A DNA stretch of 40,878 bases from Symbiobacterium sp. (GTDB taxonomy: Bacteria > Bacillota > Sulfobacillia > DUSP01 > DYEP01), in contig DYEP01000122.1 of the NCBI GenBank assembly GCA_020725675.1, positions 1 to 40,878 on the forward strand, read 5' to 3'. A model generated the notes under the pieces. The model saw only the letters and a list, made by a program, of their open reading frames with translations, was not told where the DNA came from and made no database searches. Below are positions 1 to 40,878 of this stretch, piece by piece. Every line of letters starts with the position of its first letter. Position 1 is the stretch's first letter. The position numbers and the translations under genes are program-made.

Positions 1-1
1 C

Positions 2-334
2 TTTCTATCTTTATCTATAGGCTGTCGGCAGCGTATCGCACTTTGTCTTACGCCGGCACGGTCTGACAAGACCTGGTGCTCGGTATGGGAAGTGGGCTGT
101 CCCCATGCAGCTGTCAAGAAGAACCGGATAGTTGTATCTGGGGTTTACCCGGCTGATGATTATGCTCCCAGGCGGTATGCGCTGGCTCTGAAGTATACAA
201 CAGTCCGTACCGGCGAGCGAATTGCAAGACGGTTACGTACTCTGCGCCACCTAGGCCAGTCAACCTATACCAATCAGGCAGTACATCATAATGCGAATGC
301 TATTTCCTTTCAAACATTTGTGAATACTGCTTAG
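2..334 (+). other. Open frame to window edge, possible 3' end of a gene
   Basis: One plus-strand frame is open from base 2 to a stop at 332-334, with an internal GTG at 92. The translation (for example RYALALKYTTVRTGERIARR) is basic and matches no family I recognise. It runs into the 3' end of the convergent dynamin-like gene by 35 nt. It could be the tail of a gene cut by the window edge, a decayed remnant, or chance in GC-rich DNA. I see no terminator between it and the dynamin gene. Confidence 0.15.
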
Positions 335-2057
335 GGCTGTCGGTCATTATTCTTTCTCGTATCCTCGCAACTTTTGCCAGGTCGGCATCTACTTCCGCAA
401 GCCGAGCCTTTGTAAGGGCCTCTTCCTTTTCGAGTTGCTGCTGGCTGCTTGAGATGATCCCGAGGATCTGGTGTTTGCGTTCCTCTATCTGGTTTTCGTA
501 CACCTCCCGGAACCGCTCCAGGCTTGCTGCGATGCGTTCGGCCAGGCTGTGGCGTATCCTGCCCGCGTTCCTCCGGAGCAACGCGCTCGCCCGATCCTCG
601 TACCTTGAAATGAGCATGTCCCTTCCGATCCCGGCCGGAAGAAAGCGGATAATTCCGCCGGCGCCCGGTAGGAAAAATGCTGTGGATTCCGAATAGTCAA
701 GGTAAAGACGGGGATCCGGAAGCAGGGTGGCATCCGCCTTTATACCCTGAAATGAAGTGCCAAACACCTTCTGAGTCTCCACGTCAATCATCGACAAGAG
801 CTCGTTCAGGTCCGCCAGAGTTTCGGCACCCAGCACGCTGATCGCCTCTTTCAGCCAGGCTTCCATTAATCTTTGCCATTTCTCGATGTCCTCGGGAACC
901 TGCTCCTTGATCAGGCGCTTCAGCCTCTCATCAAGCACAGCGAGATTCTCAAAATCACCACTGTCAGCCAGACATCGCAGTCTCCTCTTCATGTCCGCAA
1001 TAGCTCGTATCTCGAAATCCTGCCATCTATTGTTCAGCTCCTGGGTAAGCGTCTCTCCCTTTCCCTTCAGCCTGAACAGGTGCAGTTCCTTTTCCTTCTT
1101 AAGTCTTTCAAAGAACCTGCTCATCGAGAGCCCGGCCTCTCTTAGTGTTTCCTGCGGTAGGACCAAAGTCGCCCGCGTGAGTCTCACCACCGACTCGAGT
1201 GCTGTTATGCTGGATGCCACCTTGCGCGCTGCTGCATCCATCACTATACCGGCTTTTTCATCAGAACGCAGGCCTTCAATGCGCCCCATCAGCTCTTTCA
1301 TGCCGCTTCCCTCGTAGAGAGTGTTATCGCCCCCGGCCTGTCCCCGCAGCGCATCTAACGACGACACAGGGTATATCTCAATATCAGCTTTATCACCTAA
1401 AGCAGCGCGCAACATGGAGCACGTGAAGCTCGCGGATTCTTGTACCTGCTCTCTGCTGAAACGGTCTGTTTTATTCAGCACAAACAGCAGCTTGCCGGCA
1501 TACGGCGCGACCTCTTTCACGAGGTTCAGTTCGTCCCGGGTGACGGGCGGGTCGATGGATAGCACCACTATCGCCACATCTACCCTGTCCAGATATTTCC
1601 GGGTCTCCTGCGTATTATGTTCAAATACGGATGCAATCCCTGGGGTGTCAACCAGAAGGAAATCTCCGCCAAGAACCTCCGAGGGAATCCCGATCTCCAC
1701 AAACGATACAGCCTTTTCGTTGGCCGGATTGCCCGCCTCAGTTACATAGTCTGCAACCTGCTGCAGGGCCACACTGGTGATCTTCCCGTTCTGGAAATGC
1801 ACGTGGCAGTAGCGGGTATCGCTGTACCTGATGACGGTAATCGCTGATGTAAGCGGCACCATGCCGGTTGGTAGTAGTTCTTCTCCCAGGATGGCGTTGA
1901 TAAAGGTAGACTTCCCCTTCTTGAACTCGCCAACTACCACCACCCTTAGCATGTCCATCTGAAACAGCTCATGAAGCTCTCGGAGGCTTTCTTCGAGTCC
2001 TCCGCAATCGTACCTGGCTGCTATCCGGTGCAGTTCTTCGATGGTTTCTGAAAGCAT
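300..2057 (-). CDS. Dynamin-like GTPase
   Basis: A large GTPase of the bacterial dynamin-like family, 585 residues from the chosen ATG. These proteins bind membranes and remodel or repair them on GTP hydrolysis. The G domain shows a P-loop GEFKKGKST (43-51), a G2 threonine in VPLTSAIT, G3 DTPG (137-140) and G4 NKTD (195-198). A mostly helical middle follows. Near the C-terminus is a hydrophobic, proline/glycine-rich stretch (FFLPGAGGIIRFLPAGIG) that could be the membrane paddle, then a charged coiled-coil-like tail with QQQLEKEEAL. The frame is open another 60 codons upstream, but that part does not look like protein and would cover the promoter at 2101-2129. The shine-dalgarno is weak; a TTG a few codons upstream is possible. 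The family is secure, the cellular role is not. Confidence 0.88.
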   Translation of the reverse strand: MLSETIEELHRIAARYDCGGLEESLRELHELFQMDMLRVVVVGEFKKGKSTFINAILGEELLPTGMVPLTSAITVIRYSDTRYCHVHFQNGKITSVALQQVADYVTEAGNPANEKAVSFVEIGIPSEVLGGDFLLVDTPGIASVFEHNTQETRKYLDRVDVAIVVLSIDPPVTRDELNLVKEVAPYAGKLLFVLNKTDRFSREQVQESASFTCSMLRAALGDKADIEIYPVSSLDALRGQAGGDNTLYEGSGMKELMGRIEGLRSDEKAGIVMDAAARKVASSITALESVVRLTRATLVLPQETLREAGLSMSRFFERLKKEKELHLFRLKGKGETLTQELNNRWQDFEIRAIADMKRRLRCLADSGDFENLAVLDERLKRLIKEQVPEDIEKWQRLMEAWLKEAISVLGAETLADLNELLSMIDVETQKVFGTSFQGIKADATLLPDPRLYLDYSESTAFFLPGAGGIIRFLPAGIGRDMLISRYEDRASALLRRNAGRIRHSLAERIAASLERFREVYENQIEERKHQILGIISSSQQQLEKEEALTKARLAEVDADLAKVARIRERIMTDSPKQYSQMFERK

Positions 2058-2100
2058 GTGTCTACCGTTGCAGCGCAAACACTCCACCCCTCTTACATAC

Positions 2101-2129
2101 CTTATACTCCAAGGGTAACGCAAAAGCAA
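2101..2129 (-). promoter_or_regulatory. Candidate sigma-A promoter of the dynamin-like gene
   Basis: On the minus strand TTGCTT (2129-2124) and TATAAG (2106-2101) are separated by 17 nt. The -35 lies inside the T-tract of the terminator at 2128-2161, so one transcript would end just where the next begins. Start would be near 2094, giving a leader of about 36 nt. Confidence 0.5.
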
Positions 2130-2161
2130 AAAAACTCCTACCCTTCGATGATCGGTAGGAG
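2128..2161 (-). terminator. Rho-independent terminator, minus strand
   Basis: CTCCTACC (minus strand, 2161-2154) pairs with GGTAGGAG (2142-2135), followed by seven T residues. It lies upstream of the dynamin gene, so it most likely ends minus-strand transcription coming from the spoVM unit after it has passed antisense through rpmB. An attenuator in a longer dynamin leader is the alternative. Confidence 0.8.
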
Positions 2162-2281
2162 CTATCAGTCCACTTGCGTGACAACAGAAAGCAGGCGAGC
2201 CCCATCGCCTTCTTGCTACCGAATATTGTACCCGCATCGCACCTTCGATGTCAATGACTCAACCTATCCATCGAGTCAGGG

Positions 2282-2310
2282 TTGAATATGTCACCCACAT
2301 GTGCTAGTAT
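2282..2310 (+). promoter_or_regulatory. Sigma-A promoter of rpmB
   Basis: TTGAAT (2282-2287) and TAGTAT (2305-2310) are spaced by exactly 17 nt, just upstream of the strong rpmB ribosome-binding site. The predicted start near 2317 gives a leader of about 20 nt, leaving no room for an L28 autoregulatory leader. Confidence 0.65.
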
Positions 2311-2337
2311 ATTAATCGTGCAAAGGAGGTAATGGAA

Positions 2338-2529
2338 GTGTCCAAGAGGTGCGATATATGCGGGAAGAGTCAGAGCGTAGGTCACAACGTTAGCCATTCA
2401 CAGATCAAGACAAAGCGGCTGTGGACGCCAAACCTGCAAAGGGTAAGGGCTGAGGTGGACGGCACTGTAAAACGCCTGAACGTCTGCACCCGGTGCATTA
2501 GGTCCGGAAGAGTGAAGAGAGCAATTTGA
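2338..2529 (+). CDS. rpmB: Ribosomal protein bL28 (zinc-binding form)
   Basis: Large-subunit ribosomal protein L28, 63 residues. The family signature VSHSQIKTKRLWTPNLQ is clear, and it carries two CxxC pairs (C5/C8 and C50/C53), so it is the zinc-binding C+ form. I chose the GTG at 2338 rather than the ATG at 2332. AAAGGAGGT ends at 2330, so GTG lies 8 nt from GGAGG while ATG is only about 2 nt away; the GTG start also gives the usual short N-terminus. The gene has its own promoter and terminator. It is the only plus-strand gene in the left 35 kb. In Bacillus subtilis spoVM lies next to rpmB in the same direction; here spoVM is convergent. Confidence 0.96.
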   Translation: MSKRCDICGKSQSVGHNVSHSQIKTKRLWTPNLQRVRAEVDGTVKRLNVCTRCIRSGRVKRAI

Positions 2530-2535
2530 CTCGGT

Positions 2536-2564
2536 CCTCCCTTATCGGGAGGTCTTGTTTTTCC
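2536..2564 (+). terminator. rpmB terminator, overlapping the spoVM 3' end
   Basis: CCTCCC (2536-2541) and GGGAGG (2547-2552) form a stem around TTATC, followed by TCTTGTTTTTCC. It ends rpmB. The spoVM stop codon (2542-2544) lies in its loop, so the two convergent genes share this DNA. On the minus strand there is no T-tract, so it does not end spoVM transcription. Confidence 0.85.
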
Positions 2565-2625
2565 TAACCAAGGCCTTAAGCAGCCCGCCGAGCATCTTGG
2601 GCACACGGAATACCAGTATTTTCAT
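2542..2625 (-). CDS. spoVM: Stage V sporulation protein SpoVM
   Basis: A 27-codon gene for the amphipathic peptide that marks the convex forespore membrane and anchors SpoIVA at the start of coat assembly. The peptide begins MKILVFRVPKMLGGLLKALV, against MKFYTIKLPKFLGGIVRAML in B. subtilis. The proline at residue 9, needed in B. subtilis for shallow insertion and curvature recognition, the following lysine and the LGG turn are all kept. The tail RKNKTSR is basic. A GGGGGA lies 6 nt before the ATG. The gene sits 18 nt after a small membrane-protein gene, probably in one transcript, and next to rpmB as in other Firmicutes but pointing the opposite way. Its last codons overlap the rpmB terminator hairpin. 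Expression in the mother cell under sigma E is expected from B. subtilis. Confidence 0.93.
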   Translation of the reverse strand: MKILVFRVPKMLGGLLKALVRKNKTSR

Positions 2626-2643
2626 GTGTCATCCCCCACTCGT

Positions 2644-2823
2644 TCAGTCTTGGTATGAGAATAGCAGCCATCCGCCCCATATCATGCCTATGCTTACCGC
2701 AACAATCATAAACCACCCAGGAATGAACCTGAGCATTATGAGCATGCCCGCCGCAGCCAGCGCCACACCAGCCACTTTCCGCACTGCCATTCTCGCTTTG
2801 TAAGATCTGCCAAAACGGCGCAC
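2644..2823 (-). CDS. Small two-TM membrane protein upstream of spoVM
   Basis: A 59-residue protein with a basic N-terminus (MRRFGRSYKARMAVRK) and two hydrophobic segments, about residues 17-33 and 37-53, separated by a short RFIPG turn. This predicts a helical hairpin in the membrane. I do not recognise the family. I chose the GTG at 2823 because GAGGGG lies about 8 nt upstream; GTG codons at 2829 and 2832 are alternatives. A CATAGAATG element 29 nt upstream and spoVM 18 nt downstream suggest a sporulation role in the mother cell. An overlapping frame (2576-2839) is Gly/Cys/His-rich and looks like a shadow. Confidence 0.6.
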   Translation of the reverse strand: MRRFGRSYKARMAVRKVAGVALAAAGMLIMLRFIPGWFMIVAVSIGMIWGGWLLFSYQD

Positions 2824-2852
2824 GATCACCACCCCTCACCGCTTGACTCCTT

Positions 2853-2861
2853 CATTCTATG
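2853..2861 (-). promoter_or_regulatory. CATANNNTG element before the spoVM unit
   Basis: CATAGAATG on the minus strand, 29 nt before the first gene of the spoVM unit, with AACA 16 nt upstream. CATAGAAT resembles a sigma-E -10 and CATANNNT(A) a sigma-K -10. In B. subtilis spoVM is transcribed by sigma E. The same element occurs in four other leaders in this window. Confidence 0.45.
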
Positions 2862-2926
2862 CCCCGGCTGAATTACGTGTTCTCACCGCCCCAGTCCTTC
2901 TTTCAGTTACGATTTACTCTGCATTG

Positions 2927-3892
2927 TCAAGCATTTAAACCGTAAAGCCCCCTCCAGTAGTTCAGGAGATCCAGCAAGGAGCGTTCTATGGAAATCTCGG
3001 GCTTCCAGCCAGTTGCCTTCCTGAACTTTGTGCAGTCGCCACAGAGCACCATGACATCGGATTGTCGGATTCGTGAAGGGTCCTGCCAGATCCGTATGTC
3101 TTTTCTTTTTGATTGGGCAAGAAGCATATGAAGCACTTCCGAGATCTTAAAGCTATTGCCTGAGCAGATGTTGTACACCTCACCGGGTTCGCCATGGAAC
3201 ACAGCCATTACATAACCGCGGACAGTGTCCCTAACATCCGTCAGGTCCCGCCTGGCCTCAAGATTCCCCACAGATATGACCGGCTCTGCCAGACCCGCCT
3301 CAATTTCGGTAATCTGTTTTGCAAAACTGGATTCGGCGAACACGTGCCCCCTCCGCGGTCCCGTGTGGTTGAAAGCTCTAGTCCTTACAACAAAAAGTCC
3401 GTAAGTTTGATGATACTGGTAACCGAGAAGGTCCTGCGCCACCTTGCTCACGCCGTATGGTGACAATGGCCTAAGCGGGTTTTCTTCCTTAATCGGCACC
3501 TCATCCGGATACACCTTCCCATACTCCTCTGATGAGCCGGCGATCTGCAACCTGGTATCAAGCCCCAATTCCACAATGGCCTGAAGAATATTCACCTGTC
3601 CCAGCACGTTTGTCTGAAAAGTCTTAAGAGGCGCCACCCAGGACGTCGGTACAAAGCTCTCTGCGGCCAAGTGAAAGATCACCCGTGGTTTAACCTGCAA
3701 AAGGGTTCTCCTTACCGCAGACTGGTCGACGATATCACACTCGACCAGCTTGACCTCTGTGAGGTGCTGAATGTTTTCCATCCGGCTCCTCCAGCGGTAG
3801 GTGCCGTACACTTCAAAGTCTCCGGTAGCAAGCAGGTATTCAGCAAGATGGCTCCCGGCAAACCCCGTGATGCCTGTAATCAACGCCCTCAA
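2927..3892 (-). CDS. GDP-mannose 4,6-dehydratase-like SDR enzyme
   Basis: An extended short-chain dehydrogenase/reductase of 321 residues, closest by eye to the GDP-mannose 4,6-dehydratase/RMD group. Such enzymes make GDP-4-keto-6-deoxymannose or its reduced product. The N-terminal Rossmann motif is TGITGFAG (Gly 7, 10, 13). The active site shows SSEEYGK (120-126) and YGVSK (Tyr146, Lys150). NHTGPRRG and GNLEARRDLTDVRD are typical of the group. The start is a TTG with GGGGAGG 8 nt before it. It is the last gene of the 9574-2927 unit, after ugd. Dehydratase and reductase branches cannot be separated by eye; some GMD-fold proteins do both. With the nucleotidyltransferase and PGI/PMI upstream, a GDP-6-deoxysugar donor is plausible. 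Confidence 0.85.
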   Translation of the reverse strand: MRALITGITGFAGSHLAEYLLATGDFEVYGTYRWRSRMENIQHLTEVKLVECDIVDQSAVRRTLLQVKPRVIFHLAAESFVPTSWVAPLKTFQTNVLGQVNILQAIVELGLDTRLQIAGSSEEYGKVYPDEVPIKEENPLRPLSPYGVSKVAQDLLGYQYHQTYGLFVVRTRAFNHTGPRRGHVFAESSFAKQITEIEAGLAEPVISVGNLEARRDLTDVRDTVRGYVMAVFHGEPGEVYNICSGNSFKISEVLHMLLAQSKRKDIRIWQDPSRIRQSDVMVLCGDCTKFRKATGWKPEISIERSLLDLLNYWRGLYGLNA

Positions 3893-3980
3893 CAGATAAA
3901 CCTCCCCAAGAAGGGTATGTCTCCCTCATCATATACCAAGTCCCGAAAAAAGGTGCCAGAGGTAGCACTACCGCACGCAG

Positions 3981-5180
3981 TCAGGTACCCAGCGGGAAAT
4001 AGGCGATTCCGCATCGGCGCAGGACCGAGGGTTCAAGCATCATGCGTGCATCGTACACCTGCGCTCTTTTCATCCTGCGGCGTATCTCTGTCCAATCAAG
4101 ACTCAAAAACTCTTGCCACTCAGTCATCACCAGCAGGCACGTGGCACCCTCTACCACAGCATAAGGGTCCCTGCCCGGGGTAAGAGCCGGGTCGAATACA
4201 GAAACGAAAAGCCCCGCTGCCCGCAGCCGGTCATATACCCTCACCGCCACGGATTCTGCAGTGTCATCCGTGCCTGCCTTGAACGCAAGCCCAAAACCGG
4301 CCACAGGACCGCCTCCTGCTAGCTCACAGACCCGTCTCACAATCAGGTCTTCCAGCATGGAGTTTGTTGCCTGCAGTACAAACGCGGCATGTGCGTTTAT
4401 CCCGTGCGAGGCAGCGAGACGGTATGTGGCTCTCGTGTCCTTCGGCAGGCATGGCCCCCCCACCCCGGGACCGGGCATGAACGCTCCCGGACCTATCCGC
4501 GGATCCGCTGCGATCGCTTCAAGCACCCTGCGGGCATCACAGCCTTCGGCAGCACACAACACCGAGAGGAAATTGGCAACCGATATCTTGATCCCGAGAG
4601 TCAAATTAGCGCCTAGTTTGATTAGACACGCTTCCTCAGGAGTGGTAACAAACCGGGGGATGGTATTCGGGTACCCCAGGCAGGCATCGACTATTTCTGC
4701 CACAACCCTGGAGTAGGCGCCGATTACAAGCCTGGTTGGCTCAATGGTATCCTGAAGCGCCCTGCCCTCTCTCAGGAATTCCGGGCATACCGCGATCCGG
4801 TCTCCCACTATCGTTCGCGCCTGCCTGAGCACCACAGGAGTGACCGTGCTTCTTAAGACCACAGGGTACCCGCCGCAGGGCAGAGCGCTGCATGCCTCTA
4901 CCACATACTGCTCATTCATTACGCCCGCGGCATCAACAGGTGTCCCTACGCATATGAAACAAATATCGTAATCGCCAGGGGGACAAGCAGGAGCAAACAC
5001 GATCCTGTTCCTTGCGATACACTCATTCAAACCTTCTTCCGCATACGGAGAACGCCCAGCCGAGAGCATACCAAGCCGTGCTGCGTCTTTTTCAACACAC
5101 GTCACTTCGTGTCCGGTACGAGCCAGGTAACAGGAGGTGGCACTTCCGACGCGCCCGCCTCCGATGACCAGCACTCTCAT
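3981..5180 (-). CDS. ugd: UDP-glucose 6-dehydrogenase family
   Basis: An NAD-dependent nucleotide-sugar dehydrogenase of 399 residues, which would oxidise UDP-glucose to UDP-glucuronate in the cytosol. It has an N-terminal GGGRVG motif (7-12), PEFLREG (133-139), a catalytic-core lysine in LGIKISVAN (Lys198), and the catalytic cysteine in GGPCLPKD (Cys244, Lys247). The usual motif is GGSCFPKD, so Ser and Phe are replaced by Pro and Leu while the Cys and Lys stay. The ATG overlaps the stop of the upstream glycosyltransferase by 4 nt (ATGA). UDP-N-acetylmannosamine or GDP-mannose dehydrogenase activity cannot be excluded; UDP-glucose is the default guess. Confidence 0.87.
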   Translation of the reverse strand: MRVLVIGGGRVGSATSCYLARTGHEVTCVEKDAARLGMLSAGRSPYAEEGLNECIARNRIVFAPACPPGDYDICFICVGTPVDAAGVMNEQYVVEACSALPCGGYPVVLRSTVTPVVLRQARTIVGDRIAVCPEFLREGRALQDTIEPTRLVIGAYSRVVAEIVDACLGYPNTIPRFVTTPEEACLIKLGANLTLGIKISVANFLSVLCAAEGCDARRVLEAIAADPRIGPGAFMPGPGVGGPCLPKDTRATYRLAASHGINAHAAFVLQATNSMLEDLIVRRVCELAGGGPVAGFGLAFKAGTDDTAESVAVRVYDRLRAAGLFVSVFDPALTPGRDPYAVVEGATCLLVMTEWQEFLSLDWTEIRRRMKRAQVYDARMMLEPSVLRRCGIAYFPLGT

Positions 5181-6319
5181 CTGGCCCCCCCCTTGAGCTC
5201 TCCAGCGACTTGCTTTAACCTGTGATACATCCTTTCAACCGACGTCTTCCACGAATAGTTCAAGACCACTCGCCTGGCCATCTCACCCACGCTGCGGGCC
5301 TTCTCCCTGTTCTCATAACAGTATCTGAGCAGCTTAGCCAGCGCCTCTACGTTCGGCCTGGCCCAGTAGCTTCCTCCATACACTTCAGGCCTGTCAGTAG
5401 CAGGTTCAAGACCATCTATCGGGATCAGGAAAGCGGTCTTGTCCGACAGGTAATCCATGTGAGCTCCCCAGCGTGTTGTGATAACGGGAAGCCCACAAGC
5501 CATCGCCTCCATCACGGTGAGGGACCAGCCCTCGCCGCGGGTCGGCAGCACGTAACAGTCGCTTGACCAGTATAGGGCCAGCATCTGGTTGGCTTTGACG
5601 GGTCTTTGGATGATCTCAAGAGCAGGCAGATCGTGCCGCTCAGCCTCGCGACGGAGATTCTCAATCTGCTCAGCCAGACGCGAACCGTCCCGGTCGCTGT
5701 GTCCGAGGCAGCTCGGATAGGTCTTGATAGTGAGCATCACGGGGTCAGACTTCTTGAAGGCTCGGAAGTACGCTCGTAGAAGGAGGTCCGGCCCCTTTCT
5801 ATGGATCCATTCAAACGCCGATAAGAACCTGTAGACATGGCTCCGTCTTGCGGAAGTGGGAGGTTTGAACATCGAGGTGTCAACTCCTAAAGGCATGACC
5901 TGGATCTTCTGGTTAGGTACCCCTCCTGCAACAAACGCCGCCTTGCTCCAGCTGCTCGGTACCCATAATTCATCCACCAACTCACACGCCTTCGCCCATC
6001 CCGGAGTAATGCGGTCAGATTCGATCATCGTCATACCTATCTTGTAAAAGCGCTTTCCTTGCAAATACTCTTGTACGTACCTCCAGAAGGTGGGCGCCGT
6101 AGTACCAAACAGTGCCAAACCGGTATCAGGGATCCTGGAGGTAACGAGCCTATCAATAAGTTCAAGGTGGGGTTTCCGCATCCACTGGGCGCCGTCGCGC
6201 GGTCCTGGCGCGGGCAGAAACACACGCACTCCCATCGCGCACAGGTTACTCACGATGTGGCGGTTGACCTGCGTGTACCCGGAAGTATCATACATGTTAC
6301 CGAAATAGAACACGTCCAT
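5177..6319 (-). CDS. GT4 glycosyltransferase (G)
   Basis: A 380-residue retaining glycosyltransferase of the GT4, GT-B-fold family. It adds a sugar from a nucleotide donor to an acceptor in the cytosol. The C-terminal domain carries the E-x7-E motif in EGWSLTVME (Glu263, Glu271), and QVMPLGVDTSMF is the usual hinge region. The N-terminus (FGNMYDTSGYTQVNRHI) has the GYT loop typical of acceptor-side binding. No membrane segment is visible. It overlaps the preceding gene by one base and ugd by 4 nt, so the group is translationally coupled. Donor and acceptor are unknown; the context points to a spore-surface glycan. Confidence 0.88.
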   Translation of the reverse strand: MDVFYFGNMYDTSGYTQVNRHIVSNLCAMGVRVFLPAPGPRDGAQWMRKPHLELIDRLVTSRIPDTGLALFGTTAPTFWRYVQEYLQGKRFYKIGMTMIESDRITPGWAKACELVDELWVPSSWSKAAFVAGGVPNQKIQVMPLGVDTSMFKPPTSARRSHVYRFLSAFEWIHRKGPDLLLRAYFRAFKKSDPVMLTIKTYPSCLGHSDRDGSRLAEQIENLRREAERHDLPALEIIQRPVKANQMLALYWSSDCYVLPTRGEGWSLTVMEAMACGLPVITTRWGAHMDYLSDKTAFLIPIDGLEPATDRPEVYGGSYWARPNVEALAKLLRYCYENREKARSVGEMARRVVLNYSWKTSVERMYHRLKQVAGELKGGAR

Positions 6320-7398
6320 TAGCGTCTTGCTCCTAACGCGTTTTCGTATAAGTATAATATCTTGGCCACATGCTCTTTAATGGAAAACCTCTCCACTGCA
6401 CGTTTGCGGCCGAGGGCACCGAATCTCCGCCTCAAGCCCTCGGATCTTGCAAGCGTTGCCATGGCCTGGTACAGCGCGCAAGGATCTCTTGGAGGCACAA
6501 GGAGCCCGGTTACATTCTTGATCACGACCTCCGGTATTCCACCTGCGTTAGTCGCTATCACTGCCCGACCCGAAGACATCGCTTCAACAACTACGCGGCC
6601 GAAAGGTTCCTCCCAGGAAGGTAGAACGAGCACGTCTAACGCGGCCATTACCGCAGGCATATCATCCCTGAACCCGGTAAACACCACGCGGTCGGAAAGC
6701 CCGAGCGTACTCACGAGCGTCTTCAGTTCTTCTTTAAACTCGCCTGAGTTGAACAACGAATCCCCTACGATGACGAACTTGCAGGGCAAGCCATCATCTA
6801 CCACCATCTTCGCAGCGTATAAGAAGTCGAGGTGCCCCTTCCATCTGATGACCTGCCCCACTACCCCAAACAGTACCTCGCTCCCGCGCACGTTCCAGGC
6901 CTGCCTAAGATGCGCTCCCTTGACCGTGGGAGCGAACTTCCTCGTGTCAACTCCGTTGTAGATCACTACGATTTTCTGGTAAGGGACCACTGTGGCAAGC
7001 CTCCTTTTGACGGCGGAAGACACCGCTATCAAGTAGTCCGCTGCCGCGCTGCTTTGCAACGCATTTCGTTCCCACATCGGTACCATGTCGCGGCAGTGCC
7101 CGATGCAGACTGTGTTTCGCATCCTGGCCAGGTTCAGGCTAAGCGGAATGGCTCGAAACGCGTTGGAGTGGATGAGGTGCGGAGCATAGGCGGCTACTTT
7201 CCCCACAAGTTCTGTACCATAGAAGAACACCTCCACTCCCAGCGCAGCCAGCTCAGTAGAAAAGCGTCCCGGCCCCCTGCATACTACCGTTGGATGGACT
7301 AGACTTCTGTCCATGGCCGCCAGCATCTCAAGCAGGCTCCTTTGTGCTCCCCCGATCTCTGATACATGATCCACGTACAATACCCTGAGTGTAGCCAT
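6319..7398 (-). CDS. GT4 glycosyltransferase (F)
   Basis: A GT4-family glycosyltransferase of 359 residues. The N-terminus has the EIGGAQRSL motif that forms the nucleotide-phosphate loop in this family. VVIYNGVDTRKF marks the hinge, GQVIRWKGH the start of the donor domain, and EEPFGRVVVE the E-x7-E motif (Glu264, Glu272), followed by TNAGGIPEVV. These features suit a nucleotide-sugar donor but do not tell which one. The ATG starts 5 nt after the preceding gene's stop, and its own stop overlaps the next start by one base (TAATG). Confidence 0.88.
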   Translation of the reverse strand: MATLRVLYVDHVSEIGGAQRSLLEMLAAMDRSLVHPTVVCRGPGRFSTELAALGVEVFFYGTELVGKVAAYAPHLIHSNAFRAIPLSLNLARMRNTVCIGHCRDMVPMWERNALQSSAAADYLIAVSSAVKRRLATVVPYQKIVVIYNGVDTRKFAPTVKGAHLRQAWNVRGSEVLFGVVGQVIRWKGHLDFLYAAKMVVDDGLPCKFVIVGDSLFNSGEFKEELKTLVSTLGLSDRVVFTGFRDDMPAVMAALDVLVLPSWEEPFGRVVVEAMSSGRAVIATNAGGIPEVVIKNVTGLLVPPRDPCALYQAMATLARSEGLRRRFGALGRKRAVERFSIKEHVAKILYLYENALGARR

Positions 7399-7403
7399 TG
7401 TAT

Positions 7404-8474
7404 TTACCGCCCCCCGGCCGCCAGCTTATATGCGGCAACGGTTTGCTCAACAGTGTTGGACCAAGTGTAGGTGACCACCCTCGCCCTGCCAGTATATACC
7501 ATCTTGGCACCAGTACCCGCATCTCCAAGCACCTTGGCCATCGCATTCGCTATGCTCTCTACGTCTGTTGGATCAAAGTACATACATGCACCGCCTCCTA
7601 TCTCTTCGAGCTCAGGTAAACGAGATGCGACACAAGGGACTCCGTATGCCATGGCTTCAAGTACAGGTAGCCCAAACCCCTCGGCGAGGCTCGGGTACAC
7701 AACAAGGTCAGCCTTCGCGTAAAGATTTCGCAGGGTGCGTTCGCTCACATACCCCGGGCACAGCACCTTGTCCTGCAGACCCAGGTCACGCACCAGCGCA
7801 GCCGCCTGGCTATACGCTCGAACCCTTTCGCCCAGGACCAGCAGCTTATGGTCAAAACCCTTTCGCACAAGCAGAGCATACGCTCGGATCAGGTTAGGCA
7901 CGTTCTTTCTCCAATTGAACCCGCCCACATATAGGATGAAGGGGAATGGTGCATGAAGCCTCGGTATGGCGGGAGGGGCCCCGGGAGGAGCGATGAATAT
8001 GCGGTCTGCGGGATAACCGGTCAACTCGGTGATCATCTTCTTTGACTGCCTGGAGATTGTGATAATGGCCTTGCAGTGATGGACCACCCTTGTGATATAA
8101 GATGTGAAGTGCTGTCTGTACGCTGCATCCACCAGTTCGGGATGAGTAAAGGGTATCATATCAAAAATAGTTGCAACCATTGTAGGATGGTTTCTGCACA
8201 CTCCAAGCCCGTTTTTCACCAGGTGATACACCGTGAAAGGCACCCGTGTCATCCACTGCATATTCTTTGGAGAGTCAGTCCTTATGTGCCCCTCAAGCAC
8301 CCTGAAGGCAGGGCCCATCTTTCTTAATTCTTCAGGAACCGGCGGATTTACCAGACCCAACACCTCAATTCCGCTTTGAACATGGGCAAAAGCACGGATC
8401 AGGCCAATAGAGTACGCTGCGATCCCATCTTTGTTCTGCAAAACGTTCTGGTGGAGGTCCATCAGCACTCGCAT
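7404..8474 (-). CDS. GT4 glycosyltransferase (E)
   Basis: A 356-residue GT4 glycosyltransferase of the mannosyltransferase-B-like type (N-terminus LHQNVLQNKDGIAAYS). FILYVGGFNWRKN opens the donor-binding domain, and EGFGLPVLE (Glu265, Glu273) is the E-x7-E motif, followed by ASRLPELEEIGG. The start overlaps the end of the upstream glycosyltransferase by 13 nt. A mannosyl donor would fit the GDP-mannose enzymes in the island, but substrate assignment from sequence is not safe. Confidence 0.88.
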   Translation of the reverse strand: MRVLMDLHQNVLQNKDGIAAYSIGLIRAFAHVQSGIEVLGLVNPPVPEELRKMGPAFRVLEGHIRTDSPKNMQWMTRVPFTVYHLVKNGLGVCRNHPTMVATIFDMIPFTHPELVDAAYRQHFTSYITRVVHHCKAIITISRQSKKMITELTGYPADRIFIAPPGAPPAIPRLHAPFPFILYVGGFNWRKNVPNLIRAYALLVRKGFDHKLLVLGERVRAYSQAAALVRDLGLQDKVLCPGYVSERTLRNLYAKADLVVYPSLAEGFGLPVLEAMAYGVPCVASRLPELEEIGGGACMYFDPTDVESIANAMAKVLGDAGTGAKMVYTGRARVVTYTWSNTVEQTVAAYKLAAGGR

Positions 8475-9574
8475 TTCGATTGCCTGCCTTGAGAAATTAC
8501 CCTGTACATTATTTCAACCATGTCCGAAAATCGTACTCGTGCTGCGCGTTGGTCGTTGCCGCCACGGTGGCGTGCCAGTTCATACACCGTTTCATACCTG
8601 GCCGCTATGTTCTCGAACCTGTACTTTTGGACCCTGGCAAGTCCCGCAGCAGCCATGTCGTGCCTCTTCTTCTCATCATCTATCAGTGAGCACAAGACCT
8701 CACCCAGGTCCTGTTCGTGTACGATCACGCCCACCCCTGGAAGTAATTCCTTTGCTCCTTCGTTCGGAGTACTCACGCAAGGAGTGCCGGACGCCATTGC
8801 CTCAAGGTACGGGACTCCAAAGCCTTCATAACTGCTGCAACAACAATAGATCCAAGCCGAACGGTAGAGCTGGGCAAGCTGATGATCAGACGCTTGGCGC
8901 ACAGCGATGACCCCATGCTGCGCTCCGTGTTCCACACCGACCATGACGAGACGTGCGGACCGGTGACGGGGCAACACTTCCCGCAGAAAAGTCTGAAGCA
9001 ACAGGTTGCCTCTTTTTCTCCCTTTCAGTGTACCGACAAACAGAATCGACGGCGTGTTTGACTTGGTGCCAGGCCGGAACAGCGAAATATCCACCCCCGC
9101 CGGTACCACCATGTCCACAAACGGGAGCGCCTGGCGGGTCGATTGGGATATAGCCACGTTGACATGTGATCGCATAGCGGACAAGAATTCCATAGCATAG
9201 TTAGATGCTTGCAGGAAACTGTAGGTCTGGTTATCCGAGAATCGGGCCTCCCATACAGCACTGCCATAAAACGTCCGCACTGACGGAGTGTTGGTTGTCA
9301 CGTACTGGTTATCACCGTGGTAGTGCACCACGTCATACGGGGCAAAATCCACGGACGCCACGGCCAGGGCGAACGCCGCAGGCTCTGCCAGGTGATTCGA
9401 TCCAGGGGTTCTGAGCGCCACGAAACCATACGAAGCGTCAGGTCTTGTACCCTGGGAGAACACGGTGACCCTGTGTCCTTTCTTCGTCAGCGTCTCTGCC
9501 AACCTGTGCGCCTGGTAGCCGACACCAGCTCTGGAGTTAGAAGGCAGATACCTGCTTACAAACGCGATGTTCAC
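8462..9574 (-). CDS. GT4 glycosyltransferase (D), first gene of its unit
   Basis: A 370-residue GT4 glycosyltransferase. The acceptor-side loop SRAGVGYQAHRLAETL is followed by ILFVGTLKGRKRGN in the donor domain and the E-x7-E motif EGFGVPYLE (Glu250, Glu258). WIYCCCSSYEG contains three adjacent cysteines just before the motif, which is unusual. The start is a GTG 7 nt after GGAGG. It opens the GT-GT-GT-GT-ugd-dehydratase unit; a terminator at 9668-9697 isolates it from the SPOCS gene, and a CATAAGCTG element lies 45 nt upstream. Confidence 0.88.
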   Translation of the reverse strand: MNIAFVSRYLPSNSRAGVGYQAHRLAETLTKKGHRVTVFSQGTRPDASYGFVALRTPGSNHLAEPAAFALAVASVDFAPYDVVHYHGDNQYVTTNTPSVRTFYGSAVWEARFSDNQTYSFLQASNYAMEFLSAMRSHVNVAISQSTRQALPFVDMVVPAGVDISLFRPGTKSNTPSILFVGTLKGRKRGNLLLQTFLREVLPRHRSARLVMVGVEHGAQHGVIAVRQASDHQLAQLYRSAWIYCCCSSYEGFGVPYLEAMASGTPCVSTPNEGAKELLPGVGVIVHEQDLGEVLCSLIDDEKKRHDMAAAGLARVQKYRFENIAARYETVYELARHRGGNDQRAARVRFSDMVEIMYRVISQGRQSKCEC

Positions 9575-9619
9575 ATTCTCTCCTCCCGTTTGGCCCTGTG
9601 GTGTTTGCCTTGCGCCTTA

Positions 9620-9628
9620 CAGCTTATG
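9620..9628 (-). promoter_or_regulatory. CATANNNTG element before the GT-ugd-dehydratase unit
   Basis: CATAAGCTG on the minus strand, 45 nt before the GTG at 9574, with AACA 17 nt upstream. This fits a sigma-K-type pattern (AC, about 16-17 nt, CATANNNTA) except for the last base. A weak sigma-A alternative, TTGGAA-17-TACATA, overlaps it. Confidence 0.4.
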
Positions 9629-9667
9629 TAAAGCTACACGCAGAGTGTTCCAACAAGACATTTCGGT

Positions 9668-9697
9668 GAAAACTGAGAGGGCCGGCTTTTCCGGCCC
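9668..9697 (-). terminator. Terminator after the triple-SPOCS gene
   Basis: GGGCCGG (minus, 9697-9691) and CCGGCCC (9685-9679) form a 7-bp all-GC stem with a 5-nt loop, followed by TCTCAGTTTTC. The T-tract is imperfect but the position, about 20 nt after the stop, supports a terminator. Confidence 0.7.
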
Positions 9698-9717
9698 CCC
9701 TTCCCCTCGTGACTGCT

Positions 9718-11022
9718 TTACGGGTCGGCGACGGTCAGTTCTTGTGTTTGTGTGACCTTGACCTGTATTCTGATAACCACCTTTTGAGTAAGTTCACCCG
9801 TCTGAGGATCGAACTCGAACGCCAATGATTCTACGAACGAGTGGTCTTGCTGGTTCATGCCACTGCGTGCGGGAACATCGGGATCCAGCGGATCGATCTC
9901 CACCATTTCGGAAAAGTCGATATCTTCACTGATGTGATGAACTAGTCCATCTGTTCCCACAAAGAAGATCTGCTTGTGCAATCTACCTTGGACAATCACT
10001 TTTCCTTCTTTCACCACAGACGTTACATCCCGAATGAAAGCCTGGATGTCCACTATCTTAATGGCGTCTGGAAGCGGGATGGTGGTCTCGATTAGCCTTT
10101 GTTTGTCGCCGTGACCGATCACCAGTTCCGTCTTGATGGGTATTCCGTATGGGTCCAACGCTACCGGTACCTGCTGGGTCTCCGTGACCACTACCCGTAC
10201 CAGTATGATGACCTTCTGTACCAACACCCCGGTGGCGGGATCAAGCTCGAAGACCAGGTTTTCCACAAAGCCAGTAAATGTCGCCGTCATGCCCGGCCTT
10301 GCTGGCACGTCAGGATTCACTGGTTCGATCTCCACTAGCTCGCTCCAGTTGATCTCCTCCTGGATGTGGTGAACGATATTGTCCGTGGCCACAAAGAAGA
10401 TCTGTTTGTGCAGTATGCCCTGGACTATGGCTTTACCGTTCTTCAAGATTACCCTCACGTTCCGAAGGTGAGTGACAATATCTGTGATCTTTATGGCGCC
10501 AGGGATATGGATTTCATGTCTTATGAATTTCTGTTTTTCACCTTCGCCGATCTTCACCGGTGTCTTGATTACCGGCCCAAGCGGGTCAAGCAGAACGTTC
10601 AGATCTTCCGTCTCGGTTACTACCAGGTCAAGAGCGATGATCACCTTCTGAATGAGCTGGCCCGTAGCCTCGTCGAACTCGAATACCACGTTTTCCACTA
10701 CAGAGTGGTCCTGTACGTTCATGCCAGGTGCCGCAGGTCTTTCCGGGTCCACTGGGATGATGTCTACCAGCTCATTGAAGTCGATATCCTCCGCCAGGTG
10801 GTGCTCCAGACCGTCAGTAGCGATGAAGAAGATCTGCTTGTGCAGTACTCCTTGAACTATCACCTTGCCGTGTCTCACGATGAACCGCAGATTCCTGAGC
10901 GATGGAACGATCTCTACAATCTTCACTGCATCGGGAATGGTCTTTGTCTCTTCAATAAGGGTCTGCTTAAACCCGCGGCCTATGACTCGTTGGACAGTCA
11001 TTAACAGTTTTCCTTCAGGCAC
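9718..11022 (-). CDS. Triple SPOCS (DUF3794) domain protein
   Basis: A 434-residue protein made of three tandem SPOCS domains and almost nothing else. SPOCS is the domain of Clostridioides difficile SipL that binds the coat ATPase SpoIVA; proteins with it are linked to spore coat assembly. Each unit has the pattern PDAVKIVDI, GKVIVQGxLHKQIFFV, TDGLVHHI, PxDPDVPARxGM, VENLVFEFDPxTGxLxQKV. It is beta-rich, with no signal peptide, membrane segment or LysM domain (SipL has a LysM). The GTG start has GGGGGG about 8 nt upstream; an ATG seven codons later is possible. It sits alone between a 163-nt leader and a terminator. Its role as a structural or scaffold coat protein is inferred. Confidence 0.85.
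   Translation of the reverse strand: MPEGKLLMTVQRVIGRGFKQTLIEETKTIPDAVKIVEIVPSLRNLRFIVRHGKVIVQGVLHKQIFFIATDGLEHHLAEDIDFNELVDIIPVDPERPAAPGMNVQDHSVVENVVFEFDEATGQLIQKVIIALDLVVTETEDLNVLLDPLGPVIKTPVKIGEGEKQKFIRHEIHIPGAIKITDIVTHLRNVRVILKNGKAIVQGILHKQIFFVATDNIVHHIQEEINWSELVEIEPVNPDVPARPGMTATFTGFVENLVFELDPATGVLVQKVIILVRVVVTETQQVPVALDPYGIPIKTELVIGHGDKQRLIETTIPLPDAIKIVDIQAFIRDVTSVVKEGKVIVQGRLHKQIFFVGTDGLVHHISEDIDFSEMVEIDPLDPDVPARSGMNQQDHSFVESLAFEFDPQTGELTQKVVIRIQVKVTQTQELTVADP
9718..11022 (-). repeat. Three 432-nt coding repeats (144 codons each)
   Basis: The marker AAGAAGATCTG(C/T)TTGTGCA recurs at about 9961, 10393 and 10825 (plus coordinates), exactly 432 nt apart both times. Units are roughly 11022-10591, 10590-10159 and 10158-9718. 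The equal spacing with no indel shows in-frame tandem duplication of one SPOCS unit. Confidence 0.85.
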
Positions 11023-11149
11023 TTGTTTGCCCCCCTTCTCCCCTTGGATTAGTCCCTTTTTGTTTCACACTTGCTTTCACGTGACTGTTCAGCCCTAACC
11101 TACCTTGGGTGATTTCTCTCCCTCCCCGCTGCCTTGTCTGGGTCAATAA

Positions 11150-11158
11150 CAATCTATG
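11150..11158 (-). promoter_or_regulatory. CATANNNTG element before the triple-SPOCS gene
   Basis: CATAGATTG on the minus strand with AACA 15 nt upstream, in the 163-nt gap between the two SPOCS genes. It lies 127 nt from the GTG, much further than in the other leaders, so either the leader is long or this copy is fortuitous. Confidence 0.3.
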
Positions 11159-11185
11159 CACTACGACTAATTCTGTTACTGTCCC

Positions 11186-12283
11186 CTAAGGGTCGATGAA
11201 CTGGCCATTCACGGTTACTGCAGTAACCACCTGAAGCGGTACCGGGAACGGATTGCTGTCGTTGACCACATCCACGAATATGGTCGTCTTTTGAACGTCG
11301 GTCACTCCCGGACCTTTGACGTCGGTCACGACTGAAATGACCTCGGTGTCCACCCGTATCTGGACCTTGTCTACCTGGGTGATGCCGGGACCTGATATGT
11401 CGGTCATGACAACCACTTCTTGAGTGGGCGTAACGACCACGGCTCTGATGAGCAGCACGATCTTCTGAGTCAGCACATGTTCCGCGACGTTCAGCTCGGG
11501 TATGATGAATTCGATATCAACGGTCACCTGTACTGGGTCCTGCGGTGTGATACCGGGAAACGAAAGCGAGTGTGTGAAAGGGATCTGTTCCTTCACCACA
11601 CGCACGATGTTGTCAGGCCCAACAAAGGCAATCGTCTTTTCGATCACGCCTGTGACCACCAGCATATCTATGAGCACGACAGCCTGTACGTTCACAACCT
11701 TTGCGTCAATCCGCTTTATCTTTATTGCATCAAGCGGCGTCCGAGCGACAACCAGCACCTGCTCTTTGACCTCGCGAATCTCTCCTACACGGATGCGCTC
11801 TTTTTTTACGCGGATGAACTCCTTCGTGATTACGATCAGTACCTGTTCAGTCTTTTCAAAACCCTGGTTTTCCAGGAGTTCGAACTGGTCGAAGACTGGG
11901 TCTTGTAGCTCACCACGAACCGTGATTTTCAGTACGATCTTCTGGACAATCGCGCACCTGTCAGGCGTGAGATGGAACAAAACGAACTCCACCTCCGCCT
12001 CCACCTCCACAGGCGTATCCGGCTTCACTCCTGGTATGGAAAAGAAATGCTGGAACGGGATGGTCTGCCTGCGCTCGCGAACCACTCCGGTAGCGTCCAC
12101 AAACAGAACCTGATCGTCCAACGTTCCTTGAACTATTACCCCGTTTGCCACGGCCGTAGCCTTGATGGAGGCTATGCTCACAAACACATCCTTGATCTTG
12201 ATGATGGGACAGGTATCCTCTGATACCTGAAGCGTTTCCATCGGCCACTCTTCACCGTGAGCCTGGCGCCTAAGCTGTCTCAA
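11186..12283 (-). CDS. Double SPOCS (DUF3794) domain protein with C-terminal repeats
   Basis: A 365-residue protein with two SPOCS domains, about residues 20-140 and 185-305. Each carries the signature NGVIVQGTLDDQVLFVD or DMLVVTGVIEKTIAFVG, then IPFQHFFSIPGV or IPFTHSLSFPGI. A charged linker (ITKEFIRVKKERIRVGEIRE) joins them. The C-terminus holds a 26-residue imperfect repeat, TDISGPGITQVDKVQIRVD and TDVKGPGVTDVQKTTIFVD, ending near FPVPLQVVTAVTVNGQF. No signal or membrane segment. The start is a TTG preceded by AAGGGGGTGAT, a near-perfect ribosome-binding site; an ATG 14 codons later has a poorer site. Probably a cytoplasmic, mother-cell coat-assembly protein; binding to SpoIVA is inferred from SipL only. 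Confidence 0.85.
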   Translation of the reverse strand: MRQLRRQAHGEEWPMETLQVSEDTCPIIKIKDVFVSIASIKATAVANGVIVQGTLDDQVLFVDATGVVRERRQTIPFQHFFSIPGVKPDTPVEVEAEVEFVLFHLTPDRCAIVQKIVLKITVRGELQDPVFDQFELLENQGFEKTEQVLIVITKEFIRVKKERIRVGEIREVKEQVLVVARTPLDAIKIKRIDAKVVNVQAVVLIDMLVVTGVIEKTIAFVGPDNIVRVVKEQIPFTHSLSFPGITPQDPVQVTVDIEFIIPELNVAEHVLTQKIVLLIRAVVVTPTQEVVVMTDISGPGITQVDKVQIRVDTEVISVVTDVKGPGVTDVQKTTIFVDVVNDSNPFPVPLQVVTAVTVNGQFIDP

Positions 12284-12306
12284 GCGCTATCACCCCCTTG
12301 CTGGTT

Positions 12307-12315
12307 CATTATATG
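12307..12315 (-). promoter_or_regulatory. CATANNNTG / TATAAT element before the double-SPOCS gene
   Basis: CATATAATG on the minus strand, 23 nt before the TTG start and just after a terminator. It fits the sigma-E -10 well; it also contains TATAAT, but the sequence 17 nt upstream (GTCCCT) is a poor sigma-A -35. No AACA is seen at 15-17 nt. Confidence 0.45.
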
Positions 12316-12362
12316 CCTGATTGACAGAAAGGGACTGATTCTCTCTGTCCGCACAGAACGCT

Positions 12363-12398
12363 GAAAAAAGAAATCGCCTCCATGGCTTCCCGGAGGCG
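12363..12398 (-). terminator. Terminator of the DegT-to-GT operon
   Basis: CGCCTCC (minus, 12398-12392) pairs with GGAGGCG (12381-12375) around a 10-nt loop, followed by ATTTCTTTTTTC. It lies 25 nt after the last glycosyltransferase and separates that operon from the SPOCS genes. Confidence 0.85.
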
Positions 12399-12423
12399 CG
12401 CTTTTAGGCTTGAGATCCCCTGT

Positions 12424-13470
12424 TTAAGTCAGCATATCGCGGTAAGTCTTGAGTACGGTCTGCGCAGTCTTCTCCCATGTATACTGCTTCACCAACTCCT
12501 GCCCCGCCCTGGCCTTCGCCCTGGCGAAATTCGCATCTTCCAACACCCTAAGGCATGCCTCTGCGATGTCGTCCGGTCTCTCAGGCTCCACGTAGGCAAC
12601 AGCGTCTTTCACCACCTCAGTCATGGCCGGCTTGCGCGAGCAGACTACAGGTATGCCGCAAGCGAAGGCTTCAAGAGGAGGCAGTCCGAATCCCTCCTTG
12701 AAAGACACGTATACCAGTGCCGCAGAAGCATTGTACAGCATCACCAGTTCTTCGTCCGCAACCACATCGAGAAAGGCCAGACACTGAGGGTCAAGCCCGA
12801 TGGACTCCGCATACGCCCTGGCCTTTTGCCTTCTGGACTTGCTGGTACCGACCACGACTAGCTTCACTTTTTGCCTCCTTCTCGTTATCGCGATCATCGC
12901 CTCGATTACGCCCCACAGATTTTTTCTCGGATACTCGGCTCCCACCATAAGGAGGAAATCATCGCTTAGACCGAGTTCTTTCTTCACCCAGGACCGGGCA
13001 ATCACCGGATCTATCTTTCTAAACACTTTCCTGGGTGCCAGCGGGATTACCCGTATGCTGGCTTCCGGTACCCCTGCAATCTTGACCAGATCCTTCATTG
13101 ACGCGACAGAGGGCACTACCAGGATCCGAGCAGACCTAATTGCCCGGTTCAAGGCATCTTCCATCTTGCGCCTGGTAGAATCGGCGTACTCGTGGGACCG
13201 GGTCAAAAACAACACATCGTGGATTCCGACGATGCTAGGTTCAAACCCCAGGTATCTACTGAAAAACACCGGGTAGTGAAATATCTGGATATCGCACGAC
13301 TTGACCGATTCCAAAGTCAAAGGCCTTCCACCGGCGGGTATGTTCCGTGCGGCACCGAAAAAGAACCATGAATACCTGGGTTCCTCAGCAACCAGCGCCC
13401 TCGCTAGATCTGCTGCGTATGCCGCTGATGTCCCTGGCTCAGAACAGCTTATGTCAAATGCAATCCTCAA
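12424..13470 (-). CDS. GT4 glycosyltransferase (C)
   Basis: A GT4 glycosyltransferase of 348 residues from the chosen start. LRIAFDISCSEPGTSAAYA is the N-terminal beta strand and acceptor loop, IRVIPLAPRKVF the hinge, FLLMVGAEYPRKN the donor-domain start, and EGFGLPPLE (Glu259, Glu267) the E-x7-E motif. The frame is open far upstream, but the first 100 codons are low-quality Pro/Arg/Cys sequence overlapping the preceding gene. I take the TTG at 13470: GGGGGTGAG lies just before it and it starts 4 nt after the upstream stop. An ATG at 13506 is the alternative. It is the last gene before the terminator. Confidence 0.87.
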   Translation of the reverse strand: MRIAFDISCSEPGTSAAYAADLARALVAEEPRYSWFFFGAARNIPAGGRPLTLESVKSCDIQIFHYPVFFSRYLGFEPSIVGIHDVLFLTRSHEYADSTRRKMEDALNRAIRSARILVVPSVASMKDLVKIAGVPEASIRVIPLAPRKVFRKIDPVIARSWVKKELGLSDDFLLMVGAEYPRKNLWGVIEAMIAITRRRQKVKLVVVGTSKSRRQKARAYAESIGLDPQCLAFLDVVADEELVMLYNASAALVYVSFKEGFGLPPLEAFACGIPVVCSRKPAMTEVVKDAVAYVEPERPDDIAEACLRVLEDANFARAKARAGQELVKQYTWEKTAQTVLKTYRDMLT

Positions 13471-13474
13471 AGCC

Positions 13475-14482
13475 TCACCCCCTAACAGTCCGGCGTCGCT
13501 TCGCATTTGCGACAGCGCTCCGATATATCTCAAGATGTTCCGCGGCGGAGGTCGCCCACCCCGGCAGCGTAACATTCTCCCGGTCACTGGAAATAGCCGT
13601 CTCAATGGCACGCCGGATGGACCCCTCGTCGTCAGGATCGCAGTACACGGCGCCCCTCCCAAGGTACTCTTCGGCCGTTCCCCTTTCTGTGGATACACAT
13701 TTCGCTCCGCACGCGTACGCCTCCAGCGTGGACAGCCCGGGCAGCTCATATAAACTGGGCAATACGTGCACAAGGCATGAAGAATAAGCGTCCCACAGCG
13801 TTGGTTTGTCGAGGTGGCCCACGTAAAACACCCTCTGTCCTTCCTGCTTTATCCTGGCCAGGTAATACGGGTCATTCACGCTCCCTGCAAAAACCACTGG
13901 AATGCCCATATGTCGAACAGCACGTACCAGCGCCAGCTGGTTCTTGTGCGGGCAGATCCGGGCAGCCTGGAAGATGAACTGCTTGAGCCCATAAGTCTTG
14001 TGAAACACCGCCCGCGCCACAAATGGGTCAACTCCCACTCTGATTACCCTTACGTTACCGCACCCCAGGTCGTTCTCCAGCTGCCTTTTCTCCGCATTGC
14101 CTGTTGCCAGTATGCACCAAGCGTGCTGCGAAGCTGCTCGCAAGTATGCCTTTCTCCGCTCCCACATGCTGTACTCCGCCAAGGCGGACCGCCGCAGCAG
14201 GGACTCCCCTACGGACCAGTACATTGCCGTGACGATCACGGGCAAACCTGAACTAACAGCCTGAGAGAAATAGGCCCAATGCCTCTCCAACGCGTGGCCG
14301 CCGACGAAGTGCACCAGTGAGGCTGAGTCTGACGGGCCTTCTATCACACGTACCCCAAGGTCCGACAGTGCACGCCCCAGCCTGACGGCCAGGTTCACAT
14401 CTCCGGCAGGTAGCAACGAAGCTTCCTTCCTGAAGATCAGGCTTACGGTGAGCGATCCGTCAAGGTTTGACTTTGCTTCCAT
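13475..14482 (-). CDS. GT4 glycosyltransferase (B)
   Basis: A divergent GT4-type protein of 335 residues. The donor-binding half is clear: FIFQAARICPHKNQ, RVFYVGHLDKPTLWDAYSSC, and an E-x7-E motif ELPGLSTLE (Glu246, Glu254) followed by YACGAKCVSTERG. The N-terminal half is less typical and keeps only short blocks such as GLPVIVTAMYWS. I chose the ATG at 14482, which has GAGGTGATGGG directly upstream; this overlaps the end of the SPOCS-like gene by 40 nt. The longer frame to 14539 adds residues without a ribosome-binding site. Confidence 0.83.
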   Translation of the reverse strand: MEAKSNLDGSLTVSLIFRKEASLLPAGDVNLAVRLGRALSDLGVRVIEGPSDSASLVHFVGGHALERHWAYFSQAVSSGLPVIVTAMYWSVGESLLRRSALAEYSMWERRKAYLRAASQHAWCILATGNAEKRQLENDLGCGNVRVIRVGVDPFVARAVFHKTYGLKQFIFQAARICPHKNQLALVRAVRHMGIPVVFAGSVNDPYYLARIKQEGQRVFYVGHLDKPTLWDAYSSCLVHVLPSLYELPGLSTLEAYACGAKCVSTERGTAEEYLGRGAVYCDPDDEGSIRRAIETAISSDRENVTLPGWATSAAEHLEIYRSAVANAKRRRTVRG

Positions 14483-15681
14483 CCCATCACCTCGCTGAGA
14501 GTGGCCTTGCAGTTGACTATACCGAACACGTTTAGCCACTCTTTTTCATAGTTCCAGACCAAGTCAACGACGGGAGGCTCGCACTCCACTTCCGTCAAGG
14601 GACCGGCCTCACCGCAGTAGGCGATAGTGCCAGAAAACGGCATGGAAAACCCCTCTCTGAACAATACTCCGCCAAATGCGTAAGAAACGTCTGCTTGAAC
14701 CGTTCCTTCTATTATCAGTCGCTTGGCACAAAGCGTTGCACGCAAGTCAGATGAGATAAGATGAACACCGAACGGTTGTGCAGGTACACGTTGCCTGTGA
14801 CAAAACAGAATATCCCCGAAGGCATGGCCTACTGTGCGTCGTAGCAGGATGTCAGACCCGGGAACGTACGCAACGCGCAGTTGGTGGGTGCCGTGTACTG
14901 AAAGTACGATTTCCACATCGTGGCATACTCTGACCCACCCATCCTCGAGCCATGCCCGGGAGGGAGTCGCGTCCACGGACGTACTAAGCTGCCCTTCCGG
15001 TACGTCCCTGAACACCTCGTGGTGTTCTGACGCAAGGCAGATAGCCCACGATGGGTCGGAAAACTTCGGTGTCACCTGCCAAGTGGAACGGCATTCAACC
15101 ACCACGTGCCGGCCCATTCGAGTCACAGCCAGCACTTGAACCTTGCTGTCCCTGATTTCAACTTCTGCCCAGAATGTCCGGCAACTTGCAGTCTGGCCAA
15201 ACCGCCTCCGCGCGCTCCACACTGACACGGGCAGTTGCACAAGTATGCCCTGGGCATCATGCAAAAGTTCGATCTGGCATCGCTCCATGCTCCGCCAGCG
15301 AAGGGTCAACGTGGCGTACAGCCAAACTGCATCATCATTGGATAAGAATTGTGCGACTTCGTCCACCACTTCCACAATAAGTTGGTCGCTCACACACTCA
15401 ACTGGTACTGAGCTCACCCAATGGTGTACTGACTCTTTGGACGAAAGCAACGTGCCTTCAACCAGGTTGAGCACGAACACTGTCCGGCCCGCTACAACAG
15501 AATGTGCTACCCAGTCGATGGAAGAGTGTGATCTGACGGAAGATACCCTCTCCCCTGCGCGTACGGGGAAGAGTGCCTCCTGCATCAGAGTAAACGTCCC
15601 CTCGCCGCCAATTCGCAGCGCCTCCGCCGTATATGTGCGCAAAACCGGGCGGGGGCCAGAAGGCATTCTCCGTGACCCCAA
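14443..15681 (-). CDS. Divergent SPOCS-like (DUF3794-like) protein
   Basis: A 412-residue, beta-rich protein in the middle of the glycosyltransferase operon. I do not recognise it at full length. The last 110 residues (KRLIIEGTVQADVSYAFGG, then MPFSGTIAY and VECEPPVVDLVW) follow the SPOCS pattern of strand, IVEGT, aromatic turn, PF and a final strand. Two earlier stretches, about 40-130 and 190-270, repeat a similar rhythm (RTVFVLNLVEGTLLSS; VSSVPVECVSDQLIVEVV). So it may be a third, highly diverged multi-SPOCS protein. The start is a TTG with only AAGG near it; an ATG five codons on, with GGAG, is possible. A 128-nt gap separates it from the upstream GT gene. Confidence 0.6.
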   Translation of the reverse strand: MGSRRMPSGPRPVLRTYTAEALRIGGEGTFTLMQEALFPVRAGERVSSVRSHSSIDWVAHSVVAGRTVFVLNLVEGTLLSSKESVHHWVSSVPVECVSDQLIVEVVDEVAQFLSNDDAVWLYATLTLRWRSMERCQIELLHDAQGILVQLPVSVWSARRRFGQTASCRTFWAEVEIRDSKVQVLAVTRMGRHVVVECRSTWQVTPKFSDPSWAICLASEHHEVFRDVPEGQLSTSVDATPSRAWLEDGWVRVCHDVEIVLSVHGTHQLRVAYVPGSDILLRRTVGHAFGDILFCHRQRVPAQPFGVHLISSDLRATLCAKRLIIEGTVQADVSYAFGGVLFREGFSMPFSGTIAYCGEAGPLTEVECEPPVVDLVWNYEKEWLNVFGIVNCKATLSEVMGWKQSQTLTDRSP

Positions 15682-15809
15682 TAACCTTAAAACAGCACTC
15701 TTTACCCCGCTAGCATGATCGCGTCCCCTTCGTGGCCGAGTCTCATCATGGCAGCTTCATTAATGATTATTGTCAGTCGGGAAGCTTCATGCGAGACAGA
15801 TTCCTGGTC

Positions 15810-16850
15810 TCACCGCAGCAGACCGGAATATGCACGAATCGCGGAGACCGCTAGATTGAACTCCCGTTTTGCCCTCGCTCTTCCGTATTCACCGAGTGAC
15901 TCCCTCAAGCGCCCGTCTCCGAGCAGTCTTATGATACACTGGGCGATCTCTTGGGGATCAGACGGCTGCACGAGATACCCGCTTTTCTCGTGTACCACTG
16001 CCTCCTCAGCGCCTCCATGCCTGCCTCCTACCACAGCCAGCCCACGAGCACCTGCCTCGATGAACGTGAGCCCAAATCCCTCCACACTATCGCCTTCCTG
16101 CCTGCATGGCATCACATAGATCTGCCCCATGTCATAACTTTCAGCAAGGTTTGAGTGGGGTACGGCACCTTCGAATCTCACCCTGGCATTTACCTTCTTG
16201 GCCTCAGCGCGCAAGCGCGCTTCATCCGGGCCAGCTCCCACAATCACGTATATCGCTCCAGGAAACTCCTTCATGACCTGAGGCCATGCCCGGATCACCA
16301 TATCCTGTCCCTTGCGAGGTACGAGCCGTGCTACCGTGACAGCGGAAGGTCCGGGGAAGCGCCTCTGAGGAGTTGAGAACCGAGCCACATCAATCCCTGG
16401 ATAGGCCACATGACACCTGCTTATACCCAGTGTGTTGTGAAGCAGACGCGCTGTGTACTTGCTGATAGCGATAATTCGGATTGAAGACATAAGAGCACGC
16501 AGCAGCCGGTCCTGTCTTTCAGGCGAGCGCGGAATGCCGAGCAGTTCTGTGCCAAATACACTCGTTACGTATGGCAAGCCTGAAAACACATGGTGAAGGT
16601 GAATCTGGCTTTGCCAGTCCACAAGATGTACCAGGTCCGGCCTGTGCTCCCGCAGCAGCCTTGACCACGTACGCTCTCGCAGGAACTCGCCGTGAGGTAT
16701 GACTGTCACGCCCTGCTCATATCCCGTTCCTGGAATGACAAGCATCGCGCGATGATGCATCTGAACAAGCCCCCGGCGCAGATTCCGAGCGTAGCTCTGG
16801 ACACCACCAAAAGAGCCTGCAGGCTCTGCGCAAACTAGCATTATCTTCAA
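15810..16850 (-). CDS. GT4 glycosyltransferase (A), PimA-like
   Basis: A 346-residue GT4 glycosyltransferase with the classical layout. N-terminal GSFGGVQSYARNL (nucleotide loop), HVAYPGIDVARF (hinge), TVARLVPRKGQD (donor domain) and EGFGLTFIE (Glu257, Glu265) followed by RHGGAEEAV. It resembles phosphatidylinositol-mannosyltransferase-type enzymes, though no lipid acceptor is implied. The start is TTG, overlapping the upstream stop as TTGA, with GGGTGAT 5 nt before. It directly follows the nucleotidyltransferase. The reading frame stays open for 35 codons after its stop. Confidence 0.9.
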   Translation of the reverse strand: MKIMLVCAEPAGSFGGVQSYARNLRRGLVQMHHRAMLVIPGTGYEQGVTVIPHGEFLRERTWSRLLREHRPDLVHLVDWQSQIHLHHVFSGLPYVTSVFGTELLGIPRSPERQDRLLRALMSSIRIIAISKYTARLLHNTLGISRCHVAYPGIDVARFSTPQRRFPGPSAVTVARLVPRKGQDMVIRAWPQVMKEFPGAIYVIVGAGPDEARLRAEAKKVNARVRFEGAVPHSNLAESYDMGQIYVMPCRQEGDSVEGFGLTFIEAGARGLAVVGGRHGGAEEAVVHEKSGYLVQPSDPQEIAQCIIRLLGDGRLRESLGEYGRARAKREFNLAVSAIRAYSGLLR

Positions 16851-17755
16851 GTAAGATCACCCACGATGGAGCCTTCTATCTGGGCGTAGGCTCTCACGTG
16901 CGCTCCCGGGAGTATGACCGAACGTATAATGCTGGCGCCCTCCCCCACCACAGCGCCTGCGCCGACCGTAGTGTACGGGCCTATAGAAGCCGAGCTACTG
17001 ATCCGGGCTTCCGGCGAGATACAACAAGGCGGGATCACCTGGAAATTGCAGCTGGGCGGAGTGCCTTGAAAAACCGCCATTTTCTGCATGAGTTCGTAGT
17101 GTGCATTCAGGTACCTTTCATGCGTACCCAAGTCAGACCAGAATCCACGGAACACATGCGCCCGGAGACGGCCGCGGCTTGAGAGCACCGGAAACAGGTC
17201 ACGCTCCAACGATGCACTTTCTCCCCCGGCCAGCAGCATCACGTCCTGCTTCCACAGGCGGTATAGCCCCGCATTAATAAAGCCCGACGTAGCTTCCCCA
17301 GGCTTTTCGGTGAACCCTTCAATCATCTCATTCTCGCAACGGACCAATCCGAACCCTGTGGCATCAGTGACCTCGTGCACCACGATCACCGATTCATCGC
17401 ATAAGCCCATCTTTGGAAGATCCCCGAAGAAACAGACATCTCCGTTCATTACAAAGAACCATTCTCCTTGTATGATGTCGAGGGCAGAGCGGACAGCCCC
17501 GCCCGTCCCGAGCGGCCGAGATTCATAACGGACATGGACTTTGGGAAAGACGCAACTACTTTCCAGTACTGAGACAATTCTCCGGCCTGATGCGTTGACC
17601 AGCACTACCAGCCGTGTTGCACCGAGCGACCGCAGAAACTCGGCCTGCCTGACCACAATAGGTACGTTCAAGAGGGGCATTAGGGGCTTTGGAGTTTTGT
17701 AAGTGAATGGCCTGAGCCTTGTGCCCAGACCGCCCGCAAGTATTACCGCATCCAT
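16847..17755 (-). CDS. Sugar-1-phosphate nucleotidyltransferase (ManC/RmlA-like)
   Basis: A 302-residue NDP-sugar pyrophosphorylase, converting a sugar 1-phosphate and NTP to NDP-sugar and pyrophosphate. The signature AGGLGTRLRPFT (7-18) with KPLMPL, the metal-binding aspartate in MNGD (Asp106), EKP and FINAGLY are all present. Residues after about 240 form a short left-handed beta-helix (CISPEARISSSASIGPY, VVGEGASIIRSVI). This layout is typical of mannose-1-phosphate guanylyltransferases and related enzymes. It lies between the PGI/PMI-type isomerase and a GT, overlapping both (13 and 4 nt). With a GDP-mannose dehydratase in the island, GDP-mannose is the best guess for product; dTDP- or UDP-glucose is possible. 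Confidence 0.88.
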   Translation of the reverse strand: MDAVILAGGLGTRLRPFTYKTPKPLMPLLNVPIVVRQAEFLRSLGATRLVVLVNASGRRIVSVLESSCVFPKVHVRYESRPLGTGGAVRSALDIIQGEWFFVMNGDVCFFGDLPKMGLCDESVIVVHEVTDATGFGLVRCENEMIEGFTEKPGEATSGFINAGLYRLWKQDVMLLAGGESASLERDLFPVLSSRGRLRAHVFRGFWSDLGTHERYLNAHYELMQKMAVFQGTPPSCNFQVIPPCCISPEARISSSASIGPYTTVGAGAVVGEGASIIRSVILPGAHVRAYAQIEGSIVGDLT

Positions 17756-18744
17756 CCTCGATCACTCCGCATGCGTGTTTTCAGATATTCAATGAAGGCG
17801 ATCTCTAACGGGTCAATTCCTGCCGCTTGAGCTAGGTACAGACTGATGTAGCTGCCGAGCAGGTGCAAATAGAGCGTCTGGGCCACGGACGAACCTCCTT
17901 CAGGCAAGATCTGAAACACAGCAGCGCGAGAGCCCAGAACCTGCAGGTAGAGGTCGATGACCTCACGGAGCGGCGAGGACTCTTGCGGATGTCTGAGCGC
18001 CACGAAGACGGTTTCCTGCCCCACCGAGAGTCCGAGCGCAACCGCTTCGTTATGCAGCGTCTCGGGCAGGGTGGAGGAAACAGCGGGCATCTTTGCATTT
18101 TCGCAAAGCTCACATTTCCACCTGTATGCAGCAGCTTCCGTCAGACCGTACACACCGAGTACGTAGATGCGCCTGTCCTTAAGTCTGGATGCAATCTCGT
18201 GGGGCAGTGCGTCATTGCACAGCCATCTGGCGTGCAACGTTTCAGCCATAAGCAAGCATTCCTCCACATCAAAGACCACTTCCGCAAGGCCTGATGCGCG
18301 CAACATGGCAAGCACAGCAAAACCCATGTAATATGTGGCGATCCTCGGAACGAGCCCGCCGGGAACCGGCACTATCCTTGACGATGGAAGGTTTGCTAAC
18401 TCCCCACCGGAACACACGCTGAACGCGCTCGCTCCCTGCTCGAGGCACTGCCGGTGCGCAGCCAGCGTTTCCCATGTAGAACCCGAGTAGCTGATGCTAA
18501 TTGTTGCAGTGCGCTTCCCCACCCATCGGGGCACAGGCCAGGTACCGATCTCGCAGGGTACCACGAGCGCACCCCGGGTCGCTTCAAGTGCGAACCTGCC
18601 CGCCGCTGCGGACCCTCCCACTCCGTTTATAAACACTGAGTCACATTCCCGTAGATGCACACTCTCCCCTGCATGATATCCCTGTTTCAGCAGGTCTTTG
18701 ACCATTTTTAGGTAATTTAACATCCTCGGGTCAACGGCTGTCAT
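17743..18744 (-). CDS. SIS-domain phosphoglucose/phosphomannose isomerase-like
   Basis: A 333-residue protein of the bifunctional PGI/PMI family, interconverting fructose 6-phosphate with glucose or mannose 6-phosphate. The phosphate-binding motifs NGVGGSAAAG and SYSGSTWETL are clear, then PRIATYYMGF, and the catalytic block ETLHNEAVAL with the glutamate/histidine pair. The C-terminal FIEYLKTRM matches the family's final lysine helix. I chose the ATG at 18744; the longer frame overlaps the DegT-like gene by 100 nt with non-typical sequence, while this start overlaps by 14. It would feed mannose 6-phosphate to the next gene, but a phosphomannomutase is not in the window. Confidence 0.86.
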   Translation of the reverse strand: MTAVDPRMLNYLKMVKDLLKQGYHAGESVHLRECDSVFINGVGGSAAAGRFALEATRGALVVPCEIGTWPVPRWVGKRTATISISYSGSTWETLAAHRQCLEQGASAFSVCSGGELANLPSSRIVPVPGGLVPRIATYYMGFAVLAMLRASGLAEVVFDVEECLLMAETLHARWLCNDALPHEIASRLKDRRIYVLGVYGLTEAAAYRWKCELCENAKMPAVSSTLPETLHNEAVALGLSVGQETVFVALRHPQESSPLREVIDLYLQVLGSRAAVFQILPEGGSSVAQTLYLHLLGSYISLYLAQAAGIDPLEIAFIEYLKTRMRSDRGWMR

Positions 18745-19759
18745 TTTGTGATAACACCCCTGGAGAATACTGTGCAACCGCCTCTGCAACGATTTCCAGC
18801 TGCTCTCTGCTGAGTTGTTCGTGTACCGGTATGCACACCGTCTCACGCGTGGCCCTCTCGGCGTTCCGGCATGGAAGGGGCGATTTGGCTTCGTGGAAGT
18901 ACTCTGAAACCAGAGACGGGCCAGGCACTGACGCCTCTACCCCGTAACCGCGCATATGGTCGACAAAGGCTTGAACGTCCCGAACACGGAGGACGTACCT
19001 GGTGTATATGTGAAAACACCTGCAGCCTTCTCGTGGTACTGACACGTACGGGCTATTGATGCGGGTATAGTAGTAAACGGCCGCATATCGCCTGCGGGCA
19101 TTGGTTGTCATTACGTTCCCTAGCAGTTGCCGTGCCAGCCGGGCATAGCAGGGTTCCATGCGAGTGGCGAGCGCTTGCACGATGCGTTCGGCTATCTCCC
19201 CACTGCGGGCGACTACCGCGCCACCGTGGCCTACAGGAAGCGCCGAGCCTCGTGCAAAGCTGAAAACAGCCACATCTCCGAAGGTGCCCGCGGGCTGTTC
19301 TTTGTGAGCGCTGCCGAAAGAACCGCCGCAGTCCTCGATGAGTAAGAGGCCCGCATCTCTAGTTATGCCTACCAGCGATTGCATGTTGGCACATTGCCCG
19401 AAGAGGTGGCTCACAATGACTCCCTTTATGCCGGTCTCCCTTGCCAGTACCTCTCGGAGCGACTCGGGCTTTATGTTGTAGGTATCTTCGTCTATGTCCA
19501 CAAGTACGGGAATAGCGCCTACAGATGCCACCTCCTCAATGACAGGACGGTAGGTGTAAGCAGCAATAGCCAGCCTGTCACCCACCTTGATATTTAGAGC
19601 TGTGAGCGCTGAACGAAGACAGCTCCTGCCTGAGGCAGCGGTATAAAGGTGGCTCACCCGAAGAGAGTGCCTCAGCGCTTCCTCGAACGAGGTTACCTCA
19701 CTACTGTCCGCCTCAGAAGATATATCTGGCAAATCATACGAAGGATCCAGGAAAATCAC
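18731..19759 (-). CDS. DegT/DnrJ/EryC1-fold protein lacking the catalytic lysine
   Basis: A 342-residue member of the DegT/StrS sugar aminotransferase family. The fold is intact: SGRSCLRSALTAL (cofactor phosphate region), VDIDEDTYNI, VSHLFGQCANM, and the PLP-ring aspartate in IEDCGGSFGS (Asp143). In active enzymes the internal aldimine lysine follows as SFxxxKxLxxGxGG. Here it reads FSFARGSALPVGHGG, with Ser172 where lysine belongs and no other lysine nearby. Normal transamination is therefore unlikely; it may be a dehydratase-like variant (ColD has His there), a binding protein, or inactive. It opens the seven-gene operon: GTG start, GGGGAGG 7 nt upstream, CATAAAATG 38 nt upstream. Confidence 0.87.
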   Translation of the reverse strand: MIFLDPSYDLPDISSEADSSEVTSFEEALRHSLRVSHLYTAASGRSCLRSALTALNIKVGDRLAIAAYTYRPVIEEVASVGAIPVLVDIDEDTYNIKPESLREVLARETGIKGVIVSHLFGQCANMQSLVGITRDAGLLLIEDCGGSFGSAHKEQPAGTFGDVAVFSFARGSALPVGHGGAVVARSGEIAERIVQALATRMEPCYARLARQLLGNVMTTNARRRYAAVYYYTRINSPYVSVPREGCRCFHIYTRYVLRVRDVQAFVDHMRGYGVEASVPGPSLVSEYFHEAKSPLPCRNAERATRETVCIPVHEQLSREQLEIVAEAVAQYSPGVLSQNDSR

Positions 19760-19797
19760 GGGCTTGCCTCCCCGGGAGTTTTGTTCTGTACATGAGT

Positions 19798-19806
19798 CAT
19801 TTTATG
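19798..19806 (-). promoter_or_regulatory. CATANNNTG element before the DegT-led operon
   Basis: CATAAAATG on the minus strand, between the ribU terminator and the GTG of the DegT-like gene. It fits a sigma-E-type -10 (CATAAAAT). The region 15-17 nt upstream is GC-rich with no recognisable -35. Confidence 0.45.
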
Positions 19807-19826
19807 CTCGGGCCGCAAAACGGGCA

Positions 19827-19865
19827 CAAAACAAAAAGGACTGCTGTTTTAACAAACAGCAGTCC
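19827..19865 (-). terminator. ribU terminator
   Basis: GGACTGCTGTTT (minus, 19865-19854) pairs with AAACAGCAGTCC (19849-19838), a perfect 12-bp stem, followed by TTTTTGTTTTG. It cleanly separates ribU from the sporulation island. Confidence 0.93.
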
Positions 19866-19879
19866 AGAGCGGCTCGAGG

Positions 19880-20464
19880 CTACCTCCCAGTCCGTTCCAT
19901 CACTGGCACCCGTGAAGGTAAGCCATCGCGTTCAAGCCCCAGCACTTTACATGTCTTCTTATACAGTACAAACGTACCAAGGCTGCTCATGCCGGTCTTG
20001 ATCAGGTTGAAAGGCACCACTACGCTAGTGATTAGCGGAGCAGCGGCTTCCTTCGGTATACCATAAACTGGGAAAAAGAAATGATAATTGGCCAGAGCCA
20101 TTACGATGGGAGTGACCAGGCTGGCTGCGACAAGCGCCAGTATGGCACCGCCGCGCGTCCTCCGCCATTGATACACAAGACCCGCAACCAAAACCATGCT
20201 TCCGCCCGCAGTGAAGTTGGCAGCCACTCCGACCAGGCCCGCCTCACTTCTTCCCGAAAGCAGAAAGAGCAGGTTCTTAACGATCTGGATCACCACACCG
20301 ACCATCGGGCCCAGTGAGAACGTGCCGATCAGCGCCGGTATTTCGCTGGGATCATACTTCAAGTACGTGGGAAAGCCGGGCAGCGGAAAATGAACAAAAA
20401 ACATCAATACGAAAGATAATGCGCTGAGTAAAGCGATCCTTACAATTTTCTGTGTTGAAGTCAT
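19880..20464 (-). CDS. ribU: Riboflavin ECF transporter S component
   Basis: A 194-residue integral membrane protein, the substrate-binding (S) component of an ECF-type riboflavin transporter. It has five to six hydrophobic segments, beginning IALLSALSFVLMFFVHF. The RibU signature YLKYDPSEIPALI follows the first segment and VKNLLFLL the third. The shared ECF A/A'/T module is not in this window. Start ATG with GGGAGGAG 7 nt upstream. An FMN riboswitch and leader terminator control it, as is usual for ribU, and it forms a single-gene unit with its own promoter and terminator. Assignment is strong because sequence and riboswitch agree. Confidence 0.94.
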   Translation of the reverse strand: MTSTQKIVRIALLSALSFVLMFFVHFPLPGFPTYLKYDPSEIPALIGTFSLGPMVGVVIQIVKNLLFLLSGRSEAGLVGVAANFTAGGSMVLVAGLVYQWRRTRGGAILALVAASLVTPIVMALANYHFFFPVYGIPKEAAAPLITSVVVPFNLIKTGMSSLGTFVLYKKTCKVLGLERDGLPSRVPVMERTGR

Positions 20465-20479
20465 AGGAAACTCCTCCCA

Positions 20480-20508
20480 AAAATAAATTTTCCCGACACC
20501 TCGGGAAA
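20480..20508 (-). terminator. Leader terminator of the FMN riboswitch
   Basis: TTTCCCGA (minus, 20508-20501) pairs with TCGGGAAA (20496-20489), followed by ATTTATTTTT, between the aptamer and the ribU ribosome-binding site. This is the expected expression platform: FMN binding would favour the terminator and shut off ribU. Confidence 0.8.
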
Positions 20509-20529
20509 GCGGGAGAATACAAATATGAA

Positions 20530-20656
20530 AAACCTTCTCCCATCCGGACTTTCACCGTCGGCTCCGGGATCTCACCGGAATCAGCTGTTCGCTCGCGGGC
20601 TACCTGACTTGTGCAGGATCACCGCCGGTGCGGAGTTTCACCGCCCCCGAAGGTCA
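20530..20656 (-). ncRNA. FMN riboswitch (RFN element)
   Basis: The aptamer's conserved blocks appear in order on the minus strand: CCTTCGGGGGCGGTGAAA, CTCCGCACCGGCGGTGAT, AGCCCGCGAGC, GATTCCGGTGAGATCCCGG, GCCGACGGTGAAAGTCCGG, ATGGGAGAAGG. It begins at the predicted transcription start, so the leader is nearly all riboswitch. Confidence 0.96.
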
Positions 20657-20661
20657 CTATT

Positions 20662-20690
20662 ATTCTATCAGTTCCTTTTCCGGCAGTCAA
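20662..20690 (-). promoter_or_regulatory. Sigma-A promoter of ribU
   Basis: TTGACT (20690-20685) and TAGAAT (20667-20662) on the minus strand, 17 nt apart. Transcription would begin near 20655, at the first base of the riboswitch. Confidence 0.8.
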
Positions 20691-20729
20691 TAATTCTGGA
20701 TTTCCTAAAAAGCAGCAAGATGGTTAAAT

Positions 20730-21398
20730 TCAAGCGTGTCGTAACTCGTGTGCTTTCTTCAGCGACAGTATTGCTGAGGCCGGGTCAGGCGCACGAAACA
20801 CCGCCGTACCCGCGACCAGGATTTGGGCACCTGCTTTTACCACCTCTTGCGCGTTGTCAGGTCCAATCCCCCCGTCCACTTCAATGAACGCCTTTGATCC
20901 CGTTCGTTCGCGCAAGTCAACTAGTCTTTGAATTCTGCCCAGCGACGCGGGAATAAAAGCCTGTCCACCAAAACCTGGGTTTACACTCATTAAGAGTACC
21001 AGTTCCACCTCTGGCAATATATCTTCAAGCAAAGAGACGGGCGTCCCGGGGCACAGCGCGACCCCCGCATCCACCTTCAGCTGGTGAATGGTCTGGACAA
21101 CCCTGTGCACATGGGTCACGGCTTCAATGTGCACAGTAATAATAGACGCGCCGCACCGAGCGAATTCTTCCACATACCTCTCAGGCTCGGCAATCATGAG
21201 GTGTACATCCAGCGGCAAGTCGGTCATTTCCGAGACTGCTCTTACAACGTCCTGGCCAAAGCTAATGTTGGGCACAAACCGCCCGTCCATAATGTCAAGG
21301 TGCAAGAGGTCCGCGCCCGCCCGCGCAACCATTTGTACCTGCTCAGCAAGTCTGCCAAAATCCGCCGCTAGCAATGATGGGGCCACCTTTATCACCAA
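20730..21398 (-). CDS. rpe: Ribulose-phosphate 3-epimerase
   Basis: A 222-residue TIM-barrel enzyme interconverting ribulose 5-phosphate and xylulose 5-phosphate in the pentose phosphate pathway. Motifs: VAPSLLAADFGRL, HLDIMDGRFVPNISFG (metal-binding His and catalytic Asp), PLDVHLMIAEPERYV, LMSVNPGFGGQAFI and EVDGGIGPDNA with the second catalytic Asp. Length is normal. The start is TTG or the GTG next to it; neither has a strong ribosome-binding site. It is the last gene of the priA-to-rpe operon, 51 nt after rsgA. No clear terminator follows before the ribU promoter. Confidence 0.95.
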   Translation of the reverse strand: MVIKVAPSLLAADFGRLAEQVQMVARAGADLLHLDIMDGRFVPNISFGQDVVRAVSEMTDLPLDVHLMIAEPERYVEEFARCGASIITVHIEAVTHVHRVVQTIHQLKVDAGVALCPGTPVSLLEDILPEVELVLLMSVNPGFGGQAFIPASLGRIQRLVDLRERTGSKAFIEVDGGIGPDNAQEVVKAGAQILVAGTAVFRAPDPASAILSLKKAHELRHA

Positions 21399-21449
21399 AG
21401 ATCATGCGGTACCTGAAATCGATACCGCTTTCCCTCCCTTATCTCAGTT

Positions 21450-22322
21450 TCAGTACCTTCGGCTCTCGGCCTCGACGATCTCCTCGAAAAACCGGACATA
21501 ATGCTCATACCTGGCACAGCCGATCACTCCATGTTCCACAAGATTGCGCACCTCGCATCCGGGTTCCAAGCGGTGCGTACACCCCCGGAACCTGCACGCG
21601 CCGGATCTTGCAGCAATCTCAGGAAAGCAGTACATCAGACTGGCCCTGGGTATCTCATCGAGATCAAGCCTTGAAAAACCGGGAGAGTCCGCTACGAGCC
21701 CGGATGCCACTTCCAGGAGTTCGACATGCCTGGTTGTGTGTCTGCCTCGCCCGGTCTTCCTTGATAAGCCGCCCGTCTTAAGCTCAAGCCCCGGACGGAA
21801 CGCGGTCAACAGTCTGGACTTGCCCACACCGCTCTGCCCTGCGAGCACAGACACTTCTCCCGTAAGCCGCTGCTTCAACCGGTCGATCCCTTCGCCCGTG
21901 AGCGCACTGGTCATGATCACATCATATCCTGCCTTGGTATAGTGTTCCACTGCCAGTGTACACTCCCCGGGCTTTAGCAGATCTATCTTGTTCAGACAAA
22001 ACACGCATGAAAGCCCCGCATACTCGGCCTGTACAGCAATGCGGTCTGTGAGTTCAAGGTTCAGCCCGGGTTCTCGAACCGTATACACGATGATGGCTTG
22101 CGTCACGTTTGCCACGGGCGGTCTTACCAACACTGATCTGCGCGGCAGTACAGATTCGATGACCCCGCTTCCGTCGGGAAATAGCGTGTACTCTACAAGG
22201 TCGCCCGTAAGCACAGATAGGCCTTCTCTCTTCAACCGCCCACGCGGCTTGCACACGATGACCTTGCCGTTGTCTGCCACGTGGTAGTAATTACTCACTG
22301 TCCTTACCACACGACCCTGCAT
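21450..22322 (-). CDS. rsgA: Ribosome small-subunit-dependent GTPase A
   Basis: A 290-residue circularly permuted GTPase that acts in late 30S maturation. The OB-fold N-domain comes first. Then the permuted motifs follow: G4 NKID (111-114), SALTGEG (G5), G1 GQSGVGKS (162-169), and G3 DSPGFS. The C-terminal zinc finger has CRFRGCTHRLEPGCEV with its cysteines and histidine. The ATG lies 4 nt after the PASTA kinase stop. Its place after the kinase and before rpe is the standard Firmicute order; in B. subtilis the homologue is phosphorylated by PrkC. Confidence 0.96.
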   Translation of the reverse strand: MQGRVVRTVSNYYHVADNGKVIVCKPRGRLKREGLSVLTGDLVEYTLFPDGSGVIESVLPRRSVLVRPPVANVTQAIIVYTVREPGLNLELTDRIAVQAEYAGLSCVFCLNKIDLLKPGECTLAVEHYTKAGYDVIMTSALTGEGIDRLKQRLTGEVSVLAGQSGVGKSRLLTAFRPGLELKTGGLSRKTGRGRHTTRHVELLEVASGLVADSPGFSRLDLDEIPRASLMYCFPEIAARSGACRFRGCTHRLEPGCEVRNLVEHGVIGCARYEHYVRFFEEIVEAESRRY

Positions 22323-22326
22323 GTCT

Positions 22327-24192
22327 TCACTCCGCCTGTCTTAATAAGTCCTCGTATGTGAATACGTCGTTGATGTACACTTTGAGCCGGGCCTCTCTGC
22401 CGTACCAGTTGACCACGAGCCTGAATACATCCCCTGGACGATGGCGTTCATCATAGACGGTTCTGGATCCGGTCACGTCCACGATCTCGATCCTGACCCC
22501 GACAGACTCTGAACCTCCTCGCGGCACGGCAATAGTGATCATTCTTGAGTTAGCCGGTACTCCGCCCTTAGCAACCACAAGATTCACGGTGTCGCCAACG
22601 GACAGTTCTGCGCCAGGCGGCGGGTCGGTGGTGATCACCACACCCTCCTGGAAATCTGGATTCTCTTCGTAGACAACCTTTCCTGGCACTAGCCCGAGCT
22701 CCAGAAGCCTTGCTTCAGCCTCTTCGAGCTTAAGGCCCGTAAAGCTTGGAAGCAGCACCGGTACAGGTTCAGGCCCCTTGCTGAGCACCAGGTCAACCAG
22801 CGTGCCCTTCGGCACAGGCATACCAGGTCTCGGGGTCTGCGAAATCACCGAGTCCTCCGGAATGACATCGTCATGCTCATACACCACGCCTCCAAACTCC
22901 AACCCCTCGGCCCTCAGTAGCAAATCTGCTTCTCGAAAAGGTTTCCCGGTGAGATCAGGTACTATGACCACCTCGGGCCCCCTGCTCAACACTAAGCTGA
23001 TCTCCCGGCCCTGTCTGACAAGTTCACCAGCTTCGGGGGTCTGTGAAAGCACATGACCTTCCGGGATAGCATCATCAAACCTCTGCGCAACCACAGCCGA
23101 TCGTAACCCTTTTTGCCTTAATGTAGTCTCAGCCTCGTGCAGCGCCACGCCCGTTACATCTGGCACCTCCACCGTGGGCACGTTCAACCAGTTCAAGAAC
23201 TCCCTGGCAGCCAGGCCCACCACGACCACAGCAATTGTGAATAGTACCAGCCAAATGTACCAAAAAGCGTTTCGCCTTCTTCCGGATGGGTTGCGCTTTG
23301 CGGCCTTCCCCACTGCAGCTCCTCCTTCTTGCTTGGCGGGTACTTCAAACCGTGGACGAACATCCTGCCAACCGCCATGTTTCTTTTGAAAGGACACGAG
23401 GTCATCCAACATCTCTCTTGCGGATTGGTATCGCATGCCCGGGTCCTTTTCCAGAGCCTTCATAACGATAGCATCCAGTTCTTCCGGAATCTGCCTGACA
23501 TCCCTGGGGGGGCGCACATCGTCGTGAACATGTTTCATCGCAATGTTGAACGCGGTATCGCCATCAAACGGTACCGAGCCCGTAAGCATCTCATACAATA
23601 CGACTCCGAGAGAGTAGATATCAGATTTCTCGCCGGTGAACCTTCCTCTGGCTTGCTCCGGCGAAAAATAGTGCACTGAGCCGATTACAGTACCAGTGTG
23701 CGTGAGAGTGGAGTCGGTGGCTGCTCTTGCAATCCCAAAATCAGTCACCTTCACGTCACCGTCGGCGGTGAGGAGGATGTTGTGGGGCTTTATATCCCGG
23801 TGGATCACCTTTCGTCTGTGCGCGTGGTCTAACGCTTCGCAAATATCTATGCAGATCTGTACGGCTTGCATCACGTCGAGAGGACCTTGGGTTCGGACCA
23901 AATCTTTTAGTGTCTGGCCCTCAACGTACTCCATCACGATGTAGTGAATGTCATCCTCCTTGCCAACATCATATATGTTCACGATGTTCGGGTGGCAAAG
24001 ACTCGCAGCTGCCTGTGCCTCTCTCCGGAAGCGTTCCACGAAATCCTCATCACCGGCGTACTGGTCGCGAAGCACCTTGACCGCAACTGGGCGGTTTAAA
24101 AAATCATCGTGCGCCTTAAACACCAGCGCCATCCCGCCCCCGCCGATCTTTTGCAGTATCTCATACCTGTTGCCCAGTTTCTTGCCGATCAA
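22327..24192 (-). CDS. prkC: PASTA-domain Ser/Thr protein kinase (PrkC/StkP type)
   Basis: A 621-residue membrane Ser/Thr kinase that senses muropeptides or lipid II and controls growth, cell wall and, in Bacillus, spore germination. The kinase domain shows IGGGGMALV (16-24), the lysine in AVKVL, HRDIKPHN, DFG and SPEQARG. One transmembrane helix (FWYIWLVLFTIAVVVVGLAA) lies near residue 310. Three PASTA domains follow (VPDVTG, VPDLTG and LPSFTG starts), then a C-terminal beta domain of about 70 residues. The start is the TTG at 24192: GGAGGTGAG lies 6 nt before it and it overlaps the phosphatase stop as TTGA. The extra 57 codons upstream overlap the phosphatase gene. Confidence 0.96.
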   Translation of the reverse strand: MIGKKLGNRYEILQKIGGGGMALVFKAHDDFLNRPVAVKVLRDQYAGDEDFVERFRREAQAAASLCHPNIVNIYDVGKEDDIHYIVMEYVEGQTLKDLVRTQGPLDVMQAVQICIDICEALDHAHRRKVIHRDIKPHNILLTADGDVKVTDFGIARAATDSTLTHTGTVIGSVHYFSPEQARGRFTGEKSDIYSLGVVLYEMLTGSVPFDGDTAFNIAMKHVHDDVRPPRDVRQIPEELDAIVMKALEKDPGMRYQSAREMLDDLVSFQKKHGGWQDVRPRFEVPAKQEGGAAVGKAAKRNPSGRRRNAFWYIWLVLFTIAVVVVGLAAREFLNWLNVPTVEVPDVTGVALHEAETTLRQKGLRSAVVAQRFDDAIPEGHVLSQTPEAGELVRQGREISLVLSRGPEVVIVPDLTGKPFREADLLLRAEGLEFGGVVYEHDDVIPEDSVISQTPRPGMPVPKGTLVDLVLSKGPEPVPVLLPSFTGLKLEEAEARLLELGLVPGKVVYEENPDFQEGVVITTDPPPGAELSVGDTVNLVVAKGGVPANSRMITIAVPRGGSESVGVRIEIVDVTGSRTVYDERHRPGDVFRLVVNWYGREARLKVYINDVFTYEDLLRQAE

Positions 24193-24929
24193 GATGCGCT
24201 CACCTCCGGAATGCGCGCCAGCACAACTGTGATGTTGTCGTAGCCTCCGCGCAAATTTGCCAAGTGGATGAGCTCGGATGCCGCCCATTCCAGATCGCAG
24301 TGATTCTGCAACACTCTTAAAATCTCCTGCTCCGACAACATATTCGAGAGCCCATCTGTGCATAGAAGCAGCGTATCCCCTGCACGCATCGACAGCGTGA
24401 CCAGGTCCGCATCAACGTGGGCATAGGCGCCGGCCGCCCTGGTCAGTACGCTCCTTTGCGGATGACTTTGTGCCTCCTCCTGACTCAGCTGCCCTTTTTG
24501 CACCATCTCAGCTACGACTGAGTGGTCGTTGGTAACCTGGATGAGGCGTGCATCCCTCATCAGGTAAGCCCTGCTGTCTCCCACGTGCGCTACGTAGGCT
24601 GTCAACCCGTCTATGACGCACGCAGTCAAAGTGGTGCCCATACCAGACAGGTCAGCGCACAATCTGGAGCGCTCGAAGATGGACTTGTTGGCTGCGGAAA
24701 ACGCTACTCGCAGCAGTCCCTCCCAGTCCGCCCCCGGTCTGGCGGCTGTCTTCATCGTATCCCAAACCACCTTCACAGCCAGCTCGGACGCCACCTCACC
24801 CGCCTGGCAACCCCCCATCCCGTCAGCAACCACGAGCAGACAGGCACCTTCACACAGCATGTCCACCTTGTAGCTGTCCTCGTTCGAAGGTCGAACTTGC
24901 CCTGTGTGAGACTTCCCGACAAATCTCAC
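24189..24929 (-). CDS. prpC: PP2C-family protein phosphatase (PrpC/Stp)
   Basis: A 246-residue metal-dependent Ser/Thr phosphatase, the partner that reverses the adjacent kinase. Motifs: SHTGQVRPSNEDSY, VVADGMGGCQAGEVAS with the metal-binding aspartates, GMGTTLTA, VAHVGDSRAYL, TNDHS, LLLCTDGLSNML and GGYDNITVV. I chose the GTG at 24929; GGAGG lies 10 nt upstream and the codon overlaps the rlmN stop as GTGA. Kinase and phosphatase are also linked by a 4-nt overlap, which fits matched expression. Confidence 0.95.
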   Translation of the reverse strand: MRFVGKSHTGQVRPSNEDSYKVDMLCEGACLLVVADGMGGCQAGEVASELAVKVVWDTMKTAARPGADWEGLLRVAFSAANKSIFERSRLCADLSGMGTTLTACVIDGLTAYVAHVGDSRAYLMRDARLIQVTNDHSVVAEMVQKGQLSQEEAQSHPQRSVLTRAAGAYAHVDADLVTLSMRAGDTLLLCTDGLSNMLSEQEILRVLQNHCDLEWAASELIHLANLRGGYDNITVVLARIPEVSAS

Positions 24930-25972
24930 TCCGTTTCCACCTCCGCTTGCCCGCGCCTCAATTGGCCGCAAGCCGCCTGGATTTCTCCTCCCATCTCTCT
25001 CCTTATGGTCACAGGAATACCCATCTTTGAAAGCACTGCGGAGAAACGCTCTATCGCAGCCCTATCGGATGGGGCAAACGGCCTCCCCGGTATGACGTTC
25101 CACGCGATCAAGTTCACGTGACAGAGGCTCCCAGAAAGCAGCGCCGCAAGCTTACGGGCATGCTCTGGACGGTCGTTTAGGTCCTTCAGCATAATATACT
25201 CGTATGACACGCGTCTGCCCGTTACCTTTCCGTATTGTCGTCCCGCGGCCACAACCTGTTCCACTGGATAACGTCTATTGATAGGCATGAGCCGGTCGCG
25301 AAGTGCGTTATCCGTTGCGTGCAGCGAGATACTCAGCGTCACCGCTAACTGCTCTGACTGCAGCCTCTCGATCTTGGGTACGAGACCGCACGTGGACACC
25401 GTGATCCGTCTTTGGCCGATGCCCAGATATTCTCCAAAGAGCCGGATGGCACAAACTACCGCATCGTAGTTGTCCAGGGGTTCACCAGTGCCCATGATGG
25501 TGACATGAGACACCCGCTGTCTCTGAACATCAAGGTCCTTTTGAATCAGGAGCACCTGTGCGATGATCTCCCAGGCCAGCAAATCCCTCTTTTTGCCCCC
25601 AACGGCGGACGCGCAGAACAAACAGCCCATGCCGCACCCCACTTGCGTCGATACGCATACGGCGTGGCCGTAATGATATTGCATGAGTACGCTCTCGACA
25701 GTGTCACCATCTTCAAGAGCGAACAGGTATTTGGTGGTGTGGCGCGCCGATTGTCTTTTCAACACTACAGGTACTCTTATGCAAGCATCCGCAAGAAGGC
25801 GGCGGATGAGCCTCTGCGGCAAGTTGCTCATAGCAGTAAAGTCGAAGACTCTCTTTTTGTACACCCAGTCGATGATCTGTCCGGCCCTGAATTTCTGTTC
25901 CCCCAGGGTCTCCAAGAAGTGCTCAAGCTCATTTCTCTGCATAGCCAGGATGTTACGCTTGATCCCGACCAC
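24926..25972 (-). CDS. rlmN: Dual-specificity rRNA/tRNA C2-methyladenosine methyltransferase
   Basis: A 348-residue radical SAM enzyme that methylates A2503 of 23S rRNA and A37 of some tRNAs. The cluster-binding motif is CGMGCLFC (Cys113, 117, 120). VCVSTQVGC, GTGEPLDNYD, SLHATDN and the methyl-carrying C-terminal cysteine in ACGQLRRG are present. The start is a GTG with GGAGG 4 nt upstream; it overlaps the end of rsmB by 20 nt. An internal ATG (residue 11) is the alternative. It belongs to a run of RNA-modification and translation genes. Confidence 0.96.
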   Translation of the reverse strand: MVGIKRNILAMQRNELEHFLETLGEQKFRAGQIIDWVYKKRVFDFTAMSNLPQRLIRRLLADACIRVPVVLKRQSARHTTKYLFALEDGDTVESVLMQYHYGHAVCVSTQVGCGMGCLFCASAVGGKKRDLLAWEIIAQVLLIQKDLDVQRQRVSHVTIMGTGEPLDNYDAVVCAIRLFGEYLGIGQRRITVSTCGLVPKIERLQSEQLAVTLSISLHATDNALRDRLMPINRRYPVEQVVAAGRQYGKVTGRRVSYEYIMLKDLNDRPEHARKLAALLSGSLCHVNLIAWNVIPGRPFAPSDRAAIERFSAVLSKMGIPVTIRREMGGEIQAACGQLRRGQAEVETE

Positions 25973-27296
25973 CCCGCCTCATCCGGAACATAAAGAAGCC
26001 ATCAGTCCCTTGCAACGAAGGAGTCAACCGTGCCATGCAAGAGCCAGGCTCTGCCCCGGGGAAGCCTTCAGGTAGCGCATCCGGATGGAAATCGGACGAC
26101 GCGAGGAATGCCTCTATGACCTCTTCGTTTTCAATAGGGCTGAGCGTACACGTGCTGTAGACGAGAATCCCTCCGGGTCTTACCCATTTCGAGGCTGCAG
26201 CCAGGATCTCCTTTTGGAGCACCGCGAGCCCCCTTATATCCCTCATGCTACGGCTCCACTTTATGTCAGGGTTTCTCCGAATGACACCAAGCCCGGAACA
26301 CGGCGCATCTACTAGCACCCTGTCGGCAAGCTGTACGTCGCGCAGCTTTTTAGCGTCGGATACGGCGCACCGGACACATGTCACGCCCAGACGCGCGCAG
26401 TTTTCGCGCACTTTGCCGATCCTCTCCTCCGAGATGTCCAGGGCAAGTATCTCCCCTTCATTGCCCATCAGCGCCGCCATGTGCGTTGTCTTTCCCCCGG
26501 GCGCGCTGCAGGCGTCAATAATGCGCTCTCGGGGTCCTGGCGCCACCGCCAGACTCACCAACATGGATGCCTCGTCCTGAACAAAGAAGTAGCCGTTCTC
26601 GTACAGATCGGTGTCCATAATACCCGCCGGGTTCTTTACAACAAGCGCTTCGGGTGCGATCTCTCCCGGAACGCACTCAAATCCTCTCTGGGCCAGTGAC
26701 AAGGCAAGCGACGTCCGGTCTGTCTTCAGCGTGTTGGTCCTGATCGTAAATGGCGGGACCCGGTTGTTCGCACAAAGCAGCGACTCCAAGTCGCGGCAAT
26801 CCATGTAATCCAGCCAGTATGAGACCAGCCAGTCCGGGTGGGAGTAACATACCCCAAGATGCTTGACCAGATTCTCGCTGCGGGAAGGCAGTGAGAGGCT
26901 TCGACGGTTTCTTATCACACCCCTCAGGCAGCCGTTCACAAATCCAGGCACTCCCGGCCTACCTGGACACACGCGTCTCGCCAGGCTTACCGCCTCGTGT
27001 ACGGCAGCAAAGTCCGGCACTCTGTCAAGGAACAGGATCTGGTAGCATGACAGCCTGAGCAGGTCCAGCACGTCAGGATGGAGCGAGCGCACGCTTCTCC
27101 GGGCTGATGCCTCAATGTGGTAGTCGAGGAGACGACGGTGCCTCAAAGTACCGTACACCACCTCGCGTACAAGCGAGGCATCCTCGCGTTTCAGGTCCGT
27201 TACGGCCATGAGGTCAATCAGGGCGTCGTCAAGGAATCGGCCAGACCGCACCTGCTTTAGTATGGATAGCATGATTTCCCTGGAGTTCACCCTCAA
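25953..27296 (-). CDS. rsmB: 16S rRNA m5C967 methyltransferase
   Basis: A 447-residue SAM-dependent methyltransferase with an N-terminal NusB-like RNA-binding domain (VNSREIMLSILKQV, YGTLRHRRLLDYHI) and a C-terminal Rossmann domain. Motifs: IIDACSAPGGKTTHMA (SAM), ALDISEERI, VDAPCSGLGVIRRNPDIKW with the first cysteine, and VYSTCTLSPIENE with the catalytic cysteine. The TTG start has only a modest AGG upstream; GTG at codon 3 or ATG at codon 9 are possible. The C-terminus FMFRMRRGG is typical. It overlaps rlmN. Confidence 0.95.
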   Translation of the reverse strand: MRVNSREIMLSILKQVRSGRFLDDALIDLMAVTDLKREDASLVREVVYGTLRHRRLLDYHIEASARRSVRSLHPDVLDLLRLSCYQILFLDRVPDFAAVHEAVSLARRVCPGRPGVPGFVNGCLRGVIRNRRSLSLPSRSENLVKHLGVCYSHPDWLVSYWLDYMDCRDLESLLCANNRVPPFTIRTNTLKTDRTSLALSLAQRGFECVPGEIAPEALVVKNPAGIMDTDLYENGYFFVQDEASMLVSLAVAPGPRERIIDACSAPGGKTTHMAALMGNEGEILALDISEERIGKVRENCARLGVTCVRCAVSDAKKLRDVQLADRVLVDAPCSGLGVIRRNPDIKWSRSMRDIRGLAVLQKEILAAASKWVRPGGILVYSTCTLSPIENEEVIEAFLASSDFHPDALPEGFPGAEPGSCMARLTPSLQGTDGFFMFRMRRGGRDQA

Positions 27297-27327
27297 TACC
27301 TGCCAGTCCTCACAAGGATGTGTTAGG

Positions 27328-27411
27328 TCAAAAGCATAAAAAAGGAAAAAACGCCGCGGCCAGCGCGTAAGTAAGCGCCGGCCAGGCGAACCAAACGAAA
27401 AGCCGTATCAT
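27328..27411 (-). CDS. Putative 27-residue hydrophobic peptide coupled to the Zn protease
   Basis: A short frame whose ATG overlaps the stop of the metallopeptidase gene as ATGA. It starts MIRLFVWFAWPALTYALAAA and ends FFPFLCF: a single membrane-spanning stretch with one charge at the start. GAGGGG lies about 9 nt before the ATG, inside the protease gene. It fills most of the gap to rsmB. I know no family for it. The GC-rich inverted repeat GGCCGGCGC/GCGCTGGCC followed by T runs within it could instead be a weak terminator, so coding is unproven. Confidence 0.35.
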   Translation of the reverse strand: MIRLFVWFAWPALTYALAAAFFPFLCF

Positions 27412-28091
27412 CTGCGCCTGCCCCTCAACATGAGCAACCGCAACAGCTGAGCCACAGCTACGGCAGTCGCCGCAACGTACGTCAACGCTGCAGCACTCAG
27501 TACCTCGCGCACGGGGCCCACTTCTTCCCTTGAGATATATCCTCCTGATTCAAGCAAAGCCAGCGCCCTGGCCGACGCGTTGTATTCAACCGGCAGTGTG
27601 ACCAGCTGGAATAGCACCGCGCCCGCGAAGAAGAATATGCCGAGTGTCATTAGTGCATCGAAATTAAATAAAAAGCCGATTAGAAAAAGCGGGACCGCGG
27701 CCTGGGAACCCAGTTGTGCTACCGGAAGCAGGCTGTTTCTTAATCCGAGCGGCATGTAGCCGACGTCGTGCTGTATCGCGTGCCCCACTTCATGCGCTGC
27801 CACACCCAGCGCCGCCACAGACACCCTGTCATACACCTGAGGCGACAGTCTGAGCGTCCTGTGCCTTGGGTCATAATGGTCTCCAAGCGTATGGGGGATC
27901 CTCTCTACTGATATATCCCCGAGCCCCGCCTGGTGCAGGAGTTCAGACGCCACCTCCGCTCCGGTCTTTCTGCTTTGCGCCCACCGCCTCGAGTAACGTT
28001 CAAATGTACCGTTCACTCTGCTCTGTGCCCATAATGCGAATATGAGGGCGGGTAGCACGAGCAGGATGTAACCCGAATCAAAAACGTACAT
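27408..28091 (-). CDS. Neutral zinc metallopeptidase (YugP type)
   Basis: A 227-residue membrane-bound zinc peptidase of the Zn_peptidase_2 family. The catalytic motif is AAHEVGHAIQH. A hydrophobic N-terminal segment (YILLVLPALIFALWAQS) and further segments after the motif (AAVPLFLIGFLFNF, LGIFFFAGAVLFQLVTL) anchor it, with VEYNASARALALLE near the end. A C-terminal segment LTYVAATAVAVAQLLRLL is also hydrophobic. I chose the ATG at 28091, with GGGGGG 7 nt upstream, over a TTG two codons earlier. It lies between fmt and rsmB, where many Clostridia keep this gene. Its substrate is unknown. Confidence 0.92.
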   Translation of the reverse strand: MYVFDSGYILLVLPALIFALWAQSRVNGTFERYSRRWAQSRKTGAEVASELLHQAGLGDISVERIPHTLGDHYDPRHRTLRLSPQVYDRVSVAALGVAAHEVGHAIQHDVGYMPLGLRNSLLPVAQLGSQAAVPLFLIGFLFNFDALMTLGIFFFAGAVLFQLVTLPVEYNASARALALLESGGYISREEVGPVREVLSAAALTYVAATAVAVAQLLRLLMLRGRRR

Positions 28092-28121
28092 AACCAAACC
28101 CCCCGTTTTCCCCAGCAGAAG

Positions 28122-29048
28122 TCACTCCAAACCAAGAATCGCACCTTCCCGTGCACGGTAGCCTCGCAGGAATTCATGAACCTTCATCCGGCGTTTCCCC
28201 TCAGGTTGTACCTCGTGTACGCTGACTATGCCGCCCATGCCGGCAATGTGCAATATGCCGTCTTGCGCATCCGCCACAATGATGCAACCGGGCTGTGCGT
28301 CATGTCTGCAGGTAATAAACTTTCCACCAAACAGCTTTAGTTTCCTGCCTGAAAACAGAGTATAGGCACCCGGAGCAGGATCGAGCGCTCGGATCTGCCT
28401 GGCGATATATTCCGCAGGCCGGTACCAGTCGATTCGCTCTTCTTCCGGGGTAATGGCAGCCGCGTAGCTGGCCTCCTCTTCCCGCTGCGGGATCCTTTTG
28501 GCCGTGCCCGTACACAGTGCATCGAAATTAGCCAATAATAGTGATGCGCCCACTCTTGAGAGAACTGCCTCAAGTTCCCCTCTTGAGCATTCCCCGATTG
28601 GCACCTCCTCACGGGCTATGATATCGCCTGCATCCATGCGCTCATTCATAAAATACAGGGTGACCCCGGTGGTCGCTTTGCCGTCCATGATCGCCCTGTG
28701 AATAGGCGCCGGCCCGCGGTACTCGGGTAACAGCGACGGATGTATGTTCACACATCCAAGCGGCGGTACGTTGAGCACGTCTTCGGGCAGGATGACACCG
28801 TACGCAGCAGTGACTACGAGCTCTGGCGCAATCTGCTCCACCACATGAACTAGTTCCTTGCGGTTTGAAGGTGTAAATACTGACAATCCCATCTCACATG
28901 CAGCCTCTGCAACCGGAGTGGGCATCGGCTTTCTGCCTCGCCCTTTGGGCTTTGCCGGACGGGTGACCACCTGGACGTCTGCGACGCTAGCCAGCACCTG
29001 CAAAGGAGCGATGGCGAACTCAGGACTCCCCATGAAGACTACGCTCAA
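28122..29048 (-). CDS. fmt: Methionyl-tRNA formyltransferase
   Basis: A 308-residue enzyme that formylates the initiator Met-tRNA using 10-formyl-tetrahydrofolate. The N-terminal [15 protein letters not shown], the catalytic loop [20 protein letters not shown] with Asn and His, and MDAGDII with the essential Asp are conserved. The C-terminal OB-like domain ([15 protein letters not shown]) follows. The ATG overlaps the def stop by 4 nt. The def-fmt pair adds and removes the formyl group and is kept together in most bacteria. Confidence 0.96.
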
Positions 29049-29536
29049 ATCGACCCTTCCTCTCTCCGTTCCATCTCCTCCACCTCCGACGGTTCAAGCA
29101 GCCTCCTCGCCTTATCAAGGAAGAGTATGCCGTCAAGGTGATCGATCTCATGCTGTAGCGCACGGGAGAGCAATCCATCCCCGTCCACCCATATCTTCTT
29201 GCCAAAACGGTCCAGCGCGGCTACCTTCACAGTGGCGGACCGCTCCACTTCACCGTACACTCCGGGACAACTGAGGCAACCCTCGATGCCCACCTCAGAT
29301 CCTTCCGCCGCTATGATCTCAGGATTTATGAGCTCTATAAGCCCGTCTCCACAGTCGATAACTACAAGCCTCTTTGACACGCCCACCTGAGGCGCAGCAA
29401 GACCCACACCGTGTGCCTTATACATTGCGCTCGCCATCGAATCGAGCAACTGCCTTGTGCCCTTGCCGATCTTCAGTACGGGTCTTGCCCTCACCCGCAG
29501 CACAGGATCCCCCAGTTTCCTTATCACGTGCTCCAA
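29045..29536 (-). CDS. def: Peptide deformylase
   Basis: A 163-residue metallo-hydrolase that removes the N-formyl group from new proteins. All three motifs are present: [17 protein letters not shown] (metal-binding Cys) and QHEIDHLDG. The frame is open 50 codons further upstream, but that stretch overlaps priA and is Arg/Gly-rich. I chose the TTG at 29536, with GGGGGG 6 nt upstream, giving [14 protein letters not shown], the usual N-terminus; a GTG three codons later is possible. It starts 11 nt after the priA stop. Confidence 0.95.
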
Positions 29537-29547
29537 GCAAAGCCCCC

Positions 29548-31968
29548 CTACATCAGGTTCAACGGGTCCACGTCCACCGTCAGGGTGACGTCGTGTGCGT
29601 TTGTATACCGTTCCGCGCTCTCCACTATTTCTCTTACGGGCGCTGTGATATCCGCGTCCAAGGGTCCGCGCGCCAGGAGCATCCACCTGTAGCGTCCCCT
29701 AATCTGCCAGACGGGTGCAGTGACAGGCCCCAGAACTTCAACTCCCTTATTCCTTAAGAGCTCAGTAATTCTCCGCGACCACGCCTCCGCCCTCCTGTCG
29801 GAAGTTGCGCCTACCACTATACTCACCATCCGGACAAAAGGTGGAAACCCTGCGGTCTGCCGGTTTATCAGTTCCTCGGTGTAAAACGCATGATAATCAT
29901 GATTGGCTGCTGCCTTTATGCTGTAGTGTTCGGGGTTGTAAGATTGGATGATAACACGACCTGGCTCCTCGCCTCTACCCGCCCGGCCAGCGACCTGTAC
30001 TAGCAGGCAAAAGGTGCGCTCTGCAGCGCGAAAATCGGGGATATTGAGACTTGTGTCGGCGCTCAACACACCCACCAACGTCACCCCCGGTATATCAAGC
30101 CCCTTGGCAACCATCTGCGTGCCCACCAATATATCCGCCTCGCGGTTTTCAAATCGCTCGAGTATGCGCTGGTGGGACCCGCGCGTGCCGGTTGTATCTA
30201 CGTCCATCCTCAACACCCTGGCTGATGGAAATAGAGCTCGCACCTCTTCTTCAGCCCTTTGGGTGCCGAACCCGAGAAGACGTATCCCACGACCCGAGCA
30301 ATTTGGGCAGACGTCAGGTACAGCCCTTTCAAAGCCGCAATAGTGGCACACCATCTTCTCCCGGGTCTTGTGGTATACTAACGAGACGGAACAGTATGGG
30401 CATTTTGCACTATACCCGCATTCTGTGCATAGAACAAAAGTGGAAAACCCCCGCCTGTTCAAAAACAGTATCGCCTGGCCGCCCGCTGATAACGTCTGGG
30501 CCAGCGCGTCGCGAAGGGTGCTTCCCACGATTCCCAGCCTGGGCCCATCGCCCCTCATGTCCACTACTGAAACAGTGGGGAGTGGTCTGTCATCCACTCT
30601 GGTCCGCATGAACACAGTTTCGTACTCGCCTTTTGTTGCTTTGTAGTATGATTCCAAAGAAGGCGTAGCTGACCCGAGCACAACTCGTGCGCCCTCTTGC
30701 CTTCCGCGCCATATGGCGACTTCCCTGGCATGGTACCGCGGCACACAAGACTGTTTGTACGTAGTCTCGTGTTCTTCATCCACTACCACCAGCCCGAGCT
30801 TGGGTACTTGGGCAAACACGGCGGATCGCGCGCCCACCACCACCCTCGCGCGGCCTAGTTTCGCTCTCGTCCATTCGTCGTAGCGCTCGCCCGCTGACAG
30901 CATGGAGTGCAGCACCGCTACTTCTTTACCGAATCGCGACGTAAGCGCCCGCACCATCTGGGGCGTGAGCGAAATCTCGGGCACCAGCATGATCGCACTG
31001 TTCCCCGCTGCTATTGTATCCTCTATGGCCCTCTGGTACACTTCGGTCTTGCCGCTGCCCGTGACCCCAAACAGCAGCACAGGCCTGTCAGCCTGTTTTA
31101 TTACCCGGTAGGCTTCGCTCTGTTCAGGCGTAAGTTGTGGAACAAGTCCGCTTTTCCACCGCGGCGCAGCGGGAGTTCTGAAATCCCTGACAGAAGACTC
31201 TCTCACATACCCCTTCCGGATCAGCGCCCTGACCACCGCCCGGCATTCGCCTGCGCGAGCATTCAGTTCTTGCGCAGTCATCTCCCCTTCCAAACAGAGA
31301 ATTTCAAGTACCTGTGCCTGCCTCGGTGCACTGCGCCTGAGCGCATGAAGACGTTCAGTGTCAGCAACAGCAGAAAACACGCGTGTCCGCTTTTCGCTGA
31401 CCCGCTGCTTTAGCGACGCGCTCTTTGAGATAGTGCCCGACTGCTGGAGCGCTCTTAATGCGCCAAGGTGGTTCTTTCCAAGTTCTCTGACCAGTTCCTT
31501 GAGGGTGCACTGACCACCCGCACCAAGTATGAATTCCAGCACCCTCCGTTGGCTCGCCGGGAGCAGGTCCGCCGCGCGAAGGGCCTCGTCGGGCTCTGAT
31601 TCCAATGTAATCAACGGATCGTCCTTTTGCCCGGTGCCAGGTTGAACAAAGCACCTGACGGTATCGGAAACAGAAGCGATGTAGTGGCCAGCCATTACAT
31701 GCGCGACGCTGATTGCAGCCGGCGACAGCACCGGCTCCTCTTCTACCAAATCTGAGATGTACTTCAGGTCAGCCACGCCTGGAGTTTCGGGGAAGCCCAC
31801 GACGTACCCTTGGACGACCCTGCCCCCGAACGGCACCAGCACTCTCTGGCCAAGGCGCACACTTAAAGACTCGGGTACTTTGTAATGGTAGAGTTTTAAC
31901 GAGGGCAGCCGGAGGTCGACTGCCACCTCTGCTATGGCTTCCAAAAATCCCCCTGGTGCAAAAGCCAT
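29548..31968 (-). CDS. priA: Primosomal protein N' (replication restart helicase)
   Basis: A 3'-5' helicase of about 800 residues that reloads the replisome at stalled forks. The N-terminal fork-binding domain begins [14 protein letters not shown]. The helicase core has Walker [12 protein letters not shown], Walker B VVDEEHE, the motif [10 protein letters not shown], and [12 protein letters not shown] with QVAGRAGRG. Between the helicase motifs lie eight zinc-binding cysteines ([13 protein letters not shown] to CHYCG and CPNC). The ATG at 31968 has no clear ribosome-binding site; a TTG eight codons on, behind AGGGGGAT, may be the true start. A roughly 430-nt leader with competing hairpins precedes it. 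Confidence 0.95.
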
Positions 31969-32403
31969 GGACGCCTAACGAGTGATGGTTGCCATAGCCG
32001 GCCTCTCCATGACCAGGCCTTCACCTCCGTGGCTGGTACTTCCTGGGGTGACGGAGAGACCTCGGCCCCGGGAGTCGCACCCGGACGGAAGCACAGCTTA
32101 TTGACGCAAGACTCGTGAACCTCGACTTTGCGCCTTTTCCTTCCGCGATTTCAATGACGGCCTGCCGGTTTTACCGCACTCCAGCTAAACAGGGTCACCT
32201 ACTGCAGTAAAGCAGTCTTGGCAGCCCGCTTTACATTTCGGATCATCCCTTTTCCTCCCCCAGGTAAGGAATGCGTTCTCTCAACTAGCGACTGTTGTTC
32301 ATCGGTCTTGACCTGTGTGGTGATAGGCTATTCATCTTCGCCGCCCCTTGCAACCTGGCACTCACTTCACACGTCTTCACTTCTACTCTATCACAAAAGG
32401 GTG
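31969..32403 (-). other. Long non-coding leader upstream of priA
   Basis: No convincing protein is encoded here on either strand. On the minus strand GTGATAG (32394-32388) can pair with CTATCAC (32326-32320). Nearer priA, CTCTCCGT (32058-32051) can pair with ACGGAG (32030-32025) or with GGAGAG (32008-32003), but not both. A weak sigma-A pattern, TTGCTT-16-TAGAGT, starts in the terminator T-tract at about 32410. I match it to no riboswitch family. In many Clostridia coaBC, sometimes with metK, occupies this position. Confidence 0.4.
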
Positions 32404-32440
32404 GCAAAGCAAAAAGGGTCTGCCTCACATGGCAGACCCT
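32404..32440 (-). terminator. Terminator of the yicC-to-rpoZ operon
   Basis: AGGGTCTGCC (minus, 32440-32431) pairs with GGCAGACCCT (32424-32415), a perfect 10-bp stem with a 6-nt loop, followed by TTTTTGCTTTGCC. Confidence 0.92.
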
Positions 32441-32698
32441 AACCGAAAGTCCGAATATGAAATGCCCGGAAGAAACGGACGGTTTGCTCATCTGTACTGT
32501 ACGAAGACAACAAACATCTGCGACTAACATAGAACTCCCATCCAGATGCGACACCCGGGCCTCTCCGCGCCCGCCAAAAAAGCCGCACCATTGCCTTCAC
32601 AGCTGAACACTTGGCTGCATAGATTTGCGTGCCCGTAACCACTGACGCCGCGGTTCTATGTACATGTTCCAATAGACTGCTTCCGAGGCGTAACTGGA
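32441..32698 (-). other. 258-nt untranslated stretch between rpoZ and its terminator
   Basis: This stretch is unusually long for a 3' UTR. A 77-codon TTG-started frame (32672-32439) covers most of it, but the translation (MEHVHRTAASVVTGTQIYAA) is basic and Trp/Arg-rich with no family resemblance and no ribosome-binding site. It may be the scar of a lost gene, since coaBC often follows rpoZ. Confidence 0.3.
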
Positions 32699-32908
32699 TT
32701 ACTTTATACCCGCTTTAGTTCTCTTAAATGATACCTTCCCCTGGGCAACCTCCATCATGGCTATGGTGACGGGCTTGTTCGACTTGCTTTCCACCAGCTT
32801 GGGATCTCCTTCCATGACCTGTCGCGCCCTTTTTGCGGCAAGTACAACCAGAGCGTATTTTTCGTTCACCTTCTTGAGCAGCTCTTCTAGTGGCGGTTGA
32901 CCCATCAT
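32699..32908 (-). CDS. rpoZ: RNA polymerase omega subunit
   Basis: A 69-residue omega subunit, which helps assemble the beta' subunit of RNA polymerase. The family signature is clear: EKYALVVLAAKRARQV, then NKPVTIAMMEVAQGKVSF. Length is normal. The start overlaps the gmk stop by 4 nt (ATGA). It is the last gene of the yicC-mihF-remA-gmk-rpoZ operon, and the gmk-rpoZ pair is conserved across bacteria. Confidence 0.94.
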   Translation of the reverse strand: MMGQPPLEELLKKVNEKYALVVLAAKRARQVMEGDPKLVESKSNKPVTIAMMEVAQGKVSFKRTKAGIK

Positions 32909-33537
32909 GAAAGGCTCATGCCCCCTTCCTTTCTAATTTTCTCGCATATTTCCGGGTCTATGTTGGATATTCTGCTCTTTTCTGCAATTACAATTGCGTC
33001 GAGTGTTGCTACAGCTTCCTCGCTATGTTCGTTGATGATAAGATAGTCGTACTGCGACAGGCACTCCAGTTCGCCTCTGGCTCCGTTCACCCTAAGTTCA
33101 AGATCCTCGGTGCCTCTACCCTTGAGTCTCCGGGCCAGCTCCTCATAAGATGGAGCCGCAACGAAGATGAGGATAGCTTCTGGGCGAAGCCGCTTAATCT
33201 GCGCCGCTCCCTGTGTGTCCACATCAAGCAGGATATCATATCCTTCCCTCAGAAATCCATCCACATGTTCGCGGAGCGTTCCGTAATAGTTGTTGTATAC
33301 CTTTGCCCACTCAAGAAACTCGCCCCGATTGATCTTTTCAGTGAACTCCTTCGCTGAAAGGAAGTAGTAGTCCACACCGTGGATTTCGCCGGGCCGTGGC
33401 GCCCTCGTCGTGGCTGAAACGGAAAACCTAAAATGGTCCCGCTTTGAGAGCAACGACCTTACCAGGGTACCCTTTCCGGCTCCTGAGGGCCCGGAAATCA
33501 CGAAAAGTAGGCTACGAGACATGAATGGTCTTTTCAC
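32905..33537 (-). CDS. gmk: Guanylate kinase
   Basis: A 210-residue nucleoside monophosphate kinase converting GMP and ATP to GDP and ADP. P-loop [15 protein letters not shown]-binding [16 protein letters not shown] with the Arg and Tyr, [23 protein letters not shown] and RLKGRGTED are all present. The GTG at 33537 overlaps the remA stop (GTGA). An ATG five codons later ([11 protein letters not shown]) is possible but has a weaker ribosome-binding site. Confidence 0.96.
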
Positions 33538-33803
33538 GAACTTGGGCCTTCCTCCTGCGTATCTTTGCTCCCGAGCCTGTTTGCGACTGTCTCTGGCTGA
33601 ACTGCCGACAGCACCACGTGCTCCGAGTCGGTGATAATCACGGCCCTGGTCCGCCTGCCGTACGTCGCATCGATCAGTGTGCCCTTGTCCCGCGCCTCGT
33701 TTATAATCCGCTTAATAGGTGCGGATTCGGGACTCACGATCGCGACGATCCTGTTGGCAGATACGATATTCCCGAAGCCGATGTTAAGCATCTTGATCTC
33801 CAA
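33534..33803 (-). CDS. remA: RemA-family regulator (DUF370)
   Basis: An 89-residue DNA-binding protein of the RemA family. In B. subtilis RemA activates biofilm matrix genes and oligomerises on DNA. The signature [27 protein letters not shown] and [16 protein letters not shown] are near canonical. The C-terminal [15 protein letters not shown] tail is variable. TTG at 33803 has GGAGGG 7 nt upstream; the ATG four codons later has GGAG 6 nt upstream and would give the more usual N-terminus. Its place between yicC and gmk is standard for Firmicutes. Confidence 0.94.
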
Positions 33804-33814
33804 TTGATACCCTC

Positions 33815-34132
33815 CTAATCTTTCCCGCCTAACCTTGCCAGCAACGCTTCACGCTGCCTCCTGCCAAGACCCTGGACTCTCCTTGACTCGTCGATGCCTA
33901 CTTCGTCCATGATCTTTTTGGCCTTGACCTTCCCGATCCTGGGCAGGGATCTCAGGAGATAAGCCACTTTCATCCTCGCGGTGACGGCATCTTCTCCTGC
34001 CAGGATGTCCTCAAAACTCACTTCCCCTTTCTTGAGCTTCGCTCTGAGAGCCGATCTCTGGCGCCTCATCTCCTGCGCCTTCTTCAGCGCGTCGATCTTC
34101 TGAGCCTCGGTAAGCTTGGGTAGGTTGTTCAT
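33815..34132 (-). CDS. mihF: Integration host factor, actinobacterial type (mIHF-like)
   Basis: A 105-residue nucleoid-associated protein related to mycobacterial IHF, not to the HU/IHF alpha-beta family. Its helix-two-turn-helix region is visible: [27 protein letters not shown], then [15 protein letters not shown]. The N-terminal helix is rich in charged residues ([21 protein letters not shown]). It binds duplex DNA and compacts or bends it; a role in this operon is unknown. Known mainly in Actinobacteria, it also occurs in some Clostridia. It starts 13 nt after yicC and ends 11 nt before remA. Confidence 0.9.
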
Positions 34133-34145
34133 CTGCTTCCCTCCT

Positions 34146-35015
34146 TTACTCTATATTCTGAACCTGCTCACGCAACCTTTCAAGCAGAGATTTCATCTCC
34201 ACGACCATCCGTGACATGTGAATGTCCGCGGCCTTTGAAGCGATGGTGTTCACCTCTCGGTGCACTTCCTGCAACAGAAAGTCCATCTTTCGGCCCACTG
34301 CTGAATCCTCACGCATCAACTCTCTCATCTGCTTCAGATGGCTACCGATGCGGTCCAGTTCCTCCGTGACGTCCGACCTTTCAGCAAACATGGCAACTTC
34401 TGTAGCGATCCGTGCTTCGTCCACCAGGGAGGATTCGTTCAATTCGGCCAACCGCTTCTTAAGCCTCTCCCTATACAGTGCGGGGATCTCCGGCGCCCTC
34501 TCCGCCATGGCCGCCACGATGCCTTCCGCTTCATCTAGCATTTCACGCATCTGCACCCAAAGATTGGCGCCTTCTGCAGTACGCATGCGGACAACTTCAT
34601 CCAATGCACGACCCACGCACTGGGAAAGGAGCGGGAGCATCTCGTCTGTATTTGTCGTATCCTCTTCTTCTATGATGAACTGGTCCATTCTGGCGGAGAG
34701 AAAAGGCACTGGGTCCAGCGCAAACATTTCGCCCAGTTCTCTCACGGCATTATAATAGGCTACAAAGAGCCCCTTGTCAACCGTTACCTTTTTAGGCTTG
34801 TCCTGGCAGCGCGCGATGGTTATGAATACGTCCACGCGCCCGCGGGCTATGGTGTGCTGAATCTGCTTCTTTACCGCTTCTTCAAGAACCACGTACTCTC
34901 TCGGTATACGTATGGAGATATCGGCAAACCTGCTGTTGACAGTACGAATCTCCACTGTGATCTTTCTTCCCCCGGTATCTGTCTCGGCCTTGCCGTACCC
35001 CGTCATACTCTTCAT
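34146..35015 (-). CDS. yicC: YicC-family endoribonuclease
   Basis: A 289-residue YicC/YloC protein. The N-terminus MKSMTGYGKAE and VEIRTVNSRFADISIRIPRE are diagnostic, as is the C-terminal block MDFLLQEVHREVNTIASKA. E. coli YicC is an endoribonuclease acting on small RNAs. The middle is charged and helical (LLERLREQVQNIE at the end). It opens the yicC-mihF-remA-gmk-rpoZ operon; GGAGTG lies 11 nt before the ATG. It is divergent from the FMN-binding lipoprotein gene. Confidence 0.95.
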   Translation of the reverse strand: MKSMTGYGKAETDTGGRKITVEIRTVNSRFADISIRIPREYVVLEEAVKKQIQHTIARGRVDVFITIARCQDKPKKVTVDKGLFVAYYNAVRELGEMFALDPVPFLSARMDQFIIEEEDTTNTDEMLPLLSQCVGRALDEVVRMRTAEGANLWVQMREMLDEAEGIVAAMAERAPEIPALYRERLKKRLAELNESSLVDEARIATEVAMFAERSDVTEELDRIGSHLKQMRELMREDSAVGRKMDFLLQEVHREVNTIASKAADIHMSRMVVEMKSLLERLREQVQNIE

Positions 35016-35217
35016 CGGATAAATTTCACTCCATTTTTAGCCAAATCCCAGCCTTCGGCATGAATACTTCGCTCAGCACGGCCAGAACTCCTCTTTCCCC
35101 GGTAAATATTTCGCGTCCTCACACAAGATATTCATGAGAGCGTGCAGGAATCGAGACCTTGAGCAGAGTAATAACCAATGGAAAAGATGCCTACCTGACA
35201 GCGAGGGGGTGGAAAGT

Positions 35218-35592
35218 GTGCTCGCTAGAAGACTTGCTGCCGTGATACTGATGGGCGCTTTGCTGTTTTTAGTTTTGGGCTGCACGCAGCAATCCACATC
35301 CAAGGGGCCATATGCCGACGGTGAGTATCACGGCGAGGCACCGGGTCACGGGGGTCCCCTGAAAGTGAAGGTAACGATCGTTGATGGTAGGATTGTGGAA
35401 ATCGACATTGTTGAGCATCACGAGTCTCCGGATGAGAAATGGCCTGATTCCGGCAGGGCAAGGGTATTGATCCCGCAACGCGTACTGACCCGCCAGTCGA
35501 CCGAAGGGATCGATGTAGTGTCAAAGGCCACGGGCACGAGCCTCACTATCCTAAAGGCGGTGTCCGAAGCGTTGCAGAGAGCAAAGAAGTAG
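35218..35592 (+). CDS. FMN-binding domain lipoprotein
   Basis: A 124-residue lipoprotein with an FMN_bind domain, as in RnfG/NqrC, exported and probably facing the cell surface. The lipobox LVLGC puts the modified cysteine at residue 20. DGEYHGEAPGHGGPLKVKV and IVDGRIVEIDIVEHHESP are typical of the domain, and SKATGTSLTILKAV corresponds to the S-G-A-T-x-S/T motif where FMN is attached to Thr, here with Lys for Gly. No ApbE is in the window. I chose the GTG at 35218, 5-8 nt after GAGGGGGTGG, so that the signal peptide starts MLARRLAAVILMG. It is one of only two secure plus-strand genes. Confidence 0.85.
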   Translation: MLARRLAAVILMGALLFLVLGCTQQSTSKGPYADGEYHGEAPGHGGPLKVKVTIVDGRIVEIDIVEHHESPDEKWPDSGRARVLIPQRVLTRQSTEGIDVVSKATGTSLTILKAVSEALQRAKK

Positions 35593-35598
35593 AAGTAA

Positions 35599-35626
35599 GG
35601 GAGAGGTAACCCTCTCCCCTTCCCGT
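35599..35626 (+). terminator. Hairpin after the FMN-binding lipoprotein gene
   Basis: GGGAGAGG (35599-35606) pairs with CCTCTCCC (35611-35618) around TAAC, followed by CTTCCCGTTTATT. The T-tract is weak. It lies between two convergent genes and may serve both strands. Confidence 0.55.
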
Positions 35627-36802
35627 TTATTGCCTCTTCTTGAGGTGTCTTCCCATCCTTTCGACAGCTTCACGTATCCGCTGCTCGTCCACGGTCAGCG
35701 CCATCCTCACGTAGCCTTCGCCCATCTCGCCGTAGACCGGACCCGGAACCACCATCACGCCCGTTGCTTCAAGCAGCTCTTCCGCAAACTCTGCGGAATT
35801 TGCGCCACCGGGCACGGGTGCCCACACGTAAAAGGAACCCTGGGGTTTTTCCATCTTCCAGCCGGCTTGAGACAATCCATCAACGAGCGCGTCACGACGG
35901 CGCTTGTACATATCGTTCATGTGACCGATGAATCTCTCCGGCTCCTGGGCAAGCGCCCTGGCACCAGCATGCTGCACAGCGGTGAACTGGCCCGAATCGG
36001 TATTTGTCTTGATGATACCGAGGGCGTCGATAGCTTCCTTACAACCTACGGCAGCCCCGATACGCCAGCCAGTCATGTTGAACGGTTTGGAAAGGGAATA
36101 AAACTCGCACGCCACCTCGAGCGCGCCGTCTACCTGCAAGATACTGGGAGCACGGTAGCCGTCGTAAGTCATCTCCACATACGCTGCGTCGTGGCACACC
36201 AGTATCCCGAACTCCCTGCCAAATCTTACAGCATCCTCGAAGAAGCGAAGATCCGCCACAGCTCCGGTAGGATTGTTGGGGTAGTTCAGGAACATGCACG
36301 TCGCCCGCCGGGCCACATCTGTGGGAATGTCCTCAAACTTCGGCAGAAAACCGTTTTCCCTGCGCAAGGGCATTTTGTATGGGATTCCGCCCGCAAGCAG
36401 CGTCTGAGCGTTATACACGGGGTAGGCTGGGTCCGGCACGAGGCAGACGTCGTTGTCCTCCACGAACGCCCAGATGATGTGTGAGATACCTTCTTTTGAC
36501 CCGATCAGCGCCATGACGTGCGTGGAAGGGTCGACCCGGACTCCAAATCTCCGCAGGTAATAATCGGCCACGCTTTGGCGGAACTTGCCTGAACCCTCGT
36601 ATGCAGGGTACTGGTGATTCGCCGGTATGCGTGCCTCGGTTATCAGCTCGTCCACCACCCAATCGGGGGTAGGCATGTCGGGGTCCCCGATGCTCAATGA
36701 AATCAAGTCAACCCCTTTCTGCTTGAGCGCCTGCTTCTTTTTATCTAAATCTGCAAACGCGTAGCGGGGTATCTTGTCCACACGAGATGCCTTCTTCAGC
36801 AT
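35627..36802 (-). CDS. dapL: LL-diaminopimelate aminotransferase
   Basis: A 391-residue PLP-dependent fold-type I aminotransferase that converts tetrahydrodipicolinate to LL-diaminopimelate in one step. ISLSIGDPDMPTPDWV, YPAYEGSGKFRQSVADYY, LNYPNNPTGAVA, the aspartate in HDAAYVEMTY and the PLP-binding lysine in SLSKPFNMTGWRIG are present. I chose the ATG at 36802, with GGAGGGG 6 nt upstream, over a start seven codons earlier. It follows dapF by 27 nt, so two consecutive steps toward meso-diaminopimelate are made from one transcript. The family is close to aspartate aminotransferases; the dapF neighbour supports this call. Confidence 0.91.
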   Translation of the reverse strand: MLKKASRVDKIPRYAFADLDKKKQALKQKGVDLISLSIGDPDMPTPDWVVDELITEARIPANHQYPAYEGSGKFRQSVADYYLRRFGVRVDPSTHVMALIGSKEGISHIIWAFVEDNDVCLVPDPAYPVYNAQTLLAGGIPYKMPLRRENGFLPKFEDIPTDVARRATCMFLNYPNNPTGAVADLRFFEDAVRFGREFGILVCHDAAYVEMTYDGYRAPSILQVDGALEVACEFYSLSKPFNMTGWRIGAAVGCKEAIDALGIIKTNTDSGQFTAVQHAGARALAQEPERFIGHMNDMYKRRRDALVDGLSQAGWKMEKPQGSFYVWAPVPGGANSAEFAEELLEATGVMVVPGPVYGEMGEGYVRMALTVDEQRIREAVERMGRHLKKRQ

Positions 36803-36829
36803 AAAAACCCCTCCAAAAGTCAATGTTTT

Positions 36830-37681
36830 TCATGGGACACTCCCTGATTCTGGGCTCAGGAACACACCGTCGCACACCGCAACGGCCGGTCCCGTCATGT
36901 ATATGTTGCCATCTGCAGCCCATTCGATCATGAGGTCTCCCCCAGGCAGGTTGATAACACAAGAACGATTAAGCCTCCCCGTTTTCACCCCTGCGGCCAG
37001 GACTGCACAAGCGCCCGTCCCGCACGCCATGGTCACTCCCGAACCTCTCTCCCACACGACCACTCTGGCGAATTCCCTGTCCATCACCTTCGCAAATTCC
37101 ACGTTGGCGCCTTTGGGGAATATGGGATGGCGTTCAAGCACAGGTCCTGATATCTCCAGAGAAAGACCATCCAGGTCGTCCAGGAACACTACGCAGTGCG
37201 GATTGCCCATGGAGACGGCGGTAACAAGAAATGTCTTTCCGCCCGCATTAAGCGGGGTGTCTACCACCTCCCCCTCAGCTCGCACGGGTACTTCATGAGC
37301 TGCGAAGCGTGGAGGGCCCATGTTCACACGTACGGCCTTAACTCTTCCGTTCTCAAGAATGAGGTGTGGCCTTATGAGCCCTGCACCAGTCTCCACGTCA
37401 AACTCAGTATCCCCGGTCATTCCCTGTTCGTAAACGTACCTGGCGAAGCAACGCATGCCGTTTCCGCACATTTCCGCCTCTGAACCGTCTGCGTTGAAAA
37501 TGCGCATCCTGAACGCCGCTTTATCCGAGGGGAGTATGAGGATAATGCCGTCTGACCCCACGCCAAAGTGCCTGTCGCTCATTCTCCTGGCCAATTCAGG
37601 CCAGTCGTGGTCTTCTCCCTCCTGAAACCCGTTGATGAACAAGTAGTCGTTGCCAAGCCCGTGCATCTTTCTAAACTTCAC
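36830..37681 (-). CDS. dapF: Diaminopimelate epimerase
   Basis: A 283-residue cofactor-free racemase converting LL- to meso-diaminopimelate for lysine and peptidoglycan. The N-terminus KFRKMHGLGNDYLFI is canonical. Both active-site cysteines are present, in EMCGNGMRCFARY and in TMACGTGACAVLAA. I chose the GTG at 37681: GGGGAGGAG lies 6 nt upstream and it overlaps the ATPase stop as GTGA. The longer frame overlaps the ATPase gene and is Gly/Arg/Pro-rich. Confidence 0.96.
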   Translation of the reverse strand: MKFRKMHGLGNDYLFINGFQEGEDHDWPELARRMSDRHFGVGSDGIILILPSDKAAFRMRIFNADGSEAEMCGNGMRCFARYVYEQGMTGDTEFDVETGAGLIRPHLILENGRVKAVRVNMGPPRFAAHEVPVRAEGEVVDTPLNAGGKTFLVTAVSMGNPHCVVFLDDLDGLSLEISGPVLERHPIFPKGANVEFAKVMDREFARVVVWERGSGVTMACGTGACAVLAAGVKTGRLNRSCVINLPGGDLMIEWAADGNIYMTGPAVAVCDGVFLSPESGSVP

Positions 37682-40410
37682 CTGTGTCTCCTCCCCACTT
37701 TCACCGCGCGGCTTACCGCGCCGGTTACCCGCAGGATCCGGCGGCGGAAAGTCACCAGTATCGAACCTACTGCTGAAGCCCCTATCACTACCGCCCAATC
37801 CTCAGCGCTAAGCGGCTGCGTTTGAAACACCGCCTGCAGGCTGCGGCTGTATATCGCAGCAAACAAAAGCCCCGCCGAGCTGGCCACAGCGAGTAATAGC
37901 AGAGGGTTGGAAAACAACCCCACTTCAAGCGGCGTACGCCTCTCGGAACGGCAGTCGAACACGTGAAACAGCTGGCACATCACGAGCACCGCAAAGGCGT
38001 GAGTCCTCGCCACAGCCAGTGACGCACCGGAATCGAGCTTCCACATGAATACAGCAAGGGTCGTCACGCCTATAAGTATCCCCCTTGTCAGCACCTTGAT
38101 TCCAAGTCTCCCGGCAAATATCCCCTCGCCTGGGGGGCGGGGCTTTCTGTTCATTACATCAGGTTCAGGGCCATCAAGGCCCAGCGCGACAGCAGGCAGC
38201 CCGTCTGTCATCAGGTTCACCCAAAGTATCTGGATGGGAACCAATGGCATGGGCGCTCCTACCAGCGCTGCAAGAAACATCACCAGTACTTCTCCCACAT
38301 TGCACGCAAGCAGATACCTTATGAACTTCCTTATATTATCATATATCGCCCGCCCTTCTTCAACCGCTCTCACAATTGTAGCAAAATTGTCGTCAGCCAG
38401 AACTAGGCAGGACGCCTCCTTGGTCACCTCCGTGCCGGTCAGCCCCATGCTGATACCGATGTCCGCTTCACGGACTGCAGGTGCGTCGTTGACGCCGTCC
38501 CCTGTCATCGCTACCACATGACCCAGCCTTTTTAGGGCTTTTACAAGCCTGAGCTTGTGGAGAGGCGTGACCCGCGCGTACACGTTGGCAGTCGCCGCTA
38601 CGGTCAATAGTTCCTGGTCATCCATTGAGTCCAAGTCGACGCCTGTGATTACAGGGGATTTTCCATCGTACAGGCCGATCTCCCGCGCGACTTGCTTTGC
38701 CGTGCCCGGGTGATCGCCGGTGATCATCAGCGTACGTACTCCAGCCACCCTGCACCTGGCAACTGCCTCGGCCACTTCGGGTCTTGGCGGGTCGAACATC
38801 CCTGATAGCCCAACGAATGTCATCTCCGCTTCGGGGTCAGCCGTCGTGTGCCCCTCCACTTTGTGCACAGCGAATGCGAGCACCCTCAGCGCCCTGTCTG
38901 CCATTTCATCAGCCTGTTTCAGCACCCGTTGTCTGAGTTCGGTCGAAAGGGAAAATACCCGGCCGTTTGTCAGTATGAAAGAGCTCTTCTCCAGGATGGT
39001 TTCCACAGCTCCTTTAGCATAGACCATTCTCCCGTTCGAGTCTTCACATACAACCGACATCATACGCCGGCTGGATTCAAAGGGGTTTTCGGCGACCCGG
39101 ACCCATCGGCTACCTAGCAGTTCTCGATCAAGCCCGGCCCTTTCTGCGGCCACTAACAGGGCCGCTTCAGTGGGGTCCCCCCATACTTGCCACCTGCTGT
39201 GTGCTCTTGTCTTTCCACTTTGGCGCACCATCTGAATCTTTGCGTTGTTACACAACACCCCTGCAAGCAGAGTGAACATAAGCCCGGTATTCGAACGGGG
39301 TCTTACAGGCCTACCATTCAAGAGCAGCCGGCCAGTTGGATCCCATCCTACCCCTTCGACGTGGAATGTGACTCCGTCCGCCCAGATTTCGCGCACTGTC
39401 ATGACGTTCTGGGTGAGCGTGCCTGTCTTGTCAGAACAAATCGCAGTGGCACAACCCAGTGTTTCCACTGCCGGCAGTCTCCTTACAATAGCTGCCTTGG
39501 CTGCCATCCTCTGTACACCGACAGCCAGTGCAACCGTTACCACTGCCGGTAGACCCTCCGGGATCGCAGCCACGGCCAGGCTAACTCCCATGAGGAACAT
39601 CTTGAATGCGGGTTCCCCTTTCGCTATGCCTGACGCTGCCACAACTCCGCAGATCAGGATGCAACCGATCGCCAATAATTTGCCCAATTCTTCTAGTCGT
39701 CTCTGAAGAGGCGTCGGTTCACTCTCGGTCTCCTGCAACATCCTGGCGATGTTTCCGATTTCTGTTTCCATGCCGGTGGCCACCACAACACCCCGGGCGC
39801 GGCCCCTGGTGATCACAGTGCCAAAATATGTCATGCAAGGCCTGTCTCCAAGACCTGCCTTTTCATTCTCCACGGGTTCTGTGCTCTTTCTGACGGGAAA
39901 CGACTCGCCGGTAAGCGCGGACTCATCCGCTTCAAGGCCAAACACATCAATTAGCCTGACATCTCCCGGGACCCTGTCACCGGCCTCAAGGATGACCACA
40001 TCGCCCGGCACTACTTCTTCGCTGGGAACAGATTTCTCACAGCCCTCCCGGATGAGTTTCGCCCGCGGAGCTGACATCCTCGCGAGTGCTTCAAGCGCCC
40101 TTTCCGCCCGGTACTCCTGGACAAATCCCAGTACCGCGTTGGCCACCACGATGACTATGATTGCCACAGCATCAGCGGTCTCCCCAAGGCAGAACGCAAC
40201 TCCAGCAGCAAACAAAAGGAGCAGTACCATAAAGTTCTTGAACTGACCGGCGAAGATCTCTGCCACTCCTGGTCCTGCGCTTTGTTTGAGCACGTTGGGT
40301 CCGCAACGTTTAAGCCTTCGTGCAGCTTCAGACTGGGTGAGCCCCCGTTGATAATCCGTCCGGAGACGTTGTATCACTTCTTGCGTTTCCATGGCATGCC
40401 ACGGTATCAT
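37678..40410 (-). CDS. P-type calcium-transporting ATPase (type IIA, PacL-like)
   Basis: A 910-residue P-type ATPase of the SERCA/PacL group that would pump Ca2+ out of the cytosol. It has the N-terminal cation ATPase domain (YQRGLTQSEAARRL), ADESALTGES (actuator), the PEGLPAVVTVALAVG membrane motif, the phosphorylation site CSDKTGTLTQN, MVYAKGAVE, MITGDHPGTA and TGDGVNDAPAV. About ten hydrophobic segments are visible. NLMTDGLPAVALGLD near the C-terminus holds type II ion-site residues. The ATG has GGAGGG 7 nt upstream. It is the first gene of a unit with dapF and dapL, an unusual pairing without an obvious metabolic link. Confidence 0.92.
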   Translation of the reverse strand: MIPWHAMETQEVIQRLRTDYQRGLTQSEAARRLKRCGPNVLKQSAGPGVAEIFAGQFKNFMVLLLLFAAGVAFCLGETADAVAIIVIVVANAVLGFVQEYRAERALEALARMSAPRAKLIREGCEKSVPSEEVVPGDVVILEAGDRVPGDVRLIDVFGLEADESALTGESFPVRKSTEPVENEKAGLGDRPCMTYFGTVITRGRARGVVVATGMETEIGNIARMLQETESEPTPLQRRLEELGKLLAIGCILICGVVAASGIAKGEPAFKMFLMGVSLAVAAIPEGLPAVVTVALAVGVQRMAAKAAIVRRLPAVETLGCATAICSDKTGTLTQNVMTVREIWADGVTFHVEGVGWDPTGRLLLNGRPVRPRSNTGLMFTLLAGVLCNNAKIQMVRQSGKTRAHSRWQVWGDPTEAALLVAAERAGLDRELLGSRWVRVAENPFESSRRMMSVVCEDSNGRMVYAKGAVETILEKSSFILTNGRVFSLSTELRQRVLKQADEMADRALRVLAFAVHKVEGHTTADPEAEMTFVGLSGMFDPPRPEVAEAVARCRVAGVRTLMITGDHPGTAKQVAREIGLYDGKSPVITGVDLDSMDDQELLTVAATANVYARVTPLHKLRLVKALKRLGHVVAMTGDGVNDAPAVREADIGISMGLTGTEVTKEASCLVLADDNFATIVRAVEEGRAIYDNIRKFIRYLLACNVGEVLVMFLAALVGAPMPLVPIQILWVNLMTDGLPAVALGLDGPEPDVMNRKPRPPGEGIFAGRLGIKVLTRGILIGVTTLAVFMWKLDSGASLAVARTHAFAVLVMCQLFHVFDCRSERRTPLEVGLFSNPLLLLAVASSAGLLFAAIYSRSLQAVFQTQPLSAEDWAVVIGASAVGSILVTFRRRILRVTGAVSRAVKVGRRHR

Positions 40411-40624
40411 CCCTCATCCCTCCGAGAGACACACTACTTCATGGCTATGCCATTTTCGGGGGGTAAATGCCCGGCACCAACCCAAATCATGCGGCGGCAT
40501 GTAACCTAGACTATCTGACACTGCCGCGAAACCAACGCTCACGTAGCCGGCTCCAAGAAAGCGCAGTGCCCGGTCCTACCAGCCCTGTTGGCTGTAGACC
40601 AGGCACCGTTCCTTCCGTGGGTTC

Positions 40625-40732
40625 TTATCCCTTCTTTTCGAAGGTACCGTCCTGTCCGCATTGAGGGCACTTTTTTGGCTTGCACCTCGTATCTTTCTCA
40701 AACCCGCAGTTTGAGCAGACAAAGACTGCCAC
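40625..40732 (-). CDS. RCKP-type rubredoxin-like zinc-ribbon protein
   Basis: A 35-residue protein with two knuckles: CSNCGF near the N-terminus and RCKPKKCPQCGQ in the middle, which together would bind one zinc or iron. The RCKP motif marks a small rubredoxin-like family common in anaerobes. It ends FEKKG. The GTG lies 7 nt after GGAGG, an excellent site. Its function is not known; electron transfer or a structural zinc role are the options. It is 214 nt upstream of the calcium ATPase and in the same direction, so it may or may not share a transcript. Confidence 0.85.
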   Translation of the reverse strand: MAVFVCSNCGFEKDTRCKPKKCPQCGQDGTFEKKG

Positions 40733-40758
40733 TTTATTACCTCCTTATCTGTTAAACT

Positions 40759-40791
40759 CAACTTAGATAGCAGGAATACCTGCCTAAGTTG
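40759..40791. promoter_or_regulatory. Inverted repeat upstream of the rubredoxin-like gene
   Basis: CAACTTAG (40759-40766) and CTAAGTTG (40784-40791) flank an inner CAGG/CCTG stem. The arms are 27 nt from the GTG. It may be an operator over the promoter, an RNA leader hairpin, or a terminator of a gene beyond the window; there is no long T-tract on either side. Confidence 0.45.
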
Positions 40792-40878
40792 GCAAAAGTA
40801 GTTCAAAGGTTTCCGGGAAAAGGATTTTACCTCCTGGCAGTTCGACTGCTTGCGAAAGAGCCACCTTTCCCGGGTCAA

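What the first reader, a model, noticed from the sequence alone, without database searches (positions are those of the whole stretch)
2927..19759. Candidate spore-surface glycosylation island built on SPOCS proteins
Seven GT4 enzymes, four sugar-nucleotide genes, a DegT-fold protein and three SPOCS proteins are packed between ribU and spoVM, splitting the usual rpe-spoVM-rpmB neighbourhood. SPOCS proteins bind SpoIVA in the SipL system, and SpoVM anchors SpoIVA in B. subtilis, so physical linkage to spoVM is meaningful. The proposal is that the SPOCS proteins are coat scaffolds and perhaps the acceptors of a GDP-6-deoxysugar and glucuronate-containing glycan.
Basis: inference. Interest (0 to 1): 0.75.

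Follow-up and report, generated by a model that had tools for sequence, protein, structure and literature searches.

The report
Spore-coat glycosylation island with SPOCS proteins
This 17-kb gene cluster from an uncultured spore-forming Bacillota most likely makes a sugar coat, plus its protein scaffold, for the outside of the spore; related scaffold-plus-sugar-transferase clusters recur in dozens of other spore formers, but the link to the gene spoVM looks peculiar to this one genome.

Summary
2927-19759 (minus strand) carries seven GT4 enzymes, a GMD-like dehydratase, UDP-sugar dehydrogenase, mannose-1-P guanylyltransferase-like protein, PGI/PMI, a DegT-fold protein, two clear SPOCS proteins and one probable divergent one, lying between ribU and spoVM/rpmB. 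Relatives of the 3-repeat SPOCS protein were found at 55 loci; 36 of 37 source genomes tested encode SpoIVA. At 27 loci an orthologue of one particular GT4 (13475-14539) lies on the same strand, usually just downstream of SPOCS genes. Neighbourhoods hold other spore-coat genes: yabG, GH18-LysM, CAP genes and LysM-type sipL. SPOCS genes in the relatives carry sigma-K-like promoters far above controls (32/44 vs 34/219); the window has three near-consensus copies. The spore-surface reading is well supported. SPOCS proteins as glycan acceptors is untested; their Ser-poor sequence gives no support. Verdict: a new variant of a known kind (compare the B. subtilis sps operon). In the papers searched, the SPOCS+GT4 module is undescribed.

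The parts
2332..2529 (+). rpmB (L28), outer flank
   Evidence: read directly from the sequence and translated
2541..2624 (-). spoVM (27 aa), flank; linkage to the island not conserved
   Evidence: sequence; peptide pattern
2656..2832 (-). 59-aa ORF with a hydrophobic stretch, upstream of spoVM
   Evidence: sequence; no NCBIfam hit
2853..2881 (-). sigma-K-like motif AACA-N16-CATAGAATG upstream of the 59-aa ORF/spoVM
   Evidence: 3 matches in window, 0.26 expected; pattern set after seeing near-matches
2927..3892 (-). GDP-mannose 4,6-dehydratase-like SDR with catalytic SSEEYG and YGVSK motifs
   Evidence: PF16363 E=3e-81; motifs
3981..5180 (-). nucleotide-sugar 6-dehydrogenase (UGDH type), catalytic GGPCLPKD
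5177..6319 (-). GT4 a
   Evidence: PF00534
6319..7398 (-). GT4 b
   Evidence: PF00534
7404..8474 (-). GT4 c
   Evidence: PF00534
8462..9574 (-). GT4 d
   Evidence: PF00534
9620..9649 (-). sigma-K-like motif AACA-N17-CATAAGCTG upstream of GT4 d
9718..11022 (-). three-repeat SPOCS protein (434 aa), no LysM/SH3 domain; repeats 56-59% identical
   Evidence: PF12673 E=3e-25; repeats; model pLDDT 94.5
11150..11177 (-). sigma-K-like motif AACA-N15-CATAGATTG upstream of the three-repeat SPOCS gene
11186..12283 (-). two-repeat SPOCS protein (365 aa)
   Evidence: PF12673 E=4e-17
12424..13470 (-). GT4 e
   Evidence: PF00534; start read from sequence
13475..14539 (-). GT4 f, the glycosyltransferase whose orthologues recur next to SPOCS genes (true start perhaps near 14482)
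14443..15681 (-). probable divergent SPOCS protein overlapping GT4 f
15810..16850 (-). GT4 g
   Evidence: PF00534
16847..17755 (-). mannose-1-phosphate guanylyltransferase-like nucleotidyltransferase
   Evidence: PF00483; NF052502 146 bits, below cut-off
17743..18846 (-). bifunctional phosphoglucose/phosphomannose isomerase-like
   Evidence: PF10432; NF006426 169 bits, below cut-off
18731..19759 (-). DegT-fold protein without the catalytic lysine (SFARGSALPVGHGG)
   Evidence: PF01041; sequence
19880..20464 (-). ribU, outer flank (FMN riboswitch 20528-20658)

Best explanation
The island is a late mother-cell (sigma-K-type) spore-envelope cluster. Its soluble GT4 enzymes and sugar-nucleotide genes build, in the mother-cell cytoplasm, a glycan containing mannose/6-deoxyhexose and uronic acid, for the outside of the forespore. 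Its SPOCS-only proteins are long beta-strand structural proteins of the same layer, attached to the coat by SPOCS-SPOCS contacts with SipL-type proteins rather than by binding SpoIVA. GT4 f is the conserved glycosyltransferase of the module. Shown: gene content, recurrence, gene neighbourhoods, statistics of promoter-like motifs. Inferred: mother-cell expression in this organism, the sugars, the location, the way of anchoring. Whether the SPOCS proteins are themselves glycosylated is open.
For: Gene set. No flippase, polymerase or initiating phosphoglycosyltransferase among the island proteins, as expected for cytoplasmic assembly on a coat rather than an exported polymer. 55 related SPOCS loci; 36 of 37 source genomes tested, and the window's own, encode SpoIVA. 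GT4 f orthologue at 27 loci, same strand, mostly 0-230 bp behind a SPOCS gene. Phylum search with the GT alone: all 6 genomes that were not already in the list and have a strong GT4 f hit have SPOCS within 6 kb, and members without SPOCS often lie by yabG, GH18-LysM or CAP genes. LysM-type SPOCS (sipL-like) genes in the same locus as SPOCS-only genes in L019, L022, L041, L049, L054, L056, L064. Sigma-K-like motif upstream of SPOCS genes 32/44 vs 34/219 controls, P=1.5e-13, shuffle mean 2.7 of 44. Precedents: sigma-K sps operon for coat polysaccharide (PMC517825; PMC7439481); SpoVID SPOCS binds CotE (PMC10867305); a CotSA-type GT found on Moorella spores (PMC8745062).
Against: The window has no exact sigma-K consensus; its three motifs end in TG, and the pattern was fixed after seeing them (14 genome-wide, fewer than the 21 of the reversed-pattern control). 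GT4 f genes with their own upstream gap lack the motif (1 of 14). The two relatives of the same order encode SpoIVA and a SipL-like protein but have no SPOCS island. SpoIVA is common in the group anyway (55 of 61), so its co-occurrence discriminates weakly. No expression or protein data exist.
Confidence: 0.75

Rival explanations
1. Vegetative capsule, cell-wall or exopolysaccharide cluster that happens to sit beside sporulation genes; the SPOCS proteins are cytoplasmic accessory proteins.
For: GT4, UGDH, GMD and PMI genes are typical of capsule loci; GT4 f genes have no sigma-K-like motif of their own.
Against: No flippase, polymerase, ABC exporter or initiating phosphoglycosyltransferase; SPOCS+GT4 f pairs recur among coat genes (yabG, GH18-LysM, LysM-type sipL); sigma-K-like promoters upstream of SPOCS genes.
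Confidence: 0.12
2. One reading: SPOCS proteins dock on SpoIVA/SpoVM at the basement layer and are the glycan acceptors.
For: Physical proximity to spoVM in this genome.
Against: SipL binds SpoIVA through LysM (PMC6436350); island SPOCS proteins lack LysM/SH3; spoVM linkage not seen elsewhere; the SPOCS proteins are Ser-poor (9 Ser in 434 aa) with no mucin-like tract.
Confidence: 0.1
3. Two independent units that became neighbours: a SPOCS coat-protein pair and a polysaccharide operon, without functional interplay.
For: Several SPOCS loci lack GT4 (L021, L022, L041, L056-L063), and distant GT4 f relatives lack SPOCS.
Against: The SPOCS-GT4 f pairing with conserved order and tight spacing in 27 loci; several GT-only members still lie next to other spore-coat genes.
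Confidence: 0.15

Closest known systems
spsA-L operon of Bacillus subtilis (spore-coat polysaccharide / crust legionaminic acid)
   Same: Late mother-cell, sigma-K operon of glycosyltransferases and sugar-nucleotide enzymes for the spore surface (PMC517825, PMC7439481)
   Different: sps has no SPOCS genes (own knowledge) and makes legionaminic acid; this island is GT4-rich and predicts mannose/6-deoxyhexose/uronate chemistry
SipL (C. difficile) / SpoVID / CotE SPOCS proteins
   Same: Tandem SPOCS domains; LysM-type sipL-like genes lie in the same locus in several relatives
   Different: Island SPOCS proteins are SPOCS only, without the LysM (or SH3-like) C-terminus, with the subfamily motif HKQIFF...HHQAED, and are multi-copy
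CotSA-type spore glycosyltransferases
   Same: Glycosyltransferase associated with the spore coat (found on Moorella spores, PMC8745062)
   Different: GT4 f is a distinct subfamily with a (T/L)PGL..LEA motif in place of EGFG..LEA; relation to CotSA was not tested

Membership tests
SPOCS (PF12673) proteins | SPOCS domain above the curated cut-off | tested here: met
   9718-11022 and 11186-12283 above 23.6 bits
SPOCS (PF12673) proteins | SPOCS domain in 14443-15681 | tested here: inconclusive
   No Pfam hit; E=0.0016 to a SPOCS profile built here; hits checked are SPOCS proteins; fold without alignment uninformative, pLDDT 31.8
SipL | C-terminal LysM domain that binds SpoIVA | tested here: not met
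   Island SPOCS proteins end in SPOCS; this genome's SipL-like protein is on another contig with an SH3-like tail (binding role from PMC6436350)
Spore-surface glycosylation operon (sps type) | GT and sugar-nucleotide genes clustered on one strand | tested here: met
Spore-surface glycosylation operon (sps type) | Mother-cell sigma-K promoter | tested here: inconclusive
   Relatives strongly enriched; window only near-consensus
Spore-surface glycosylation operon (sps type) | Products or sugars on the spore surface | not testable with these tools
   needs spores
Capsule/EPS export locus | Flippase/polymerase or ABC exporter and initiating phosphoglycosyltransferase | tested here: not met
   none among island proteins
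Active DegT aminotransferase | Catalytic lysine | tested here: not met
   SFARGSALPVGHGG has Ser at the Lys position by motif reading

The most novel reading that the evidence does not exclude
SPOCS-only proteins and a dedicated GT4 form a widespread, previously undescribed type of glycosylated outer spore layer (a beta-strand lattice joined to SipL by SPOCS-SPOCS contacts) in Bacillota, taking the place of the crust or exosporium.
Probability: 0.3. Interest if true: 0.75.

Novelty: new variant of a known kind. Interest (0 to 1): 0.55.

Why it matters
The outer spore layers of most non-Bacillus spore formers are unknown, and the known glycosylated ones rest on BclA or crust proteins. A SPOCS-GT4 module conserved across many uncultured Bacillota gives concrete genes to look for on spores, extends SPOCS from a morphogenetic adaptor domain to a multi-gene structural family, and makes the question of which sugars coat these spores testable.

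Tried and rejected
Fold search of the SPOCS model: no solved or viral structure resembles it convincingly (best PDB E=7e-3, TM about 0.1), so no functional hint. Structure of the 412-aa protein from a single sequence: uninformative. Pfam SpoVM model across genomes: too short to detect, it missed even the window's own spoVM; the peptide pattern also found no spoVM where rpmB was present, so absence of spoVM near other islands rests on absence of rpe/rsgA/ribU. Recent horizontal gain: GC of island 0.550 vs right flank 0.556, no sign. Sigma-E promoters: no enrichment. SPOCS as sugar acceptor: no sequence support found.

Full report
OBSERVATION. The window is contig C93 of a 2.56-Mb, 99% complete draft genome. 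On the minus strand, 19759 down to 2927, lie in order a DegT-fold gene, PGI/PMI, nucleotidyltransferase, GT4 g, a 412-aa protein, GT4 f, GT4 e, two SPOCS genes, GT4 d-a, UGDH and a GMD-like gene. Upstream are ribU with an FMN riboswitch, rpe, rsgA and prkC; downstream are a 59-aa ORF, spoVM and rpmB. The NCBIfam equivalog cut-offs are not reached by the GMD, GMPP and PGI proteins, so the exact sugars are inferred. The DegT protein lacks the catalytic lysine by motif reading. GC content is close to that of the flanks.

RECURRENCE. A scan of 84,980 species genomes with the 434-aa SPOCS protein gave 55 loci at 25-60% identity. Scanned with profiles built from window proteins, these loci show tandem SPOCS genes, and at 27 of them an orthologue of GT4 f, on the same strand, usually directly behind the SPOCS3 gene or behind a ~690-aa divergent SPOCS protein. 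That resembles the arrangement of the 412-aa protein and GT4 f in the window. GMD-like genes close to the window's occur at several of these loci. Genomes holding L019-L056 encode SpoIVA in 36 of 37 cases, and so does the window's genome, split over two contig ends. The background rate is high (55 of 61 relatives), so this is consistent rather than decisive.

GT-FIRST CHECK. A profile of GT4 f alone searched in 399 genomes of the phylum found 49 with E<=1e-50. I read 40 regions. Of 23 with strong hits, 21 have SPOCS genes within 6 kb. (In L161 my gene caller missed the GT ORF.) The weaker members lack SPOCS; several of them lie by yabG, GH18-LysM or CAP genes.

CONTEXT. yabG is the one sporulation-specific sigma-K-regulon gene in the genomic signature of sporulation and lies upstream of veg and sipL in C. 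difficile (PMC10681294). SPOCS loci of this family lie near yabG in 8 loci, near CAP genes in 25, near GH18-LysM genes in 4, and together with LysM-type SPOCS proteins in 7. The window genome's own SipL-like protein (L099:8372-10132, three SPOCS plus SH3-like tail) lies elsewhere, with a CAP-like gene about 3 kb downstream.

PROMOTERS. A stricter form gives 16/57 against 16/252, and a second, overlapping set gives 16/25 against 25/200. Loci of related genomes are not independent, so the P values are nominal. Sigma-E shows nothing. In the window no exact site precedes an island gene; a relaxed form ending in TG occurs three times, all intergenic on the coding strand of the island and its spoVM flank. 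That form was chosen after seeing it; its 14 genome-wide matches show it is rare, not that it is validated. TG-ending sites also precede SPOCS genes in relatives L165 and L167 and a GH18-LysM gene in L158.

WHAT FAILS. No rpe, rsgA or ribU gene lies in any related locus, and island-bearing relatives have rpe regions without such an island, so the spoVM linkage is particular to this genome among those examined. The SpoIVA-binding part of SipL is LysM (PMC6436350), which the island proteins lack; SPOCS of SpoVID contacts CotE (PMC10867305). Same-order relatives G001 and G002 have SpoIVA and an SH3-tailed SipL-like protein but no SPOCS-only genes.

STRUCTURE. The three-repeat SPOCS protein is predicted with high confidence (pLDDT 94.5) as long beta strands throughout, with no convincing resemblance to solved folds.

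VERDICT. A spore-surface glycan and scaffold cluster is the best reading (0.75); details of anchoring and acceptor are inference. Literature searches for SPOCS/DUF3794 found no description of this SPOCS-GT4 module, within an open-access library only.

Noticed in passing
window:2656-2832 (-): 59-aa ORF with a hydrophobic stretch directly upstream of spoVM, with a sigma-K-like motif in front of it (2853-2881).
   Followed up: partly
L099:8372-10132; L100; L101: SipL-like proteins of this order end in an SH3-like domain where other SipL proteins have LysM.
   Followed up: partly
window:18731-19759 (-): DegT-fold protein with the catalytic lysine replaced; possibly a pseudoenzyme.
   Followed up: partly
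G000:C244 end and C88 start: spoIVA of this genome is split across two contig ends.
   Followed up: no
window:300-2237 (-): Dynamin-like GTPase follows rpmB where other genomes have a short gene and a ~570-aa gene (asp23/DAK-like by size only).
   Followed up: no
L065-L071, L021: SPOCS genes downstream of yabG, some with LysM (sipL-like) in tandem copies.
   Followed up: partly
L132, L139, L149, L150: GT4 f relatives without SPOCS lie by yabG or GH18-LysM genes, three of them beside a 970-1108-aa GT4 protein.
   Followed up: no
L097: A 189-aa SPOCS-like protein lies several kb downstream of rpe in one island-bearing genome (G072).
   Followed up: no
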